The notes under the pieces: generated by a model | Database searches by the model: none | Told to the model about the DNA's origin: nothing | The model's input: the letters and a program-made list of their open reading frames with translations, nothing else | DNA from: a virus | Direction: 5' to 3' (one strand) | IMG/VR virus record: IMGVR_UViG_3300030450_002177 | Location: 1 to 60,463 of that record | DNA length: 60,463 bases | Shown: positions 1-60,463 of the stretch, piece by piece | Position numbering within the stretch: the first letter of the stretch is position 1 | Layout of the letters: the number at the start of each line of letters is the position of its first letter | Position numbers and translations under genes: made by a program

Positions 1-180
1 GTTATTGGCATAAAAAAATATCCTTATTCTTGGGATTATGAGGTGTCAGAAAAAATCATCGGTGAAGATGAAGGTCCTTATTACTTTGGTGCAAACAGAA
101 AGGTTTTGAGTCTTTTAACCTCAACAGATTCTAAGTATGCAAAAGAATGGAGAGATAAATGTTACAAGGAGGTGGCGTAA
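1..180 (+). CDS. Hypothetical protein, 3' part of a gene split by the window ends
   Basis: Open from base 1 for 59 codons to TAA at 178-180. The ORF starting at 60320 is open to the last base in the matching frame (48 codons), so joining the window ends gives one 107-residue protein. The next gene starts in the overlap TAATG. The C-terminal part (TSTDSKYAKEWRDKCYKE) resembles the C-terminal part of the next gene product (STSDSRFGDKCRE), suggesting tandem paralogues. Function unknown. Confidence 0.75.
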   Translation, partial: VIGIKKYPYSWDYEVSEKIIGEDEGPYYFGANRKVLSLLTSTDSKYAKEWRDKCYKEVA

Positions 181-542
181 TGGGAATACACGTTGATATT
201 TATATACAAAGAGAACATCCAGACGACTTGTTTTACGGAGAAGATTGCACAAATGGTGGTGAGTCTTCTTACGTCAAAGGGTTTTGTGTGACCAATGTGG
301 ATGGACCTTTCAATCCTTGTGAAGATTATCCAGCAGCAAAATTGATTAAACAAGAATTTGGGTTTGGGTGTTCTTTAAAAATAGTACCTGAGTCAAAATT
401 GGATATACATACCATGTTCGGTGGCAACTTTGCTTCTACTTCTGACTCAAGATTCGGCGACAAATGCAGAGAATTAATGGGTGAGGACATTGGCAATGTT
501 TACGGGTTAGGTCCTGTACCAATACACGACAGAGTAGAATAA
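180..542 (+). CDS. Hypothetical early protein, 120 aa
   Basis: ATG at 180 is chosen because AAGGAGGTG lies just upstream (about 168-176) and the start overlaps the previous stop; a longer start at 159 would lack a ribosome site. The protein begins MGIHVDIYI, like MGTTVDF of the split upstream gene, and shares a C-terminal motif with it. No domain recognised. Member of the early small-gene operon driven from about 60140. Confidence 0.65.
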   Translation: MGIHVDIYIQREHPDDLFYGEDCTNGGESSYVKGFCVTNVDGPFNPCEDYPAAKLIKQEFGFGCSLKIVPESKLDIHTMFGGNFASTSDSRFGDKCRELMGEDIGNVYGLGPVPIHDRVE

Positions 543-559
543 AAAAAAGGAGGTGAGTG

Positions 560-775
560 ATGTTTGATTACAAAAATATAGATATTGACACTTTTGAAGG
601 TGGAATACCAAGAGGACACGACTTAACAGTTTACGAAAAAGGCACTGATCCTGCTGAAACGGGTTGTGTTTTGTATGGTTTTGATGAGGTTGGGTTATAT
701 GACCTCATGTATAAAAAACCACAATATTGTTTTTACTGTTTTGACGATAACTATAAATTAAAGGAGGGTGAATAA
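560..775 (+). CDS. Hypothetical early protein, 71 aa
   Basis: Strong Shine-Dalgarno AAGGAGGTG at 548-556 points to ATG 560 rather than the GTG three bases earlier. Acidic, aromatic-rich product with a Cys/Tyr/Phe-rich C-terminus (QYCFYCFDD). Overlaps the next gene by TAATG. No family recognised. Confidence 0.6.
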   Translation: MFDYKNIDIDTFEGGIPRGHDLTVYEKGTDPAETGCVLYGFDEVGLYDLMYKKPQYCFYCFDDNYKLKEGE

Positions 776-984
776 TGTTTGAAGTAATTAGTTATGACGA
801 GCATGGCAAAGAAGATAAAGCCATGGCAAAGAAACTTAAAGACGGATTTGCAAAAGTGTACGACAACATGTGCAAAGATTGTCTTGGGACTGGTAAGAGA
901 AAGATCACTTTCGAGGATTGCTTTGGTAATCCAATGCCAGAGAAAACTGTTTATTTAAAATGCAACTGTAAGGAGGCAACATGA
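775..984 (+). CDS. Small zinc-finger-like protein, 69 aa
   Basis: ATG overlaps the preceding stop (TAATG) with GGAGGGTG upstream. Residues about 33-66 show CKDCLGTGKR followed by CNC near the end, like half of a DnaJ-type CxxCxGxG zinc motif, so metal binding is likely. Function unknown; probably a host-takeover or regulatory small protein given its early-operon position. Confidence 0.6.
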   Translation: MFEVISYDEHGKEDKAMAKKLKDGFAKVYDNMCKDCLGTGKRKITFEDCFGNPMPEKTVYLKCNCKEAT

Positions 985-1409
985 GCGCATTTTTAGTAAC
1001 ACCAGAGCATATCAGCGAAATAGTGAAGTATGCTAAAAAGAAAGATTTTAGTCACGCATACAACTGTTTCACTAAAGAGCATATTGACTGTGATCCTAAA
1101 AACATAGTCAAACTTTTAGCTCAAGCTAATATTGATAGCTTGGTCGCAAGATACGAAGAAGACCCTAAAGATTATGCCGATTTTGTGAATAAATGTTTAG
1201 ATAGTTTTTCTACCATTGGTCATGCTGATCTAGGCAGTGGTGATATTTACAACATGTTGTGTTGTTGGAATTATCAATCATGCGAGGTTAATAACTGGTA
1301 TGAAACCGATGCTTACTGGTTGCACGTTTATCTTAAAGATTGGGTTGCAAAAAAAATGGCTGACGGTGCCAAGATAGCTTGGGATTATGAAAAAAATAAG
1401 GAGAAATGA
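981..1409 (+). CDS. Hypothetical early protein, 142 aa
   Basis: ATG 981 lies behind AAGGAGGC and overlaps the end of the zinc-finger gene by 4 bp. Acidic, Trp- and Tyr-rich with a lysine-rich tail. No domain recognised. Confidence 0.6.
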   Translation: MSAFLVTPEHISEIVKYAKKKDFSHAYNCFTKEHIDCDPKNIVKLLAQANIDSLVARYEEDPKDYADFVNKCLDSFSTIGHADLGSGDIYNMLCCWNYQSCEVNNWYETDAYWLHVYLKDWVAKKMADGAKIAWDYEKNKEK

Positions 1410-1552
1410 TGAAAAAAAAGCTAAAAGTAAAAAGACTTAAAAGGCTCAATGCTCAAAATAAGATGTTCAAAAAGACAGGACATTGGAGTATTAGAAGTAT
1501 GGCTAATGCAAGTCTTAAAGAATCACAAGCTAACGACACGCTAACAATCTAA
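1409..1552 (+). CDS. Very basic small protein, 47 aa
   Basis: ATG at 1409 overlaps the previous stop (TGATG), with AAGGAGAAA upstream. The N-terminus is a run of Lys/Arg (MKKKLKVKRLKRLN), consistent with a nucleic-acid-binding peptide. Last gene of the rightward early operon; the following gene has its own promoter. Confidence 0.5.
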   Translation: MKKKLKVKRLKRLNAQNKMFKKTGHWSIRSMANASLKESQANDTLTI

Positions 1553-1576
1553 ATTGCCACATGATAAACTTATTGT
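1542..1576 (+). promoter_or_regulatory. Putative leaderless promoter for the 2OG oxygenase gene
   Basis: A -10-like TAAACT lies at 1565-1570, exactly 6 nt before the GTG start at 1577, and no Shine-Dalgarno is present. The -35 is weak (TAACAA at 1542-1547). The same geometry recurs at 9969, 12401 and 22108, which makes it more credible than this single site would be. Confidence 0.45.
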
Positions 1577-2290
1577 GTGGCAGACGAATATCAATTAAAA
1601 AACTATCTTCTCTCTATGCAATCGCATTGGAGTATATCTCATAGTACCTATAACGCAGTACAAGAATCATTACCAATCATAGCTAAGTTCACTGGACAGG
1701 ACGGTGTTGGTAAGATGCAGAAGACACCTATCAATAAACAGCTAAAGAAGATACACCCTGACATCTACAAGATACCTCTATTCAGAAGACAGTTTTGTAA
1801 GATGTTGCTTGACGAGATCAAGAGCATTAATTTTGAAACCAACGAAGACGAAGATGAACTTAGACAGATACCTGAAATCGTTTTAAAAGAAAAGGTGCCT
1901 GAGCTACATCGCAACATGTGGTTTATCGTTAGGACGATATTAAATCCTATCTTCTTTTCTATCTGGCAACGCAACTGTGGAGATATAGCTTCTGTCCAAA
2001 TAGCTAATTACAATTTGAAAGACAAACAACAGGGCAACTGGCACCATGACGACTCTTCTGATATTAGTGTGGTGGTACCACTTAATACTGGTAAGTATCA
2101 AGGTGGTGGTACTGAGTTTCATAATTACGGTAAAGTCGATCCATTGCCTACAGGACACGCACTTATTTTTCCCAGCTTTACACAAATGCACCGAGGTCTG
2201 CCTGTAGAAATGGGAGACCGTTATTTGTTGGTCTTTTGGTTATACGATAGGAAACGAGTGCAGTGGTTTATAGAGAACGACTTACCATAG
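1577..2290 (+). CDS. 2OG-Fe(II) oxygenase, P4H-like, 237 aa
   Basis: The C-terminal half has the signature of the prolyl-4-hydroxylase-like dioxygenase fold: WHHDDSSD (HxD iron ligands at H156/D158 or H157/D159), GGGTEFH, distal iron ligand H205 in QMHRG, and the 2-oxoglutarate-binding Arg at about 215 in GDRYLLVFW. The N-terminal about 120 residues are unassigned. GTG start, no ribosome site, preceded at 6 nt by a -10 box. Substrate unknown; virion protein or nucleic acid hydroxylation are both possible. The 3' end overlaps the convergent exonuclease gene by 9 bp. Confidence 0.8.
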   Translation: MADEYQLKNYLLSMQSHWSISHSTYNAVQESLPIIAKFTGQDGVGKMQKTPINKQLKKIHPDIYKIPLFRRQFCKMLLDEIKSINFETNEDEDELRQIPEIVLKEKVPELHRNMWFIVRTILNPIFFSIWQRNCGDIASVQIANYNLKDKQQGNWHHDDSSDISVVVPLNTGKYQGGGTEFHNYGKVDPLPTGHALIFPSFTQMHRGLPVEMGDRYLLVFWLYDRKRVQWFIENDLP

Positions 2291-3061
2291 ATCGGTTAAC
2301 TCTACTACCTGTGTTCCTTTGACGTTATAAGGAAGATACTCACCAGATTTTTCTGCTTCTAGCAGTGCATGTAATGCTTGTTCGTTTTTAGCCTGTCCAT
2401 ACTTGATGGCTTCGTCTGACATTTCATACACAACGTAAGGATAAGGTTGTGCTTTTTCCTGTGCCAAAAAGGAAAAGCCTTCTATTGGTAAACCAACGGC
2501 ACGACACGCATCAATGTATAAAGATGCTTGCATGTGGTAACGAAAGCTATTAATAGCCGTTTTAAAGCCCCTAGGAGACGCATCACGACACGTTTTTAAA
2601 TCCCATACCCTCTTACCATCATACCAGTCTAAACGTGACTTAAATGGCTGTCCATGTAGCTGATAGCACAAAGTCAGCTCTGTCTTATCATTCTCTCCAT
2701 CTGGTATTAAGTGCGCTATTGTCTCTCTGCGCTCCATACAGACATCGTAAAGCGTTTCTGGTATAGGGGTTAGGTTGCCTACCTGTTCTTTAAATTCAGC
2801 GTATGCTGCCTTACCATCTTTCGTTCTACGGTCTAATTTGGGCTCTATAATGAACTCTTTATCAAAATTGTGTAGCTCTAAAAATACTGTGTGTTGAACT
2901 CGACCTTCTAACAAAGCTGGTGATTCCTCAAAACCTTCTTTGTTTTTCCAGCTGTAAATACATTTATCTACATCTTTTAAATCAGACGCTCTGTACGCTG
3001 GTATCTCGTTGTAATCTTCAAATGGCATGTCTTCATACACACCTTCTTTAAATTCTTTCAT
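2282..3061 (-). CDS. RecE/Cas4-type PD-(D/E)XK exonuclease, 259 aa
   Basis: Matches the phage exonuclease VIII-like/DUF3799 pattern: N-terminal YRASDLK, LEGRVQHTVFLE with a conserved His (H57), then RLDWYDGKRVWDLKT carrying the catalytic D145, D154 and K156, and a Gln-containing YHMQASLYIDA motif. It would resect DNA ends for recombination-dependent replication. It is last in the leftward replication operon headed by the SSB-like gene, so it may act with that protein during strand annealing. No separate Bet/Erf annealase was recognised. Confidence 0.85.
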   Translation of the reverse strand: MKEFKEGVYEDMPFEDYNEIPAYRASDLKDVDKCIYSWKNKEGFEESPALLEGRVQHTVFLELHNFDKEFIIEPKLDRRTKDGKAAYAEFKEQVGNLTPIPETLYDVCMERRETIAHLIPDGENDKTELTLCYQLHGQPFKSRLDWYDGKRVWDLKTCRDASPRGFKTAINSFRYHMQASLYIDACRAVGLPIEGFSFLAQEKAQPYPYVVYEMSDEAIKYGQAKNEQALHALLEAEKSGEYLPYNVKGTQVVELTDLW

Positions 3062-3073
3062 TTATATCCTCTT

Positions 3074-3796
3074 TTAATAAGCACCAGAATAAATTTCTTT
3101 GCTCTCTTGTTCGTCAGGTTCTTCTGGAACATCCCAACAGTTTATATTGCCAGCCACGGTTCTACGCTCACCTTCACCAAAGAAAGGATAGACGCTGTGC
3201 TGTAGCCAAGAAGGAAACAGTAGTAGCTTTCCTACCTCTGGTCTAACTATTCTTGACTGTGAAGGTCTGAGACGCTCAGGGTCTAATATCTGATTCAATC
3301 CATAAACGAAGTTTAAGTAGCCGTTTACGGCTCCTGATGAATTGTATAAATCAGCGTTCTTACCTAACTCTGCTATCTGTGGTGGCACCATAGTCCATGT
3401 GGTGAATGAAATTCCCATCAGCGAAGATGTTGCATGGTCATGGATAGGATTAAAGTCACCTTCATAGCTATGCACTGACCAAAGATCATCTATATTAATG
3501 TGCTTGGGTTTAACATTAGCTCCCACCATTTTCACAAATTGCTGAATGTAATTCACTGCCAGCGTTTCGACCAATCTTACAAATGGTTTTAATTCTTCTG
3601 TTTTGTAGTCCATGAACAGTTGCTCGCCTTGGTTTATTTGACCAACCAAGTAATCGCCATGCGACTTTTTATTAACGTCTTTCTTTAATTTGTTTAGGTA
3701 TTCGTTTAAAGAGTTAACCATCTGCTCAGTTAGCTGGTGCTCTAACATAAGGGCAGAAGGTAATGGGTAAACTGTGTACTTTATTCCTTCACTCAA
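3074..3796 (-). CDS. 2OG-Fe(II) oxygenase, 2OG-FeII_Oxy_5 type (copy 1), 240 aa
   Basis: Contains SVHSYEGDFNPIHDHATSS, with the His/Asp/His cluster that supplies iron ligands in this family, a distal FPSWLQHSVYPF histidine and GEGERRTVAGN with the 2OG-binding Arg. By eye about half of all positions match the product of 28073-28780, so the two are paralogues. This copy sits among replication genes, the other beside the tail fibre. Substrate unknown. Confidence 0.85.
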   Translation of the reverse strand: MSEGIKYTVYPLPSALMLEHQLTEQMVNSLNEYLNKLKKDVNKKSHGDYLVGQINQGEQLFMDYKTEELKPFVRLVETLAVNYIQQFVKMVGANVKPKHINIDDLWSVHSYEGDFNPIHDHATSSLMGISFTTWTMVPPQIAELGKNADLYNSSGAVNGYLNFVYGLNQILDPERLRPSQSRIVRPEVGKLLLFPSWLQHSVYPFFGEGERRTVAGNINCWDVPEEPDEQESKEIYSGAY

Positions 3797-3817
3797 GATT
3801 TTAGCTCCTTCTTTCGA

Positions 3818-4096
3818 CTACTCAATGAACTTCTCTGCCTCTGTCATCAGGTCCTTTTCAAACTGTGTGTCTTGCCTTTGTATTTCTTCTATAAGCTTAC
3901 TGATATACCACTGATGCTTCTTTAAATCTTCTATCTCTTTACCTTTGTATTTGAACCTATGCAAATACTTGATGGCTGCACCCTCCAGATAATATCTGTA
4001 GGCTTCACCTAGCTGTTGTTTGATGTAATCAATACACTCAACCTCACTGGATGTATAGTGAGGTGGTGCATTGACTAAATCTATTGAATCACTCAT
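3818..4096 (-). CDS. DUF3310 (SaV-like) protein, 92 aa
   Basis: The sequence NAPPHYTSSEVECIDYIKQQ followed by AIKYLHRFKYKGKEIEDLKK is the characteristic DUF3310 pattern, common in phage nucleotide-metabolism and replication clusters and sometimes annotated as a nucleotide-kinase-like protein. Biochemical role not established. Part of the leftward replication operon. Confidence 0.85.
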   Translation of the reverse strand: MSDSIDLVNAPPHYTSSEVECIDYIKQQLGEAYRYYLEGAAIKYLHRFKYKGKEIEDLKKHQWYISKLIEEIQRQDTQFEKDLMTEAEKFIE

Positions 4097-4109
4097 TTTT
4101 TCTTGTGTC

Positions 4110-4187
4110 CTATATCTTTAAACTTCCTTGGGCGACTCTTGGAGGTGTATAAGTGTGATGATAAACCGAGCCACCCTTGGAAATCAA
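4110..4187 (-). CDS. Possible 25-aa peptide between SSB-like and DUF3310 genes
   Basis: TTG start overlaps the stop of the SSB-like gene (TTGA) and runs 25 codons to TAG, filling the only gap of the operon. The product is Gly/His/Tyr/Pro-rich (VYHHTYTPPRVAQG). No ribosome site or homologue can be shown; it may be chance. Confidence 0.25.
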   Translation of the reverse strand: MISKGGSVYHHTYTPPRVAQGSLKI

Positions 4188-4846
4188 AAGGGAATGTCGT
4201 CATTCTCCTTTTTATCGTTGGCTAAGTCAGCCAACCCTTCTCCCCCAGAAGAAGTTTCTTCTACGTCATCGTCACCTTTAGCAGCCAACAATTCAAAACT
4301 TTCTTCAATCAAAGTTTGTTGCCACTCAGGTAATGAGTCAAATACATCGCACATTTCTTTAGTTTCCTTTGATGTGTTGCCATTGAACTCATCGCAATAA
4401 ATTTTAAGATCAAAAATGATTGGTTCATTTTGTGTAGCTGTCTTTTTAAAATCATCTGGTTTAAATATGGCTTTAATTCTTGCCCTTTCATTAACGTGCT
4501 CTACTTCTAAAGTAGCTGGAGCGCCTATCATCTTGTCTATTTCAAAACCCTCAAGCTCTTCCTTAGTAAAGGAAGTTCCACGCCACGTTACTAGGTCTTT
4601 GTACAAAGTAGCGTTCTCGTTCAAAGAAACCGTATAAGTTTTAGATATGCTCATGGGTCTACCGTCTGCCATTTTTTCTGAAGGTATTTCCCAAGACACA
4701 TTTAATGTATGTCTTTTTTTCTTAGGATTGTCTTTGAACTGTTCCTCTCTTGTACCTTGGTCAACGATTTTATAACACACTGCTGTGTATTTACCTTCTG
4801 GTAATGGTTCAAAGTCGCCACCACTTGCTGTTATTTTTATACTCAC
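4184..4846 (-). CDS. Single-stranded-DNA-binding-like protein, 220 aa
   Basis: GTG start with GGAGGA upstream. The N-terminal about 150 residues look like an OB-fold-rich beta protein of the phage SSB type, beginning with PLPEGKYTAVCYKI. The acidic C-terminal tail ends in DDIPF, the tip by which bacterial SSBs bind partner proteins. First gene of the leftward operon with DUF3310, oxygenase and exonuclease, fitting a replication/recombination role. Exact family not certain. Confidence 0.7.
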   Translation of the reverse strand: MSIKITASGGDFEPLPEGKYTAVCYKIVDQGTREEQFKDNPKKKRHTLNVSWEIPSEKMADGRPMSISKTYTVSLNENATLYKDLVTWRGTSFTKEELEGFEIDKMIGAPATLEVEHVNERARIKAIFKPDDFKKTATQNEPIIFDLKIYCDEFNGNTSKETKEMCDVFDSLPEWQQTLIEESFELLAAKGDDDVEETSSGGEGLADLANDKKENDDIPF

Positions 4847-4894
4847 AATATTTCCTCCATTTTTTGATTTGATTTAATTGTAAATTAGTGTAGG

Positions 4895-4922
4895 ATTATA
4901 CAGTTTTTTATAAATATAGCAA
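4895..4922 (-). promoter_or_regulatory. Sigma70-like promoter for leftward replication operon
   Basis: On the minus strand TTGCTA (4922-4917), 16 nt, then TATAAT (4900-4895), about 50 bp before the GTG of the SSB-like gene. It lies in the AT-rich divergent gap shared with the primase-helicase gene. Confidence 0.6.
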
Positions 4923-4937
4923 TAGTGAGATACGACC

Positions 4938-7091
4938 TTGAAAATAAGCAGACCAAACACCAAAAACTTTGACCGACCTTTAACCTCAGATTACCAAGCA
5001 CAATTTTTAAGTTTCATGCAAGAACAAGGCATGGAGCCTGACCCGAAAACAGGATTGGTGTTTGACGGAAGTATCGGAAGAGCTTACGTCAATCTTGGTG
5101 GTGAAAGAAAGCTGTCTGGTTGGTACCAGCTCTGGATAGAGCAAAGTGTCCCCTTTGGTCGAGTGGGAGACTATCGTATCTCCATGGACCAACCGACAGC
5201 GATCTGGAAACCAGAAAATAGGAAGCGCCAGACCATTACTAAAGCAGAACGTGAAGAGATAGAGCGTTTACAAAAAGAAGTAGAGATTAAAAAGGCTGCT
5301 AAATACAGTAAAGCTGCTAAACGTGCTCAAGGTATATGGGATGGTGCTGCGCCTTGTGAGCGTCATGCTTATTTAGAGCGCAAACAAGTATTGTCTTATG
5401 GTTTACGTCAAGACGAAAAAGGTTTGCTAATGATTCCATTGTTGGACATCAATCTATCGGTGGTAGGTCTACAATATATTAATGACGATGGCACCAAGCG
5501 TTTCCTCACTGGTTCTAAAAAAAGTGGTAGCTTTTTTATATTAGGTCAAGAGATACTCAAGTCGGCAGACACCATTTATTACGCAGAAGGTTACGCTACG
5601 GCTGCTTCTATACATAAAGACATGTCTTTACCTGTCTTTGTCGCTTTCGATGCTTACAACCTGTCTGCTGTAGCAGAAACCGTCTTTGAAACACTGAAAG
5701 ACCGTAAGCATATTTTTATAGCAGACAACGATGACAGTCAAACGGGTGAAAAGGAAGCCGTTAAAGCCTGTAAATGGATCACTAAGAACAAAGGTGTGGC
5801 TGAGGTGCACATGCCTGAAACAAAAGGCGATTACAACGACCATAGGGTGGTCAGTGGCGAAGTATTGCCTGCCCTACAGAATATCGATGTCCCCACAGAA
5901 GTCGATTTTACAAAATCTGAGAAAGGACGTATGTTGAACATTAAAGACAATGTATTGGGAGTTATGAAGACGCACAGTATTGATTGCAATTACAACGTCA
6001 TTAAGAAAAGAATGGAAATAGACATACCAAACACATCATTTATCGCTGACATGAAAGAAGAAGCAAGTTTGGTGGAAATAGAAGATCGCTGTATCAAGAT
6101 GGGTGTCCCACATACTCGAGTTAGAGATTATTTGAAGGTTTTGGCTAATGAATACAATCCTGTGGTTGAATGGATAGACAGCGAGCCTTGGGACGGCGCT
6201 TCACGGCTACAGGACTTCCTAGATACGATCACTTCCAGCACACCCACAGCTCTGAAAGACATGTTGCTCAAGAAATGGTTAATTTCCTGTGTGGCAGCTG
6301 CTTATGAGCCCAAGGGTGTCGAATTAGAAGGCATATTAGTGTTCCAAGGTGCTCAAGGTTTAGGTAAAACGCTTTGGTTTAAAAGACTGTGCGATTACAA
6401 CAAAGGATGGCTATTGGAAGGTGCAACGCTGAACCCAAGTGATAAGGACAGCGTGAAAAGGGCAGTCAGCCACTGGATAGTCGAACTCGGAGAGATTGAA
6501 TCCACCTTTAAGAAGAGTGATATAGACCAATTAAAGGCATTTGTGACGGCGAAGACAGACGAATTGAGGCTACCCTATGATAGAGCCTTCACAACGTATC
6601 AACGGCGCACAGCGTTCTACGCTAGTGTTAACGCAAGAGAATTTCTTACTGATAGTTCTGGGAATCGAAGATTCTGGTGTATTTCAGTCACTGACATCAA
6701 CGTGAATCACGGTATCGACATGCAACAACTGTGGGCTGAGGTAAAAGAGACTTTGTATGTACAAGGGCAGAAGAACTGGTTTTTAAGCCCCGATGAGCGT
6801 GAGCTGTTGCAAGATAGTAACGAAGGCTACCGTACCCAGTCCAGTGTCGAAGACTTGTTGCTGCAACACGTTAACTTTGGTAGCGAACACACAAAGCCTG
6901 TACAGATGACTAAGCTGTTGCGAGACTTAGGGATTGGAAATCCGAGGATGCCCGATTTTAAAGACGCAGCGAGGGTGCTCTTTGAGCGAGGGGTGGAACC
7001 CAGACGCTCCAATGGAAAGAAAGTCTACGATATAGATTACGACACGCCACAAGACGACATGCCAACCACTAACTACGGAGGGTTTGATTGA
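4938..7091 (+). CDS. Primase-helicase: Toprim plus VapE-type ATPase, 717 aa
   Basis: N-terminal primase-like part with a Toprim segment at about residues 212-270 (IYYAEGYATAASIH, then FIADNDDS with acidic metal-binding residues). The C-terminal superfamily 3-like/virulence-associated-E ATPase has Walker A GAQGLGKT at about 472-479 and an acidic WIVELGEIE strand near 512. It would prime and unwind phage DNA. TTG start chosen from the frame; divergent from the SSB-like operon. With no phage DNA polymerase visible, it probably loads host polymerase. Confidence 0.85.
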   Translation: MKISRPNTKNFDRPLTSDYQAQFLSFMQEQGMEPDPKTGLVFDGSIGRAYVNLGGERKLSGWYQLWIEQSVPFGRVGDYRISMDQPTAIWKPENRKRQTITKAEREEIERLQKEVEIKKAAKYSKAAKRAQGIWDGAAPCERHAYLERKQVLSYGLRQDEKGLLMIPLLDINLSVVGLQYINDDGTKRFLTGSKKSGSFFILGQEILKSADTIYYAEGYATAASIHKDMSLPVFVAFDAYNLSAVAETVFETLKDRKHIFIADNDDSQTGEKEAVKACKWITKNKGVAEVHMPETKGDYNDHRVVSGEVLPALQNIDVPTEVDFTKSEKGRMLNIKDNVLGVMKTHSIDCNYNVIKKRMEIDIPNTSFIADMKEEASLVEIEDRCIKMGVPHTRVRDYLKVLANEYNPVVEWIDSEPWDGASRLQDFLDTITSSTPTALKDMLLKKWLISCVAAAYEPKGVELEGILVFQGAQGLGKTLWFKRLCDYNKGWLLEGATLNPSDKDSVKRAVSHWIVELGEIESTFKKSDIDQLKAFVTAKTDELRLPYDRAFTTYQRRTAFYASVNAREFLTDSSGNRRFWCISVTDINVNHGIDMQQLWAEVKETLYVQGQKNWFLSPDERELLQDSNEGYRTQSSVEDLLLQHVNFGSEHTKPVQMTKLLRDLGIGNPRMPDFKDAARVLFERGVEPRRSNGKKVYDIDYDTPQDDMPTTNYGGFD

Positions 7092-7339
7092 TGAGTAAGG
7101 ACAAACAAAAAGAGTTTTTTGCAAAGTGTGAAGATGAGTGGAATGGTATGCCAGAATTTGTACAAGAAGATTTAAGACCTTGGCATCAGGTTAATGTGCG
7201 ATTCAGAAACCAAGAAGACTTTGACAAATTTAAAGTATTAATGGAACAGGAAATTACGCCAAAACAAAAAACTTTATGGTTTCCACACGCACCCTTTCGT
7301 AGAGCTGCTAAATACAAATACATTGATGATGAATCCTAG
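7091..7339 (+). CDS. Hypothetical protein beside glycosyltransferase, 82 aa
   Basis: ATG at 7091 overlaps the preceding TGA. Contains WNGMPEFVQEDLRPWHQV and a C-terminal TLWFPHAP motif, a pattern I associate with small phage proteins next to DNA-modification genes (recollection, not verified). Overlaps the glycosyltransferase gene by 11 bp, indicating tight co-expression. Confidence 0.65.
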   Translation: MSKDKQKEFFAKCEDEWNGMPEFVQEDLRPWHQVNVRFRNQEDFDKFKVLMEQEITPKQKTLWFPHAPFRRAAKYKYIDDES

Positions 7340-8192
7340 CTATCCGATCTATATAGTTTCTAAAGGAAGATGGGAAACAAGACACACAAGCAAGGCTTTA
7401 GAGCTTATGTCTGTTCCTTACCGTATTGTCGTTGAAGAACAGGAATACGATAACTATGCTTCTGTTATAGATTCAAAAAAGGTGTTGGTGTTGCCCAAGC
7501 ACTACCTAAACGAATATGAAACTTGCGATGATCTTGGTGACAGTAAAAGCAAAGGACCGGGGGCTGCTAGAAACTTTGTATGGGATCATTCAGTAGAATT
7601 AGGTGCAAAACGTCATTGGGTTATGGATGACAACATCGCTTCTTTTAATAGATTGAATCGCAATTTGATGTGCAAAGTTACCAGTGGCACTATATTGAAA
7701 GCAGCTGAAGATTTCGTGGACCGATACGAAAATGTCTATCTGGCTGGACTCAACTACGATTTTTTTGCGAAAGCCAAAGAACCTCTGCCACCTTTTGTAA
7801 AAAACACACGCATCTACTCGGTGCTGCTAATAAAAAACGATATACCTTATCGTTGGCGAGGTCGTTATAACGAAGATACCGACTTATCGTTGAGAGTTCT
7901 GAAAGATGGGCACTGTACAGTGCAATTCAACGCTTTTTTGCAGGAAAAGAACACCACGCAAAAAGTTAAAGGTGGGAACACAGAAGAGTTCTATGCTAAA
8001 GAAGGCACATTGCCTAAGTCAGAAATGATTGCGAAGCTACACCCAGATGTGGCGAAGGTTGCGTGGCGTTTCAATAGATGGCATCACTACGTTAACTACA
8101 GACCTTTTAAAAATAACCGATTTATAAAAAAAGAAGGATTGGATATTCCCGTGGGGCATAATAATTATGGTATGAGGTTGGTGGAAGTATGA
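7329..8192 (+). CDS. TET-associated-type glycosyltransferase, 287 aa
   Basis: GT-A-like fold pattern: N-terminal PIYIVSKGRWETRHTSKAL, GPGAARNFVWDHS, then HWVMDDNIASFNRLN holding the DxD-like metal/nucleotide-sugar motif, and RWRGRYNEDTDLSLR. This matches TAGT/GREB1-like glycosyltransferases, known in phages to decorate hydroxylated pyrimidines. A base hydroxylase of the TET/JBP type is not recognised here, so DNA hypermodification is an inference; protein or surface glycosylation remains possible. ATG 7329 chosen over upstream in-frame alternatives. Confidence 0.75.
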   Translation: MNPSYPIYIVSKGRWETRHTSKALELMSVPYRIVVEEQEYDNYASVIDSKKVLVLPKHYLNEYETCDDLGDSKSKGPGAARNFVWDHSVELGAKRHWVMDDNIASFNRLNRNLMCKVTSGTILKAAEDFVDRYENVYLAGLNYDFFAKAKEPLPPFVKNTRIYSVLLIKNDIPYRWRGRYNEDTDLSLRVLKDGHCTVQFNAFLQEKNTTQKVKGGNTEEFYAKEGTLPKSEMIAKLHPDVAKVAWRFNRWHHYVNYRPFKNNRFIKKEGLDIPVGHNNYGMRLVEV

Positions 8193-8347
8193 ACAGAATT
8201 AAAGAATGGCTAACGGTGTGGATGTATATAACAATGCTGGGCTTGGGCTTGGTCATAGTCGCAGTCCTCATGCCATTTTTCGCAGCGCACAAAATGATGG
8301 TGGCAGCCAAAGATTGGTGGTTATTTAACAAAAAGGAGAAGAGATGA
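8189..8347 (+). CDS. Small membrane protein, 52 aa
   Basis: ATG overlaps the glycosyltransferase stop (ATGA). One hydrophobic segment of about 20 residues (MLGLGLVIVAVLMPFFAA, about 16-33) flanked by basic ends. Translationally coupled to neighbours on both sides. Function unknown. Confidence 0.55.
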   Translation: MNRIKEWLTVWMYITMLGLGLVIVAVLMPFFAAHKMMVAAKDWWLFNKKEKR

Positions 8348-8490
8348 AGTGTTGGCATTGTAATACAAAATTAATATGGGGCGCAGACCACGACAGCGAA
8401 GATGAGGATTGGTCTATTGAAACTACCTTAAATTGTCCCAAGTGCGACTCAATGGTAAGGGTTTACTATCCACGAAGGGACGATGATTGA
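8344..8490 (+). CDS. Zinc-ribbon protein, 48 aa
   Basis: Starts with MKCWHC and ends with CPKCDSMVRVYY: two CxxC knuckles about 28 residues apart, a zinc ribbon. GGAGAAGAG ribosome site lies in the end of the preceding gene. Small phage zinc ribbons often bind host transcription machinery, but nothing here proves it. Confidence 0.6.
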   Translation: MKCWHCNTKLIWGADHDSEDEDWSIETTLNCPKCDSMVRVYYPRRDDD

Positions 8491-8698
8491 TAAGACAGTG
8501 GCGAAGGAGGCGACTTTTGACGTAGGCATAGGGTTTGCGCTGTCCTTTCCTGTGGCGTTCACTGTGCTGACCTTCACAACAGCTGCTGACCTATCGGTGA
8601 CGACAACGGCGATGGTGCAAACAGGTGTATTCACTTTCATTGCACTGTTACGAAAATACTACGTCAGGCTGTTTTTTAAGAAGAACGACAGGAAATAA
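8483..8698 (+). CDS. Two-helix membrane protein, DUF7220-like, 71 aa
   Basis: Overlaps the zinc-ribbon gene by 8 bp. Two hydrophobic segments (about residues 15-33 and 42-56) followed by a basic tail RKYYVRLFFKK, the layout of small DUF7220-like phage membrane proteins (tentative). Role unknown. Confidence 0.55.
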   Translation: MIDKTVAKEATFDVGIGFALSFPVAFTVLTFTTAADLSVTTTAMVQTGVFTFIALLRKYYVRLFFKKNDRK

Positions 8699-8932
8699 GG
8701 GTAAAGTGCATGAAACAGGGTGAGGTAAAGGTTAAGGTACACTGTAAAGAAAACCAAGTAAATAAAGGGTTTTCTCTTATAGGTAGTGTTAGGTATATAC
8801 TTATAATAATAATAAATATATATAGTAGTATAACGGTATAAATGGGCGTTTATAAGGGTTTAGTATTGGGTATAAATAAACTATCATACACTGCACACTG
8901 TACACTTTTGGTTTAAATGGGAGGACATAACA
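8699..8932 (+). other. Noncoding AT-rich region upstream of terminase small subunit
   Basis: 234 bp without a credible gene. It has a TATA-rich stretch around 8790-8840 and repeated TACACTG-type words (8739-8746 and 8887-8905). Its place just before TerS makes it a candidate regulatory or packaging-initiation region. GGGAGGA at 8919-8925 serves the next gene. Confidence 0.4.
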
Positions 8933-9100
8933 ATGGATATGAAGAAAGCTGAAGAGAAATGGCGCAAGAGTTGCCCCGATGAGGTTCGTGGTCTTGTTAA
9001 AAGAAATAGCTTACCCAAGAGGTGGAGGATGAAGCTAGAAGCCCACAACAATAAAAAGAAAACAACGAGAGTCTTTGGTAGAATAAAACCAACAAAGTAA
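8933..9100 (+). CDS. Basic small protein, 55 aa
   Basis: ATG behind GGGAGGA. Strongly basic (KRWRMK, NNKKKTTRV). Ends 3 bp before TerS, so probably co-transcribed. A DNA-binding partner of the terminase is possible but unproven. Confidence 0.55.
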   Translation: MDMKKAEEKWRKSCPDEVRGLVKRNSLPKRWRMKLEAHNNKKKTTRVFGRIKPTK

Positions 9101-9103
9101 AAC

Positions 9104-9613
9104 ATGGCAAGACCAAAGAAAGAAAGACCTAAGCTAATCGATGCTCCTGCTCAATTTGAGAAGGACGAAGAGTTTGGTTTGACAGAGATGCAGACAGCTT
9201 TCGTGTGGTATTACACAGAAGGGTCGTGTAGTCAGACTGAAGCAGCTAGACGAGCTGGTTACGAATACCCAGCAGTAGCAGCTAACAAGATGCTAAACGG
9301 TAAAGACTTTCCTAGCGTTACCAAAGCCATACGAGTCAAGCAAGATGAGTTAGCTGAGAAGTATGCGATAACTCCAGCCAAGACTGGTACGATGTTGTGG
9401 AAGATCACCGAGACTGCATACGAGAGTGGACAGCTCAACGCAGCTGTGTCAGCCATTAAAGAGCTCAATCAATTAGCTGGTTTAAACATCAGTAGATCGC
9501 AAAGCGTTAACATAAATGCGAACTTAGATACGATGAGTAAGGACGACATCAAGGAGAGATTGTCCAAGCTATTAGGCGCAGATGTGGAGACTTATTCCGA
9601 TAAAGATATGTAG
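9104..9613 (+). CDS. terS: Terminase small subunit (Terminase_2 type), 169 aa
   Basis: LTEMQTAFVWYYTEGSCSQTEAARRAGYEYPAVAANKML is the classical TerS helix-turn-helix: a Q..F...Y element, then T.AA..AGY and a second helix. The C-terminal part (SKDDIKERLSKLLG) resembles the oligomerisation/TerL contact region. It would recognise packaging DNA. It lies about 25.5 kb from the large subunit, an unusual separation. Confidence 0.8.
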   Translation: MARPKKERPKLIDAPAQFEKDEEFGLTEMQTAFVWYYTEGSCSQTEAARRAGYEYPAVAANKMLNGKDFPSVTKAIRVKQDELAEKYAITPAKTGTMLWKITETAYESGQLNAAVSAIKELNQLAGLNISRSQSVNINANLDTMSKDDIKERLSKLLGADVETYSDKDM

Positions 9614-9980
9614 TTGGAATAACTTAGCAAAGGGGCGCTCTTCGCCAAAACACATAAATATCCAGAAAAACTCACAAAATCCCAAAAACTCCAATGAAAT
9701 CAATAGCTTAGAGCTATATTAACTTGTACATCTATTTATAACTATGTGCAATACTGTGAGCACAGCTGTCACAACGTAGCAGTAGGATTCCTTTAAGGTC
9801 GGGCTTTTTGCTGGAAAACGATTATTATTTGAGGGGCACCCCCCCTAAATTTTAAACTTATATAGAGTTATAGCTTTAACTAAGTTACACGCACTAAATC
9901 ACCAAAAAAACTCATCGTACCACTTGTGTAAATAAGTATAAATATTGGGACTCTATTGGGGTTGGTGTTATACTCAGCGC
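9614..9980 (+). other. Noncoding region after terminase small subunit
   Basis: 367 bp with no convincing ORF. Contains a small hairpin (GGCG-ctctt-CGCC near 9638-9650), a C-rich run near 9839-9846 and, at the right end, a promoter reading into the nuclease gene. A packaging or attachment site could lie here; no repeat pair identifying an att core was seen. Confidence 0.4.
9945..9980 (+). promoter_or_regulatory. Putative leaderless sigma70 promoter
   Basis: TTGGGA (9945-9950), 18 nt, TATACT (9969-9974), then 6 nt to ATG 9981. Transcription would start at or next to the start codon, and no Shine-Dalgarno exists, so a leaderless mRNA is predicted. Same -10-to-start spacing as at 1565, 12401 and 22108. 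Confidence 0.6.
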
Positions 9981-10409
9981 ATGGTCAACTCACGCAACAA
10001 AGGAGCTTCTTTTGAAAGAGAGGTCGTCAAAAATCTGAACGAATTTTTTTCACAAAATAATTTGGACGTAACTTGCAAGCGTAATTTAGACCAATATCAA
10101 CAATCAGGCGAGTGTGATATACCAATTCCATTTCATGCTGTTGAGTGCAAACATTACAAAGAAGGTAATTGGCTTAAATCAGAGTGGTGGCGACAAGTTT
10201 GTGACTCGGCAAACGACAACGAAATTCCTGTGCTGGTTTTTAAATTCAATCGTATACCAGCCAGAGTGTGTATACCCCTTCATGCGATCAATACTGACTG
10301 GGAGGTAGACAACCAAAAAATAGCCGTGATTCCTTTTGATGAATGGTTGGATGTGCTAAAGTTAAATTGGAATATTTACGACCAAAAACAAAAAAATGGC
10401 TGGAATTAA
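9981..10409 (+). CDS. Holliday-junction-resolvase-like PD-(D/E)XK nuclease, 142 aa
   Basis: NKGASFEREVVKNLNEFF supplies the N-terminal Glu, QSGECDIPIP the Asp, and HAVECKHYKEGNW the ExK of an archaeal-Hjc-type nuclease; WWRQVCDSA continues the fold. It would resolve branched DNA before packaging. ATG 9981 chosen because the -10 box sits 6 nt upstream, which excludes the longer TTG start at 9945. Overlaps the next gene by 14 bp. Confidence 0.75.
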   Translation: MVNSRNKGASFEREVVKNLNEFFSQNNLDVTCKRNLDQYQQSGECDIPIPFHAVECKHYKEGNWLKSEWWRQVCDSANDNEIPVLVFKFNRIPARVCIPLHAINTDWEVDNQKIAVIPFDEWLDVLKLNWNIYDQKQKNGWN

Positions 10410-11868
10410 AGAATTATTAAAACAACCTATGTTTAGCCCCACACTAGGAGCCAATCTACAGTCTGTTGAAAATCAAATATATAGCCAAAATCCCAACTTA
10501 CAAGGAACAGTCGCACCAAACAATCTTGGTTTAACCAACAAACAAATACAAGATATTATTAATTTCGGTCAAGGACGTGGTTCAGAAGGAGATATGTTAA
10601 GAAACATATTTGCAGAAGATATTTTAGATTACAAAACAAGACTCGAAGATAAATATATTCCAGACATGCCCCAACAATTACAAGACATATACAATGTCTA
10701 TAACCTAAACAAAGATAATGATTTCAAAGAAATGGGAAGAATGTTTTTAGTAGGGCAAGCTGGTCATTTACTTGATTTACCAGACCCAGTAATGCAAGAA
10801 CTTATGCAAGATGGAGGCATTTCAGAAACAACAAAAGAAGTTTTTATTAATAAATTGAATGAATCACCTTTGCCCTTTAACATCCAAAGAATAGGCAAGG
10901 ACAAATATAAACTATTTGAATTTAGCCAAGACAATAAATACTCTAATTTGAATCTTACTGCTGATGTTGATAAAGGTAGAGTGGGTGGTAGGCTTAATTA
11001 TAGAGAGTCTATGCCTATAACCAACAATACTAATTTAAGATTGGGAGCTAACATAGACGATAGAGGCAGAGCTACTGGCGACTTAGGTTTGCGTTACCAA
11101 CCAAACGAAACCACCTTTATAGATGCTGGAGCAAAATTCGATTCCAGTCGTGGTCCAGAGTACAAAATAGAGTTTGGCAAAAGATTTGCTAATGGTGGTG
11201 CTGTAATAGCTGATGAGGACGACACGGTAGCACAAATTATAGAACAACTATCCAAACACAACATAAAAGTTGTCGATTTTGATGAAGATGAAGATTCCAT
11301 AAAGAATCGTCTATTTGCAATGGCTGGAGAACCTTCTCGTGGACACATAAATCCTAGCAGTTGGTTAAATCCTTCAGGAGAATTAACCATTTATGTGCCT
11401 AAATCAGCAAAAACTTCACCAGAAAATTACAAAAGATTCTTAATTGAAGAGGTTAAACACGCAGATCAGATAAGAGAAGCCCCACTTAAAACTGGCATTA
11501 TGTCTCTTTTGGAAATAGGAAGAGAAAAACTCAGCACTATTCCTTATGATTTGTTAAAAAAATTACCAGATTTTTACACAGATGAAGAGATACAAGAATA
11601 TTACAAAGACGTATTTGATCCTGATTGGGAAACTAAACGTGGACCTCACCCTAGCTGGAAGGAAAGAAGTGGTATAGCTCCATTATTTAGAGATATGCGT
11701 TATTCAAGATACCAAGACCCTCATTCAGTAGAAGGCATACACAGGAATGAAGAAAGATACCTTCCAGTTTTGGAAAAGTATGGTTTAGATAGTATAGATA
11801 TTTTTACTCCACCAGTTCAAAGGAAATTTAAGGGTGATGTTAGTTTGATAAAATACGGTGAATCCTAA
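10396..11868 (+). CDS. Large cargo-like protein with FANGGAV motif and EExxH region, 490 aa
   Basis: Three parts are visible. Residues about 1-170 are Gln/Asn-rich. About 175-260 is beta-rich with alternating polar/hydrophobic strands (GGRLNYRES, NLRLGANID, TGDLGLRYQ), resembling a barrel-like repeat. Then FANGGAV at about 264-270. The C-terminal part has FLIEEVKHADQIR (EExxH) and later EGIHRNEERY, reminiscent of a degraded or variant zincin. Virion-internal or injected protein is the best guess; enzymatic activity is unproven. Overlaps the oxygenase gene by 11 bp. Confidence 0.5.
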   Translation: MAGIKELLKQPMFSPTLGANLQSVENQIYSQNPNLQGTVAPNNLGLTNKQIQDIINFGQGRGSEGDMLRNIFAEDILDYKTRLEDKYIPDMPQQLQDIYNVYNLNKDNDFKEMGRMFLVGQAGHLLDLPDPVMQELMQDGGISETTKEVFINKLNESPLPFNIQRIGKDKYKLFEFSQDNKYSNLNLTADVDKGRVGGRLNYRESMPITNNTNLRLGANIDDRGRATGDLGLRYQPNETTFIDAGAKFDSSRGPEYKIEFGKRFANGGAVIADEDDTVAQIIEQLSKHNIKVVDFDEDEDSIKNRLFAMAGEPSRGHINPSSWLNPSGELTIYVPKSAKTSPENYKRFLIEEVKHADQIREAPLKTGIMSLLEIGREKLSTIPYDLLKKLPDFYTDEEIQEYYKDVFDPDWETKRGPHPSWKERSGIAPLFRDMRYSRYQDPHSVEGIHRNEERYLPVLEKYGLDSIDIFTPPVQRKFKGDVSLIKYGES

Positions 11869-12400
11869 CCACGGCATAACGGGAGCTAAAGTCACGCCAG
11901 CTGACGTAAAGCTGTTCATGGACTTCATCAAGGGCAAGCGTCCCAAAAAAGGAAAAATCGTGAAATCCACGAGGGCTGTGGAGAATAATAGTTACAGGGA
12001 TGCAGACGTATACTTCATCGATTTTAAGCAAAAGAAACTTTATGAGGTGCTCAAGCGTATTGCCAATACCGTTAATGCTCATTTTAACTACAACATAGAT
12101 GGTATAGAGAAAGCTCAGGTAATTAGGTATAAAGCTCCTTCTAATGGTTACGATTACCACATAGACCTAGGCAATGACGAAGAAGCATTGAAACGCAAGA
12201 TAAGCGTGTCGTTGATATTGAACGAAGATTATGAAGGTGGAGAGCTCTGCTTTAGGTCTGGAGTAGAGGAGAAGTGTCTAAAAGGGACTTCTGGAGACGT
12301 TGTAGCCTTCAGTTCCTTCGTTCCACACAAAGTTAACCCAGTTACTAAAGGACAGCGCTACGTTGTTGTTGTCTGGTTTACTGGTCCGTGCTTTAAGTGA
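11858..12400 (+). CDS. 2OG-Fe(II) oxygenase, P4H-like, 180 aa
   Basis: C-terminal P4H domain: YDYHIDLG (HxD), then NEDYEGGELCFRSG, a distal His in FVPHKVNPV and Arg in GQRYVVVVWF for 2OG binding. All expected ligands are present. GTG start overlapping the end of the cargo-like gene. Shorter than the 1577 enzyme and only distantly similar. Might hydroxylate the adjacent cargo or a virion protein; substrate unknown. Confidence 0.8.
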   Translation: MNPNHGITGAKVTPADVKLFMDFIKGKRPKKGKIVKSTRAVENNSYRDADVYFIDFKQKKLYEVLKRIANTVNAHFNYNIDGIEKAQVIRYKAPSNGYDYHIDLGNDEEALKRKISVSLILNEDYEGGELCFRSGVEEKCLKGTSGDVVAFSSFVPHKVNPVTKGQRYVVVVWFTGPCFK

Positions 12401-12412
12401 TAAACTGCACAG
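12377..12412 (+). promoter_or_regulatory. Putative leaderless promoter inside the end of the oxygenase gene
   Basis: TTTACT (12377-12382), 18 nt, TAAACT (12401-12406), then 6 nt to ATG 12413; no Shine-Dalgarno. Fourth-base details differ from consensus, so support comes mainly from the repeated geometry at four genes. Confidence 0.5.
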
Positions 12413-14737
12413 ATGTCTTGGGAAGAAGCACTAGAAAACGCAGCAAAAGCACAAGAACTTAAAGCTCAAATATACAAGGAAAGTGTCCCTAGTCCGGGTC
12501 AGATGAGTAACTTTGCTGGTATGTTAGTACCGGGAGCTGGTATTTTAGATGCAGCTGGCACATACCCAGCTCTTCCTTCCAGAGACCAACCCTACATAGA
12601 AGCCTTCTCTAATGAACCTTATCCATCTATGGATGAAAATTTAGCCAGAGGTGGCTGGGGTTACTTAGATGCTACCTTGCAAGGACTAGGTGTAGCTGGT
12701 GATGCGCTGTACGCAACCCAAGTTGGAGCGCCAGTTGGACTTTTAGTAAAAGGGTTAGGAAGTTTGGGTGCAGCCATGAGAACTGGCAGTAAAGCTGGTA
12801 AGGTACCAAAAACAGAAACAGGCATAGTATCTTTAGGCAAAGAACCTATGTTTACACCAGAAGATACTTTCAATCTGGCATACACACCTGATGGTTCCTA
12901 TTCACCGGGCATCAAAGACTTAATTGAGAAAGCTCCTGTAAGCCTAAAAGGTCAAGGTATTACCCAGTGGGCAAACAAGAACCTTAAACCAAAGGAACTA
13001 GAAGTTCTTGGCATAGATGAATTTATCAAAGCCAATCCTAAAGCCACACTGAAAGAGACAGTAGAAGGTATTAGTGGCAATAAAGTAGTGGTTGGCAAAA
13101 AAGTTCTAAGTGGTGAAGGACAGGTAATGGATTTTGATATTACAACACCATTAGAAGACCCACTAGATGGTTCTAAAGTTTATCAGTTTGAGATAGACGA
13201 CATTATGGATGAACTCGAAGGTATAGAAAACCACTTTGGTACACCAGAAAAAATAAAAGGTTACAGTTTTCAAGTTCATCAAGATTTAACTGATACTTAT
13301 AATAATTTTTCTCACGAATATGGTGTTCCAGAAGTAAAATCTTTTGCTGACATACCTAAAGTTGACAATGAAGTTTATGAAGCTGCTTTGGATAGAGTTG
13401 CGAAAAACAGATACATGGATAATCCCTACGAACTCATACGACCAACAGGTGTTGGTGCAAGTAATAACACTTTTGCCTTTGGTAATGATGATGTTGGTTA
13501 TCAACTATTTGTTGATGGTAAAAGAGTCACAGGCAATGACAACTTAGCTTACAGTCAAACAGAAGCCCAGATACAGCTCAGAGACAATATGGCAGATCAA
13601 GGTTATGACATGTTTAGGCTGTCAGCTGATGATTACGTCCCTGACTTTGACCACTATGGTGGTGGCACACAGTACAAACAGTTCATAGACAATAGTTTGC
13701 CCGGTGGTGATAACTACAGAGAAATTTTATACACCTATGAAAATGCACGAGAAACACACAACATAGGTCACTTTGGTGATGCAGTTGATGGTAATTACCT
13801 AGCCCATGCTTTGGTGAGAGATAGAAAGCTTGCTGATGGCACTGAGACACTACATGGTGATGAACTACAGTCAGACTTACATAGAGATGGTGCTAAGCAT
13901 GGTTATAATTCATTAGAGAAAAGAAAAAGTATAGAAGAAGCCAGAAACATAGCAGAACAAAACATGTCAGATTCTTTCGACAACTTAAAACCTTTGTTAG
14001 ATAAATACGCTTTGTCAGACTTGCCAGAAAGTATATCAGCTCCAAGCACAAGTCCTGTATCAGCTGACACATTAATTGATGATGTGAACAAAGCTTTTAG
14101 AGGCAAAGGTGTTTCAGCGTCTCAATGGGCTAATGAATTACCAAGAGATATTAACGAAGCTCTTATTAAATATGAAAATGCAGCAAGTGAAGTAGGAAAA
14201 ACATTACACCAAGAATTCAACCTAGTTCCCAACTACCCATACAAAGACGACTACCATGAGATGTTGTTGAAAAAAATGTTACTGCAAGCTGTAGAAGAAG
14301 GTAAGCCAGCCATATCTGTTTCTGGTTCAGCTCCTATCAAAGCAAGGTATGAAACTGGCAATGATGCTGTAGATGAAAAAAACTTTCGTTTTTACGAAAA
14401 CCTCTATGACAAAAAAATACCATCATACATGGAAAAGCTGGCTAAAAAGTATGGTGGTGAGTTTCAAAAGAATAGTAAGTTAGATTTTGAAGATACTTTT
14501 GGTGGTGGTAGATTTCCAGCAGTAGAAGATGAAGGCATAATGGCAGCTGTAGAAGCTCAAGGTGGAGAAAAACTCTATGAAGCCAACGTCATCAAAATCA
14601 CAGAAGAGATGCGTAACAAAATTTTGCTAGAGGGCATACCTGACTTTGCTACAGGTGGCATAGTCAACAAAGGCATAGCAAGACTTAGAACAGCCAAACA
14701 ATCCACAGAAGGTATCGTAGATTTAGGTCTATATTAA
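12413..14737 (+). CDS. Large polyvalent-type cargo protein with ELQSDxH domain, 774 aa
   Basis: The N-terminus has a hydrophobic Gly-rich segment (GMLVPGAGILDAAG, about 36-49) like that in the 22120 gene product. At about 445-490 lies THNIGHFGDAVDGNYLAH followed by HGDELQSDLHRDGAKHGY, matching the H-HF-N-LAH and E(I/L)QSDxH pattern seen in large polyvalent phage proteins; VPNYPYKDDYHEMLLKKML and a KKIPSYMEKLAKKYGGEF segment complete that module. FATGGIV occurs near the C-terminus (about 745-751). Probably packaged and injected. Its stop overlaps the convergent leftward gene by 4 bp. Confidence 0.6.
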   Translation: MSWEEALENAAKAQELKAQIYKESVPSPGQMSNFAGMLVPGAGILDAAGTYPALPSRDQPYIEAFSNEPYPSMDENLARGGWGYLDATLQGLGVAGDALYATQVGAPVGLLVKGLGSLGAAMRTGSKAGKVPKTETGIVSLGKEPMFTPEDTFNLAYTPDGSYSPGIKDLIEKAPVSLKGQGITQWANKNLKPKELEVLGIDEFIKANPKATLKETVEGISGNKVVVGKKVLSGEGQVMDFDITTPLEDPLDGSKVYQFEIDDIMDELEGIENHFGTPEKIKGYSFQVHQDLTDTYNNFSHEYGVPEVKSFADIPKVDNEVYEAALDRVAKNRYMDNPYELIRPTGVGASNNTFAFGNDDVGYQLFVDGKRVTGNDNLAYSQTEAQIQLRDNMADQGYDMFRLSADDYVPDFDHYGGGTQYKQFIDNSLPGGDNYREILYTYENARETHNIGHFGDAVDGNYLAHALVRDRKLADGTETLHGDELQSDLHRDGAKHGYNSLEKRKSIEEARNIAEQNMSDSFDNLKPLLDKYALSDLPESISAPSTSPVSADTLIDDVNKAFRGKGVSASQWANELPRDINEALIKYENAASEVGKTLHQEFNLVPNYPYKDDYHEMLLKKMLLQAVEEGKPAISVSGSAPIKARYETGNDAVDEKNFRFYENLYDKKIPSYMEKLAKKYGGEFQKNSKLDFEDTFGGGRFPAVEDEGIMAAVEAQGGEKLYEANVIKITEEMRNKILLEGIPDFATGGIVNKGIARLRTAKQSTEGIVDLGLY

Positions 14738-15000
14738 ATAGAAATTCTGCCGTGTAGCTCATTATAGCCCCATATCATGGCTGTTACGCTAGTGCCTTCG
14801 CTATACCCCTCTTTACATTTAATACGCTCTATAGCACGTTCTTTGACCTCTTCAACAGGCAAATAGTCGTATTCCCATGGTGCTGAATCCCAACGAGCCA
14901 CAATAACGCTCTTTTTGTCTATGATCTTAGAATAGACATCAAACTCTCCGTGTCGTCCTAAAAACTTACCCTCATCGTACTTTGTGTATCTAGGCTTCAC
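14734..15000 (-). CDS. Hypothetical protein, 88 aa
   Basis: Last gene of the leftward early block. Starts with GTG, overlapping the end of the upstream 50-aa gene. Charged and Tyr/Trp-rich (DSAPWEYDYLPVEEVKERA). No family recognised. Confidence 0.55.
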   Translation of the reverse strand: MKPRYTKYDEGKFLGRHGEFDVYSKIIDKKSVIVARWDSAPWEYDYLPVEEVKERAIERIKCKEGYSEGTSVTAMIWGYNELHGRISI

Positions 15001-15149
15001 CCCTGACCCCTATATTTTTTTACGCACCTGCGTTTGTGCTTATTCATCGTGGCAGTTCCAAGATTTTTTCGCCCTATGCTTGTTTTCTTCCCCCTAGAGC
15101 CACATTTAGGCTCATGCCGTAATAAAGTGTTTTGCGTAGCTTTTCTCAT
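14997..15149 (-). CDS. Very basic small protein, 50 aa
   Basis: ATG overlaps the upstream gene stop (ATGA) and the stop overlaps the next start, so it closes the gap in a continuous operon. Lys/Arg/Thr-rich with single Cys residues (HEPKCGSRGKKTS, NKHKRRCVKKY). Likely nucleic-acid binding. Confidence 0.5.
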   Translation of the reverse strand: MRKATQNTLLRHEPKCGSRGKKTSIGRKNLGTATMNKHKRRCVKKYRGQG

Positions 15150-15349
15150 ACGTTAGGAAACCATGTAACTACCAATTTAATGCTTTCCACCGAGTCAATC
15201 CAGTAAATTATGTAGGCATACACAATCATCCCAGATATGACTGAAATATATTTAATCATTCTTGCCCAATTATCTTGCATGTAATCCCTGTAATCTATGT
15301 ACAGGTCGTAAATTCTGTCGTACAAATACAGGCTTTTAAGATGTTTCAT
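15146..15349 (-). CDS. Small membrane protein, 67 aa
   Basis: Tyr-rich N-terminus, then one membrane segment (MIKYISVISGMIVYAYIIYW, about 31-50). Overlaps the upstream gene by 14 bp. Function unknown. Confidence 0.55.
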   Translation of the reverse strand: MKHLKSLYLYDRIYDLYIDYRDYMQDNWARMIKYISVISGMIVYAYIIYWIDSVESIKLVVTWFPNV

Positions 15350-15620
15350 TTTCTTTCTCCTTACCTGTAAATTCTAGGTAATCTTCATCAATTACCATTG
15401 ATTCCTTTGGCAGCTTTATTTCATCACACGTTGAAGTTTCCATTGCAGTCGTAGGTCTTACTGCCATCTGATACATAGCTTGTGCCTTTGCTTCCTCTAA
15501 AGACTTAGCTTTAATTGTGTAATAACCTATGGCTTTTTTCTCTGCTCTAATAATATAAGTTTTCATTTCAGAGTCAGCTTCATTTCTCCACTCGTCTTTA
15601 AAATCTTCAATGTCTTTCAT
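15336..15620 (-). CDS. Hypothetical protein, 94 aa
   Basis: Central segment KTYIIRAEKKAIGYYTIKAKSLEEAKAQA resembles small alpha/beta phage proteins with an alternating beta strand and helix. Acidic tail. Overlaps both neighbours by a few bases, indicating an operon. Confidence 0.6.
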   Translation of the reverse strand: MKDIEDFKDEWRNEADSEMKTYIIRAEKKAIGYYTIKAKSLEEAKAQAMYQMAVRPTTAMETSTCDEIKLPKESMVIDEDYLEFTGKEKENETS

Positions 15621-15814
15621 TTATCTTTTCCCATAATTTCTTTCTTTTTATCTTTAAAGTCGTTTATCAGCTGGTCGTAATGTCTGTTGCTTAAAGAACG
15701 TAAAGTAGCCACTGCTTGTTTATTGTCTGTGTAATACTTGTTTAAGCCTTTTTCGCTATCTATACGGTCCATAAAATTTGATAAAATAAAATATAAATCC
15801 TCAGCATCTGTCAT
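15617..15814 (-). CDS. Hypothetical helical protein, 65 aa
   Basis: Predicted largely helical, charged (SNRHYDQLINDFKDKKKE). ATGA overlap with both neighbours. No family recognised. Confidence 0.55.
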   Translation of the reverse strand: MTDAEDLYFILSNFMDRIDSEKGLNKYYTDNKQAVATLRSLSNRHYDQLINDFKDKKKEIMGKDK

Positions 15815-16020
15815 ATCAATTCCAACGCTTTTCTAGCCAGATCGTTCTGCTCAGACGCTAAACGACCCTTCTTCCAAACATTAATAACGTATTCAGCTTC
15901 AACCAACATATCTTTATTAGCTTCCAGATGCTGTTTCATTATCCTTCGTAAAGCGTCAGGACCTGTTACGTTGTAATTAGAATCAAATAATAAATCTAAA
16001 GTATTAATATAGCCTTCCAT
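15811..16020 (-). CDS. Hypothetical protein, 69 aa
   Basis: Begins MEGYINTLDLLFDSNYNVTG; helical and charged in the rest. 4-bp overlap with the downstream gene. No family recognised. Confidence 0.55.
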   Translation of the reverse strand: MEGYINTLDLLFDSNYNVTGPDALRRIMKQHLEANKDMLVEAEYVINVWKKGRLASEQNDLARKALELI

Positions 16021-16022
16021 TG

Positions 16023-16283
16023 TTAATGCAACCTTGTAGTTGGCAGTTTAGCTCCTTCCTGTAATTCTATCCACTTTGCTATAGCGCCCCGTGGCATCTC
16101 GTTCATATTCGCATAACCTATAAAAGTGCCTTCCTTCTCACACTCCTCTTTAAATTTAAGCGCTTCCATCTTTTCAGTATATGCCTTAACCAGAGAAACA
16201 TAATCATAACCATATTTCTTCACATACGTTACACAATGCTTGTTTCTGTAATAATCAATTAAATCATCCCATGGCGTTTCCAT
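16023..16283 (-). CDS. Hypothetical protein, 86 aa
   Basis: Starts METPWDDLIDYYRNKHCVTYVKKYGYDYVSL, then a helical charged segment. ATG overlaps the stop of the RHH/arm-domain gene by 1 bp. Unknown function. Confidence 0.55.
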   Translation of the reverse strand: METPWDDLIDYYRNKHCVTYVKKYGYDYVSLVKAYTEKMEALKFKEECEKEGTFIGYANMNEMPRGAIAKWIELQEGAKLPTTRLH

Positions 16284-17311
16284 TATTTATCTCCTTTTAT
16301 ATTATGAAATATGAAATCCTTTTCTTCCTGTGTGCCGAAGTGCCAAATGCCTTTTAGTATTCTACTAAGTAGCATGTTAGGAATCGAACAAGGTTTTTCA
16401 TCAGGCGTTCCTACGTTCATTAATTGTAAGTGGCATATCTGACCTATGGTCTTACCATCGTTCTTCCACATATCTAACGCTTGCCTTGCTATATCCTTGA
16501 AAATACTATTTTTAAACTTTTTCTTGCACTGATTAACGGGCACTTTGTTTTCTTTCAAAGCAATGCCCAATATGTCTAAATCATCGTACTTGTAACTAAC
16601 AAACTCTTTGTAATCCACATAACCGTCTTTGTCAGTCTCCAGTGGTGCTTCATTCTTCGGTTGGTTTTTCGACTTCTTTCTCCTACCAGCCGATATACCT
16701 TCATTTGGATTAATGCCACTAGCAACTAAATCTATATTCTTTCTAGCCTTTCTTCTAGCCGACTGCACACTCATTTCATCTGTGCTACCTAACATCACCC
16801 TTAAAGTTCCTTTGATAAAATCTTGCTTGTTGTGGATGCTGTAATACTTCTTTTTGTTTTTTGATAGGAACCTAATAGCCAAAACTGATTCCGTGCTGTC
16901 GTAGTAATAAGTATTCACTTTGTCTTTTAAAGCTTTTACGCTGTCATCTGTAAAACGAAAAGTTCGTTTAGTTGCATTAGTTCTGCTCGTATCGCCAACA
17001 GCTCTTGGCTTTTTTACTGTGACTGGCTTTTCTACTTCAGCCGTGACGACTGGCTCTATAGAGTGGTCAAAATTAGTGATCCTTGCGTTGTGCAACTCTA
17101 AAGCAGCTGTAGCTTGTTCGTACTCTAATTGCTTCTGCCTAACGATTGCCTGTAACTCGAACCTATGACCAACTAAAAAATCCTTCGTGGTCTTAATATA
17201 GTGGTCTAAGTGATTAAGCACACACTCTTCAGGAGAGATGTTGTATTCTTGCTCCACTTCTTTGAGCATTGCACCTAGTCTTTTGTTTAATTGTAGTTTT
17301 ATTGTTTCCAT
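16283..17311 (-). CDS. RHH-like protein with integrase arm-type DNA-binding domain, no recombinase domain, 342 aa
   Basis: Residues 1-45 (METIKLQLNKRLGAMLKEVE and following) look like a ribbon-helix-helix unit. Residues about 115-205 resemble the N-terminal arm-binding domain of P4-type tyrosine integrases: FTDDSVKALKDKV, YYDSTESVLAIRFLSKNKKKY, LRVMLGSTDEMSVQSARRKA, VASGINPNEG. The usual catalytic R-H-R-Y domain is absent; the C-terminal about 110 residues are unrelated and unassigned. Likely a DNA-binding regulator or replication accessory rather than an integrase. Confidence 0.6.
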   Translation of the reverse strand: METIKLQLNKRLGAMLKEVEQEYNISPEECVLNHLDHYIKTTKDFLVGHRFELQAIVRQKQLEYEQATAALELHNARITNFDHSIEPVVTAEVEKPVTVKKPRAVGDTSRTNATKRTFRFTDDSVKALKDKVNTYYYDSTESVLAIRFLSKNKKKYYSIHNKQDFIKGTLRVMLGSTDEMSVQSARRKARKNIDLVASGINPNEGISAGRRKKSKNQPKNEAPLETDKDGYVDYKEFVSYKYDDLDILGIALKENKVPVNQCKKKFKNSIFKDIARQALDMWKNDGKTIGQICHLQLMNVGTPDEKPCSIPNMLLSRILKGIWHFGTQEEKDFIFHNIKGDK

Positions 17312-17317
17312 AATTTA

Positions 17318-17587
17318 TTATTTTTTGGCTCGCCTATTTTTAGCAAGCTGGTTATTTCTATCTTTTATCCTTCGGTTTTCTTTATCAACCTCAGTCATAA
17401 ATTCATCAAGCACAGCCTCTTTGTCCTCAGCGCTAAGTTTGGTGTGTATGACCACATCATTTTTCTTAGCTAACCAATTTTGATGCCATTGCTTCTCTTG
17501 GTTTTTCCAACTCCACTCTATGCGACCATATTTTTCAGAACTGAATCCAAACACTAATGGGTTGGTAAATTTTTCATGCCACTTCAT
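17318..17587 (-). CDS. Hypothetical protein, 89 aa
   Basis: Trp-rich N-terminal half (RIEWSWKNQEKQWHQNW) and a basic helical C-terminus (NRRIKDRNNQLAKNRRAKK). Shares a 1-bp overlap with the upstream gene. Unknown. Confidence 0.55.
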   Translation of the reverse strand: MKWHEKFTNPLVFGFSSEKYGRIEWSWKNQEKQWHQNWLAKKNDVVIHTKLSAEDKEAVLDEFMTEVDKENRRIKDRNNQLAKNRRAKK

Positions 17588-17964
17588 TAGTTTTTCTCCT
17601 TCATCAAATCTCTAACAAACTTTCTCCAACCATTACAGTAAGTGGCTACATAAAAATCATCATTACCTTTGAAATCGTGGTCTGTTTCCCATACTTCTTG
17701 TCCAAGTTCATTACATTCTTCAACTAATATCTCTCTTGTAAACCTAGCATCACGAGTAAAATCATGTTTTGCTCCTGTTGAAATTTGCGATTTTGTTCCA
17801 CTGATAGTGGTAACAGTTTTGAAATTCTGTGGTTTTTTACCCTTTTTATATCTTAGTATTTCGTGACATACTGCTTCTAAAGATTCGGTATGGCATATAG
17901 ATACTTCTGTAAATCCTCCACCCTTATTCGGTTCTATTGTTGTTAAATGATATTGATATTTCAT
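17587..17964 (-). CDS. Hypothetical protein, 125 aa
   Basis: Starts MKYQYHLTTIEPNKGGGFTE; mixed alpha/beta composition, with conserved-looking CNGWRKFVRDL near the end. AGGGGCAAAG upstream could be its ribosome site. No family recognised. Confidence 0.55.
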   Translation of the reverse strand: MKYQYHLTTIEPNKGGGFTEVSICHTESLEAVCHEILRYKKGKKPQNFKTVTTISGTKSQISTGAKHDFTRDARFTREILVEECNELGQEVWETDHDFKGNDDFYVATYCNGWRKFVRDLMKEKN

Positions 17965-17977
17965 TAGCTTTGCCCCT

Positions 17978-18280
17978 TCATTTTTTTTGGTTTTTTTTCC
18001 ATTGTTTCCAATAAGTCGGGTGATCTTTAAATAATTCTTTTGCTGCGTCTGTGAGGTCTACCTCTCCACCAAACCTTTCTCTAAGATCGTGCCACCAAAT
18101 CACATCCAAAAAATGTATCTCCTCACCTTTTGAGTAAACTCTGCTTACCTTCCTGTTGCATTTATCACAGTGAACCCTGTCTTTTTGCAACCTAGAACCA
18201 CAGCAAGCAGTGAACTCGTAGCTGTTAGCTACATACACCTCAGTAGGCTGATCTTCCCTTTTTATTTTTTTGTATGCCAT
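17978..18280 (-). CDS. Zinc-ribbon protein, 100 aa
   Basis: Two cysteine pairs, CC in FTACCGSRL and CDKC in VHCDKCNRKVSRV, form a probable zinc ribbon at about 26-44; the rest is helical. Starts after GGAGAAAAT and has its own promoter-like sequence at 18300-18328. Confidence 0.55.
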   Translation of the reverse strand: MAYKKIKREDQPTEVYVANSYEFTACCGSRLQKDRVHCDKCNRKVSRVYSKGEEIHFLDVIWWHDLRERFGGEVDLTDAAKELFKDHPTYWKQWKKNQKK

Positions 18281-18299
18281 ATTTTCTCCATTAAATCAT

Positions 18300-18328
18300 A
18301 GTTTACAAACTATTGCAAATCTTTGTAA
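18300..18328 (-). promoter_or_regulatory. Sigma70-like promoter within the leftward block
   Basis: On the minus strand TTACAA (18328-18323), 17 nt, TAAACT (18305-18300), in the 100-bp gap between the 277-aa gene and the zinc-ribbon gene. Confidence 0.45.
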
Positions 18329-18380
18329 TTATTTACTTCTCCTTATAAACTTTTATCTTCTTTTTCCTCCTTCTTTATTG

Positions 18381-19214
18381 TTAATCATCGTAAATAACCA
18401 GTTCTAAATCTTTGATCTCGATTGGGTACCATTTTTCAACCAAAGCCTCGTAAACTTTAAGGTCTTGTTCGCAGTATTTGATGTACTTAGAAGGCTCACC
18501 ATAAATTGGAGTTCCTTTTTTTTCTCTACCCCATCCATTAGCTAATCCTTCAAAAACTTTTTCGCCTTCTGCTTCCATTTTTTCGTACCTAGCCTTGGCT
18601 TTTTTAAGTCTTACAATTTCTTCTTTAACTAAGTCACATGAAAGCTCTAGTGGAAGAGCATGTCTACCCATGCAACTGCCATTTCTCCAACCATCAACCG
18701 TATATCCGTGGTCAGCAATTTTGAAGCTATCTATGTTAAGTTTGTGTCTTTTCCTACAAAGCTGGCAGTGACCCCAGTATTTAGCAGATTTTTCAGTTCT
18801 AACACCTTCAGTCTTTATTTTCTTTGGCTTGGCTATGATTTCTGCTTCCTTGAAAAACGCTCTAAGCTCTACTAGGTTTTTAATTGGAATCCACACATTA
18901 CCAAAAGTTGTAAAAAACTCAGAGTGTTTGGCTTCTCTTACATTGTGAAGGTCCCAAGGTGTATCATCACTAGGGTTAGCATTTTTAAAATCTTGATACT
19001 CAGGGCTCATATACCTGTAGTCTGTGCCTAGCTCTTCTTTTACTTTAGCTCTGTAACAATCTTGAGCATAACCATTAAGAGTGCCATAAGCTCTGTTCAA
19101 CTGGTCCATAGCATTTTTTTTTGCTGACTTAGTGTAAAACTGACCATTATAAATGGCTTCAGCCCTTTTAACTCTTTCTCCGTACTCTTCCCAATGTGGT
19201 GAAATTTTAGTCAT
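18381..19214 (-). CDS. Zinc-finger-containing hypothetical protein, 277 aa
   Basis: A central region has HCQLCRKRHKL, then DHGYTVDGWRNGSCMGRHALPLE, a possible zinc-binding module (CxxC plus C/H) around residues 145-185. The flanks are helical and charged. I associate the GYTVDGWRNGSCMG pattern with plasmid and phage proteins of unknown role. ATG abuts the stop of the upstream gene. Confidence 0.55.
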   Translation of the reverse strand: MTKISPHWEEYGERVKRAEAIYNGQFYTKSAKKNAMDQLNRAYGTLNGYAQDCYRAKVKEELGTDYRYMSPEYQDFKNANPSDDTPWDLHNVREAKHSEFFTTFGNVWIPIKNLVELRAFFKEAEIIAKPKKIKTEGVRTEKSAKYWGHCQLCRKRHKLNIDSFKIADHGYTVDGWRNGSCMGRHALPLELSCDLVKEEIVRLKKAKARYEKMEAEGEKVFEGLANGWGREKKGTPIYGEPSKYIKYCEQDLKVYEALVEKWYPIEIKDLELVIYDD

Positions 19215-19438
19215 TACGCCTTCTCCTCATATATATCTTCATATTCAAAGTTTATCTCTAAAGATTTTGAGACCTTTTCATAAAGGTCTGAAAGAACGTG
19301 CCTTCTAGTAGTAGACGTTTCATTATCAAACTCTCTTTTTAAAAGATTTTCAAGAGTGTGTTTTTCCATCAAGCTGATGTGTCCTGCCTTGCTCACATCT
19401 TTATTTATTAAAGCAGGTTTGTAATTGAAGTTTGTCAT
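19214..19438 (-). CDS. First gene of leftward early block, 74 aa
   Basis: Start set at ATG 19438 behind GGAGGA, because a further upstream in-frame start would overlap the -10 box at 19481-19486. Helical charged protein (MEKHTLENLLKREFD). Function unknown. Confidence 0.6.
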   Translation of the reverse strand: MTNFNYKPALINKDVSKAGHISLMEKHTLENLLKREFDNETSTTRRHVLSDLYEKVSKSLEINFEYEDIYEEKA

Positions 19439-19480
19439 TTTTCCTCCTTCTTTATTGTTGTTTATCATATCCACATATAC

Positions 19481-19509
19481 ATTATACATATATTTATAAA
19501 TATGTACAA
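19481..19509 (-). promoter_or_regulatory. Early promoter, repeated-family copy A
   Basis: Minus strand TTGTAC (19509-19504), 17 nt, TATAAT (19486-19481). The promoter and the about 45 bp after it (ATGTGGATATGATAAAC and the ribosome site) match copy B at 43546 almost base for base. Drives the leftward genes 19438-14734. Confidence 0.8.
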
Positions 19510-19557
19510 CTTTTTACACATGTTTTTTTTATTTATTTTAGTCCTATTTTTGGACCC

Positions 19558-19586
19558 AAAAAAAAGGGCAATCTTTCGACTGCCCT
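19558..19586 (-). terminator. Rho-independent terminator
   Basis: Minus strand: AGGGCA, a 10-nt loop, TGCCCT, then 7-8 T. Ends the transcript of 19979-19612 just before promoter A. On the plus strand the T run is weaker. Confidence 0.7.
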
Positions 19587-19611
19587 CCTTTTTATAACAG
19601 TGGTAAATTAG

Positions 19612-19689
19612 CTACCTATGAAAACTGAAAAGTGCTTCAGCAGGTGCTCTAGCGTCACTCACATTTACCTCGATTTCGCCAACTGCCAT
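19612..19689 (-). CDS. Possible 25-aa peptide
   Basis: ATG 19689 to TAG 19612, product MAVGEIEVNVSDARAPAEAL plus five residues. Lies between the 85-aa gene and its terminator. The balanced composition looks gene-like, but the ribosome site is weak and it is too short to be sure. Confidence 0.35.
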   Translation of the reverse strand: MAVGEIEVNVSDARAPAEALFSFHR

Positions 19690-19721
19690 ACTCAGCTTTA
19701 GAAGTGCACCTTATCATTCGT

Positions 19722-19979
19722 TTAAAGTCTTTCCTCGATAAAGTTCCTAGCGTAATCTTCTGGAGTGTAGTCAATGCTCAACCCTCCAAAATTTGATAAC
19801 ACTATCTCGATGAACTCAGTGGCATCTGCAACCAGAGCTTCAAAAAGCTCTTCATAAGAAGCAGTCTCCATGTCTAGCGCATTGTAGTTTTCTAGGTTGT
19901 GGTTAAAGAAAAGATCACTTGAGTAAGGATCAACGTAAGTCTTATCTTCATCTTTTATTGGTTTTACTATAGTTACCAT
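19722..19979 (-). CDS. Acidic hypothetical protein, 85 aa
   Basis: ATG after AAGGAAAATAAAA. Strongly acidic (DMETASYEELFEALVADATE), perhaps a nucleic-acid mimic or regulator; no family recognised. Own promoter upstream and terminator downstream, so a small independent unit. Confidence 0.6.
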   Translation of the reverse strand: MVTIVKPIKDEDKTYVDPYSSDLFFNHNLENYNALDMETASYEELFEALVADATEFIEIVLSNFGGLSIDYTPEDYARNFIEERL

Positions 19980-20012
19980 TTTTATTTTCCTTGTTTAGTT
20001 AATGAAGTTGGC

Positions 20013-20040
20013 ATAATAAACTAATTACAAATAATTGCAA
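20013..20040 (-). promoter_or_regulatory. Sigma70-like promoter for the 85-aa gene
   Basis: Minus strand TTGCAA (20040-20035), 16 nt, TATTAT (20018-20013), about 34 nt before the start codon. Confidence 0.5.
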
Positions 20041-20074
20041 CTATTAATAAGTGTTAATTTATTTTAATAAAAAT

Positions 20075-20126
20075 GTATACAACGACACGCATTTAGTCTA
20101 TACTGTATTTGTGATGATAAATAAGG
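20075..20126 (+). promoter_or_regulatory. Early promoter with conserved leader, copy D
   Basis: GTATAC (20075-20080), 18 nt, TATACT (20099-20104), followed by TTTGTGATGATAAATAAGG. The leader box resembles those downstream of copies A, B and C. Divergent from the promoter of the 85-aa gene. Confidence 0.6.
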
Positions 20127-20139
20127 AAGGAATAAAAGC

Positions 20140-21231
20140 ATGAAAGACTACCAAAGACAAAGACTGTATAACTGGGAGAACGCAGAACCTTGGATGGTAA
20201 AGAAAAGCGATCTTACAGAATCAGAGGTGCTTTACATTGTTAAAGAGTTAGACAAAATATTTAGAAAAAATTGGGAAATTAAAGAAACCAAAGTCCAGTT
20301 TTCCAACGGCAGAGGAATGAGCTGGGCAAACAAGTCTAAGATGAAATTAAAAAGAGATTGGGCATTGACTTGGGGTGTGGTCTTGCACGAATATGCACAC
20401 GTTATAACTGACGACAAACACGGACCTGAGTTTGTTGCAACCTTTTGTGGCTTAATCAATCGTTACCACCCAGACAAACCTTGCTTAAAAGAAATGGCAA
20501 AAACTCTAGGTGAATATGGATTGGACTTTAAATCGCTTAAAACTTTAGAAGATAGAGTGGCAATATCCAAACAACCTGACATCGACATATCTAAAGCGCC
20601 GATAGTAAAATCAAAATCAAGAGCTTTAACTCCAGAACAAAAAAGAAATAATAAGTTTAGAGCCAAGACTAAAGAATTATTAAAAGCTTGGGAAAGAAAA
20701 AGATGGGTATTAGGTGTTGATAGTGACCTTCACAAATTTGAATTTGATATTGAAAGAGTATATGACCCTCATTGGGGATTAGAGCTTTATGTCAGAAAAA
20801 CGGGTTGGATATATGATGACAAAATTACAGAGGGATTTGAATGGGAGTTGGAAGATACTTACGATAATTGGAAAGACGCTTATTACTGGTTGGCAAGCAA
20901 TGTTGTTGAAGTGTGGGAACTCTTCTTTACCAGCCCACCCAACGTGATGGGTGAAGACAAACCAACAGAAAGAAAAAGAGTAAAAAAATCTGGTCAAAGC
21001 CAAGAAGCTAAAGACAAAAAAGTTTATTACAACAGAGCCAGAAGGAGATTGGTCAAACATGGCTTTGAAATAATCTACGAAGGTGCGCACAAGAACTACA
21101 GGTCGGTTACGTTTAAAAACAACGAAACTCTGTTTGTGCAAGAAGCACAAGACAGTGCACCACTTAACATAGATTGGAAGAAAGTTTGCACAACCCTAGA
21201 AAATCTAGGCTATAAGGATGCAATTAGATGA
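20140..21231 (+). CDS. HExxH metallopeptidase-like protein, 363 aa
   Basis: VLHEYAHVITDDKHGPEFVATF at about residues 84-105 is a zinc-peptidase signature: HExxH plus a third His in HGPEF, as in SprT-like and related phage peptidases. The C-terminal two thirds are basic and Trp-rich, with two further segments (KLLKAWERKR and KRVKKSGQSQ regions) that may bind DNA. ATG behind GGAAGG and copy-D promoter. Substrate unknown; cleavage of a host or DNA-bound protein is plausible. Confidence 0.65.
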   Translation: MKDYQRQRLYNWENAEPWMVKKSDLTESEVLYIVKELDKIFRKNWEIKETKVQFSNGRGMSWANKSKMKLKRDWALTWGVVLHEYAHVITDDKHGPEFVATFCGLINRYHPDKPCLKEMAKTLGEYGLDFKSLKTLEDRVAISKQPDIDISKAPIVKSKSRALTPEQKRNNKFRAKTKELLKAWERKRWVLGVDSDLHKFEFDIERVYDPHWGLELYVRKTGWIYDDKITEGFEWELEDTYDNWKDAYYWLASNVVEVWELFFTSPPNVMGEDKPTERKRVKKSGQSQEAKDKKVYYNRARRRLVKHGFEIIYEGAHKNYRSVTFKNNETLFVQEAQDSAPLNIDWKKVCTTLENLGYKDAIR

Positions 21232-21248
21232 TGTTTCACGTGAAACAT
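21231..21248. promoter_or_regulatory. parS: parS-type ParB-binding palindrome, site 1
   Basis: ATGTTTCACGTGAAACAT, a perfect 18-bp palindrome whose central 16 bp equal the bacterial chromosomal parS consensus TGTTTCACGTGAAACA. It begins at the stop codon of the peptidase gene, about 40 bp before the recombinase start. An identical copy lies at 45638. No ParB is recognised in the window. Confidence 0.85.
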
Positions 21249-21288
21249 TTGCAAAATATTATAAATTTTTATACCATAAGGAGCAAAT

Positions 21289-22092
21289 ATGATTACACCC
21301 AATAAACAAATAAATAACATCTACGGTTATGTTCGAGTGTCTACGACAGAACAAGCCATTAATGGTATTTCAATCGACACGCAAAAAGATTTGATTAACG
21401 AATTTTGCATGACCAAGTTTAATCGCCCAGTTGACGAGTTTTTCGTTGATGCTGGCGTGTCTGGAACCATACCTATTAATGAGCGTGAAGAATCAAGAAG
21501 ATTGACAGACACCATAGACGAACACGACATTGTTATATCGACACGCTTAGACAGATTATCAAGATCGTCTGGCGATCTTTTAAAGACCATACCGATCTTT
21601 GAAGAGACTGGTGTTATCTACTATCTGTGTGAGCAATTTGGCGATATGCCAATTTCTTATCCAAAGAAAAAGAATAAAGCCAGCTTGCAGAGCAAGTTTG
21701 ACATGAACGAGATGGTCAACAAGATTATGGTTATGGTCTTATCGGCAGTGGCTGAAATAGAACACGGCTCTACTGTTGATAAACTAAAAGAAGGTAAATT
21801 GGCTTGGGCACCTAAAGGCTATTCGATAGGTGGCACAGCTCCTTTTGGTTACGATAAGGAAGAAGAAAAGATCAAAACAGGCAAAAGAGTTAAGCGCAGA
21901 ATGAAGTTGGTAGAGAATGAAGAAGAGCAAAAGGTCTTACAGTTTATCTATAAATTGAGGAAAAAGGGCTTAGGCGCAAGAAGAATATCCAAACAGATAG
22001 TGGCTCATTTTCCAGAATACGACATCTTTCCTTACTGGAAAGTACGCAACATACTAGCCAGAAAAGCACAAGGCTTGCATAACGCTAGTTAA
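21289..22092 (+). CDS. Serine site-specific recombinase, 267 aa
   Basis: Resolvase/invertase N-terminal domain: YGYVRVSTTEQ with nucleophile S18, and STRLDRLSRS with Arg86, Arg89 and Arg92. It is followed by a short recombinase domain (GGTAPFGYDKEEEK near 201-214) and a C-terminal KGLGARRIS helix. It is much shorter than phiC31-type integrases (usually 450-700 aa), so integrase, dimer resolvase or invertase are all possible. It follows AAGGAG. parS site 1 lies in its leader. Confidence 0.8.
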   Translation: MITPNKQINNIYGYVRVSTTEQAINGISIDTQKDLINEFCMTKFNRPVDEFFVDAGVSGTIPINEREESRRLTDTIDEHDIVISTRLDRLSRSSGDLLKTIPIFEETGVIYYLCEQFGDMPISYPKKKNKASLQSKFDMNEMVNKIMVMVLSAVAEIEHGSTVDKLKEGKLAWAPKGYSIGGTAPFGYDKEEEKIKTGKRVKRRMKLVENEEEQKVLQFIYKLRKKGLGARRISKQIVAHFPEYDIFPYWKVRNILARKAQGLHNAS

Positions 22093-22107
22093 TCCTAAAA
22101 TTTTAGT

Positions 22108-22119
22108 TATAATGAAATT
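22108..22119 (+). promoter_or_regulatory. Leaderless -10 box for the RelA/SpoT-like gene
   Basis: TATAAT at 22108-22113 followed by 6 nt and ATG 22120, with no Shine-Dalgarno. No good -35 seen. Confidence 0.55.
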
Positions 22120-24030
22120 ATGGCTAAACTACCAACAGGTTATCCTATAACAACTGGTGCCTTTTTGCTTGGGGATCAAGGTTCTAGGGTTGAACCATAT
22201 TATGATTTTGTCAGAGACATAACTGGTGACAGGCGCTCAACAGATGATGAAGATATTTTTGCTCCAGATAGAGATTTATTGGATAAAGTTGTTGAATCAT
22301 ACGAAGAAAACATACCCCTGCCAGACAAAATATTAGCTGGATTCACAATACCGGGCATTGGTATGGATTTAGCAGCAGCTGGAAAGTACGGCAGAGAAGG
22401 CGTTAGAGATATAAAATCTGGATTACAAAGCTTAGGTAGTGGTTTTAGTATGCACAAAGCCCCTAGTCAATTAAAGTCTGGTGTGAAAAATTTAGGCATA
22501 GCCACACTAGCTGGCGTAGGAGCAATACCAGTTGTTGGCGATATAGTGAAGCGAGCAGGCACACCTCTAATAAAAGGCTTGCAAGAATCTTCCGAAATAG
22601 TACCAATATTATCAATAATCAAGAAGTCTGATAATGTAAACCCGAAAAGAGTAAAACAAGCAAAAGATTTATTAGAAGCCTCATCAAATAATTTTGTATA
22701 CAAAGGCGTAGAGCAACAAAGAAGACAGCCCATAGAGGTTTTAGATAATGGTGATGGCACTTTTACTCAACTGGGTGGCTCTTCTACATTACAAGCCTTA
22801 GAAGAATCTGGCGCAACCCATATTCCCATAAAGCGCTTTCCAACCCGAGAGGCTTATCTCGAAAATGAGCCTATCAGAAAAGCTGCAAAAGAAAATAAAA
22901 GAGCAGAAGATGCGAAAACACTACAACCTAAAGTAAACGATCCAACATTTGAAGGACCTGTAAGAGAATTTGGCTCTAAAATGGAAAAAGAGTTTGATAA
23001 GACTTTTAATTTACACCAAGAGGGTCTTAAAACTGTAGATGATTTGTTTGAAACGGCACAAAGAGCCAACTCTCAATTCCAGAAAGAAATAAAAGAAATT
23101 GCTGATGGCTTTAATTTAAAAAGCACCTCAGCCCCCGGCGAACCTATTACTGATCCTACCGTTTTCAAATTTCTTGACAAAATTGATGGTCTTGCTGTTG
23201 ACATAAGAACAGGTCATTATCCCGGCACCGTTAAGCTGCCCAGTAGCATCCTTAGAAAGTCTAAAGCTAAATACAACGGCGATCCTTCACAAATAACTGA
23301 TAGCATGAGAACCAGAATTATAGCTGAAACCCCTGAAGAAGCTGATGCACTAGCCAAAGCAATATCATCTAAATGGGCAGCTAAAGATTCAGGCAATCAA
23401 ATAAACATGTTTGGTTACATAGATCGCAAACTTAATATTCAATACATTGATGATGCTGGAAATAAGATAATAGCAGAAATAAGCATAGTGCCTAGAGCTA
23501 TGGATGATGCAGCTCAAAAAGCACATCCACTATATGAAGCTTACCGTGGACAAATAGCCCTTTATGGCACTTCTGATGTAGATTTATTCCCTTACGCAGC
23601 ACAACAAAGAGCAAAAGTATTGCTTGAGAGACAAAATCAAATTTTTGGCGAAGCTAAACAACATATTCATCCAAGCTGGCTAGGAGAAGACCTTGTTCAA
23701 AAATTTGCTTACGGAGGTGCTGTTTATGCCAATCGAGGCAGCTCAGGAAGTGTGTCACCTATGACACCAAACTTCTTTTCAAACTCTGATTTATCAATGT
23801 TAGCTCCATCAATGGTGATGTCTGCGTATTGTTCACCTGAAGCAACTCGCCAAGAGTCTTCATCTAAAGGCAAAAAGAAAGCTGCTGATACATTGGCTTC
23901 TTCGGAACCAGCTATGACTGCTGGCAAACTTTCCCAAGAAAAATATAAGATTTCTAATTCCATGTCAGACAGTATAACAAAAAGATTCGTAGATTCACCA
24001 ACTGAAGGGGGTCGCAAGGAAATTTTATGA
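22120..24030 (+). CDS. Large cargo-like protein with RelA/SpoT-like domain and FAYGGAV motif, 636 aa
   Basis: The N-terminal part contains GFTIPGIGMDLAAAG (about 67-81), like the hydrophobic segment of the 12413 product. At about 313-475 is a region whose motif order fits a RelA/SpoT nucleotidyltransferase fold: ILRKSKAKY, ITDSMRTRII (D and R), MFGYIDRKLNI (for GYxSIH), AEISIVPRAM (for EIQxRTxxM) and AHPLYEAYRG. FAYGGAV follows at about 529-535, then a Ser-rich tail. Possibly injected and acting on nucleotides or RNA. Fold assignment is by eye. Confidence 0.5.
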   Translation: MAKLPTGYPITTGAFLLGDQGSRVEPYYDFVRDITGDRRSTDDEDIFAPDRDLLDKVVESYEENIPLPDKILAGFTIPGIGMDLAAAGKYGREGVRDIKSGLQSLGSGFSMHKAPSQLKSGVKNLGIATLAGVGAIPVVGDIVKRAGTPLIKGLQESSEIVPILSIIKKSDNVNPKRVKQAKDLLEASSNNFVYKGVEQQRRQPIEVLDNGDGTFTQLGGSSTLQALEESGATHIPIKRFPTREAYLENEPIRKAAKENKRAEDAKTLQPKVNDPTFEGPVREFGSKMEKEFDKTFNLHQEGLKTVDDLFETAQRANSQFQKEIKEIADGFNLKSTSAPGEPITDPTVFKFLDKIDGLAVDIRTGHYPGTVKLPSSILRKSKAKYNGDPSQITDSMRTRIIAETPEEADALAKAISSKWAAKDSGNQINMFGYIDRKLNIQYIDDAGNKIIAEISIVPRAMDDAAQKAHPLYEAYRGQIALYGTSDVDLFPYAAQQRAKVLLERQNQIFGEAKQHIHPSWLGEDLVQKFAYGGAVYANRGSSGSVSPMTPNFFSNSDLSMLAPSMVMSAYCSPEATRQESSSKGKKKAADTLASSEPAMTAGKLSQEKYKISNSMSDSITKRFVDSPTEGGRKEIL

Positions 24031-24164
24031 CTACAAAAGAAGAAGTGGAATATTGTTTAGTTAAAATAGATTCTGTTTTAGCTTATGATTTTATTACCAC
24101 CCCAGTAAAAGAGTCTTTAACTGACATAAAAACACACTTAGAAAGTGTAAAAGCAAGCCTATAA
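24027..24164 (+). CDS. Small acidic helical protein, 45 aa
   Basis: ATGA overlap with the preceding stop. Helical, charged (MTTKEEVEYCLVKIDSVL). Could be a partner or inhibitor of the RelA/SpoT-like protein because of the coupling; no evidence beyond position. Confidence 0.45.
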   Translation: MTTKEEVEYCLVKIDSVLAYDFITTPVKESLTDIKTHLESVKASL

Positions 24165-24167
24165 AGC

Positions 24168-24869
24168 ATGTCTGTCGGATGGGGTAGGTCTACATGGGGT
24201 TCTGGTCCTTGGGGGGAACCAGCCTCTATTCCTGTAAATGTTAACGTAGCTGGTGTTGCAATCACCAGTGGTATTGGGTCACTAAGCGTTGTAGCTGGTG
24301 CAGTTGTTACTGTAACGGGTGTTGCTATAACATCAGGCTTAGGCGCTTTGAGTGTTGATGCTGAAGCCAATGTTACACCAGCCACTCAAGTAATAAATAG
24401 TGGATTGGGTGCTCCCAGTGTCGATGCAGAAGCTAATGTCAGCGTAACAGGCAGAGCGATAACATCTGGATTGGGCAGTGCCACAGTCGATGCAGAAGCT
24501 AATGTCAGTGTTACTGGACAAGCCATTACCAGTGGTTTGGGTACTGCTACTGTAGATGCAGAAGCTAATGTTAGTGTTACAGGAGTAGCAACTACATCTG
24601 GACTGGGTACTGTTACTGTTTATCACAATGTTATAGTTGAGGTTACAGGACAGGCAATAACCTCTTCCATAGGTGCAGTTTCAACTACTGCTGATGCCAA
24701 TGCAATCCTGACTGGAGTAGCCATTACATCAACAACAGGTTATGTGTTAGTATGGAGTTTAATAGACGAAACACAGACAGCTGGGTATGAAACTATAAAT
24801 GAATCGCAAACACCAAGTTATTCTGGTATTGATGAGTCACAAACAGCAGACTGGACAGAGGTTGCATAA
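24168..24869 (+). CDS. Repeat-built tail fibre protein, 233 aa
   Basis: Begins MSVGWGRSTWGSGPWGEP, the WGxxxWGxGxWG motif of marine phage fibre/virion proteins. Residues about 25-200 are eight 22-residue beta repeats of the form VSVTGxAITSGLGxxxVDAEAN. Ends with three NESQTxSY/DESQTADW-like segments. Probably a virion appendage near the S74 fibre. Confidence 0.65.
   Translation: MSVGWGRSTWGSGPWGEPASIPVNVNVAGVAITSGIGSLSVVAGAVVTVTGVAITSGLGALSVDAEANVTPATQVINSGLGAPSVDAEANVSVTGRAITSGLGSATVDAEANVSVTGQAITSGLGTATVDAEANVSVTGVATTSGLGTVTVYHNVIVEVTGQAITSSIGAVSTTADANAILTGVAITSTTGYVLVWSLIDETQTAGYETINESQTPSYSGIDESQTADWTEVA
24240..24767 (+). repeat. Eight tandem 66-bp (22-aa) fibre repeats
   Basis: Eight consecutive repeats without length change, core VTGxAITSGLG followed by VDAEAN. 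The central units are the most alike, the outer ones diverged. Confidence 0.7.
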
Positions 24870-24878
24870 TTGTGATTT

Positions 24879-24905
24879 CTGATATAATTTGAACAGTATT
24901 AGGAG
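24879..24905 (+). promoter_or_regulatory. Extended -10 promoter for the S74 fibre gene
   Basis: TGATATAAT (24880-24888), an extended -10, lies 25 nt before ATG 24914, with AGGAG at 24901-24905 as ribosome site. Confidence 0.5.
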
Positions 24906-24913
24906 AAATATGA

Positions 24914-27745
24914 ATGGCAAGTACATACGTTAATGATTTAAGACTCAACGAAATGGCGACAGGTGATGCGTCAGGAACTTGGGGTACGACCACAAACACA
25001 AACTTAGAATTAATAGCAGAAGCGTTTAGTTATGGCACAGAAGCTATAACAACCAACGCTGATACGCATACTACTACTATTGCAGACGGAGCAACTGATC
25101 CCGGTAGATCAATGTTTCTTAAATACACAGGTGCATTGGATTCTGCCTGTACTGTAACTATTGGACCAAACACAGTATCTAAACTATGGTTTATAGAAAA
25201 CGCTACTACAGGTTCGCAAAACTTAGTTATAAGTCAAGGCACAGGTGCAAATATAACAATACCTGCTGGCGATACTAAAATTATTTATTCTGATGGTGCT
25301 GGTTCTGGTGGTGCTATGGTAGATGCACTAGCTAGTATTTCTGCTGTAGATTTAAAAGTACAAGACGATTTGACAGTTACAGATGATGCTTCAATAGGTG
25401 GAGACTTAACACTTACAGGTAACGGTGATTTTAACGGAGACTTAGACGTAGATGGAACTACAGAAACAGACGCATTAACTATTAATGGCTCGGCAGTAAA
25501 CTACAAAGCGTTTGGTACTTCTTCAATTATGCTTGGCGATAATGCTACAGGAACTATTGATGCTGCTAATTATAATGTTGGATTAGGTGTTGATGTTTTT
25601 GCAGCTTTAACTTCTGGTGATGGGAACATAGCTATTGGTTTTGCAGCATTAGATGCTAACACCACAGCAAGTTATAACGTAGGTATAGGACATAATGCTC
25701 TTGGAGCAACCACAACTGGTCAGCAAAATATTGCAGTTGGAGCAAATTCACTTGATGCAAATACGACTGGTGGAGACAATGTCGCAGTAGGAACAGGTGC
25801 TTTAGGAGCAAATACCACAGCCTCAAATAACGCAGCAGTTGGACATTTGTCTTTAACAGCAAACACTACAGGTCATTCAAATACAGCAGTAGGTTCTTTA
25901 TCACTTGATGCTAATACTACTGGAATTAGAAATACTGCCGTTGGTTTTGAAGCTTTAAGTGCAAATACTGATGGCACACAAAACACAGGAGTTGGTAAAG
26001 GTGCTTTACTTGTAAATACCACAGGTATTGAAAATACAGGGGTTGGTTCAAGTGCTCTTGACGCTAACACCACTGGTTCATATAACACAGCAATGGGACA
26101 GGGTGCTTTAGATGCTAATACAACAGCAGATAGCAACACTGCTTTCGGACACGATGCTTTAAAAGCAAATACCACAGGAACTCTTAACGTGGCAGTTGGT
26201 AAAGATGCTTTGTTAGCAAATACAACAGCTAATTCAAACACGGCAGTTGGCAATATAGCACTTGCTGCAAACACTACAGGAGCAGCGAATACGGCAGTGG
26301 GAAGAAATGCTCTTGGTGCAAATACGACTGCTTCAAATAACGTGGCAGTTGGGCATGGTGCTTTGGAATCTAATACGACAGGTGCTTCAAACACAGGAAT
26401 TGGTTATCAAGCTTTAGATGCGAATACTACAGGTGGTGCCAATGTTGGTCTTGGTTATGGAGCTCTTGGAGCAAATACAACAGCTTCAAATAACGTTGCT
26501 GTGGGCGTAAATGCTATGGAGGCAAACACCACAGGCACACAAAACGTAGCCGTAGGTCAAGCAGCTTTAGACGAATCTAGCACAGCAAGTTATAACACAG
26601 CAGTTGGTTATAGAGCCATGTCTGCAACTACAACTGGACAAGAAAACGTTGCATTTGGAACAGACGCAATGTTAGCAAATACTACTGGTGCTAGAAACAC
26701 AGTTTTAGGTGGCTATGCTTTAAGCGTTAATACAACAGGAGGAAACAACGTAGCGATTGGTTATTCTGCTATGTTAGCAAACACTACAGCATCAGAAAAT
26801 GTTGGTATCGGTGTTTATTGTTTAGACGCTAACACTACTGGGGGAAATAATTGTGGAGTTGGATATAATGTTTTAGGTGCTAACACCACAGGTTCTCAGA
26901 ACACGGCTGTAGGACATACTGCATTAGATTCTAATACTACAGCATCCAATAATACAGCAATGGGATATGGTGCTTTAGGAGTAAACACTACAGGTTCTGA
27001 AAATGTAGCAGTTGGAAGAAATTGTCTTGATGCAAATACCACAGGGCAAGACAATACTGCTATTGGTAATTCAGCGTTAGGAGGCAACACCACAGCTTCA
27101 AACAACACAGCCGTTGGTTCTGCTGCTTTGTTATTATGTACTACAGGAGCAGGTAATACTGCTATAGGAATTAATGCAGGTGGGTCAGTAACTACAGGTG
27201 GTAATCATTTCTTTATTGGGCATGGGGCAGGTATGACTTCTGGACCGGGAGGTACGCCGGGTGGTGCTATAACAACAGGTAATAACGAGGGTGTGATTGG
27301 AAATGGTGATACAAGTAAAATTAATACGCAAGTATCTATAACAGTAGCATCTGATGAAAGAGATAAAACAGACTTTCAAGCTTTAACAGCAGGTTTAGAT
27401 TTTGTAAACGCATTGAAACCTTATACTTACTATTGGGATAAACGAGCCAAGTATGTTGACTGGGAAACTAATCCTGATACAGACCTAAATTCTGTAACCA
27501 ATGATGGAACGCACAAAGAAGACTGGATGGATTTAGGTTTTAAAGCACAAGATGTAGTTGCTTTAGAAGATTCAATAAATCATAAAATATCTAATAAAAC
27601 TAATTTAGTTACCAGTCTATCAGGTGATGGAAAACAATACGCTTTACAATACGAAAAGTTTGTACCAATTCTAGTTAAAGCTTTGCAAGAAGCTGACGAT
27701 AAAATAGATGCGTTGACTACTAGAGTCACGACATTAGAAGGATAA
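24914..27745 (+). CDS. Tail fibre with YadA-like 17-aa repeats and S74 chaperone domain, 943 aa
   Basis: N-terminal virion-binding region (NDLRLNEMATGDASGTWGTT), a beta region, then 31 exact-length 17-residue repeats (about 238-764; core NTAVGxxALxANTTGxx) like trimeric autotransporter head coils. At the C-terminus is a Peptidase_S74 intramolecular chaperone: SDERDKTD with the Ser-Asp catalytic pair, GLDFVNALKPYTYYW and a final coiled coil. Expected to trimerise, cleave itself and bind host receptor. Confidence 0.85.
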   Translation: MASTYVNDLRLNEMATGDASGTWGTTTNTNLELIAEAFSYGTEAITTNADTHTTTIADGATDPGRSMFLKYTGALDSACTVTIGPNTVSKLWFIENATTGSQNLVISQGTGANITIPAGDTKIIYSDGAGSGGAMVDALASISAVDLKVQDDLTVTDDASIGGDLTLTGNGDFNGDLDVDGTTETDALTINGSAVNYKAFGTSSIMLGDNATGTIDAANYNVGLGVDVFAALTSGDGNIAIGFAALDANTTASYNVGIGHNALGATTTGQQNIAVGANSLDANTTGGDNVAVGTGALGANTTASNNAAVGHLSLTANTTGHSNTAVGSLSLDANTTGIRNTAVGFEALSANTDGTQNTGVGKGALLVNTTGIENTGVGSSALDANTTGSYNTAMGQGALDANTTADSNTAFGHDALKANTTGTLNVAVGKDALLANTTANSNTAVGNIALAANTTGAANTAVGRNALGANTTASNNVAVGHGALESNTTGASNTGIGYQALDANTTGGANVGLGYGALGANTTASNNVAVGVNAMEANTTGTQNVAVGQAALDESSTASYNTAVGYRAMSATTTGQENVAFGTDAMLANTTGARNTVLGGYALSVNTTGGNNVAIGYSAMLANTTASENVGIGVYCLDANTTGGNNCGVGYNVLGANTTGSQNTAVGHTALDSNTTASNNTAMGYGALGVNTTGSENVAVGRNCLDANTTGQDNTAIGNSALGGNTTASNNTAVGSAALLLCTTGAGNTAIGINAGGSVTTGGNHFFIGHGAGMTSGPGGTPGGAITTGNNEGVIGNGDTSKINTQVSITVASDERDKTDFQALTAGLDFVNALKPYTYYWDKRAKYVDWETNPDTDLNSVTNDGTHKEDWMDLGFKAQDVVALEDSINHKISNKTNLVTSLSGDGKQYALQYEKFVPILVKALQEADDKIDALTTRVTTLEG
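25625..27205 (+). repeat. 31 tandem 51-bp (17-aa) repeats
   Basis: 31 units of exactly 17 codons, residues 238-764, with one degenerate unit just before (about 221-237). Protein consensus is strong while codons vary, suggesting old repeats held by selection rather than recent slippage. Confidence 0.85.
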
Positions 27746-27755
27746 GGAGTAAAAA

Positions 27756-28073
27756 ATGGCAGTAAGCAAAAAATTAGTAAAAACCATACCTTATGTCAAA
27801 TCCAGTAAAGTGGAAGAATGGCATTTGGATATGCAATACGAAAACGACAGCGAAGGCGATGCGACTTATTACAAAACTGTATTCAGGCACACAGCCGTAG
27901 CAGCCGATGGTGATTTTACCAAAGCAGCAAAAGGTTCGTTTAGTAACGCTGACTTAGTAGCGTTGTGTCCTGTATCGCATTGGGATGTAGTATTCGCTAG
28001 TCAGGTGGATTCAGTTATTACGAATCCAACTACTGAACCAGTACCTGACGAGTCATTTGCAGTACCTAGTTAA
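27756..28073 (+). CDS. Fibre-associated hypothetical protein, 105 aa
   Basis: ATG after AAGGAG, 10 bp behind the S74 fibre gene. Sequence with KVEEWHLDMQYENDSEGDATYYKTV and LCPVSHWDVVFASQ is of a type that follows fibres in marine phages; an assembly factor or small virion protein is possible. Confidence 0.55.
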   Translation: MAVSKKLVKTIPYVKSSKVEEWHLDMQYENDSEGDATYYKTVFRHTAVAADGDFTKAAKGSFSNADLVALCPVSHWDVVFASQVDSVITNPTTEPVPDESFAVPS

Positions 28074-28780
28074 TGGCTGAAGTAACAGTACATAATATGC
28101 CTAGTGTCTTTGTTATGGAGACACAGATGCCAGAGAGTATGGTGAATGACTTAAATGATTATCTTGACGAATACGTTGAAGATAAAAACAAGAAGTCATT
28201 AGCTGATACTTTAGTTGGGCAAATAGCACAAGGCGAACAATTATTAATGGATAACGCTGACCCAAGATTAAAAGAATACACAGACTTTGTTTGTGGATTA
28301 GGAGCAGACTATATTAATTTCTTTTCTCAAAATACTGGAGCAACGTTAAAAGCACCTAAAGCAGTAGCTGTAGATGAAACTTGGTCAGTACACAGTTACG
28401 AAGGAGACTATAATCCTATACACGATCACGGTACTAAAACCATAATGGGTATATCCACTACTGGCTGGACTAAAGTACCACAACAAATACTAGATCAACC
28501 TGTAGCTGGATCACCTAACTATTCTTTATACAATACGTCAGGTGATTGCGATGGTTATATAGCATTTCAATATGGGTTGAATCAATTAATGGACACAGAT
28601 AGATTGAGACCACCTCAATCTTTTGTTATGCAACCAGAGGTAGGGAAGTTGTTGGTTTTCCCTTCATGGTTGCAACACATGGTATATCCTTTTAAGGGAG
28701 AAGGTGAAAGAAGAACGGTTGCCTCTAACCTTAATTGTTGGGATGTGCCTCAAGAACCAACACAAGAAGAAGGAGAATAA
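28073..28780 (+). CDS. 2OG-Fe(II) oxygenase, 2OG-FeII_Oxy_5 type (copy 2), 235 aa
   Basis: Paralogue of the 3074-3796 product: shared ETWSVHSYEGDYNPIHDH, PEVGKLLVFPSWLQH and GEGERRTVASNLNCWDVP, so His/Asp ligands, distal His and the 2OG Arg are all kept. Starts in a TAATG overlap with the fibre-associated gene, pointing to action on fibre or tail proteins, in contrast to copy 1 among replication genes. Substrate unproven. Confidence 0.85.
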   Translation: MAEVTVHNMPSVFVMETQMPESMVNDLNDYLDEYVEDKNKKSLADTLVGQIAQGEQLLMDNADPRLKEYTDFVCGLGADYINFFSQNTGATLKAPKAVAVDETWSVHSYEGDYNPIHDHGTKTIMGISTTGWTKVPQQILDQPVAGSPNYSLYNTSGDCDGYIAFQYGLNQLMDTDRLRPPQSFVMQPEVGKLLVFPSWLQHMVYPFKGEGERRTVASNLNCWDVPQEPTQEEGE

Positions 28781-28781
28781 T

Positions 28782-28949
28782 ATGTTAGATACAATATTTA
28801 CAATCATTCAATTAGCGCCTTGGGTTATCTCAGGAGCTTCTTTAATTTGTGCTTTAACCCCAACACCAAAAGACGATCAAATAATAGGTAAAATCTATAA
28901 GTTAATTGATTGGTGTGCAATCAATGTTGGAAAGGCTAAGGAGAAGTAA
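28782..28949 (+). CDS. Small single-pass membrane protein, 55 aa
   Basis: ATG 28782 after AAGGAGAAT. One hydrophobic segment (IIQLAPWVISGASLICAL, about 8-25), then the TPTPKDDQ motif and a basic end. Heads the lysis region; holin or holin-accessory is plausible. Confidence 0.55.
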   Translation: MLDTIFTIIQLAPWVISGASLICALTPTPKDDQIIGKIYKLIDWCAINVGKAKEK

Positions 28950-28950
28950 C

Positions 28951-29133
28951 ATGAGTTGGCTACCAAAAACGTATAAAGACACCATTAAAAAATTCTGGCA
29001 AAACGTCAGGGGTGTTGAAGAAAAAACAGTTAGAGCTAGAACAAAAAAAGGAAGGTATGTAGCTGATGATCCATCTACTCCTGATGTAGATGAAGCTTAT
29101 ACTACAGTAGAAGTCAAAAAGAAAAAAAAGTGA
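28951..29133 (+). CDS. Basic hypothetical protein, 60 aa
   Basis: ATG after AAGGAGAAG. Lys-rich with VRARTKKGRYVADDPSTPDVD and a poly-Lys end. Overlaps the next start (GTGA). Unknown. Confidence 0.5.
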   Translation: MSWLPKTYKDTIKKFWQNVRGVEEKTVRARTKKGRYVADDPSTPDVDEAYTTVEVKKKKK

Positions 29134-29312
29134 CTGTCAAAGACGCTTTACATAGAATCGAAACACATGAAAGAGAGTGTAAAATACGTTATGAGCATAT
29201 TGAAAAGCGTCTGGAAGAAGGTAGTGAAAAATTTAAGCGAATCGAAGTTATGTTGTGGGGGTTATATGGAGTCATAGCTATGTCTATGGGACTTTCTCAG
29301 TATTTGAATTAA
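29130..29312 (+). CDS. XhlA-like small coiled-coil/membrane protein, 60 aa
   Basis: GTG start overlapping the previous stop. Helical charged N-terminal part (HERECKIRYEHIEKRLEE) then one membrane segment (MLWGLYGVIAMSMGLS, about 41-56), the layout of XhlA/holin-associated proteins. Likely lysis accessory. Confidence 0.55.
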   Translation: MTVKDALHRIETHERECKIRYEHIEKRLEEGSEKFKRIEVMLWGLYGVIAMSMGLSQYLN

Positions 29313-29342
29313 AAAAATATAGATAGTGACAGGAGGTTGCGA

Positions 29343-29738
29343 ATGAGTGACGACAGAGCTAGTGGTAGATTTGGTGGTGATATGGACCGAAATGAGGTCG
29401 AAATTGACTTGTCCAAATTTATGGAATTGTTGCAAGAACAATCAGCATTAAAAGATCGTATTAGAGAATTAGAAGACGAGACCAACAGAAACCCTCATCA
29501 AAAATGGATTCATTTAGCACAAGCAGTTGATTCTTGGAGAATATTTCCAAGAGCCTTTTTAACTGTGTACATCTTTTTACTTTACTATACTGTCATGTGG
29601 TTTATGGAATTGCCTGAACCAAGTTTTGAGCAATCTGGTTTGATTTCTATAGTTGTTGGTGCTGGAGCTGCGTGGTTTGGATTATATGCAGGAACCACAG
29701 GTTCATCTAAGAGCTTCAAAGGAGAAAAGGATAAATAA
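29343..29738 (+). CDS. Holin-like membrane protein, 131 aa
   Basis: ATG 29343 preferred over a TTG six bases earlier because of spacing to AGGAGG (29331-29336). Coiled coil at about 20-45, then two membrane segments (FLTVYIFLLYYTVMWF and ISIVVGAGAAWFGLYAG) and a basic tail. Good holin candidate given the downstream spanins and lysozyme. Confidence 0.6.
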   Translation: MSDDRASGRFGGDMDRNEVEIDLSKFMELLQEQSALKDRIRELEDETNRNPHQKWIHLAQAVDSWRIFPRAFLTVYIFLLYYTVMWFMELPEPSFEQSGLISIVVGAGAAWFGLYAGTTGSSKSFKGEKDK

Positions 29739-30850
29739 TGTATAAAAAATGCTATTTATTGATGCTTGGTTTAACCCTTTTTGTTGCCAATGTTTACGCT
29801 GATGCACCTGACCAAACTGGAACTGGTTGTGCTAATGGCACACAGTATTGTGAAAATAATAATTTGAATACCACAAATTCCACGACAACAAATAACACAA
29901 ATAATAATACCAATAGCAACACCAATGTTTCAACTAATACCAATTCCAATACCAATGTTTCAACTAATACCAACACTTCAACCTCTACGGCTACTAATTC
30001 CAATACCAACGTAAATACTTCTACGGCAAATAATACCAACGTTAACACTACGACAGCGACTTCAACTGCTACAACCAATAATACCAACGTAAATAATAAC
30101 GTTAATACTTCTACTTCAACATCTGATTCCACAGTAACTTCAACAGTAGATCAAACTGTTACTAACAATACGACAACTAATAATACCAATATATCTAGTT
30201 CAACTAGCAATAACACAAATGTAAATAAAAATGAAAGCAAGTCTGAATCAAACGTACAAACAAACAACGTAAATCAAAACAATAACAACACAGTTTCAGA
30301 AAACACAAATAGGAATATTAATCAAAGCAATTCAACACAAACGATTAAACAAGAAATAGAAACTAAAGCTCCTCCTGCTTCTGCGATAGCTCCTTCTATT
30401 ATGAGCTATAGTCAAGACCTCTGTACTGTAGGTAGATCAGGAGCATTTCAAGGACAAGTATTTGGTATTTCTGGAGGCAGAACAGTTACTGATGAAAACT
30501 GTGAAAGACTTAAACTAAGCAAATACATATATGATATGGGCATGAAAGTAGCTGCTGTATCTATACTTTGCCAAGACACTAGAGTATTTCAAGCAATGGA
30601 AATGGCTGGCACTCCATGTCCTTACATGGGAAAAATAGGTAAAGAAGCAACAGAAGGGTGGGCAACCAATCCCTCACAAAGACCTGATGCCAAAGAATAC
30701 AAAGCTAATTGGATAGCTAACTGTAAAAAAGGTTTAAACCCTAACGACACGGGGTATAACAAAGATGTTGTAAGTGGTGTAAGAAAGGTTTTTACTAAGA
30801 AGAAAAAATCTACTAAACAGTGCAAGAAAGAATGGAACAATGCCTCATAG
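29738..30850 (+). CDS. Secreted Asn/Thr-rich protein, 370 aa
   Basis: Signal peptide (YLLMLGLTLFVANVYA, cut near 22). Residues about 38-210 are low-complexity Asn/Thr/Ser with short NTNVSTNTNSN-type repeats, then a conserved-looking Cys-containing domain (about 225-370) with a basic end. Exported to periplasm or surface. Coupled to the NIDO-like gene by an 11-bp overlap. Confidence 0.6.
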   Translation: MYKKCYLLMLGLTLFVANVYADAPDQTGTGCANGTQYCENNNLNTTNSTTTNNTNNNTNSNTNVSTNTNSNTNVSTNTNTSTSTATNSNTNVNTSTANNTNVNTTTATSTATTNNTNVNNNVNTSTSTSDSTVTSTVDQTVTNNTTTNNTNISSSTSNNTNVNKNESKSESNVQTNNVNQNNNNTVSENTNRNINQSNSTQTIKQEIETKAPPASAIAPSIMSYSQDLCTVGRSGAFQGQVFGISGGRTVTDENCERLKLSKYIYDMGMKVAAVSILCQDTRVFQAMEMAGTPCPYMGKIGKEATEGWATNPSQRPDAKEYKANWIANCKKGLNPNDTGYNKDVVSGVRKVFTKKKKSTKQCKKEWNNAS

Positions 30851-33152
30851 AAAAGATAAAGGTCTTATTTGGTGTTTTTCTGCAAGTTTAATTTTATCAG
30901 CGATTTTTTCATTAGGCGTTAATAGCCTTAAAGCTGAATATATTTATGAAGCCAATCAACCTTTATATCATTTACAAACAAACGCTAATAATTTTGAAGG
31001 AGAATTAGCTTATTCAATTTCTGACGATGGCGTTTCTCCTGTTGTAGATTTATCTTTTAATTTTACTTTCTATGGAGAAACTTTTAGCCAAGCCAGAATA
31101 GCAACTAATGGTTGTTTGCATTTTAAAACCACAGGTTCATACTGTAATGACTACACACCAGACCCATTAACAGGACAGCACACCTATACACTATATCCCT
31201 TTTGGACGGACTTAATTAGAGATAACAACTCAAGAATAAAATCTTGGGGAGATTCTTCTAAGATGATATTTGGTTGGTATGATTTAAGAGAATACAACAG
31301 AAGCAATACAGACAATAGTTTTGAGGTAATACTTTGGTCAAATAATACGTTTGAATACAGATATGGCGCTTTAAACGTAATTAACCATGACGTATTAATT
31401 GGTGAAATAGGTAGTGGGACCTCAGAAAGCTATACTTATTTGTACCATGATGAATGTAGCACAGGCACAACCAATTCTAGTTCATGTGTAAACACTAATT
31501 GGAATAACACTTCATTTAATACATTGTTAGAAAATGGTGGTTCTTTATATGGAGTAGGAACAGGCAATTCTATAGACTGTAGCGACCCTTTGAACGATGA
31601 ATCTTGTTCAGGGTATGCAGCAGCTTATCTAACTCAACAATGTAATCTGGATTCGCTGTATAGTCAGTCCTGTCCTTACTATTGGGAGGCTTATGATGAC
31701 CAACAGTGTGACGAAGACCCACAATACGCACCTTTTTGTGCTGGTTATACCCAAGAAGCATCAGTAGCTTATTTTGTAGAAGATAACTTTGATTATGGTT
31801 ATCAGGATGATATGCAGGGTGGAAACTTTAGTTTTGATGATAACTTTGGGTATGAAGAAGATGTTTTTTCTTACATAGAAGGGTTTGATTTTGAACAAAA
31901 TGAAGAAGTATTAGTTTTTGAATATGAAGATGTTTTTATTGAATTTGATTTTGAAGAAACTTTTGCTGGAGACTTTGATCCATTACCAGATTTTAACGTA
32001 ATAAATGATGTTTATGAAATCCAATTATTTGAAGAGCCTGAGTTTCTGTTATCTTATGATGAACTTGAAAGAAACGATGTAATTACAATTAACCCAAGTG
32101 AAGAATTAATAGAAGAATTTATATTACAAGAAACTGTTTTAGTAGAGGATTTTGAACAAATTAATACCTTTATAGATTTTGAAACTATAGAAGAACTTGA
32201 TGAATGGTTTGAAGAAGAAATTAGAGAAGAAATAGCAGAAGAAAGAACAGAAGAAGAGGCTGAAGAAGAACTTTATGCTGAAGAAGAAGTTTTTGAAGAA
32301 GAGGTAGTAGAAGAAGTATTTGAAGATATAGAAGAACAGTTTGTAGAAGAAAGAGTTGCTATAGAAGAAAGAGAAGAAGAGGTAATTGAAGAAGAATTAG
32401 AGTTAGTTGCAGAAGAAACAACATCAAGAAGTGGAATAACATCAACCATGTTAAATGTTGTAAACCAATCTATAAGGACAGCAACTAATAGCAATTCTTC
32501 TAGTGGTTCTTCTAGTGGTTATTCAAGTGGAAGTAATAGTGGTGGAAATGTAAACAGTAGTGCTGTTAATTCTTCTGTAACAGGTGGTGGAATTAGTACA
32601 AGCAGCTCACCAAGCATGTCTGACCAAATAGTTTCAGCAAATGTTCAAACAAATACGATTCTTTCTTTAAGCCAAGATACTAGCAGCATGTCTGGTGGCA
32701 GCTCACAAACAGTTAGTAATGTATCTACAGTTATAACACCTATGCCAACATTTGATACTAACCCACAAGTAGTTATGGCAGATGTTCAGGTACAAAATAT
32801 GCAAGGTGAAATAGACACAGCAGTATCAGGAGTTATGACAGCAAGCGAAGCAGATCAAATTGCAGATGAAATTATTGCTAATAACATTAAAGAGCAACAA
32901 GAACAGGCAGAAACAGAACAAGCAGAAACTGGACAATACGCAGACCAATCAACATTAGTGGCTTATTTGGGCTATGTTCAGGGCTTTGATGCGTACAGAG
33001 AAGTCAACATACCTCAAGCAGACGCTTGGTATGAAGATAAAACTATTTATGATAATATTGGTATTAGTGACAATATAAATGCTTTTTATACCCTTGCTAG
33101 TGACAATATAAATATGATAAATAAGATAATAGGACAACAACCAAATTTGTAG
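30840..33152 (+). CDS. Secreted NIDO-like protein with acidic coiled-coil tail, 770 aa
   Basis: Hydrophobic export signal (LIWCFSASLILSAIFSLG). A nidogen-extracellular-like domain lies at about 55-200: FYGETFSQARIATNGCLHF, LYPFWTDLIRD and SFEVILWSNNTFEYRYG follow the NIDO order. A Cys-rich segment follows (about 245-302; CDEDPQYAPFCAGY), then a very acidic Glu-rich region (about 315-525), a Ser/Gly-rich linker and a C-terminal domain. A surface-exposed phage product made in the cell is unusual; adhesion, exclusion or lysis aid are options. Confidence 0.6.
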   Translation: MPHRKDKGLIWCFSASLILSAIFSLGVNSLKAEYIYEANQPLYHLQTNANNFEGELAYSISDDGVSPVVDLSFNFTFYGETFSQARIATNGCLHFKTTGSYCNDYTPDPLTGQHTYTLYPFWTDLIRDNNSRIKSWGDSSKMIFGWYDLREYNRSNTDNSFEVILWSNNTFEYRYGALNVINHDVLIGEIGSGTSESYTYLYHDECSTGTTNSSSCVNTNWNNTSFNTLLENGGSLYGVGTGNSIDCSDPLNDESCSGYAAAYLTQQCNLDSLYSQSCPYYWEAYDDQQCDEDPQYAPFCAGYTQEASVAYFVEDNFDYGYQDDMQGGNFSFDDNFGYEEDVFSYIEGFDFEQNEEVLVFEYEDVFIEFDFEETFAGDFDPLPDFNVINDVYEIQLFEEPEFLLSYDELERNDVITINPSEELIEEFILQETVLVEDFEQINTFIDFETIEELDEWFEEEIREEIAEERTEEEAEEELYAEEEVFEEEVVEEVFEDIEEQFVEERVAIEEREEEVIEEELELVAEETTSRSGITSTMLNVVNQSIRTATNSNSSSGSSSGYSSGSNSGGNVNSSAVNSSVTGGGISTSSSPSMSDQIVSANVQTNTILSLSQDTSSMSGGSSQTVSNVSTVITPMPTFDTNPQVVMADVQVQNMQGEIDTAVSGVMTASEADQIADEIIANNIKEQQEQAETEQAETGQYADQSTLVAYLGYVQGFDAYREVNIPQADAWYEDKTIYDNIGISDNINAFYTLASDNINMINKIIGQQPNL

Positions 33153-33161
33153 GAGAATGAT

Positions 33162-33506
33162 ATGGATTGGTTTCAAAATAAAACAACTCAATTAATAGCT
33201 TTAGTATCGATTGTAGGTACTTTGGCTGGTTTTGGTTATACAGGAGCTACTTACGTTAATCGTTTAGAAAATCTTGAAGCTAAAATAGGTGGTTTAGGTG
33301 AGACAGAAGATGCTCAACAGGCTATAGAAGAACGTTTTGCTAGTATAGAAACTCAAGTTCAATATTTAGAAAAAGAAATAAATAGTATAGAAATACCTGA
33401 TAATAGCGATACTCAAGCATCTGTAGCTGCTTTAACAAGTGATGTAGAAAGAATCTGGATTGAATTAGATAAGTTAGAAGACAGTAAAAATCCTTTAGCT
33501 AATTAA
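33162..33506 (+). CDS. Membrane-anchored coiled-coil protein, 114 aa
   Basis: N-terminal membrane segment (LIALVSIVGTLAGFGYTG, about 12-29) followed by a long coiled coil (about 32-110). Resembles inner-membrane spanin-type topology. GGAGAATG ribosome site; next gene starts 3 bp after its stop. Confidence 0.55.
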   Translation: MDWFQNKTTQLIALVSIVGTLAGFGYTGATYVNRLENLEAKIGGLGETEDAQQAIEERFASIETQVQYLEKEINSIEIPDNSDTQASVAALTSDVERIWIELDKLEDSKNPLAN

Positions 33507-33508
33507 TT

Positions 33509-33910
33509 ATGAAAATAGGTCTAATAATGGGTGGTTTATTATTAGCCACAATCGCTGGTTCAGCTTATTGGATAGACAGATTACAAGACAATATTGGCAC
33601 ATTAAAAGGCAATCAAATAATTCTTGAAACTAAAATACAAGAACAAAACGAAGCTATTGAAAATCATCTTAATAAACAGAAACAAACACAAAATCAATTA
33701 ATTGCTTTAGAAAAAGAAAAGCAAGAAGCAATGCGTGATGTAAATAAATTAAGAAAAACATTTGCTTCACATGATTTGGATGAACTAACACTAGAAAAAC
33801 CAGAGCTTATGGAAGGCAAAATTAACAGAGCTTCAAAACGAGTTTTAGAAAAATTAGAAGAATTAACAGACCCAAACCAATTTGATGAAAAAGATAGCAA
33901 TAATAGTTAG
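33509..33910 (+). CDS. i-spanin-like (Rz-like) protein, 133 aa
   Basis: N-terminal membrane anchor (MGGLLLATIAGSAYW) and a long periplasmic coiled coil ending in KINRASKRVLEKLEELT, as in Rz-type i-spanins. Its 3' end overlaps the following lipoprotein gene out of frame, the typical spanin arrangement. Would fuse inner and outer membranes in the last lysis step. Confidence 0.65.
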   Translation: MKIGLIMGGLLLATIAGSAYWIDRLQDNIGTLKGNQIILETKIQEQNEAIENHLNKQKQTQNQLIALEKEKQEAMRDVNKLRKTFASHDLDELTLEKPELMEGKINRASKRVLEKLEELTDPNQFDEKDSNNS

Positions 33911-34256
33911 TTTTATACTAATAGCATCTGGTTGTTCCTTGATACCAGCTAAAGCCAAGCCTGTTTCAGTGACTACAATAGCTGAAAGACCCCCTATGTA
34001 TCATCCACCACTGCCAATGGAAGTACAAATGGACCCTGTTGAATGGGAAATAATGACTCCAGAAAGAATGGAAGAATATCTAACTAATCTTGAAAAGGGC
34101 GAAGCACCAAGAAGGGCTTATTACACTTTATCTAGCAAAGAATACGAACATTTAAGCATGGATATGGCAGACATTACTAGGTACATAAAAGAAATATTAG
34201 GTATTGTTAAATTTTACAGAGATTATGATAATGACGAAGAAAAAAAAGATGAGTAA
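33885..34256 (+). CDS. Lipoprotein, candidate o-spanin, 123 aa
   Basis: MKKIAIIVSFILIASGCS is a lipoprotein signal with lipobox ending at C17. A Pro-rich segment (RPPMYHPPLPMEV) follows, as in outer-membrane spanins. ATG 33885 lies inside the i-spanin gene. Longer than classical Rz1, so o-spanin assignment rests on lipobox and position. Confidence 0.55.
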   Translation: MKKIAIIVSFILIASGCSLIPAKAKPVSVTTIAERPPMYHPPLPMEVQMDPVEWEIMTPERMEEYLTNLEKGEAPRRAYYTLSSKEYEHLSMDMADITRYIKEILGIVKFYRDYDNDEEKKDE

Positions 34257-34626
34257 TTCACCAGACGAGTTTGTTTATAGAGCAACGCTGGATAGAATTA
34301 TAGACGGAGATACTTTTGACTGCGTTTTAGACCTAGGTTTTGATGTAAAATTACACAAACAAAGGGTAAGGTTAGCTGGCATCGACACTCCAGAAAGCCG
34401 TACTAGAAATTTAGCTGAAAAAGCTCTTGGACTAAAGGCAAAAGAAAGACTTAAAGAACTTTGTGTAGGTACGTTCAAGGTTAAATCACTTGGTAAAGGT
34501 AAATATGGCAGGATTCTTGGTATACCTTATACAGAAGATGGAGAGGATATTTGTCAAAAACTTATATCTGAAGGACATGCTGTTAAGTATGAAGGTGGCA
34601 CTAAAACAAAAATATGGGGAAAATAA
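34231..34626 (+). CDS. Thermonuclease-family (SNase) nuclease, about 131 aa
   Basis: DRIIDGDTFDCVLDLGF, RVRLAGIDTPESRT and YGRILGIPYTEDGEDICQKLISEG follow the staphylococcal nuclease pattern with the active-site Asp/Arg/Glu. No signal peptide, so it acts in the cytoplasm or virion. Start uncertain: ATG 34231 is used, with ATG 34249 possible. Host DNA degradation or nucleotide recycling is likely. Confidence 0.75.
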   Translation: MTKKKKMSNSPDEFVYRATLDRIIDGDTFDCVLDLGFDVKLHKQRVRLAGIDTPESRTRNLAEKALGLKAKERLKELCVGTFKVKSLGKGKYGRILGIPYTEDGEDICQKLISEGHAVKYEGGTKTKIWGK

Positions 34627-34627
34627 A

Positions 34628-35071
34628 ATGGAAATATCGCAGGAAGGACTGGCACTAATTAAATATTTTGAAGGTTGTGAGCTTGAGGCATACAAATGTC
34701 CAGCTGGTGTGTGGACTATAGGTTACGGACACACAAAAGATGTCAAAGAAGGTGACAGAATTAATAAAGATGAAGCAAATCATTTGTTAGAAGAAGAAAT
34801 GATAGAGTATGAAAGTTATGTAAATGACATGGTTGAAGTTGACCTTAATCAAAGTCAATTCGACTCTTTGTGTGCATGGATTTATAATTTAGGACCAACA
34901 AATTTTGCTAATTCAACGCTCCGAAAAGTCTTAAATGAAGGAAAATATGATGAAGTTCCACAACAAATCAAAAGATGGAATAAAGCTGGTGGTGAAGTAT
35001 TGACTGGTTTAATAAGACGTAGAGAAGCAGAAGCATTACTTTTTCAAGGTAAAGAATGGCATGAGGTATAA
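34628..35071 (+). CDS. Endolysin, GH24 lysozyme, 147 aa
   Basis: MEISQEGLALIKYFEG starts a T4-type lysozyme; E15, C24 and T30 fit the E-8-(D/C)-5-T catalytic spacing, with TIGYGHT following. AWIYNLGPTNFANSTL and a C-terminal GLIRRREAEALLF complete the family. No export signal, so release needs a holin. The start two bases after the nuclease stop couples them. Confidence 0.85.
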   Translation: MEISQEGLALIKYFEGCELEAYKCPAGVWTIGYGHTKDVKEGDRINKDEANHLLEEEMIEYESYVNDMVEVDLNQSQFDSLCAWIYNLGPTNFANSTLRKVLNEGKYDEVPQQIKRWNKAGGEVLTGLIRRREAEALLFQGKEWHEV

Positions 35072-35075
35072 ATCA

Positions 35076-35162
35076 ATGAAATGCCTTATACTTAGCTTAT
35101 GTGCTACTCCATTAGCACTAGGGCTAGGTAGTACCAATGTATGTCACTATCAAGCTACCTAG
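35076..35162 (+). CDS. Possible small secreted peptide, 28 aa
   Basis: ATG 35076 to TAG 35162. Hydrophobic signal-like start (MKCLILSLCATPLALGLG) and ending NVCHYQAT, like short lysis-region peptides of marine phages. Very short; only tentatively a gene. Confidence 0.35.
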   Translation: MKCLILSLCATPLALGLGSTNVCHYQAT

Positions 35163-35177
35163 CCTGCTTTTAAAGGT

Positions 35178-36665
35178 ATGAAAAACGTATCTATAAAAGA
35201 TTTTGATATTTTGTCTGAGCAAGACAAAACAGAGGCTATAGCCCTATTAAACCGTTATGAGCAAATAGATAAGCAGTCTAATTGTCATGTAGATTTCTTG
35301 TCTTTTGTTAAACACATGTGGGGCGACACTTTTATTGAAGGTCGTCATCATAAGATTATCGCTGATAAATTCAATCGTATAGCACAAGGCAAACTAAAAA
35401 GACTAATTGTTTGCTTACCCCCTAGACACTCTAAATCAGAATTTGCTTCAACCTTCTTTCCAGCTTGGATGATGGGCTTAAACGGTTCTTTAAAGATAAT
35501 ACAATGTACACACACAGCCGAACTAGCTGTCAGGTTCGGTAGAAAAGTAAGAAACCTTATTGATAGTGAAGATTTTAAGTTTATTTTTCCTAATTTAAAA
35601 TTACAAGCAGACAATAAAAGTGCTGGTAGGTGGACAACAAACGAAGAAGGTGAGTCTTTCTACGCTGGTGTAGGTGGAGCTATTACGGGTCGTGGTGCTG
35701 ATTTATTGATTATTGACGATCCTCATTCTGAGCAGGACGCTCTTTCTCCTAAAGCATTAGAATCAGCTTATGAGTGGTATACATCAGGTCCTAGGCAGAG
35801 GTTACAGCCGGGAGGCACCATAGTCATAGTAATGACTCGTTGGAGCACGAAAGATTTGGTTGGTAAAGTATTGAAGAAGCAGGGTGAAGAGAACGCAGAC
35901 CAATGGGAAGTGATTGAGTTTCCAGCAATTATGCCAGAAACAGACAAACCATTGTGGGGCGAGTTTTGGAAAAAAGAAGAATTACTTAGCGTTAAAGCAT
36001 CACTTCCAGTAGCTAAATGGAACTCACAATGGATGCAAGACCCTACAGCTGAAGAAGGTTCAATCGTAAAAAGAGAATGGTGGAGAAAGTGGGCTGGAGA
36101 AAATGTGCCAGAATATGATTATGTTATACAAAGTTATGATACTGCGTTTTCTAAGAAAGATACTGCTGACTATTCTGCAATAACAACTTGGGCTATTTTT
36201 ATAGATGAAGAGAACGACATGCCCAATATAATCCTATTAGACGCAAAAAGGGTTAGGGTGGACTTTCCTGAGCTAAAACGATTAGCTTTTGATGAGTACA
36301 AGTATTGGGAGCCAGACTGTGTATTAATAGAAGCTAAAGCATCAGGAACGCCTCTTACACAGGAATTAAGGCGTATGGGAATACCAGTAACTGCTTATTC
36401 CCCAAGCAGAGGACAAGACAAAATTGCCAGAATGAATAGTGTTGCGCCAATCTTTGAATCTGGAATGGTTTGGATGCCAGAAGAAACTTTTGCAGAAGAA
36501 GTGGTTGAAGAGATGGCTAGTTTCCCTTATGGTGATAACGATGACTATTGCGATAGTGCCACGATGGCTTTAATGCGTTTTAGACAGGGTGGTTTTTTGT
36601 CATTAAAAGAAGACTATCAAGATGAGGTAAAATTACTAAAAAGAGACAGGACGGTTTATTATTAA
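35178..36665 (+). CDS. terL: Terminase large subunit, 495 aa
   Basis: ATPase: Walker A-like CLPPRHSKSE (about 79-88) and Walker B LLIIDDPHSEQDA (176-188). Nuclease: SYDTAFSKKDTADYSAITTW with the first catalytic Asp, LIEAKASGTPL, and DDYCDSATMAL near the end. Packaging motor for the portal encoded downstream. The small subunit is about 25.5 kb away. Confidence 0.95.
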   Translation: MKNVSIKDFDILSEQDKTEAIALLNRYEQIDKQSNCHVDFLSFVKHMWGDTFIEGRHHKIIADKFNRIAQGKLKRLIVCLPPRHSKSEFASTFFPAWMMGLNGSLKIIQCTHTAELAVRFGRKVRNLIDSEDFKFIFPNLKLQADNKSAGRWTTNEEGESFYAGVGGAITGRGADLLIIDDPHSEQDALSPKALESAYEWYTSGPRQRLQPGGTIVIVMTRWSTKDLVGKVLKKQGEENADQWEVIEFPAIMPETDKPLWGEFWKKEELLSVKASLPVAKWNSQWMQDPTAEEGSIVKREWWRKWAGENVPEYDYVIQSYDTAFSKKDTADYSAITTWAIFIDEENDMPNIILLDAKRVRVDFPELKRLAFDEYKYWEPDCVLIEAKASGTPLTQELRRMGIPVTAYSPSRGQDKIARMNSVAPIFESGMVWMPEETFAEEVVEEMASFPYGDNDDYCDSATMALMRFRQGGFLSLKEDYQDEVKLLKRDRTVYY

Positions 36666-36862
36666 TGCGTATTTGGGTAACTTCTTTTGTATGGGATGGC
36701 ATAGAATATGTGGGACCTAGCATTTATGCTAAAACAAAAGAAACTGCATTAGCAGTAGCTGAGTCAGAAGGATTAGTGCTTGAAGGAGAGCTTGTTGGAT
36801 ATGTGCCAATAGAAGATTTGGACGAACCACAAGGGACAACTGATAAAATAATGTTACACTAG
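36665..36862 (+). CDS. Hypothetical protein, 65 aa
   Basis: TAATG overlap with TerL. Compact alpha/beta pattern (EYVGPSIYAKTKETALAVAESEG). Common filler between TerL and portal; role unknown. Confidence 0.6.
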   Translation: MRIWVTSFVWDGIEYVGPSIYAKTKETALAVAESEGLVLEGELVGYVPIEDLDEPQGTTDKIMLH

Positions 36863-36870
36863 GGTTTGAT
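36852..36870 (+). promoter_or_regulatory. Possible extended -10 promoter for the portal gene
   Basis: TGTTACACT (TG-N-TACACT, 36852-36860) lies 10 nt before ATG 36871, predicting a very short leader. Overlaps the end of the previous gene; no clear -35. Confidence 0.3.
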
Positions 36871-39357
36871 ATGGCAATAGAAAGAGTATTAGGAACAGAA
36901 AACGATCCAGATATAGTAGATTTAGACACATCTGTTGAGGTTATACCAGAACAATCAAGACAAGATCAAATAAGAGAAGCTGCTAATATTTTGGTGCAAG
37001 ATGAACAAGTCTTCACTGAAGAAGAATTAATGCAAGAACCAGAACAAGTGCAAGATTCTTTTTTTGATAACTTAGCTGAATTTGTAGAAGAAGACGAATT
37101 AAACAAACTGGCTTCTAACTTGATAGATTCTATAAAAAACGACTTAGAATCGAGAAGCGAGTGGGAAAAGACCTATAAAGACGGTCTCCAATATCTAGGC
37201 ATGAAGTTTGATGAAAGTCGTTCACAGCCGTTTCAAGGCTCTAGTGGTGTTATTCACCCTATTTTGGCAGAAGCCGTTACCCAGTTCCAAGGTCAGGCAT
37301 ATAAGGAGCTACTACCAACTAAAGGACCTGTAAAAACTCAGATAATCGGTCAAAGAACGGCAGAAACAGAATCGCAAGCAGAAAGGGTGCAAGAGTTTAT
37401 GAACTATTACATATTGAATGTAATGGAAGATTATGACCCAGAACTAGACCAAATGCTTTTCTATTTACCTTTAGCTGGTTCAGCCTTTAAGAAAATTTAC
37501 TTTGATTTTGTGTTAAATAGAGCTGTATCTAAATTTATACCACCAGAAGATTTAATCGTACCTTACGAAGCTCCTGACATATCTACAGCTGAAAGAGTGA
37601 CACACGTTATTAGCATGTCTAGGAATGAGGTTAAAAAACAACAATTATCTGGTTTTTACGCAAACGTAGAAATTCCAGAAGAATCTTATGAAGATCGTGA
37701 CGATGTAACTGAAGAAATAGACGAAATTCAAGGAATATCACCGAGTTATACAGAAGATCGCAACCGTACTATATATGAAGTACACACAATACTTGATTTA
37801 CAAGGCTATGAAGACTTGGATGCAGAGGGCGTTCCAACTGGCTTGAAGCTACCATACATAGTAACCATAGATAAACAATCAAGCACAGTTTTATCCATTA
37901 GGCGTAATTTTAACCCTCAAGACGTTTCTAAAAATAAGATTAACTATTTTGTGCAATATAAGTTTTTACCGGGATTAGGTTTTTACGGCTTAGGCTTGTC
38001 GCACATGATAGGGGGTCTTTCTAAGGCAACAACCTCTATTTTAAGACAGCTTATTGATGCTGGTACTTTAGCTAATTTACCAGCTGGCTTTAAAGCTAGA
38101 GGTATGCGTATAAGAGATGAAGCCGATCCATTGCAACCCGGTGAATTTAGAGATATAGATACTACAGGTGGGTCATTGAGAGAAAACTTAATACCATTAC
38201 CAATTAAAGAGCCAAGCAACGTGTTAATGCAACTTTTAGCCATATTGGTTGACTCAGGGAAGCGTTTTGCAGCCATATCAGACATGAATGTTGGTGATAT
38301 GAACCAAGCGATGCCAGTAGGAACTACAGTGGCGTTATTAGAGCGTGGCACTAAAGTTATGAGCGCTATACATAAGCGTCTACATTATGCACAAAGGTTA
38401 GAATTTAATCTTTTAGCTAAAGTGTTTGCAGACTACCTACCTCCTACTTACGACTATGAAACTGGTTCAGGTCCTAGAGATATTAAGCTGAGTGATTTTG
38501 ATGAGCGTGTCGATATTATTCCTGTATCTGACCCTAACATATTTTCTCAGAGCCAAAGAATAACTATGGCACAAGAGCTTCTACAAATGGTTCAATCTAA
38601 CCCACAGGTGCATGGACCAACTGGTATATATGAAGCCTACAGCAGAATGTACAGTGCATTAGGGGTTGATAATATTGAGTCTTTATTACAACCTCCACCA
38701 GACATGACCCCAAAACCTGTAGATGCAGGCTTAGAAAATAGTGGTTTATTGTTAGGACAACCAGCTCAAGCATTTGAACAACAGAACCATGAAGCACACA
38801 TAGAAGCGCATCAAAGTTTATTTTTAACGAAGGTTGTAAAAGAGAATCCACAAATACAATCTTTAATAATAAGTCATGTTATGCAACATATTCAGTTTTT
38901 TGCTAGTCAGTTGGCACAAGAGCAAATGCCTCCTGAATTGCAACAAAGAATAGCTGCTTTACAAGCACAAATGCAACAGGTTACTCCAGAACAGGCGCAA
39001 CAAATACAGCAAGAGCTACAGATGATGATGGATCAAATGAGCTCACCTATATTGGCTGAACTAACCAATCAATTCTTATCTTCAATAGGACAATCAGATG
39101 AGACTGATCCTTTGGTTGCAATAAGACAACAAGAATTAGCCTTAAAAGACAAAGAACTTGATATAGATGCAGAACAGTTTGAATTAAAACAACAAGCTAT
39201 GTCTGACAATGCTATGCTTGATGCACAATTACAACAAAGACGTTTAGATGTACAAAAGACCATAGCTGATGATAAACTTCAAGTAGCTTTAGACAGATTA
39301 CAACAACAGGCTGAATTTAAGCTGATGGAGTTAGAATTAAAAATGAGAGGAAATTGA
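36871..39357 (+). CDS. Portal protein, P22-type, 828 aa
   Basis: Length and layout fit P22-like portals: acidic N-terminus, SRSQPFQGSSGVIHPILAEAV, ATSILRQLIDAGTLANLPAGF, and a long Gln-rich helical C-terminus (about 680-828) like the P22 barrel. Forms the dodecameric vertex for DNA entry and tail binding. Confidence 0.9.
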   Translation: MAIERVLGTENDPDIVDLDTSVEVIPEQSRQDQIREAANILVQDEQVFTEEELMQEPEQVQDSFFDNLAEFVEEDELNKLASNLIDSIKNDLESRSEWEKTYKDGLQYLGMKFDESRSQPFQGSSGVIHPILAEAVTQFQGQAYKELLPTKGPVKTQIIGQRTAETESQAERVQEFMNYYILNVMEDYDPELDQMLFYLPLAGSAFKKIYFDFVLNRAVSKFIPPEDLIVPYEAPDISTAERVTHVISMSRNEVKKQQLSGFYANVEIPEESYEDRDDVTEEIDEIQGISPSYTEDRNRTIYEVHTILDLQGYEDLDAEGVPTGLKLPYIVTIDKQSSTVLSIRRNFNPQDVSKNKINYFVQYKFLPGLGFYGLGLSHMIGGLSKATTSILRQLIDAGTLANLPAGFKARGMRIRDEADPLQPGEFRDIDTTGGSLRENLIPLPIKEPSNVLMQLLAILVDSGKRFAAISDMNVGDMNQAMPVGTTVALLERGTKVMSAIHKRLHYAQRLEFNLLAKVFADYLPPTYDYETGSGPRDIKLSDFDERVDIIPVSDPNIFSQSQRITMAQELLQMVQSNPQVHGPTGIYEAYSRMYSALGVDNIESLLQPPPDMTPKPVDAGLENSGLLLGQPAQAFEQQNHEAHIEAHQSLFLTKVVKENPQIQSLIISHVMQHIQFFASQLAQEQMPPELQQRIAALQAQMQQVTPEQAQQIQQELQMMMDQMSSPILAELTNQFLSSIGQSDETDPLVAIRQQELALKDKELDIDAEQFELKQQAMSDNAMLDAQLQQRRLDVQKTIADDKLQVALDRLQQQAEFKLMELELKMRGN

Positions 39358-39358
39358 T

Positions 39359-39679
39359 ATGACCACATCTTATATAAAAGAAGCAATACAAAAGTTGCGA
39401 GAAGAAAAAAAACTGGCTAGACAGGCTGAGATAAAAGAAGCAGAAGCTAAAGCTCTTGAAGAAGAGAAAAGAAAAAAAGCTTCTGACAAAAGAATAGCAG
39501 CGAAACAAGCTATCATTGACGCTGGTGGTGTTGTGCCAAATCCAGAGCCAGTCGCTAGTGAAGTAAATGAGGTTGAGGTTGAGGTTGTGGAAGAAAAACC
39601 AAAAGTCAAAAAGAAGAAATCAACCAAAACAGCCACTAAAAAAAGGGGCAGACCTAAAGGTTCTAAAAACAAAAAATAG
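39359..39679 (+). CDS. Lys/Glu-rich hypothetical protein, 106 aa
   Basis: Charged coiled coil at about 5-45, then an acidic stretch and a basic AT-hook-like tail (KKRGRPKGSKNKK). Could bind DNA at the portal or head. Follows the portal by one base. Confidence 0.6.
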   Translation: MTTSYIKEAIQKLREEKKLARQAEIKEAEAKALEEEKRKKASDKRIAAKQAIIDAGGVVPNPEPVASEVNEVEVEVVEEKPKVKKKKSTKTATKKRGRPKGSKNKK

Positions 39680-39688
39680 GAGACAATT

Positions 39689-39871
39689 ATGCCTAAAGTT
39701 GGTGGAAAACATTACGAATACAGCCCAAAGGGTATTGCCATGGCAAAAAAAGCTGCTAAGAAAAAAGGAGTTAAAGTGCAATATAAATCTATTGGTGGTG
39801 AAATTAAAGTTGTTAAATGTCGTGGTGGTGGGGCTGCTAAACAAGGTTTAGAGTTTAAGATGAAATCATAA
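39689..39871 (+). CDS. Basic small head-module protein, 60 aa
   Basis: MPKVGGKHYEYSPKGIAMAKKAAKKKG is the typical start of small lysine-rich proteins near marine phage portals. AGGAGAC ribosome site. Role unknown. Confidence 0.6.
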   Translation: MPKVGGKHYEYSPKGIAMAKKAAKKKGVKVQYKSIGGEIKVVKCRGGGAAKQGLEFKMKS

Positions 39872-40059
39872 TGGACTCTATAGATTTTGCAGAAAAGCTA
39901 GGAAAAGAGCTTAAAAAAAAGGAAGACCAAGTTGCAGAAACTTATATGTCAGGAGCTCTAAAAGATATAGAGCACCATAAATACTTGCAAGGACAATTAG
40001 AAGCTATATACTTTATACAAGATTTTATAAAAAATTACTTTAAGGTAGACAATGAGTGA
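39871..40059 (+). CDS. Hypothetical helical protein, 62 aa
   Basis: TAATG overlap with the previous gene. Helical, charged (KLGKELKKKEDQVAETYMSG). Overlaps the GroES-like gene by 8 bp. Confidence 0.55.
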   Translation: MDSIDFAEKLGKELKKKEDQVAETYMSGALKDIEHHKYLQGQLEAIYFIQDFIKNYFKVDNE

Positions 40060-40495
40060 GCTTGAAATAGCAAAAAATTCAAAGGATCAGGTCGATTTAT
40101 CTTCTGCGTATGTAAGTCCAGAAGAGGTTGTACTAGACCCTACAAAGTTAGATGCTAGTGCTTTAGATCGTATGCCTCAACCAACAGGTTGGAAAATCTT
40201 AGTGCTCCCTTATCGTGGTAAGGGCGTTACGAAAGGTGGAATTGTCTTAACAAAAGAAGCAGTTGATAAAGAATCGCTGGCGACAGTGGTTGCTTATGTG
40301 GTTAAAAAAGGACCACTTTGTTATGGTGATGAAGCAAAATATGGAGCTCCTTGGTGCGAAGAAAAGCAGTGGGTACTTATTGGAAGGTACGCTGGAGCTA
40401 GGTTTAAATTAGATGACGGGGCAGAAGTTAGAATCATTAATGACGATGAAGTTATAGGTACAATTTCTAATCCAGATGATATAGTGAGTTTATAA
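40052..40495 (+). CDS. GroES/gp31-like co-chaperonin, 147 aa
   Basis: GWKILVLPYRGKGVTKGGIVLTKEA has the GroES beta strand and mobile loop ending in GGIVL, which docks to GroEL. VAYVVKKGPLCYGD, WVLIGRYAGARFKLDDGAEVRIINDDEVIGTI gives the rest of the fold. About 40 extra N-terminal residues. Placed before scaffold and capsid, so it probably folds the major capsid protein with host GroEL. Confidence 0.75.
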   Translation: MSELEIAKNSKDQVDLSSAYVSPEEVVLDPTKLDASALDRMPQPTGWKILVLPYRGKGVTKGGIVLTKEAVDKESLATVVAYVVKKGPLCYGDEAKYGAPWCEEKQWVLIGRYAGARFKLDDGAEVRIINDDEVIGTISNPDDIVSL

Positions 40496-41430
40496 TGAGT
40501 GAAAATCAAACAGAAATGGCTGAAGAGCAAGAATTAGATATACAGGTAGTCGAAGATGTCGAAAATGTCGAAGAAAAGCCTGCTGAAAGCGAGGTTCAAT
40601 CTGATGACGAATTGGATAAATATACTAAAAGCGTTTCTAAAAGAATTAACAAACTAAATGCGAGAACTAGAGAAGCTGAAGAAAAAGCAGCTATGTTAGA
40701 GCAAAGTTTAGCTCAAAAAGAGCAAGAGGCTGCTCTTTACAAAAATGACTGGCACCAGACTAGGAACCAGCTTATGCAGGCAGAAGAGAGCTCATTAGAA
40801 ATAAAAGAACAACAAGCTGATGAACTTTATAAAAGAGCCGTTGAGTCTGGTGATGCTGAATTGATGTCAAAAGCAGATACGCTTAAAAGTGACCTTTCTA
40901 TACAGAAAGAGAAAATCAGATTAGCAAAAAATAGAAGGGATGCTGAACAGTCACAGGTTACACAACAGCCAGTATATCAGCAACAAGCAGTACAACAAGA
41001 AGTTAAACCCTCAGAGGAAGCCTTAGATTGGGCTAGTAACAATAAATGGTATGGGGATTCTTCTAACGACACGAACAAAGAAGCAACACAGTTTGCTTAT
41101 TTCACACACTTTAATCTCGTTAATGAAGGTTACGAGCCTGATTCTGACGATTATTATAGTGAGCTAAACACAAGAGTTTTTAAAGTTTACCCTGATTTGG
41201 GTACTTCAAAAAAAGCCGAAGAAAATGATGAAAGACCCCCTGTGCAAAGAGTCGCATCAGCTTCCGTAGGAAGTAGGCAAAAAACACAAGGCAAAAATAA
41301 CGGCGTGACTTTTTCAAAGTCTGAGTTAGATCGCCTACGAGGGCTAAAACCTTACAACATGTCTGAAGAAGATTGGTTGAAAAGAGTAGCTAAAGAGAAA
41401 CAAAAAATTTCACAAAGAGAGGCAAGATAA
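40495..41430 (+). CDS. Scaffolding-like protein, 311 aa
   Basis: Acidic N-terminus, long coiled coil (about 40-150), Gln-rich linker and basic C-terminus (LKRVAKEKQKISQREAR): the layout of head scaffolds. Lies two genes before the capsid-region proteins. Assigned by composition and synteny, not by a family signature. Confidence 0.65.
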   Translation: MSENQTEMAEEQELDIQVVEDVENVEEKPAESEVQSDDELDKYTKSVSKRINKLNARTREAEEKAAMLEQSLAQKEQEAALYKNDWHQTRNQLMQAEESSLEIKEQQADELYKRAVESGDAELMSKADTLKSDLSIQKEKIRLAKNRRDAEQSQVTQQPVYQQQAVQQEVKPSEEALDWASNNKWYGDSSNDTNKEATQFAYFTHFNLVNEGYEPDSDDYYSELNTRVFKVYPDLGTSKKAEENDERPPVQRVASASVGSRQKTQGKNNGVTFSKSELDRLRGLKPYNMSEEDWLKRVAKEKQKISQREAR

Positions 41431-41903
41431 TGGCAGATAAAGATATAGATACAGCTAGACACACTCGTGATTCCGAGACACACGATAAAGAAGCTCGTAG
41501 AACACCATGGAGACCAGTTAAGAAGCTGGAGACACCTGAACCACCTGAAGGTTATGTCTACAGATGGATTAGGGAGTCTTTCTTAGGTCAAGAAGATGCA
41601 AATAACGTAAGTTATAGACTTCGTGAAGGTTGGGAGCTTGTACAAGGTTCTGAACTTCCAGATGGTTGGCAACTTCCTACTATAGAAAAAGGCAGATTAG
41701 CTGGTGTTGTACATAATGAGGGACTTATTTTAGCAAAAATGCCCATAGAGACTGTTGAAGAGCGTAGAAGGTATTATGAGGACACAACTCGTAAAGCTAA
41801 CGAAGCGTTAGATAACACAATGTTTAACGATAGCGCACAAGACAACCGATATGTTAAGTATGATTCTAAAAGAGAAACTCAAGTTACTTTTGGAAAAAAG
41901 TAA
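41430..41903 (+). CDS. Head-module hypothetical protein, 157 aa
   Basis: Contains ETPEPPEGYVYRWIRESFLGQEDANNVSYRLREGWE, a pattern common in small marine phage structural proteins. TAATG overlap with the scaffold-like gene. Probably virion-associated. Confidence 0.6.
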   Translation: MADKDIDTARHTRDSETHDKEARRTPWRPVKKLETPEPPEGYVYRWIRESFLGQEDANNVSYRLREGWELVQGSELPDGWQLPTIEKGRLAGVVHNEGLILAKMPIETVEERRRYYEDTTRKANEALDNTMFNDSAQDNRYVKYDSKRETQVTFGKK

Positions 41904-41926
41904 TTTAATTAAACAGGAAAACAAAA

Positions 41927-42511
41927 ATGGCTAATAAAGATTCAGCATTTGGCTTAAAACCTGTTCGTATGATGAGTGGAGCACCCTATTCTGGAGGACA
42001 ATCCAGATATAGAATAGCTAGTGGGGCAACTACACCTATATACCAAGGCGACTTAGTTACACAACTAACAGCTGGCGTACTAGGTAGACATGCTGCTACT
42101 GGAACTGTTCCTATCGTGGGTGTGTTTAATGGCGTAAGCTATACTAACTCTGAAGGCGAACAAGTTTTTAAAAACTATTATCCGGGCAGTATTACTGCTT
42201 CTGATATTATCGCAAATGTAATAGATGATCCTAACGTAGTCTTTGAAGTACAAGCAGACGACACTTTTCCAGTCGCCGATCTGTTTGGAAACTTTGACAT
42301 TGTTGATGGTTCACCTGTTGGCGATACGAGCTCTGGACAATCTAATACTGAGCTAGATGTAACTACTGGCGCTACGACAGCTACGTTACCACTCAAAGCA
42401 TTAGATATATCACAGGACCCCGATAACTCAGACGTAGCTTCAGCTAACACCAATGTCATGTGTGTGATTCAAAACCACATTATGGGACAAAAGGGTGCTG
42501 GACTAGCATAA
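41927..42511 (+). CDS. Head structural protein (decoration/cement-like), 194 aa
   Basis: MANKDSAFGLKPVRMMSGAPYSGG and GVFNGVSYTNSEGEQVF are typical of a marine phage capsid accessory protein just before the major capsid gene. Beta-rich. Likely decorates or stabilises capsomers. Confidence 0.65.
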   Translation: MANKDSAFGLKPVRMMSGAPYSGGQSRYRIASGATTPIYQGDLVTQLTAGVLGRHAATGTVPIVGVFNGVSYTNSEGEQVFKNYYPGSITASDIIANVIDDPNVVFEVQADDTFPVADLFGNFDIVDGSPVGDTSSGQSNTELDVTTGATTATLPLKALDISQDPDNSDVASANTNVMCVIQNHIMGQKGAGLA

Positions 42512-42522
42512 GGTAGGTAAAC

Positions 42523-43440
42523 ATGGCAATTTCAAGAGCACAATTAGCTGCCGAATTAGAACCGGGATTAAACAGTTTATTTGGAATGGAGTACGATCAG
42601 TACGACAAAGAATATTCTGAAATCTTCTCAATCGAAGACTCATCAAAAGCCTTTGAAGAAGAAGTATTAATCGTTGGGTTTGGTTCTGCACCAACTAAGT
42701 CTGAAGGTCAAGGTGTTGTTTTTGACAACGCTACTGAAAGTTACACTGCAAGATATACGCATGACACGATTGCGTTGGCTTTTGCACTAACTGAAGAAGC
42801 AGTTGAAGATAACCTTTATGATTCTTTAGGAAAGAGATATACAAAAGCACTAGCACGTTCTATGGCTAACACCAAAGAAGTGAAAGGAGCTAATGTACTT
42901 AATAACGCTTTCTCTACCAGTTTCACTGGTGGCGATGGAAAACCTTTAATCGCAACAGACCACCCTCTTTCTGGTGGTGGTACAGCTGCGAATAGAGCTA
43001 CTTCTATGGCTGACCTTAATGAAACTTCATTAGAGGATGCGCTTATTGACATATCTACATTTACAGACGATAGAGGTCTGACAATATCCGTTAACGCATC
43101 GAAACTTGTGGTTCCACCACAACTTACTTTTGTTGCTGACAGAATATTGAACAGCACTCAGCGTTCAGGAACGGCAGATAACGACATTAACGCTATCAAA
43201 AACACAGGGGTGTTACCCGGTGGCTATACTGTCAATCATTATCTGACTGACCCAGACGCTTTCTTCTTACTGACATCTGTTACAGATCAAGGTGAGGGAC
43301 TGAAAATGTTTCAAAGAACAGGTATGGAAACAAACATGGAACCTGATTTCTCTACTGGTAACATACGTTACAAGGCAAGAGAAAGATACAGCTTCGGTTT
43401 TTCAAACTGGAGAGGTGTTTACGGTTCTCAGGGAGCTTAA
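42523..43440 (+). CDS. Major capsid protein, 305 aa
   Basis: HK97-fold head protein of Mu gpT-like type: KAFEEEVLIVGFGSAPTKSE, YTHDTIALAFALTEEAVEDN, KPLIATDHPLSGGGTAAN, SKLVVPPQLTFVADRIL and a C-terminal RYSFGFSNWRGVYGSQGA. Ends the first head block, before a terminator. Confidence 0.85.
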   Translation: MAISRAQLAAELEPGLNSLFGMEYDQYDKEYSEIFSIEDSSKAFEEEVLIVGFGSAPTKSEGQGVVFDNATESYTARYTHDTIALAFALTEEAVEDNLYDSLGKRYTKALARSMANTKEVKGANVLNNAFSTSFTGGDGKPLIATDHPLSGGGTAANRATSMADLNETSLEDALIDISTFTDDRGLTISVNASKLVVPPQLTFVADRILNSTQRSGTADNDINAIKNTGVLPGGYTVNHYLTDPDAFFLLTSVTDQGEGLKMFQRTGMETNMEPDFSTGNIRYKARERYSFGFSNWRGVYGSQGA

Positions 43441-43486
43441 TGAACGAATAGAAATACCGTTTATAACTCAAGTATTTCAAAGAAAG

Positions 43487-43511
43487 GGCAACTTCGGTTG
43501 CCTTTTTTTTT
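43487..43511 (+). terminator. Rho-independent terminator after the major capsid gene
   Basis: GGCAAC-TTCG-GTTGCC (43487-43502) with a stable UUCG loop, followed by nine T. Confidence 0.85.
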
Positions 43512-43545
43512 GGTCTAAATTTATTGAAATAATATGTATAAAAAG

Positions 43546-43612
43546 TTGTACATTTTTATAAATATATGTATAATGGACATGTGGAGATGATAAATAACAA
43601 TAAAAAGGAGAA
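43546..43612 (+). promoter_or_regulatory. Early promoter, repeated-family copy B
   Basis: TTGTAC (43546-43551), 17 nt, TATAAT (43569-43574), then ATGTGGAGATGATAAATAAC and AAAAAGGAG. Near-identical over about 85 bp to copy A (19509-19438, opposite strand). Confidence 0.85.
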
Positions 43613-43615
43613 AAA

Positions 43616-43795
43616 ATGAAAAGAAAATATAGAGAGTACAAAGGCATAAAAATTGAGTGTCAAATGACACCAAAGGGTTTTGACAGTGACTACTATAATG
43701 TTATGTATGTTTACAGATTGAATGGTGGTTTAAACGTCAGCCATAAACTTAAAGATGCCAAAGCTAGAATTGACAGATTTGTGGAGAAGGCGTAA
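43616..43795 (+). CDS. Hypothetical early-type protein, 59 aa
   Basis: ATG after AAAAGGAG, first gene behind promoter copy B. Contains YKGIKIECQMTPKGFDSD and LKDAKARIDRFVE, an alpha/beta pattern like small phage early proteins. Unknown. Confidence 0.55.
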   Translation: MKRKYREYKGIKIECQMTPKGFDSDYYNVMYVYRLNGGLNVSHKLKDAKARIDRFVEKA

Positions 43796-43917
43796 TGAGT
43801 AAATTTGCAATTACTTTCCGTCCTTGCGAGGTATGTGAGAATCCGTATGTTGAATACGTTAATGGTGAAACTTGTGGTTGTGAAGTTTGCCATGAAGGTT
43901 ACATGAATCAAGAATAG
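43795..43917 (+). CDS. Zinc-binding-like small protein, 40 aa
   Basis: TAATG overlap. CEVCENPYVEYVNGETCGCEVC gives two cysteine pairs about 15 residues apart, a likely zinc knuckle. Confidence 0.5.
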   Translation: MSKFAITFRPCEVCENPYVEYVNGETCGCEVCHEGYMNQE

Positions 43918-43926
43918 GAGAAAAAA

Positions 43927-44262
43927 GTGAAAAATTTACTTAAAGAAATCAAGGAAGCTAAGAAAGAAGCTAAAAACAAAACTCTTAAATACGCTAAATG
44001 TGCTTTTGGTCAAGGCTGGGAAATTATACAAAGAGATAATTCGGGCAGAGAAGAAGAGCTAGCGTCTTTTGAAAGTGGCGAGCCTATTACTCTTAAAGCA
44101 ATTAAGGAAGTAACAGATTCCAATAGAACCTTAACTGCTAAAGAAATTTGGATTGAAGGGAGATATGTTGGAGCTAAAAACCTTTATGATTATATAAATA
44201 ATGAAGATTATATAGACAACGTAAATTATTGGGAAGTTGATCTTCTAAAGGAGGTAGAGTAA
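43927..44262 (+). CDS. Hypothetical protein, 111 aa
   Basis: GTG after AGGAGAAAAA. Basic helical N-terminus (LKEIKEAKKEAKNK) and an acidic C-terminus. Unknown; part of the inserted early-type cassette. Confidence 0.55.
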   Translation: MKNLLKEIKEAKKEAKNKTLKYAKCAFGQGWEIIQRDNSGREEELASFESGEPITLKAIKEVTDSNRTLTAKEIWIEGRYVGAKNLYDYINNEDYIDNVNYWEVDLLKEVE

Positions 44263-45089
44263 TGATAACTGGCTTGGGCAAAAGATATTACTACATAGGT
44301 TCTGGTTATGAGAACAAAATGTATACCCTTAGAGATTACGTTTCCTATACTAATGGCGAAACTTCTAGTGAAAGCGATAGGCACATGTTAAACCTTTCTA
44401 CTGATTATGAAGAGGCTTACAAAAAAGCCAAAATCTATGCCGAAAGGGATGATGTAACATTGCGTGCTTCTAAGGTTGATAATTTTGCACCTCTTGATCC
44501 AATCATTAGAAAAAGAAAAAGAAGCGCTGAGGAAATAGAAAAGGCTAAAATTGACTTGCAAATAGCAGTTGATGATTTTTTGCAAGCCAACCCGATCTTA
44601 GCACAGAACTTTGAAACTTATGGTGATGCAGATATTGAGGTGAAAAGAGAAATAGGTTTTGCTTTCTATGACATTAAAGACAAGCTTTATAAGTATGGCA
44701 ATCTGTCTGAAGCACAAGTAGATTTTTGTCTTAAAATGGTAGACAGCTATATTACCAGAAAAGAAAATGCAAAAGTATGGGCAGAAGAAAAAGCTGATGC
44801 AGAGCCAGTACCTGTGACTGAAGAAAGAATACAATTTACTGGAGAGGTTATAAAAACTGCATGGAAAGATTACACTTTGCCTAACGGTATGCCAACAAGC
44901 TCACAAAAATGCACTGTTAAAGATGACAGAGGTTTTGTGGTTTGGGGTGGTAATGTAGGTGAAAAGGGTGACAGGGTTACTTTCATGGCTAGAGTAACCG
45001 TTTCAGACAATGACCCTAAATTTGGCTTTTACAAAAGACCTACCAAAATACAACAAATTGAAAAAGCTGGAGTAGAAAACAATGGCTAA
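44262..45089 (+). CDS. OB-fold-like hypothetical protein, 275 aa
   Basis: TAATG overlap with AAAGGAGG upstream. Helical middle (NLSEAQVDFCLKMVDSY) and a C-terminal beta segment RIQFTGEVIKTAWKD, SSQKCTVKDDRGFVVWGG, GDRVTFMARVTVS that looks like an OB-type or plasmid-type small-molecule/DNA-binding domain. Function not recognised. Confidence 0.55.
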   Translation: MITGLGKRYYYIGSGYENKMYTLRDYVSYTNGETSSESDRHMLNLSTDYEEAYKKAKIYAERDDVTLRASKVDNFAPLDPIIRKRKRSAEEIEKAKIDLQIAVDDFLQANPILAQNFETYGDADIEVKREIGFAFYDIKDKLYKYGNLSEAQVDFCLKMVDSYITRKENAKVWAEEKADAEPVPVTEERIQFTGEVIKTAWKDYTLPNGMPTSSQKCTVKDDRGFVVWGGNVGEKGDRVTFMARVTVSDNDPKFGFYKRPTKIQQIEKAGVENNG

Positions 45090-45633
45090 CAAACCAAAAA
45101 AAATAGAGAAGGAGAAAGAAATGCAAAATTTTATTTTTGAATCAAGAAGTGATACTTTTTTTGAATCAGATTACAACGATTATGGAATACGTTGTGAAAT
45201 CACTGTTCTAGGTGAAGAAAAATATAGGGTTGAACTTATAGGTCTTGACTGCGAAGTGATTAAGTGTTTTACCTGTAAAACAACTGACGAATGTAAAACT
45301 GAAGCTTATGAAGAAGCTAAATTCCTGAAGGAAATGAATGAAGTGACTTGTGGTAATCTTACAGTAGATGATTACGAATTACATCATTCATGGTGTTATG
45401 CCCATACTTCAGACATAGAGCGACTTAAAGAGATTTGTTCTAAGTATGATGACAATAAACATAAATGCGAATTAGAAAGTGCCTATGAATATGAAGATGA
45501 AAACAAAATATTAGATAAAAAAATTCGTGAGGATAAGTGGCAAGCTGATTTTGAAAAAATGCTGTCTTCTAAAAACATAAAAGAAATGAAGGTAAATGTA
45601 CTCAAAATGATTCAAGACCACAAAAAAAATTAA
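45082..45633 (+). CDS. Hypothetical acidic protein, 183 aa
   Basis: Overlaps the previous gene by 8 bp. Several Cys (IKCFTCKTTDECKTEA) and acidic helices. Last larger gene before parS site 2. Start may instead be the ATG at 45121 behind GGAGAAAG. Confidence 0.5.
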   Translation: MANKPKKIEKEKEMQNFIFESRSDTFFESDYNDYGIRCEITVLGEEKYRVELIGLDCEVIKCFTCKTTDECKTEAYEEAKFLKEMNEVTCGNLTVDDYELHHSWCYAHTSDIERLKEICSKYDDNKHKCELESAYEYEDENKILDKKIREDKWQADFEKMLSSKNIKEMKVNVLKMIQDHKKN

Positions 45634-45637
45634 TTAT

Positions 45638-45655
45638 ATGTTTCACGTGAAACAT
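45638..45655. promoter_or_regulatory. parS: parS-type ParB-binding palindrome, site 2
   Basis: ATGTTTCACGTGAAACAT, identical to the 18-bp site at 21231. It begins 5 bp after a stop codon and lies about 32 bp before a small gene, the same setting as site 1; the 20 bp after both sites contain AAAATAT. Confidence 0.85.
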
Positions 45656-45686
45656 ATCTAAAATATACAAATAAAACGAGGTATTT

Positions 45687-45830
45687 ATGAAATTAAAAAA
45701 ATTTAGTCACAGAGGTGGAATAGTGGGCAGAAGAACTAGAGCCTTAGAAAGATTAGAAAAAATTGTAGAACCAACTGAACTGCAACAATATCAAATTGTA
45801 ATTTTAAAGAAAAAACTTCAAGTAAAATAA
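45687..45830 (+). CDS. Basic small protein behind parS, 47 aa
   Basis: ATG 45687 after CGAGGT. Basic (MKLKKFSHRGGIVGRRTRAL), helical, ending ILKKKLQVK. The only gene between parS site 2 and the terminator. Possible DNA-binding or ParB-interacting protein, by position only. Confidence 0.45.
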   Translation: MKLKKFSHRGGIVGRRTRALERLEKIVEPTELQQYQIVILKKKLQVK

Positions 45831-45855
45831 CAAATCTAAATTTGCTAATTTGAAG

Positions 45856-45890
45856 CCCTAGTAGTATGATTTTACTACTAGGGTTTTTTT
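45856..45890 (+). terminator. Strong rho-independent terminator
   Basis: CCCTAGTAGTA (45856-45866), 6-nt loop, TACTACTAGGG (45873-45883), then seven T. A perfect 11-bp stem. Closes the inserted cassette. Confidence 0.9.
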
Positions 45891-45959
45891 ATTTTTGAAC
45901 CTATTGACTGACCTAGCAGACAAGCCAAGACAATAGGGGAATTTCCAAAGGAGGAAATT

Positions 45960-46517
45960 ATGGCAAACTCAACATTTAATGGACCAGTTAGGTCTGAAAA
46001 CGGCTTTGAGCAGATTACTGTTACAGCCAAAACGGGAGCAGTTACCACAAATCTCGATATTGATAGCAGTGGTAATTTAGTTACCACAGGGTATGTGTCT
46101 TCTTACGATAATGTTGTATCTATTACTGATGCTACTTATACAGTCGCTACTACTCAATCTGGTGCAGTTTTTGACTTAAATCGTGCTGCTGGAATTGTAG
46201 TAACACTACCTAGTGCAGCAGCTGGTCTTAACTATACATTTATAGTTGGAACAACTTTCACAGGCGCAGGGCAAATTAATACTGGAGCTACAGATGATCT
46301 ATATTCTGGTTTTGCTCATATATTTGACCCAGCAACTGCAACAGATATGAATACATTTATTCCTGACGCTAGTAATGATGATACTATTGATTTAGGATCA
46401 GCAGCACAAGGTTGGCTAGTAGGTGGAATTATCCGTTTGAAAGCAACATCAGCAGCAGTATGGCATTGTGAAGCATATCTTCATGGTGACGGTACACTAG
46501 CTACTCCATTTGAGTAA
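45960..46517 (+). CDS. Virion structural protein, 185 aa
   Basis: Beta-rich, Gly/Thr/Ala-rich: MANSTFNGPVRSENGFEQIT, then LNRAAGIVVTLPSAAAGLNYTF and a C-terminal VWHCEAYLHGDG. A common marine phage head or fibre-like protein. Strong ribosome site AAAGGAGGAAA. Confidence 0.65.
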   Translation: MANSTFNGPVRSENGFEQITVTAKTGAVTTNLDIDSSGNLVTTGYVSSYDNVVSITDATYTVATTQSGAVFDLNRAAGIVVTLPSAAAGLNYTFIVGTTFTGAGQINTGATDDLYSGFAHIFDPATATDMNTFIPDASNDDTIDLGSAAQGWLVGGIIRLKATSAAVWHCEAYLHGDGTLATPFE

Positions 46518-46529
46518 GGAGAATAAACG

Positions 46530-46937
46530 ATGGCTGATACAGTAACTTCGCAAACAATACAAGATGGCGAAAGAGTAGCTGTTATGAGATTTACCAATGT
46601 CAGTGATGGCACAGGTGAATCTGCTGTAAAAAAAGTCGATGTTTCGGCTTTAAACAGCAACTCAGCTGGTGTCGCTTGTAGTTCAGTTGATATACAGAGA
46701 GTTTGGTGGGCAACCGTTGGAATGAGTCTCAAAATAGATTTTGATGCTTCAACCAATGTTTTGGCTATTAATCTCCCAGCAGATTCAACTGGTGATGAAT
46801 ACTATGATGATTTTGGAGCGATCCCTAATAACGCTGCTGCCAGTGGTTTTACAGGTGATTTAGATTTCACCACACTGGGTCATAGTAGTGGCGACACCTA
46901 TATGGTAGTGCTAAAATTAATCAAGAAATATGGTTAA
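46530..46937 (+). CDS. Virion structural protein, 135 aa
   Basis: Beta-rich product with QTIQDGERVAVMRFTNVSDG and HSSGDTYMVVLKLIKKYG, a frequent partner of the preceding structural protein in marine phages. AAGGAGAAT ribosome site. Confidence 0.6.
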   Translation: MADTVTSQTIQDGERVAVMRFTNVSDGTGESAVKKVDVSALNSNSAGVACSSVDIQRVWWATVGMSLKIDFDASTNVLAINLPADSTGDEYYDDFGAIPNNAAASGFTGDLDFTTLGHSSGDTYMVVLKLIKKYG

Positions 46938-46950
46938 TACTACATAATTG

Positions 46951-46978
46951 AGTAGCCTGTTTCTCGAGGCAGGCTACT
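46951..46978 (+). terminator. Hairpin without T tract
   Basis: AGTAGCCTG, 10-nt loop, CAGGCTACT. Nine-bp stem but followed by TAAATT, so an attenuator or mRNA-processing/stability element is as likely as a terminator. Confidence 0.5.
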
Positions 46979-46996
46979 TAAATTACAGGAGAAAAA

Positions 46997-47692
46997 TTGG
47001 CAACATCAAATAGTAAAAACTTTGAACCTGACGTTGGCGAATTTGTAGAAGAAGCCTTTGAGCGTTGTGGTTTAGAGCTTCGTACAGGGTATGATCTTAA
47101 AACTTCACAAAGAAGTCTTAACCTTTTATTGGCAGAATGGTCTAACAGAGGTCTAAATCAATGGACCATTACACAGAAAACTGTTGCTATGGTTAATGGG
47201 ACTTCGGCTTATAACATTGATTCTACTAACTCTACAGCTCCAATCGATGTTTTAGACTGTTTTATAAGAGAAACAGTTAATAGCAAAGATTCTGATATGT
47301 CAGTTACTAGAATAAGCAGGGCTCAATACGCAGCTATACCAAATAAAGGTGATACTGGTAAACCTAATCAATTTTTTGTAGACAAACAATTAACACCAAC
47401 CGTTACGGTTTATCCGACCCCAGATAAATCAAGCACCTACACACTCTATATGAATGTATTAACAAGGATGGATGATGCAGATGTAGGTGCTAACACAATG
47501 GATATGCCGTATCGGTTCTATCCGTGCCTAGCAGCTGGCTTGGCATATTACATTTCATTAAAAAAGGCTCCAGAAAGAACGGCTATGCTCAAACAACTTT
47601 ATGAAGAGGAGTTTCAAAGAGCAATGACACAAGACGAAGAAAGAGCGTCTTTTCATATTAGCCCTGATCTTAGGAGTTACGATATAGCTTAA
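46997..47692 (+). CDS. Head-tail connector, P22 gp4-like, 231 aa
   Basis: GEFVEEAFERCGLELRTGYD, SQRSLNLLLAEWSNRGLNQW and a YPTPDKSSTYTLYM segment follow the P22 tail accessory factor gp4 pattern. TTG start behind AGGAG. Binds the portal and continues the DNA channel. Confidence 0.8.
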   Translation: MATSNSKNFEPDVGEFVEEAFERCGLELRTGYDLKTSQRSLNLLLAEWSNRGLNQWTITQKTVAMVNGTSAYNIDSTNSTAPIDVLDCFIRETVNSKDSDMSVTRISRAQYAAIPNKGDTGKPNQFFVDKQLTPTVTVYPTPDKSSTYTLYMNVLTRMDDADVGANTMDMPYRFYPCLAAGLAYYISLKKAPERTAMLKQLYEEEFQRAMTQDEERASFHISPDLRSYDIA

Positions 47693-48009
47693 TGTCTACC
47701 TACGCAAGCAACAAGAACGCATACGGTATCTGTGATGTAACAGGTTTTCGCTATAAGCTAAAAGACATGAAAAGGACTTGGAATGGTCTTATCGTTGGTC
47801 CAGACCAGTTTGATCCTAAGCATCCTCAATTAGACCCCAGAATACCTCCAGTTGATGGCGAAGCCATAAAAGATGCTAGACCAGACACAAGTGACGATAA
47901 TAACTTTTTTACAGTTTACACAAACGTAGGTTTAGGTAAATTGGGCAAACAACTAACCACCTACGAGATTGCCTGTGAGGTTGGTTCTGTTAATATAACA
48001 ACAACATGA
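47692..48009 (+). CDS. Connector-module protein, 105 aa
   Basis: GICDVTGFRYKLKDMKRTWNG and FDPKHPQLDPRIPPVDGEA match a short conserved protein of marine podovirus tail modules, whose relatives carry a zinc ribbon; here only one Cys remains in that area. TAATG overlap with the gp4-like gene. Confidence 0.6.
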   Translation: MSTYASNKNAYGICDVTGFRYKLKDMKRTWNGLIVGPDQFDPKHPQLDPRIPPVDGEAIKDARPDTSDDNNFFTVYTNVGLGKLGKQLTTYEIACEVGSVNITTT

Positions 48010-48653
48010 GTTTTACATACAGCACATTAAAAACAGCTATAGGTGATTATTTAGAGTCAAGCGAGTCTACGTTTACAACAAATTTGCCTACTTTTATAAC
48101 TGAGTCTGAAGATAGAATTTTAAGCCTTGTAGAGCTTCCAGATCAAAGAAAGAACGTAACTGGTACTACTTCTGCTAGTAACAGGTTTTTATCCTGTCCT
48201 AACGACTTTTTGGCTCCTATGAGCCTTGCTGTAGTGTCCAGCAATACATATACCTATTTAGACCTAAAACACGCTTCATTTTTGAAAGCATACAGCCCCA
48301 CAACAACGGTGGAAGGTCAACCTAAATATTATTCAATTTACAGTCAAGAATCTTTTGCACTTGCTCCTGTACCCGATGCAATTTATACAGTAGAATTACA
48401 TTACTTATATAAACCAGCTTCGATTACGAATGGTAGTGACAGTGGAACAACAGTTCTTGCAACAGATTATCCTGATGCCTTGCTATATGGTAGCTTGGTC
48501 GAGGGCGCAATTTTTCTTAAAGAACCATCCGATGTTATTGCCAATTTTGAAGCAAGATTCAAAGAGGCAATAATGAGAATAAAAAACACTTCAGAAGGAA
48601 GGGCGACAAGAGACGAATACAGATACGATAGTATTAGACAAAGAGTATCGTAA
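48006..48653 (+). CDS. Tail adaptor-like protein, 215 aa
   Basis: TFITESEDRILSLVELPDQRKN, RFLSCPNDFLAPMSLAVV, DYPDALLYGSLVEGAIFLKEP: the pattern of a phage adaptor/tail-tube-like protein encoded beside gp4-like connectors. 4-bp overlap upstream. Confidence 0.65.
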   Translation: MSFTYSTLKTAIGDYLESSESTFTTNLPTFITESEDRILSLVELPDQRKNVTGTTSASNRFLSCPNDFLAPMSLAVVSSNTYTYLDLKHASFLKAYSPTTTVEGQPKYYSIYSQESFALAPVPDAIYTVELHYLYKPASITNGSDSGTTVLATDYPDALLYGSLVEGAIFLKEPSDVIANFEARFKEAIMRIKNTSEGRATRDEYRYDSIRQRVS

Positions 48654-49372
48654 TGAATCCCATTAAATCGCTAGAAGGCAAGCGAGTTGCCTTATTAGGT
48701 CTTGGCATATCACAAATAGATTTTGTCATAGGCATGGAGAACGGGAAGCAATGGGATGAGGTCTGGGGCATTAACTCAGCAGCTGGTGTCTTTAATTGTG
48801 ACCGTTTATTTATGATGGACCCAGCTAGTCGTTTCTTTGATACAAATGATGCTGGCAAACAAACTTCGGTAATGACAAGGATATTACCAAAGCTAAAGAT
48901 ACCTATATATACATGTGAATTAGACAAACGTGTACCAAAGGCAGTTGAATATCCTTTAGAAGAGGTCGCCAATTATGCTAAGTGCGCTTATTTTAACAAC
49001 ACAGTGGCTTATGCTTTAGGTTTTGCTATGTGGAATAAAGTAAGTGCCATTGATCTTTTTGGTATAGATTTTTCTTATCGAAATGACTTACACTTTGCTG
49101 AAGCTGGTAGAGCTTGCGTAGAATTTTGGTTATGTAAATTGATGGAAAATGACATTACTGTAGGTGTTAGCCCTAGATCAACTGTATTAGATGCAGACGT
49201 TCCAGCAACTGAAAGGCTTTATGGCTACCATCGTTTAGACAGACCTTTAATAGCTGTGCCCCACAAAGAGAAGTGGATTATTAAACCTTATGATGAAATT
49301 GATGACGAATTGGCTAAACATGATTTACAATTACATCAAGAAGAAAAACCACCAGAACCATATAAAGGCTGA
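48653..49372 (+). CDS. Rossmann-like protein of unknown function in the tail module, 239 aa
   Basis: GKRVALLGLGISQIDFVIG at the N-terminus looks like a nucleotide-binding Rossmann beta-alpha unit with GxGxS. DRLFMMDPASRFFDT, YFNNTVAYALGFAMW, AIDLFGIDFSYRNDLHFAEAG are distinctive and suggest an enzyme, maybe related to DUF115/MptE-like sugar or pterin proteins (tentative). Overlaps its neighbours by one base. Confidence 0.55.
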   Translation: MNPIKSLEGKRVALLGLGISQIDFVIGMENGKQWDEVWGINSAAGVFNCDRLFMMDPASRFFDTNDAGKQTSVMTRILPKLKIPIYTCELDKRVPKAVEYPLEEVANYAKCAYFNNTVAYALGFAMWNKVSAIDLFGIDFSYRNDLHFAEAGRACVEFWLCKLMENDITVGVSPRSTVLDADVPATERLYGYHRLDRPLIAVPHKEKWIIKPYDEIDDELAKHDLQLHQEEKPPEPYKG

Positions 49373-49656
49373 TGAGCGATAGTTTTTTAGAAATAGGCAA
49401 TGTAAGCGTTCATACTACCCACAACAAGGGTCACGATCCTGAGTTTTGGGCTGAAACAATAACCAAAAAAATAGTTGATGTGTCTTCTAATGCACCCGAC
49501 CATGTTAGACAACAGGCTTTAGCTTTCCAAAATCATATTTATACTATAATATTAAATGGAATGAAAAGTGCCATAGAATCTGATAGAGTAACTATTAGAG
49601 GACTTTTGAGTAGTCAAGGTCACGAAGACATGGCAAAAATTATTAAGGAGCTATAA
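49372..49656 (+). CDS. Hypothetical tail-module protein, 94 aa
   Basis: GHDPEFWAETITKKIVDVSSNAPDHVRQQA is a helical pattern found in small phage proteins of this region. 1-bp overlap upstream. Confidence 0.6.
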   Translation: MSDSFLEIGNVSVHTTHNKGHDPEFWAETITKKIVDVSSNAPDHVRQQALAFQNHIYTIILNGMKSAIESDRVTIRGLLSSQGHEDMAKIIKEL

Positions 49657-49659
49657 AAA

Positions 49660-50085
49660 ATGGCAATTACATCAGCAATATGTTCGAGTTTTAAACAAGA
49701 ACTTCTAGTAGAGGGGCACAATTTAACAAATGGAGCTGACTCTATAAAATTGGCTTTGTATACCAGTTCAGCAACTTTGGGTGCGTCTACAACTGCTTAT
49801 ACAACAACGGGACAGTCCAGTGGTACTAACTATACGGCTGGGGGTTCAACTCTTACCAATGTAACACCAGCACTTTCAGGAACTACAGCAGTTTGTGATT
49901 TTGCAGATTTAACATTTGGTACAGCTACTGTTACAGCAAGAGGTTGTTTGCTTTATAACAGCACTAACTCGAATAAAGCTATATGTGCGATTGACTTCGG
50001 TGGAGATAAGACATCTACAGCTGGAGATTTCACTGTGGTATTCCCAAGTGCTACGGCAACGGGTGCAATCATTCGTTTGGCGTAA
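49660..50085 (+). CDS. Virion structural protein, 141 aa
   Basis: Starts MAITSAICSSFKQELLVEGH and carries DSIKLALYTSSATLGASTT, a well-known pattern of marine phage structural proteins; beta-rich C-terminus GAIIRLA. AAGGAG upstream. Confidence 0.7.
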   Translation: MAITSAICSSFKQELLVEGHNLTNGADSIKLALYTSSATLGASTTAYTTTGQSSGTNYTAGGSTLTNVTPALSGTTAVCDFADLTFGTATVTARGCLLYNSTNSNKAICAIDFGGDKTSTAGDFTVVFPSATATGAIIRLA

Positions 50086-50100
50086 TTTCAGGAGTTTATG

Positions 50101-50129
50101 GTAAACTTTTATGATATAAGAGAGTTTAC
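50101..50129 (+). promoter_or_regulatory. Inverted repeat before the gp10-like gene
   Basis: GTAAACT (50101-50107) and AGTTTAC (50123-50129) form a 7-bp inverted repeat with 15 nt between, enclosing the -10-like TATAAG (50115-50120). Ends 2 nt before ATG 50132. Could be an operator/promoter or an RNA hairpin masking the start. Confidence 0.4.
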
Positions 50130-50131
50130 TT

Positions 50132-52024
50132 ATGCCTTTAGCTAAATTTAACTTCAAACCCGGTGTCAATAAGGAAGAAACCGACTATTCCAATGAGGGT
50201 GGTTGGGTTGACGCTAATTTAGTTCGTTTTAGAAAAAGCCGTGTAGAAAAGATAGGAGGCTGGATCAAGGCTTCTGCTGATGCTTTTTACGGTATAGCAA
50301 GAGCTATGCACCAATGGGTTAGCTTAGGTGGAACTAGATACCTAGGGCTAGGAACCACCTCAAAATATTATATAGAATCTGGTGGAACATTTAATGACGT
50401 AACACCAATAAGAGCCACAACCACTAATGGCATAACTTTTTCTGCTACAAATGGTTCTTCTACAATAACTGCAACAGATTCAAGCCACGGAGCTGTGGAA
50501 GGAGATTGGGTAACTATAAGTGGTTCTGCTAGTTTGGGTGGCAATGTAACTGCTGCTGTGCTGAATCAAGAATATCAAATTTTATCTGTAGCAGATGCTA
50601 ATACATTTACCTTTACAGCAAAAGATACTTCTGGTGATACTGTCACTGCTAATGCTAGTGATAGTGGAAACGGTGGTTCTGGTGTAGATGGCGTTTATCA
50701 AATAAATTCAGGTCTTGATGATTATGTGCAGGGCTCAGGTTGGGGTGCTGGGGCTTGGGGCTCTGGTACTTTTGGATCAGTAACCACGCTTTCCTCTACA
50801 AATCAGTTGCGTTTATGGTCACACGATAATTTTGGAGAAGACCTTATTATTAATCCTAGGGGTGGAGGTATATATAGGTGGGTAGAGAATGATGGGCTAA
50901 CAACTAGAGCCGTTAGTTTATCAGGAACTACTGGTGCCAATCTTGTGCCTACAGTTGGTTTACAGGTGTTAACGTCTGAAACTGATAGACATTTAATAGT
51001 TTTAGGAGCTGATCCATTGTCTAGTGGTTCAAGAACTGGCTCTATTGACCCTATGTTTATAGCCTTTTCAGATCAAGAAAACGCTTTAGAATTTGAACCA
51101 AAATCAACAAATACTGCTGGTTCTTTACGTCTATCAAGTGGTTCACAGATAATAGGGGGCTTAAAATCAAGGCAAGAAATATTAATTTGGACTGACACAA
51201 GCATTTACAGTATGAATTTTATAGGACCACCTTTGATATTCTCGGTGAATCTTATCAACGAAGGTGCTGGTTTGATAGGTCCTAAAGCCTTTGTTAACTC
51301 TCCGACAGGTGTGTTTTTTATGAGCAAACAGGGCTTCTATTTCTATAACGGAGCGATTACACAATTACCAAGCTCTGTACAAGAATACGTCTTTGACGAC
51401 TTAGATCAGTCTCAAGCACATAAGTGCCATTGTGCTCTAAACTCGGAGTTCTCAGAAGTTTGGTTTTTCTATCCTTCGATAGAAGACAATACTAGAGAAA
51501 TATCAAGATATGTGATTTATAATTACAAAGAAAATATTTGGAGTATAGGCTCTATGGTTAGATATGCTTGGCTAGATGCTGGTATACAAAACAAACCACA
51601 AGCAACTGGCGTGTCGTCTGATTCTTACTATTTATACAACCATGAATCGGGTCACAACAATGATGCCGACCCTATGGACAATGTGTTTATAGAATCTGCT
51701 GATTTAGATTTAAGTGACGGCGATCAGTATGCTTTTATAAAAAGAATCATTCCAGACATACAGTTTACCAACGACACGGGAACTTCACAGGATGGGGCAG
51801 TCAATATAGTATTAAAAATTAGAGATTTTAATGGCGAAAACCTTGCTACTAACAGTACCAACAAAGTTACTTCAACTTCAAAACAAAGCCATGTTAGGGC
51901 TAGAGGTCGTCAATTTGTAATACGCTTTGAATCTGATGATGACAATGATGATGGAGACCGTAAGAGTTATAAGTGGCGATTGGGCAGCACAAGACTTGAT
52001 ATACAGCCTTCAGGGAGACGTTAA
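50132..52024 (+). CDS. Tail needle-region/DNA-stabilising protein, P22 gp10-like, 630 aa
   Basis: KFNFKPGVNKEETDYSNEGG, LVRFRKSRVEKIGGW, WVSLGGTRYLGLGTTSKYY at the N-terminus and GPPLIFSVNLINEGAGLIGPKA, SKQGFYFYNGAIT later match the P22 packaged-DNA-stabilisation/tail hub type. A WGAGAWGSGTFGS segment and an inserted beta domain (about 90-190) are present. Confidence 0.8.
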   Translation: MPLAKFNFKPGVNKEETDYSNEGGWVDANLVRFRKSRVEKIGGWIKASADAFYGIARAMHQWVSLGGTRYLGLGTTSKYYIESGGTFNDVTPIRATTTNGITFSATNGSSTITATDSSHGAVEGDWVTISGSASLGGNVTAAVLNQEYQILSVADANTFTFTAKDTSGDTVTANASDSGNGGSGVDGVYQINSGLDDYVQGSGWGAGAWGSGTFGSVTTLSSTNQLRLWSHDNFGEDLIINPRGGGIYRWVENDGLTTRAVSLSGTTGANLVPTVGLQVLTSETDRHLIVLGADPLSSGSRTGSIDPMFIAFSDQENALEFEPKSTNTAGSLRLSSGSQIIGGLKSRQEILIWTDTSIYSMNFIGPPLIFSVNLINEGAGLIGPKAFVNSPTGVFFMSKQGFYFYNGAITQLPSSVQEYVFDDLDQSQAHKCHCALNSEFSEVWFFYPSIEDNTREISRYVIYNYKENIWSIGSMVRYAWLDAGIQNKPQATGVSSDSYYLYNHESGHNNDADPMDNVFIESADLDLSDGDQYAFIKRIIPDIQFTNDTGTSQDGAVNIVLKIRDFNGENLATNSTNKVTSTSKQSHVRARGRQFVIRFESDDDNDDGDRKSYKWRLGSTRLDIQPSGRR

Positions 52025-52026
52025 AC

Positions 52027-52338
52027 TTGAGTAAATTGCTTGAAACTAGACTGCCTTTAGCAGAAGGAGTTGAGTTAACGCCAGAGCTATTTAACCGTTT
52101 AGTTCGTATTTTAGAGATAAACCTAGGAAGAATAGACCCAGACAAAACAGCAAGTTTTAACTCTACAGAAATTTCTGAATTGCAATTTGCTACAGGTTCT
52201 ATAATATTTAACACAACAACTGAGATACATCAGGCGTTTGATGGAAACCAGTTTAGAGATTTATACACCCATCAGACGTATTTGACGGGTCTTGGTGCTA
52301 CAATGAGTATAGGGAGCGTTACAATAACGATAAGTTAA
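52027..52338 (+). CDS. Small tail-module protein, 103 aa
   Basis: TTG start 2 bp after the previous stop. LPLAEGVELTPELFNRLVRILEINLGR and a beta C-terminus ending GLGATMSIGSVTITIS. Common companion of gp10-like genes; role unknown. Confidence 0.6.
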   Translation: MSKLLETRLPLAEGVELTPELFNRLVRILEINLGRIDPDKTASFNSTEISELQFATGSIIFNTTTEIHQAFDGNQFRDLYTHQTYLTGLGATMSIGSVTITIS

Positions 52339-52339
52339 T

Positions 52340-54070
52340 ATGGCTATAAGTGAAGAACTACAAAGAAGAATCGATAATTTAACAGGCGTAAAAGCTACTC
52401 CTAGGGGTTTTACTGATAGAGATTTACAGCGTGAAGCAGAAGGTAATGCACTTTCTGAACGAGACTTGGATTTAGCTCAGAGCTTATTATCATCCCCTAA
52501 TACACCACCTTTGGGTGTAATGGATAACGATTTACGAGAAACGATTGAAGCTTTGGAAATGGAGTTACTAAAAACCAACGACCCAGAAGAACGAGATATT
52601 CTTAGTAACATGATAGAAAACACAGCCATTAAAGTTAATGCACCTTATCGTTCTTTAATGGAACAATTATCCATGACGGGTGGTGAAGATGACATGATGG
52701 CTCATGTCAGGTCAGGAGACATAAATGTTTCTCGTGAGATGGTAGAAAACAATCCAGCCTTAGAAGATATGATAGAACAGGCTGCTATTGAAGTTGGTAT
52801 AGACCCAGAAAGCATGGTTTATGGTAGTGGTATTGCTGCATTAAATGAATCGACAGGAATAGAACAACACGGTTTCTTAAAGAAACTGGGCAAAGGTCTT
52901 AAAAAGGTAGTTAAGAAGGTAGCGCCCATAGCTGCATTTATACCCGGTGTTGGTACAGCATTAGGTGGTGTTTTAGGTGGTATAGGTGGCTTGGCTACAA
53001 GAATACCGGGAATTGGTGGTGCATTAGGTAGTTTAGGAAGCACTGTAGCTGGAGGTATAGCAAATCTAGGTATACCCGGCATTTCTTCAATAGCTGGTGG
53101 AACGGCTGGTGGATTTGGGGGAATACAAAAAGCACTAACCACAAAGGCTGGTTTATTTGGTGGTGGTCCACTTGCAAAGTTAATGGACGCTCCACAGTAT
53201 TATGCTGGAGGACCGGGCTCTGATGCAGAGTCTATTGCTAAACGAAAAGTTAAAGAACAAATGGAAGCTGCAAGAGCTCAAGCAGTAGCAAGTGGTGATA
53301 AAGATGCTGTTGCTAAAATTGACGCTTATCTTAATGACCCAGCAAATCAAGTAGCCCAACTTGGTCCCTTTGGAGGAACTTTGGGTCCTAGATTGTTTGG
53401 AACAGGTCAACAACAACAGTTGTATGACGCACAAGGTAATCCAGTCCAACAAAGAGGTGGAGTTTTGAGTAATATTTTTGGTGGTGGTCAAGGTGGTGGA
53501 CTTGGTGGTTTGGCTTCATTAGGAATAGCTGGTGGATTAGCTGGAACTTTAGGTAAATTAGCTTATGAAGAAACCAAAAAAGATAAAGGGGTTCCATTGT
53601 CTCCCGTTGTGGCAATGGACGCTACTGGTAGATATAACTTAGAAGCAGAAATGGCTAGAAGAATGGGACAACAAGCACCAAACCCAGCAGAGTTTGGTTT
53701 GTTACCAGCTAATACTTTTCCAGTGCTTAGTGGTGGCAAGCCCAGAGAAGTGATGGCTGCTGCTGGTGGTGGGGCTGTTTATCCTATGGCTTATGCTGAA
53801 GGTGGCACCGTGTCGATGGAAGATTTTGAAAGAATGAATGGACAGATTAATGGTGAAGGCACTGAAACCAGTGATGATGTGCCAGCCATGTTGTCAGATG
53901 GTGAGTTTGTTATGACAGGACAGGCTGTTAGAGGTGCTGGCACTTATGATATGAAAAATAATAGTGGCATATTAACTTTAATACCGTCAGGTTCTCCAAG
54001 CAGAGATGGTGGCACAGATTTAATGTATAAACTTATGGAGGCTTTTAGCAGTCAAGCAAGACCAGCTTAA
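52340..54070 (+). CDS. Internal virion-like protein with YAEGGTV motif, 576 aa
   Basis: Helical acidic N-terminus, then Gly-rich hydrophobic stretches (FIPGVGTALGGVLGGIGGLA, about 196-215, and GIAGGLAGTLGKLA) that could insert in membranes, and YAEGGTV at about 485. The C-terminal DDVPAMLSDGEFVMTGQAVRGAG is a known motif of marine phage internal/tape-like proteins. Probably ejected with DNA. Confidence 0.65.
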   Translation: MAISEELQRRIDNLTGVKATPRGFTDRDLQREAEGNALSERDLDLAQSLLSSPNTPPLGVMDNDLRETIEALEMELLKTNDPEERDILSNMIENTAIKVNAPYRSLMEQLSMTGGEDDMMAHVRSGDINVSREMVENNPALEDMIEQAAIEVGIDPESMVYGSGIAALNESTGIEQHGFLKKLGKGLKKVVKKVAPIAAFIPGVGTALGGVLGGIGGLATRIPGIGGALGSLGSTVAGGIANLGIPGISSIAGGTAGGFGGIQKALTTKAGLFGGGPLAKLMDAPQYYAGGPGSDAESIAKRKVKEQMEAARAQAVASGDKDAVAKIDAYLNDPANQVAQLGPFGGTLGPRLFGTGQQQQLYDAQGNPVQQRGGVLSNIFGGGQGGGLGGLASLGIAGGLAGTLGKLAYEETKKDKGVPLSPVVAMDATGRYNLEAEMARRMGQQAPNPAEFGLLPANTFPVLSGGKPREVMAAAGGGAVYPMAYAEGGTVSMEDFERMNGQINGEGTETSDDVPAMLSDGEFVMTGQAVRGAGTYDMKNNSGILTLIPSGSPSRDGGTDLMYKLMEAFSSQARPA

Positions 54071-54079
54071 AAAAACAAT

Positions 54080-55714
54080 ATGAGCTTTTTAGATAATATT
54101 AGAGGCATAAGAAGTAATTTGCAAAAGCAAATGCCTGAAAATAGAAGTATGCCAACTATGAGAGCGTTTCCACAACCAGCAGTTAATCCTGTAAGTGGAG
54201 GAATTGGACCAATTTTGCCCATGCAATCAATAACTTTGCCGAATGGACAAACAGTACAAATACCTAAAATTAACGAACAAGAGATAAGTGCTAACTTACG
54301 GTCTGCTGGTATAACACCACAGATGCCTTTGCCAAATATAGTTCCACAAACGGTTCCTCAACAAACACCTACAACTATGGCTGCTACACCACCAATGGCT
54401 GCTACACCAGCTGTAACAACACCAGCTGTAACAACACCAGCTGTAACAACACCAGCTGTAACAACACCAGCTGTAACAACACCAGCTGTAGAACAACCTT
54501 TAGCTCCATATACAGGTGCTGGATATAATGCTTTTGGTGAATCGCCTTATGTAAGCAGCGTATTAAGAAACGAAACAGGATTAGATGCTATCACTAAACA
54601 AATGTTATTTGGTTTAGATGGACAAGGTGGATTTATACCGGGAGCCATGCAAGCAGCAGAAAAAACATTTTTTAATCCAGACGGAACTCCAAGAGTTGTA
54701 GACGAAAGAAGAGCTGAACTTACACCAGATCAAATAGCTGCTATGGATTTAGCAAGAAGAAACGTAGGTGGGCAGGAACGCTTTTTAAGTGGCGCTGAGG
54801 GCGCTTTTCGTGGAGGGGTAGATGAGGTAGGGCAAGGCATAGAAAGAGGCAGAGCGTTGCAAAGAGAGGGCTTAGGAGCCCTACAAACAGGTATTGGTGC
54901 TTTGGGTTCTCGTTTAGGTGAATCAGAGAACTTATTGAGAAGAGCAACGGGTGCTTATGACCCATCAATGACTGACCAATTTTATAACCCTTATGAAGAT
55001 CGTGTCGTTCAACAAACCATAGAAGATATATTGGAAGCTGGTGATAAACAAGACATGGCACAAAGGGCTAGAGATATACAAACAGGTGGTGAGTCAGCGT
55101 TTGGCTCCAGAGCTCGTTTGGGTGCTTCTGAGAGAAGAGAAGCATTAGGAAGGGGTCTGGCTGAGGCTTTAGGTGGAATTAGGTCAAGAGGCTTCTCAGA
55201 GGCTCAACAAACAGGTCTAGGTGAATTTGCAAGACAAAAAGCAGCAGAAAGACAAGCAGCAGCTGGTCTGGCTGGTCTAGCTGGTACTAGATTTGGAGCG
55301 ACCCAGACTGGTGCTGGGGCATTAAGCAACCTAGGCAATATAGAAGCGCAGTACGGTGCTGACGCAGCTAGGGCTATGTTTGGTCTTGGAAGCAATTTAC
55401 AAGGGCTAGGACAACAAGCACAACAATCTGGTGCGTTTGACGTTAATCAGTTGTTATCTTCTGGTAATATCCAACAAGCACAAAGTCAGGCTGAATTAGA
55501 CGCAGCTAGAGCAAATGCTATACAGGCACAACAAGCACCGTTGGCACAATACCAAGCGTTAGCTCCTTTTGTTAGTATGGCACCAGCTGGTAGCTTCCAG
55601 ACTTCTACAACTTTTGCACCAAGACCAAGTCCCTTACAGTCTGGATTGGGCGTTGGTTTAAGTACCTTGGGCGCTATGGGTAACTTCCTTACTCAAGGTG
55701 GGGGGCAAAGATAA
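54080..55714 (+). CDS. Internal virion-like protein with TPAVT repeats, 544 aa
   Basis: Pro/Thr/Ala-rich tandem TPAVT segment at about residues 110-137, then a long helical Gln/Ala/Arg-rich body (about 200-500; QAQSQAELDAARANAIQAQQ). Resembles ejection proteins of podoviruses in composition. Start weak (AAAAACAAT upstream). Confidence 0.6.
   Translation: MSFLDNIRGIRSNLQKQMPENRSMPTMRAFPQPAVNPVSGGIGPILPMQSITLPNGQTVQIPKINEQEISANLRSAGITPQMPLPNIVPQTVPQQTPTTMAATPPMAATPAVTTPAVTTPAVTTPAVTTPAVTTPAVEQPLAPYTGAGYNAFGESPYVSSVLRNETGLDAITKQMLFGLDGQGGFIPGAMQAAEKTFFNPDGTPRVVDERRAELTPDQIAAMDLARRNVGGQERFLSGAEGAFRGGVDEVGQGIERGRALQREGLGALQTGIGALGSRLGESENLLRRATGAYDPSMTDQFYNPYEDRVVQQTIEDILEAGDKQDMAQRARDIQTGGESAFGSRARLGASERREALGRGLAEALGGIRSRGFSEAQQTGLGEFARQKAAERQAAAGLAGLAGTRFGATQTGAGALSNLGNIEAQYGADAARAMFGLGSNLQGLGQQAQQSGAFDVNQLLSSGNIQQAQSQAELDAARANAIQAQQAPLAQYQALAPFVSMAPAGSFQTSTTFAPRPSPLQSGLGVGLSTLGAMGNFLTQGGGQR
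54406..54490 (+). repeat. 15-bp tandem repeat, 5.7 copies
   Basis: Five identical copies of ACCAGCTGTAACAAC (54406-54480) plus 10 bp of a sixth, encoding TPAVT units. Identity at DNA level suggests recent slippage or assembly-sensitive length. Confidence 0.9.
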
Positions 55715-57129
55715 TGGCTATAAGCAGAGCTCAAATACCTAAAGAAATAAACGTATTTGACGATGGTGGTGGTGTAAACACAACAAGCGTTGATAATAGT
55801 ATGGCAGATTTAGGTGCTTTAATGATGGACCGTTTTCAACCTAATTTTGAGCAAAATGTACAAAAATACCAAGAGCGTTTATCTCCTTACATGTACGAAG
55901 CTCCCAGAATGAATATCTACGATTTGGCTTCTGAGTTAGGTGCTGGTCTTTTGTCTACACCTAATACTGGTGGAGCGTCTGCCTTTACGGGTTTAGGGGT
56001 TGGTTTTAATAGGGCTTCTGAAAGAATGAAAGCAGACAGAAGACAAAGGGCAGAAGCTAGGCAACAAGCTGGATTACAGGCTGCTCAACTAGCTATGCAA
56101 GATGAACAAAAAGCTAATGAATATTTAAACCAAGTGTATTTAAAATTGTTGGGTGATTCAAATAAAGAGATTAAAGCCAACACTTTAAGTTATATAGATC
56201 AAGAAAGTGGTGAGAGGGTTGAAAGAACTTTTGATACAACTGACCCGTTATACAAAGAAATTCTGCGTAACCCTGATAAATACCAAGCTGCTGAAATTAA
56301 AACTCCTTTGGTTGACATGAGTGGCACAGGAAATCAATACGATAAATTAAATGACCTCACAGCTGGACAAATATCAGATAGGCAAACTGGATGGGCAAAT
56401 GATGCTGATGCAGCTTATGCTGTTAAAGAAAAAGCAGATTACGCTAGAAAAGTAGCCATAGATTTGGGTCCAGATAATTTTGGGCAACTTCAACTTTGGA
56501 GTATGGGTTTAAAAAATGTTGCAGTAAGTTTGGGCATGGATGGATTGGTTGATGAAACAGTATTGGCAGACCAAGAATTAGTAAACCAAATAGGCACAGG
56601 TTTTGTGATGTCATTAATTGGGCAAACTAAAGGGGCTATTTCTGAAAAAGAAATGGATTTGTTTGCAAGAGCATCACCGGGACTTGGTTCTACTTATGGT
56701 GGTTTTATGAAGATGCTAGATTATTTAGAGAGGATAGCTGAAAGGTCAATAAAATTAGATTTAGATTGGGCTAATGAATCAGCCCAGTTACAAGATGAAG
56801 GAAAGTCTTTAGACCAAATTAGAGCAAGACAAAGCCAATTTAGAGCTGAGTGGTTAGAGAAACATCCTTTGTTTACAGAAGAAGAGTTGGTGGCTGACAT
56901 TGACCCATTTGTAGACAGAAATGGAAAGATTAAAGACCCTAAACATCAAGATATTTATAGCTCTGTTACTGGAAGACATTTGAACATAAGCAACATGCCA
57001 GTAGAAGTTCCCCCTGATGTAGCAAAGGACATTGCTGGAGTGCCTGATGGAGCAGTATATCAAGGAACTTATAAGGGAATAGATTATTACAAAGATGCTC
57101 AAGGCAAAATGTATACAGCAGAAAAATAA
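55714..57129 (+). CDS. Internal virion-like protein, 471 aa
   Basis: TAATG overlap. MAISRAQIPKEINVFDDGGGV start, Gly-rich segment GAGLLSTPNTGG, helical RRQRAEARQQAGLQAAQLAMQ, then an alpha-rich domain. Between two other ejection-like proteins, so probably part of the same ejected complex. Confidence 0.6.
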   Translation: MAISRAQIPKEINVFDDGGGVNTTSVDNSMADLGALMMDRFQPNFEQNVQKYQERLSPYMYEAPRMNIYDLASELGAGLLSTPNTGGASAFTGLGVGFNRASERMKADRRQRAEARQQAGLQAAQLAMQDEQKANEYLNQVYLKLLGDSNKEIKANTLSYIDQESGERVERTFDTTDPLYKEILRNPDKYQAAEIKTPLVDMSGTGNQYDKLNDLTAGQISDRQTGWANDADAAYAVKEKADYARKVAIDLGPDNFGQLQLWSMGLKNVAVSLGMDGLVDETVLADQELVNQIGTGFVMSLIGQTKGAISEKEMDLFARASPGLGSTYGGFMKMLDYLERIAERSIKLDLDWANESAQLQDEGKSLDQIRARQSQFRAEWLEKHPLFTEEELVADIDPFVDRNGKIKDPKHQDIYSSVTGRHLNISNMPVEVPPDVAKDIAGVPDGAVYQGTYKGIDYYKDAQGKMYTAEK

Positions 57130-59603
57130 TGCCAGAACTAACAGAAGAAGAACTAAAAGAGTATGAAAATGCTTTAGCAAGAGGAGATGTACGAAGACCT
57201 GAAGAGATAAAGCAAGATGCTACAGAAACCAGTGGTCTTTATGATGCTATTCTATCTGGATTAAGTAATGATGAAACTGCTCGACTTCGTTGGGTGGCTT
57301 CTAAAAGATTTCCAGAAGCTGAAGGTAAAGGTATAGACCCAGTAGATTATTATTATGTTGATGAAGATGGTGACGTAGCATATATGGACCCTATAAGTGG
57401 CAAACACAAAAAGGAATTTCAAGAATATGATTTGTTTGGCTTTGGAATGGATGCAGAAGATGTTGGTGGTTCAGTATTTCCAACCCTACAGTTTGTTTCT
57501 GAAGTTGTAGGTGGCGTAGGTGGATTAATTGGTGGTGGCTTAACTTTTGGATTGCCCGGTGCAGTAGGAGGTGGAGTAGGTGGTACAGCTGCTGCTGGTG
57601 GTACTATGTATGGAGTGAGGGCTGGTTTATCTCAAATGCTTGATGGACCTGAAATGAACACTCATAAAATGACTAAAGATTTAGCGTGGTCTAGTGCTTT
57701 TGGAGGTATACCATTTGGTGCACCAGCAAAAGCCTTTCCACAATTTGCTCAGGGTCTTGTAACTAAGTTTCCCGGTGTTGATGGCAGAAAACAATTACAA
57801 ATTCTACTTTCAGAAGGTGGCGAATCAGTAGAGGAAAAAATAGCTTTTGCTCAAAATAAATTTGGCGTGACATTAACTCGACCTGAAGCACAAATGCTTG
57901 CTAGTAGGGGAACTCAGATACAATATTATTTAGCCAAACAGCCTAATTCACAAAAGTTATGGGATTTTTACCACAACAGGAATATACAGGTTCAAAATAT
58001 AGCTGATGAATTTTTTACTGAAATCCAGACTGGAAAATATGCTAGAGAGGGCGTAAAAAACAAACTAACAGGTAAAGGAAGTTTGGATGCTCCACTTGAT
58101 GTTGCAAAAGCATCCGATTCAGTTCTTAAAAAACTAGCCCTAAAAAGACAAGAAAGAGCTGGCAAAATATACGATGATGCTTTTGGTATGCCTGATGTAA
58201 AAATAGATGTATCTGATTTGGTTAAAAGTTTGGATGACAAATTAGCTGATAAAAACATTAAAGGTAAATTGCGCAAATCCTTGGAAGCAGTTAAAGAATC
58301 TTTAATAGATCAAAACACAAAGCAATTAAAAAACACTACAGAAGGTTTGCACAACAGCCTTTCACAAGACTTTAGACCATTAATAGAAAGTTTAACCAAA
58401 GACAATCAACAGTTTATTAAACGAGAAGTTTCAAGAATAAGGGAACAGGTATCAGGCAGGTTAAAAGAAGCCAATCCTTTATATAAACAGGCAACTGAAG
58501 TATATGACCCCACTAAGGGGCATTTACAAGTTTTAGAGAGAAGTATTATAAATGCTTTGGCTAAGTCTGTTGAAAAAGGTGGTGCTCAAACAGCCAATAT
58601 GGCAAATAGATTATTTAAAGGAACTGCTAGTCCAAAAGAAATCAGAAATTTAAAAAGGCTTATTCAAACAGAAGACCCACAAGCATGGCAAAATCTAAAA
58701 GGAGCTTGGTTGCAAACTCAGTTTGATGATGCTGTAACAGGAACTACAAATGTATTGGGAGCTAATAATAAGTTTCTAGCAAGCATTGGCATTAGAAATG
58801 TTGACACTGCATTTCCAAGACTTAATCCTTCTGGAAATCTTACAGCCTCTGAGCTTGAACTATTAGGTCCAGAAATTGCCAAAGTAACAGCTAGAGGCAG
58901 AAAAGCAAAAGTTTGGGAGGCTATATTAGAGCCTGATGAATTAGATAACTTTGTTGACTTAATGGATTTAATGCAAGCTGTTAGTTATATATCAACTCGC
59001 TCTGGCTCGCCAACACAAAGTTTACAATCTTTAGCAAAAATTATAAACGAAGAAGGAGCTACGGGTTTAGGAAAAATTAAACAATATGGCGTTGGTATTT
59101 TTAATATAGTACCAAGATTAATAAACAGAGGATTTGATGATGTGTCGCAAAACATTTTAAACACACAAAAGGAAGTTTATGAAGACGCTTTAATTGAAGC
59201 ATTAATTAACCCTAAAAAAGCAGTGCAATTACGCCAATATTTAGACTCAATAAAGCCAAACACTTATCTTGCAACACAGGCATTTATGAGAGGTGGTTTG
59301 GAGTCTTTAGAAAATATTACGACTTCGATAGACGAGAGAAACAAAGCTATTGCTGAAGAACAGGAAGAATATAGGGGCGAAAAATTAAAAGAAGAGTATG
59401 AACAGCAACAACTGCAACAGAGTAACTTAGAAAACCTACAAGGCTCTATAAACAATTTTCAGATGCCTCAGTTAAATGCACCTTTGTTTGAAGCAGAATC
59501 TGGTTTAGAGCCTACAGAAATATTGTCCCCAACCATCATTCCAGATGAAAGAGATAGAGAGATCGCTATGAGGAGACAGCTAGGTATCGCTGGGCTGGTC
59601 TAA
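57129..59603 (+). CDS. Large internal virion/ejection-like protein, 824 aa
   Basis: Acidic N-terminus, a Gly-rich hydrophobic region at about 117-155 (VGGVGGLIGGGLTFGLPGAV) fit for membrane insertion, then a long helical body and a Gln/Glu coiled coil near 750. Size and place fit the P22 gp16/gp20 class, but no signature was recognised. Converges on the leftward gene with 24 bp overlap. Confidence 0.6.
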   Translation: MPELTEEELKEYENALARGDVRRPEEIKQDATETSGLYDAILSGLSNDETARLRWVASKRFPEAEGKGIDPVDYYYVDEDGDVAYMDPISGKHKKEFQEYDLFGFGMDAEDVGGSVFPTLQFVSEVVGGVGGLIGGGLTFGLPGAVGGGVGGTAAAGGTMYGVRAGLSQMLDGPEMNTHKMTKDLAWSSAFGGIPFGAPAKAFPQFAQGLVTKFPGVDGRKQLQILLSEGGESVEEKIAFAQNKFGVTLTRPEAQMLASRGTQIQYYLAKQPNSQKLWDFYHNRNIQVQNIADEFFTEIQTGKYAREGVKNKLTGKGSLDAPLDVAKASDSVLKKLALKRQERAGKIYDDAFGMPDVKIDVSDLVKSLDDKLADKNIKGKLRKSLEAVKESLIDQNTKQLKNTTEGLHNSLSQDFRPLIESLTKDNQQFIKREVSRIREQVSGRLKEANPLYKQATEVYDPTKGHLQVLERSIINALAKSVEKGGAQTANMANRLFKGTASPKEIRNLKRLIQTEDPQAWQNLKGAWLQTQFDDAVTGTTNVLGANNKFLASIGIRNVDTAFPRLNPSGNLTASELELLGPEIAKVTARGRKAKVWEAILEPDELDNFVDLMDLMQAVSYISTRSGSPTQSLQSLAKIINEEGATGLGKIKQYGVGIFNIVPRLINRGFDDVSQNILNTQKEVYEDALIEALINPKKAVQLRQYLDSIKPNTYLATQAFMRGGLESLENITTSIDERNKAIAEEQEEYRGEKLKEEYEQQQLQQSNLENLQGSINNFQMPQLNAPLFEAESGLEPTEILSPTIIPDERDREIAMRRQLGIAGLV

Positions 59604-59831
59604 GATTTCGTCTGTGGTGGCTTCAATCATTGCACCGTTCACATTAAAATCCATTTCATAACCCATTACGGTTTTACCGTCTACGTTGAAAACAACATTG
59701 CGAGACATCAGCCTAAGCAGCGCTGTTTGATGATGTAGAGTCAAACGACCATACAGCTCCACTATTTCACTAGGGTGCTCTATTTGATAAGAAACAGGAA
59801 CCTGCTTCTTTCTAAATAATTTTCCAAGCAT
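59580..59831 (-). CDS. Hypothetical protein downstream of RHH regulator, 83 aa
   Basis: PVSYQIEHPSEIVELYGRLTLHHQTALLRLMSRNVVFNVDGKTV suggests a small alpha/beta protein. Shares a base with the RHH gene stop, so co-translated; possible partner. Confidence 0.55.
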   Translation of the reverse strand: MLGKLFRKKQVPVSYQIEHPSEIVELYGRLTLHHQTALLRLMSRNVVFNVDGKTVMGYEMDFNVNGAMIEATTDEILDQPSDT

Positions 59832-60031
59832 TACGCAAACTCTCGGTCAGCTACACTTTTGTTGATCTTTCCGTGAGCAGCTTCTATTAATATCTTCAGC
59901 TGGTCAATCTTTGATCGCCTTTGGTCGTTGCAAATGTCTTGCAACATATTATAAGTGTCAACGTCCACTGCTAGGCTTTTACGTCCTTTTGGATATTTTA
60001 TTTCCTTTTCTGTGTCTACATTTTCATTCAT
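59831..60031 (-). CDS. Ribbon-helix-helix regulator, 66 aa
   Basis: GRKSLAVDVDTYNMLQDICNDQRRSKIDQLKILIE fits a CopG/Arc-type RHH: a beta strand then two helices. It is divergent from promoter copy C, so it is a candidate repressor of that promoter family. Confidence 0.65.
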   Translation of the reverse strand: MNENVDTEKEIKYPKGRKSLAVDVDTYNMLQDICNDQRRSKIDQLKILIEAAHGKINKSVADREFA

Positions 60032-60103
60032 GTCGGTAGCATTGTATAGAAAGATACAGATATTTACAACATTTTATAGTATAAAAATTAATTAAATATA
60101 TTT

Positions 60104-60182
60104 GTATAAATATGTATACATTTGTATAAAAAAGTGTATAATAAATATGTGGTGATAATTAAAAACAAAAAAGAAGGGGGTA
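60104..60182 (+). promoter_or_regulatory. Early promoter, repeated-family copy C
   Basis: GTATAC (about 60114-60119), 17 nt, TATAAT (60137-60142), then AATATGTGGTGATAATTAAAAAC and AAGAAGGGGG. Same leader box as copies A and B but more diverged, with a weak -35. Drives the early genes running through the window junction to 1552. Confidence 0.7.
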
Positions 60183-60185
60183 AAA

Positions 60186-60320
60186 ATGGTTAGAGTTATG
60201 AATTATTTAGAAAGACACAGTATTAGTGTTGCCATGATAAACATGGTAGCTAGTATTTATATAGCTGAAGCAGTAATCAACTTTGTTGCTTACATATTAA
60301 AAATAGTGGGGGTAGCGTAA
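60186..60320 (+). CDS. Small membrane protein, 44 aa
   Basis: ATG behind AAGGGGG. One hydrophobic helix (MVASIYIAEAVINFVAYILKIV, about 20-41). First gene after promoter copy C. Unknown role. Confidence 0.5.
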   Translation: MVRVMNYLERHSISVAMINMVASIYIAEAVINFVAYILKIVGVA

Positions 60321-60463
60321 TGGGAACTACAGTAGATTTTATTAGAAGTAAGGATAGACCAAACCCTGTAAAGGTGGCAGAGAAATCTTTAAATAGAGTG
60401 GAAGGCTGGAAGGTTTTAGCCAGCAATAAAGAGTATGTTGGTAAAGACTTTGGTTTTTATCAG
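60320..60463 (+). CDS. Hypothetical protein, 5' part cut by the window end
   Basis: ATG in a TAATG overlap; 48 codons to the last base with no stop. Continues in frame at base 1. Begins MGTTVDFIRSKDRPNPVKV. Confidence 0.75.
   Translation, partial: MGTTVDFIRSKDRPNPVKVAEKSLNRVEGWKVLASNKEYVGKDFGFYQ

Follow-up and report, generated by a model that had tools for sequence, protein, structure and literature searches.

The palindromes and their genomic setting

The stretch of DNA analysed here, hereafter the window, is the 60,463-nt IMG/VR virus record IMGVR_UViG_3300030450_002177. It contains two exact copies of the 18-bp perfect palindrome ATGTTTCACGTGAAACAT, which has no strand: site 1 (21231-21248) lies in an expanded interval between the genes of the small (9104-9613, + strand) and large (terL; 35178-36665, +) terminase subunits, and site 2 (45638-45655) between the major capsid protein gene (42523-43440, +) and the tail genes. 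Both sites match exactly the 16-bp parS consensus TGTTNCACGTGNAACA, and these inner 16 bp are the target of chromosomal ParB in most bacteria. With the window described as a first-order Markov chain, the expected chance count of the 16-mer is 2.3e-5, and because this expectation is so low the probability of two copies is only ~3e-10. The two identical palindromes that an earlier note had reported at these positions are both there, and its opinion that the pair exceeds chance in 60 kb is borne out. A third copy of the 16-bp core was sought throughout the window, with up to 3 mismatches allowed, and none was found.

The same note had placed each palindrome after a stop codon and shortly before a downstream gene, and this is indeed their situation. 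The first A of site 1 is part of the TGA stop of the gene at 20140-21231 (+), whose product has an HExxH metallohydrolase-like N-terminal part and C-terminal ~80-110 residues that recur in relatives, in ORFs lying upstream of the recombinase. The end of site 1 is separated by 40 bp from the ATG (21289) of a small serine recombinase (PF00239; 267 aa; 21289-22092, +). Site 2 starts 4 bp past the stop of a gene without assigned function (45082-45633, +); 31 bp beyond its end comes a 47-codon ORF (45687-45830, +) that has an AG-rich leader and, downstream, a terminator-like hairpin (45852-45887).

Its sequence places this marine phage with the HTVC023P-type (SAR11-phage-like) podoviruses, whose portal, terL and capsid genes have homologues here in unchanged order; the SU10-type portal (36871-39357, +) served for this placement. 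Its host is presumably SAR11-like, given this kinship and one MAG contig. Replication is represented by a VapE-like primase/helicase with a Toprim domain (4938-7091, +). No gene for lysogeny or plasmid replication was identified: among the scanned products this primase was the sole candidate, and neither a repressor nor a Rep was recognised. A megablast of 12 kb against phages returned no match, and the record has no terminal repeat longer than a 12-mer.

Profile and homology searches of the record detect neither ParA nor ParB, as the earlier note had supposed. No ParB_N match turned up anywhere in the record, even with E relaxed to 10, and SAR11 ParB used as a query against the window products gave nothing significant. 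With respect to ParA, a Pfam scan of ~40 window products found none, and phmmer with three SAR11 ParA sequences gave a best E of 2.4, which is not significant. Of a self-contained ParABS system, then, neither the ParB-family centromere-binding protein nor the ParA ATPase was found in cis. The multidomain protein encoded just after the recombinase (22120-24030, +) was considered as a cryptic ParB and rejected: its residues ~200-245 have a weak likeness to the ParB/sulfiredoxin fold, possibly a divergent one (best Foldseek E 0.16, not significant; pLDDT 59), no HTH or other DNA-binding domain was recognised, and a search against PDB sequences gave nothing. The same protein has a RelA/SpoT-like stretch (residues 371-472) that scores below the cut-off.

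Distribution of the site in hosts and phages

Exactly one GTTYCACGTGRAAC occurs per genome in 53 of the 78 SAR11-family genomes. The chromosomal core GTTTCACGTGAAAC lies in rsmG beside parA in all 12 cases inspected, parA and parB adjoining each other, and the full TGTTTCACGTGAAACA is present in one SAR11 genome. ParB of SAR11 is of the canonical kind (E 2e-60 against Caulobacter ParB), and the window sites are identical to the parS of this presumed host. Moreover, the CACATG variants (TGTTYCACATGRAACA) carried by recombinase phages are the chromosomal parS of other Alphaproteobacteria, in which they stand beside mnmG, rsmG or parA at 13 of 20 loci.

Conservation in related phages, a check that the earlier note had called for, gave a divided answer. 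Site 1 is unchanged in the nearest recombinase relative (L203), and a parS-like palindrome is present in 47 of the 80 recombinase relatives. With up to 2 mismatches, 33 parS-like matches were counted in relatives as against 0-1 for each of 20 shuffled palindromes. However, at the same tolerance no site was found in 80 portal-centred contigs (73-98% portal identity), most of which stop short of the relevant regions. Nor do HTVC023P, 023Pt_psg01 or any of seven longer portal relatives have the site, and a counterpart of site 2 in relatives was not demonstrated. Where the palindrome does occur in relatives, it persists in unrelated contexts, including different genes and coding frames, and is kept while the encoded amino acids change (MFHMKH to VFHVEQ). 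Because it survives all these changes, selection appears to act on the DNA itself.

The exact 18-mer is found in at least 120 IMG/VR stretches, whereas three control palindromes of the same composition are found in 0, 0 and 19, and 198 annotated phage records have the site versus 0 for a control palindrome. The Bacillus subtilis phages B103 and vB_BsuP-Goe1 and the Ruegeria phage DSS3P8 carry the exact site. No enterobacterial phage is among the named site-bearing matches listed; to our knowledge, enterobacterial hosts have no chromosomal ParABS. Among the matches listed, ~40% of the IMG/VR loci have packaging or capsid genes related to those of the window phage, and a SAR11 ParA match occurs in 0 and a ParB match in 1 of 120 site-bearing IMG/VR loci. 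Similarly, ParB (TIGR00180) exceeds the cut-off in 1 of 50 whole parS-bearing virus records. The palindrome avoids long open frames (38% of sites fall in them versus 76% of random positions), and it can form arrays, with up to 24 sites in one record. That the same sites are present in so many unrelated phages suggests that recruitment of the host protein for chromosome segregation is common among phages. In the open-access literature we found no paper joining pelagiphage and parS, and none on chromosomal parS in phages.

Proposed recruitment of host ParB and the rival explanations

It is well established that ParB-CTP clamps load at parS and slide into the flanking DNA. We consider it likely that the palindromes serve the phage genome in cis as parS sites of the chromosomal type, onto which ParB of the host is loaded. 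Five observations point this way: identity with the host parS, enrichment in phages, the lack of a phage ParA or ParB, the flexible context and the matching of site variants to host variants. In proposing this we infer a SAR11-like host, ParB binding, clamp loading and a benefit to the phage. The biochemistry of ParB would have clamps load at each phage site and slide into the adjoining phage DNA, which would put that DNA on the host's ParA/SMC machinery, while multiplying phage copies would compete for ParB with the usually single parS of the host. By analogy with SGI1, the effect may be dual: partition of a phage genome that is plasmid-like or replicates slowly, together with disturbed host segregation. 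Recruitment of host ParB, which the earlier note had also proposed, is well supported by sequence comparison, but partition, one of the benefits that it suggested, is unsupported, since no gene for lysogeny or plasmid replication was identified and sequenced hosts have practically no such recombinase. A search for integrated prophages with the recombinase as query found none in genome contigs and one weak 33% match in 397 SAR11-order genomes.

It is possible, if rather doubtful, that host ParB binds mainly for regulation, either repressing, activating or roadblocking phage promoters and so tying late or recombinase expression to the host cell cycle. Sites stand 15-123 bp upstream of terL at 20 of 35 loci, falling into 12 flank-sequence clusters, and in relatives parS is often immediately upstream of this gene. 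Both window palindromes precede RBS-like leaders and overlap a weak promoter-like TTTCAC-N17-TATTAT/TATACA (read from the sequence, one variant being scored), and in two relatives (L265 and L266) the site follows TTGCAC-N17-TATAAT. There is also a precedent in the use of CtrA by phages of Alphaproteobacteria (PMC9437464), and ParB is reported to affect promoters near parS3/parS4 in P. aeruginosa (PMC5521831). However, many sites are within coding sequence or distant from promoters, and arrays of 5-24 sites fit loading better than an operator. A promoter architecture shared by all sites was also considered and rejected: it exists in the window, but its spacing is not common to the terL-proximal sites.

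The promoter-proximal position of both window sites, along with the several small uncharacterised proteins that the window encodes, would also suit operators for a phage regulator that shares the parS recognition sequence by coincidence. This seems improbable, as the exact site recurs in phages of very different gene contents and hosts, its variants match the chromosomal parS variants of hosts, and a ParB/KorB-type protein is absent from the window and rare in other site-bearing records. Still less probable is that the palindrome serves the neighbouring serine recombinase as attP or resolution site and happens to match, or targets, host parS. In the window and in L203, 40 bp separate site 1 from the recombinase gene downstream of it, and sites in relatives lie within ~5 kb upstream, but the distance ranges between 40 bp and 2.5 kb with coding sequence included, site 2 lies 24 kb away, no prophage was found at parS in the genomes searched, and most site-bearing phages have no serine recombinase of the window type; we reject this explanation because distance and context vary and the enzyme is so often missing. 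Finally, it is scarcely credible that the sites are no more than host DNA once captured, neutral and kept by chance or common descent: this would account for the patchy presence among close relatives, but the chance expectation is 2e-5 per genome, control palindromes are near zero, and the flanks of the window and terL-proximal sites bear no likeness to rsmG-parA.

Returning to parS sites that load host ParB, the chances seem to us about even that this is a general strategy, in which many phages that are not related to one another but infect hosts with ParB, a group common in the ocean among them, acquire the parS variant of their host by evolution or capture, load host ParB, and thereby position, condense or segregate their DNA while starving the host centromere. 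Chromosome segregation in the host is not usually counted among the functions exploited by phages. If phage parS does load host ParB, it would be a cis-only viral takeover of a nearly universal bacterial machine; it would explain why such palindromes recur in many phage genomes, and the parS variant, compared with host ParB, would offer a signature in the sequence from which hosts could be predicted.

Comparison with known systems

The window phage resembles HTVC023P and HTVC027P in its portal, terL, capsid, GroES module and genome size, but it has the VapE primase and serine recombinase in place of their DNA polymerase module. HTVC027P carries CGTTTCACGTGAAACA at 16412, whereas HTVC023P itself has no site. 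With chromosomal ParABS (Spo0J-parS) the phage shares the identical 16-bp site, and the predicted host has a canonical ParB; the phage genome, however, has no parA or parB and no rsmG context, and the position of its sites is unrelated to a chromosomal origin. The phages P1 and N15 come with a ParA/ParB pair of their own, and the parS that goes with it is likewise theirs and not a chromosomal one. Such phage-plasmids also have a centromere on the phage genome, but the window phage has no detectable ParA/ParB of its own.

In SGI1, two parS mimics bind the IncC ParB, and the proposed gain is self-stabilisation together with displacement of the other replicon (PMC10954446). Both SGI1 and, if its host is as presumed, the window phage would be mobile elements without parAB that have two parS copies read by the ParB of another replicon. 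SGI1 differs in being an integrative element that mimics a plasmid parS, with a demonstrated function, whereas the phage carries what appears to be the parS of the host chromosome. Phages of Alphaproteobacteria also carry arrays of CtrA sites, which evolved several times and are associated with lytic deferment (PMC9437464). In both cases there are arrays of sites for a DNA-binding protein of the host cell cycle, but CtrA is a transcription factor, whereas ParB works as a clamp that depends on CTP and as an adaptor in segregation.

Two palindromes of the chromosomal parS type

A sequence search of the record places the 18-mer ATGTTTCACGTGAAACAT, whose inner 16 bp are the parS consensus, at exactly the two positions claimed in an earlier note (21231-21248 and 45638-45655), with no further copy of the 16-bp core at up to three mismatches in the whole record. 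Two copies are indeed unexpected by chance: under a first-order Markov model the record would contain 2.3e-5 copies of the 16-mer. Their placement at a stop codon and ahead of a gene was also correctly described: the stop codon of 20140-21231 falls partly within site 1, and the gene (21289..22092, + strand) for a 267-aa small serine recombinase begins 40 bp further on; site 2 follows the end of 45082-45633 by 4 bp and precedes a 47-codon ORF by 31 bp. The 11 bp following each palindrome resemble one another (AAAATAT), and TTTCAC 17 bp ahead of TATTAT or TATACA is possible at both, a weak promoter resemblance. A leader/gene-start region is duplicated in inverted and diverged form (19200-19538 and 43517-43809; 88 nt at 86%, 38 nt at 82%), which links the early block with the accessory block whose end is site 2.

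Exactly one GTTYCACGTGRAAC occurs in 53 of 78 SAR11-family genomes, most of the others having a one-mismatch form such as ATTTCACGTGAAAC. In all 12 cases inspected the exact site is within rsmG, directly adjoining parA and then parB, and SAR11 ParB is canonical (IGKSRS.IAN.LRLL; Caulobacter ParB match, E 2e-60). This setting identifies the window sites, at the level of sequence, as the core of the SAR11 chromosomal parS, present twice here against usually once per host. An alphaproteobacterial genome of ~0.6 Mb (G471) has six TGTTCCACATGGAACA sites in 23 kb (L341, 537-560 kb).

The 60,463-bp IMG/VR virus record is akin to HTVC023P-type podoviruses through its portal, terL, capsid and GroES-like genes; the portal is 44-53% identical to those of Pelagibacter phages HTVC023P and HTVC027P and of 023Pt_psg01, and 43-44% to those of Roseobacter CRP-901/902. 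No DNA polymerase was recognised in it, unlike in HTVC023P; a VapE/Toprim primase is present, as is the serine recombinase. A Candidatus Pelagibacter MAG contains one portal relative and a gammaproteobacterial MAG another; on the whole a SAR11-like host is likely. Searches with the recombinase, in genome contigs (no match) and in 397 SAR11-order genomes (one weak match, 33%), revealed neither a prophage nor a plasmid state. A TET-associated glycosyltransferase (7323-8192), together with three proteins of the 2OG-Fe(II) oxygenase type and an OGFOD2-like match below cut-off (1577-2290, 3074-3796, 11858-12400, 28073-28780), suggests modified DNA bases. The product of 16283-17311 (- strand) has an integrase arm-type DNA-binding domain (PF13356) and no recognised catalytic domain; 24914-27745, in which 51-nt repeats are numerous, encodes a long protein of tail type that ends in a peptidase S74 chaperone.

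Conservation and spread of the sites

A parS-like palindrome is present in the fetched stretch of 47 of 80 recombinase loci and in 25 of 50 records searched (reversed-pattern control, 0); twenty shuffled palindromes each gave no exact match and at most one within two mismatches, versus 33 for parS. In L203, the nearest relative, site 1 is unchanged and a second site lies inside coding sequence; no counterpart of site 2 was demonstrated in relatives. Other relatives have the palindrome within a gene on the minus strand that starts MEKYF, where it encodes MFHMKHK (VFHVEQ in L272 and L274), within another coding sequence (L245, L253), or directly after a TTGCAC-N17-TATAAT promoter ahead of differing genes (L265-L277). 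Genes and encoded residues thus vary while the palindrome is kept, which speaks for selection at the DNA level. The conservation in relatives on which the earlier note made its reading depend thus holds for L203 and many recombinase loci, but the searched records of HTVC023P and seven longer portal relatives lack the site, which is therefore not essential to that group.

In collections that are redundant and include fragments, so that counts are not independent events, the exact 18-mer occurs in at least 120 IMG/VR stretches (three same-composition control palindromes: 0, 0 and 19), and 198 INPHARED records match it over 18 or 17 bp (control in none). Several of the 19 control stretches (L360-L378, ATTTCGTCATGACGAAAT) come from virus records of similar length, ~39 kb, and this control is possibly another conserved operator. 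Among the matches listed, 47 of 120 loci have window-type packaging or head gene homologues (some terL at just 26-34%), SAR11-type ParA is found at 0/120 and ParB at 1/120, the site lies 15-123 bp upstream of terL in 20 of 35 terL-bearing loci, and sites avoid long open frames (38% vs 76% of random positions). The terL-proximal sites form 12 groups by flank sequence; in L089, two different sites, TGTTTCACGTGAAACA and TGTTCCACGTGGAACA, stand 9 bp apart (641-682) upstream of terL. Sites are often clustered, up to 24 in one 117-kb record: arrays of TGTTTCACGTGGAACA give 24 exact parS-type sites in L035 (G752, 116,662 bp) and 12 in L102 (G784, 169,219 bp), neither record having a ParB match at E<=0.001. 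One of 50 whole site-bearing records scores above the TIGR00180 cut-off, and seven more match this profile weakly. Among the hosts named in INPHARED are Microbacterium, Listeria, Gordonia, Arthrobacter, Bacillus, Lactobacillus, Ruegeria, Butyrivibrio and Enterococcus; the site is inside gene 15 in B. subtilis phage B103 and intergenic in Ruegeria phage DSS3P8. No enterobacterial phage carries the 18-mer among the matches listed; enterobacteria are not known to have a chromosomal ParABS. The parS sites are a real and widespread feature.

Host ParB as the probable ligand

The ParB_N profile PF02195, which matches 11 of 14 control genomes, has no match in the window record even at E=10, and an unfiltered search of all its frames with seven SAR11 ParB and three ParA found nothing significant, bearing out the view that the phage has neither protein. 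The favoured reading is that the palindromes are parS of host type which phages have borrowed; sequence identity, enrichment, the lack of phage ParAB, positional flexibility and host-like variants all support this. ParB loads at parS as a CTP-dependent clamp, slides, stimulates ParA and recruits SMC. Host ParB would thus be loaded onto phage DNA, whose genome host ParA/SMC could then position or partition, while phage copies would compete with the host centromere for ParB; these effects are not mutually exclusive.

The chief rival concerns function: the sites may mainly serve regulation, which we consider possible though rather unlikely, and which overlaps with parS borrowing because host ParB is the ligand in both. 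CtrA sites in phages are a precedent (PMC9437464), and the closeness of sites to terL agrees with such a role. One would not expect a regulator of the phage's own to track host parS variants. Many recombinase-bearing phages have CATGTG/CACATG instead of CACGTG, and exact TGTTYCACATGRAACA occurs in 25 of 289 alphaproteobacterial genomes; since 13 of 20 fetched loci adjoin mnmG, rsmG, parA and/or parB, the phage variants are chromosomal parS variants too, an agreement that counts as one between repertoires, not phage-host pairs. The product of 22120-24030, two genes past site 1, of which residues ~200-245 resemble a ParB/sulfiredoxin fold in a low-confidence model (top Foldseek matches Noc, ParB and Spo0J, E 0.16-0.5), was dropped as ligand because it shows no recognised DNA-binding domain and is missing from most site-bearing relatives. 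This multidomain protein, encoded just past the recombinase, has a weak RelA/SpoT match.

SGI1 exerts both effects, partition and ParB competition, with plasmid ParB (PMC10954446). Parasitism of parS is thus already known, but a host-type parS borrowed by phages would be a new form of it.

Follow-up and report, generated by a model that had tools for sequence, protein, structure and literature searches.

We analysed a virus record of 60,463 bases, the whole of which is called the window here, and examined the segment between its major capsid protein gene and a decoration- or cement-like gene. The capsid protein was 58–66% identical to its counterparts in DSL-LC04, HTVC023P, HTVC027P, 023Pt_psg01 and CRP-902 (tblastn, annotated capsid genes), and the named hosts among these matches were those of the Pelagibacter phages HTVC023P and HTVC027P and of the Roseobacter phage CRP-902. 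The homologous capsid gene and the common order of GroES, scaffold-position gene and capsid place the window in the HTVC023P-like podovirus group. When genome contigs were searched for a host, the matches were limited to one contig of a Pelagibacter MAG and a short one from a gammaproteobacterium; the former carries a terminase 81% identical to that of the window. A 10-kb megablast query found no match among phage records, and neither tRNAs nor Rfam families were detected in the window. The sample of relatives (L numbers below) consisted of 80 retrieved through the capsid and others retrieved through the terminase and the cargo genes. Elsewhere in the window, four genes (7323–8192; 3074–3796, minus strand; 11858–12400; 28073–28780) encode a TET-associated glycosyltransferase (TAGT) and three 2OG-Fe(II) oxygenases, a possible DNA or glycan modification set, and a 943-aa protein (24914–27745) with about twenty 51-nt (17-residue) repeats is fibre- or adhesin-like.

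Table 1. Features of the segment behind the capsid gene, with the related promoters and the second parS site found elsewhere in the window.
Feature	Position	Strand	Remarks
Early promoter copy A	19451–19538	-	Repeat partner of copy B
parS site 1	21232–21247		Exact TGTTTCACGTGAAACA; directly behind a stop codon, upstream of a resolvase-type recombinase
Major capsid protein gene	42523–43440	+	Left slot border; tblastn to DSL-LC04, HTVC023P, HTVC027P, CRP-902
Terminator 1	43487–43511	+	End of capsid operon; stem-loop (fold of 43484–43516, -11.4 kcal/mol), then nine T; same place in relatives
Early-type sigma70 promoter copy B	43546–43574	+	TTGTAC (43546–43551), 17-nt spacer, TATAAT (43569–43574); ATGTG leader
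A59, cargo gene	43616–43795	+	ORF; another gene in its place in L360–L362
B40, cargo gene	43795–43917	+	ORF; Cys-rich
C111, cargo gene	43927–44262	+	ORF
D275, cargo gene	44262–45089	+	Predicted C-terminal OB-fold protein; phrog_3628 / phrog_4265
D275 tail–E183–parS 2–F47 piece	45049–45836	+	788–789 bp; missing in L360–L362 and L364
E183, cargo gene	45082–45633	+	ORF; acidic
parS site 2	45639–45654		Exact 16-mer TGTTTCACGTGAAACA; 6 nt past the E183 stop
F47, cargo gene	45687–45830	+	Small basic protein; homologs in L221/L222 (74%) and L392 (98%)
Terminator 2	45852–45887	+	Right slot border; 15-pair stem, -22.3 kcal/mol
Decoration/cement-like gene	45960–46517	+	Next after the slot; position as the DSL-LC04 'cement protein'
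Further early promoter, same family	60102–60190	+	-10 at 60137

The preliminary description of this DNA had proposed an inserted moron-like cassette, made of two strong terminators, a copy of an early promoter, six small genes and a parS site. We recovered all of these signals in the sequence (Table 1). Copies A and B of the promoter share 76 of 88 nt (86%), and a weaker alignable copy lies near 20110 on the plus strand. The -10/leader pattern matched three times in the window, compared with a mean of 0.65 and a maximum of 3 in shuffles. An automatic scan for promoters and terminators gave no excess over shuffles (26 vs 29.5 and 6 vs 5.6, respectively), so it is the repeat copies, and the conserved location in relatives, that support promoter copy B.

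The cargo does consist of six plus-strand ORFs (59, 40, 111, 275, 183 and 47 aa), as had been described, although D275 is not a small gene. No match to Pfam, PHROG or PADLOC was found for A59 and B40, no accepted family match for any of the five cargo proteins other than D275, and no defence-family match for any of the six. Matches of C111 to Imm6 and of E183 to ArdA fell below the Pfam cut-offs and were not accepted, and a single-sequence fold of E183 (pLDDT 51) was too poor to be used. The model of D275 (pLDDT 82, pTM 0.49) had RPA and SSB OB domains as its best solved folds in Foldseek (best E 2e-4, with a low TM to the whole query), and its C-terminus is thus predicted to be an OB fold resembling those domains. 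Relatives of D275 are present in RB43-like and other phages; E183 has only three relatives in IMG/VR and none in phage records. Since none of the six genes has a paralog in the window, we dropped the idea that the cassette is a duplicate of the 14.7–19.5 kb early block, of which only the promoter and the gene-start signals are repeated.

We compared the slot across 46 loci (window included) spanning the capsid gene to the g135 gene. In 19 of the 46 the slot is empty: the decoration-like gene is the first after the capsid gene and the only one in a gap of 649–902 nt. Most non-empty loci hold 1–5 extra genes in a gap of up to 3137 nt (~3.1 kb), and their loads differ between relatives and occur on either strand. 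Loads of the D275 family are in forward orientation in L360, L363, L365, L236 and L254 and in reverse in L011, L014 and L046; SNF2 helicase loads are reverse in L267 and forward in L034, and NT5C nucleotidase loads are found in L285 and L022. The matches of the two SNF2 loads to ZorD/DpdE reflect a shared helicase domain, and we rejected that assignment. Extra genes that are present in some relatives and missing in others with intact flanks, the synteny pattern expected from the preliminary description, make this a moron in the broad sense, and the cassette is not a fixed feature of the group.

Of the 22 long loci, 12 have the early-type promoter at 120–131 nt behind the capsid gene, and none of the 24 short ones does (Fisher 1.7e-5), on a background of 0.06 motifs per kb; without near-duplicates the counts were 10/18 and 0/22 (5e-5). 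In L248, L025/L026 and L034 the slot promoters are deviating forms only. Because slot and promoter recur with unrelated cargo, the promoter and the terminators belong to a recurrent slot and not to one inserted cassette.

The composition of the present load became apparent from its closest relatives, in which the stretches shared with the window are 86–99% identical (L360–L362 and L364). The capsid gene, terminator 1, the promoter B region up to 43597 and D275 (98%) are common to the window and L360–L362, in which one different gene replaces A59, B40 and C111. The left exchange junction with L360 lies at about 43597, inside the promoter leader. Terminator 2 follows D275 directly in these three and in L364, whose sequence starts inside D275, and the piece 45049–45836 is missing. 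The more distant L363, L365 and L366 have the promoter and D275 only, and L221 and L222 lack D275 and carry another ORF with F47. Terminator 2 is kept in L360–L366 and in L392. In L392, E183, the palindrome, F47 and terminator 2 are 95.4% identical to the window over 960 nt (window 45120–46076). We infer that E183, parS and F47 move as one sub-module, because this module is 95% identical and the capsid region on the left flank of L392 only 77%. The record of L390 has an assembly gap between a D275–terminator arrangement and one of D275 tail, ORF and F47, which suggests that both versions of the load exist in one population.

Two findings accord with the early gene style that had been claimed. 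In L393 the E183 homolog adjoins homologs of the genes of the window's 15-kb early block, and the protein of the replacement gene of L360–L362 is 88% identical to that of an early-block gene of the window (775–984). The proposal that the repeated promoter served as homology for insertion did not find support, though the left junction with L360 in the promoter leader would fit it.

We weighed two accounts of the segment. According to the first, it is a classical moron, one cassette inserted whole into the late region with its own promoter active in a lysogen. The promoter and terminators, which would make it an autonomous transcription unit in the strict sense of the term, agree with this, as do its lack in many relatives with intact flanks and the resolvase-type recombinase encoded at 21289–22092. 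A strict moron would also have been inserted as one unit, whereas here the load is composite and assembled in pieces, and the slot and promoter recur with unrelated loads. The proposed expression in a lysogen fares no better: no repressor was recognised in the window, the only recombinase found is a resolvase-type protein of 267 aa whose similarity to large serine recombinases is confined to their N-terminal part, and published work describes the cultured relative HTVC027P as obligately lytic (PMC12753301). We consider the classical account quite improbable. What holds of it, judging from the arrangement of the signals, is the layout of an independent transcription unit inside the late region.

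We strongly favour the second account, in which a conserved cargo slot currently holds this cassette as its load, with parS riding on one of the cassette's sub-modules. The sequences show that behind the capsid gene the group retains a terminator followed by an early-type promoter and, further on, another strong terminator. The contents in between are swapped from one phage to the next, with junctions at ribosome-binding sites as well as in the promoter leader and at the right terminator. Host sigma70 RNA polymerase would read the load early in lytic infection, and its transcription would be separate from that of the capsid operon on the left and of the tail operon on the right. From the promoter similarity and the type of genes, early lytic expression appears to fit better than a lysogen moron. 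In HTVC027P, RNA-seq showed early, middle and late genes to be interspersed in a discontinuous, mosaic-like manner (PMC12753301).

The closest known parallel to a bracketed moron segment that includes a cis-acting site comes from the Bacillus phage SPP1, whose late region contains a segment with oriR and ORFs 8–10 (PMC6316719). In both phages a segment bracketed by transcription signals breaks the conserved late-gene order and holds moron genes together with a cis-acting DNA site. The site of SPP1 is a replication origin and here it is a host-type parS; moreover, the segment described here lies between capsid and decoration genes, and its load varies across the group behind a conserved promoter. 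Reviewed morons (PMC6316719) and the pid moron of P22 (PMC3573128) likewise place one or more extra genes in the late region, but here we find a recurrent slot with an exchangeable load and an early-type promoter common to the phage's early blocks. HTVC023P-type pelagiphages (HTVC023P, HTVC027P; PMC9599517, PMC12753301) have a similar capsid-to-tail gene order, and HTVC027P carries the small genes gp60 and gp61 (35010–35427) at the same junction and shows the interspersed temporal classes.

The 16-bp parS consensus occurs exactly at two places in the window, where 2.3e-5 exact sites are expected (P for two or more ~3e-10). Several genes surround site 1. A 363-aa metallopeptidase-like protein with an HExxH motif (HEYAH; 20140–21231) ends exactly at the site, and directly downstream lies the gene for the 267-aa serine recombinase, whose similarity to large serine recombinases such as CcrB covers only their first ~200 residues and which has a 79% identical homolog in L267. 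The 636-aa protein encoded at 22120–24030 matched RelA_SpoT below threshold (21.3 bits against a cut-off of 27) and has homologs in L267 and L268.

In IMG/VR, exact parS was present in at least 120 stretches, compared with 1 for an equal-composition control palindrome and 2 for a non-palindromic control 16-mer, an enrichment of at least 60-fold. The parS counts are minimum values, and the share of relatives in the sample may be biased. Relatives by structural genes made up 29 of the 80 listed parS contigs (36%) and 5 of 69 random contigs drawn by a random 14-mer (7%; p 2.5e-5), and closer relatives numbered 23 and 2, respectively. The sites prefer intergenic positions: 22 of 43 fell inside ORFs, where 92% would be expected to do so (p 2e-12). 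Outside the 16-mer the flanks of the lineage members compared are unrelated. Two distant relatives, L103 and L130, carry five exact sites within ~1 kb upstream of the terminase. HTVC027P carries CGTTTCACGTGAAACA at 16412, and in Caulobacter phage KcrB no sequence came within two mismatches of the consensus.

That the site is accidental host DNA, brought in with a captured gene, agrees with its riding on a mobile module. The unrelated flanks, the intergenic bias, the occurrence of up to five sites per contig and the way the site recurs, in several groups, at the capsid junction make this a very remote prospect. This recurrence was seen as parS-like palindromes directly behind the capsid stop codon of several relatives, in 8 windows at up to two mismatches (2 of the 8 being second copies of the same record) compared with a mean of 0.0025 for controls. 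Most have a CATGTG/CACATG centre and some read TGTTCCACATGGAACA. Centres of CACATG/CATGTG in place of CACGTG lie behind the capsid stop in L024, L049, L053, L059, L064, L072 and L083 and also occur at L392:4522, L221:16194 and L390:1501. Close relatives mostly have such a palindrome or none, and these forms outnumber exact parS among them; the place in L392 that is orthologous to site 2 of the window also has a CATG-centred form. CATG-centred variants may be weaker sites, decaying sites or the sign of another protein that reads the palindrome.

The palindrome could instead serve a phage protein as its operator, or protect mRNA 3' ends as an RNA hairpin, with the likeness to parS being secondary. 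It is often located immediately after a stop codon and its fold is a weak hairpin (-7 kcal/mol), and behind the capsid stop near relatives show the CATG centre or the paired T-to-C and A-to-G changes of TGTTCCACATGGAACA, all of which suit such a role. An RNA hairpin needs no exact sequence, yet parS ranked first of 840 palindromes of the same composition at up to one mismatch (6 occurrences vs a mean of 0.04) in 1.63 Mb of related loci chosen independently of parS. The enrichment over control 16-mers, the unrelated flanks and the location of some sites inside genes also speak against this reading, which we regard as unlikely.

We then considered which protein would read a genuine parS. ParB_N was not found in the window or in 40 further records, and HTH_ParB and AAA_31 were not found in 18 records; control genomes matched in both searches. 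The window had no match to PF02195, PF17762 or PF13614, and no parA and parB genes of a phage-plasmid with its own ParABS system were recognised in it. Among 47 further parS contigs, mostly outside this phage group, ParB_N was found in only 4. Phages in general may often carry parS and lack ParB, and since many of the parS contigs are fragments, a ParB could lie outside the sequenced part. Extrachromosomal mycobacteriophage prophages (RedRock and others) are likewise phage genomes with partition sites; unlike the window, where we found the chromosomal 16-bp consensus and no ParA or ParB, they have genes for ParA/ParB and rely on repeated 8-bp motifs (PMC7157519). The text of PMC9599517 on HTVC023P-type phages does not mention parS or ParB, and no report of parS on phages lacking ParB was found in the literature searched, which took in few subscription journals and no preprints.

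Given that our searches recognised no partition genes in this phage, we propose host ParB as the reader of the site. In a Pelagibacter MAG, the parS core GTTTCACGTGAAAC, the same 14-bp core, lies inside rsmG and adjoins parA and parB, which indicates that hosts of such a type have a reader for the site. It is probable, as far as the sequences can tell, that host ParB is recruited to the phage DNA by parS. A strict need for ParB binding is weakened by the close relatives that have CACATG/CATGTG forms or no site. As a passenger of the E183–parS–F47 sub-module, parS would load the host ParB clamp on the phage DNA, and with less certainty may act as a borrowed centromere, a DNA-compaction site or a ParB decoy; partition or compaction of phage genomes seems somewhat more likely than a decoy. 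The Alcaligenes phage vB_Af_QDWS535 (OK172329) has, inside an annotated 165-nt ORF, an exact TGTTCCACGTGGAACA (47934–47949), the Pseudomonas-type parS. As an isolated phage of a culturable host, it is a handy test system for ParB borrowing. We give even odds to the broader picture of a widespread superfamily of phages with exact host-type parS, 1–5 per genome or contig, and without partition genes, which would draw host ParB (with ParA or SMC) during infection and whose sites would spread partly in exchangeable cargo modules.

What had appeared as a one-off moron thus becomes a defined evolutionary site at which an abundant group of marine phages exchanges early genes within its late region. 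The 16-bp site that it carries points to phages borrowing the chromosome-partition system of their hosts. The questions of whether ParB loads on infecting phage DNA, and of the benefit to the phage against the harm to host segregation, are now directly testable.
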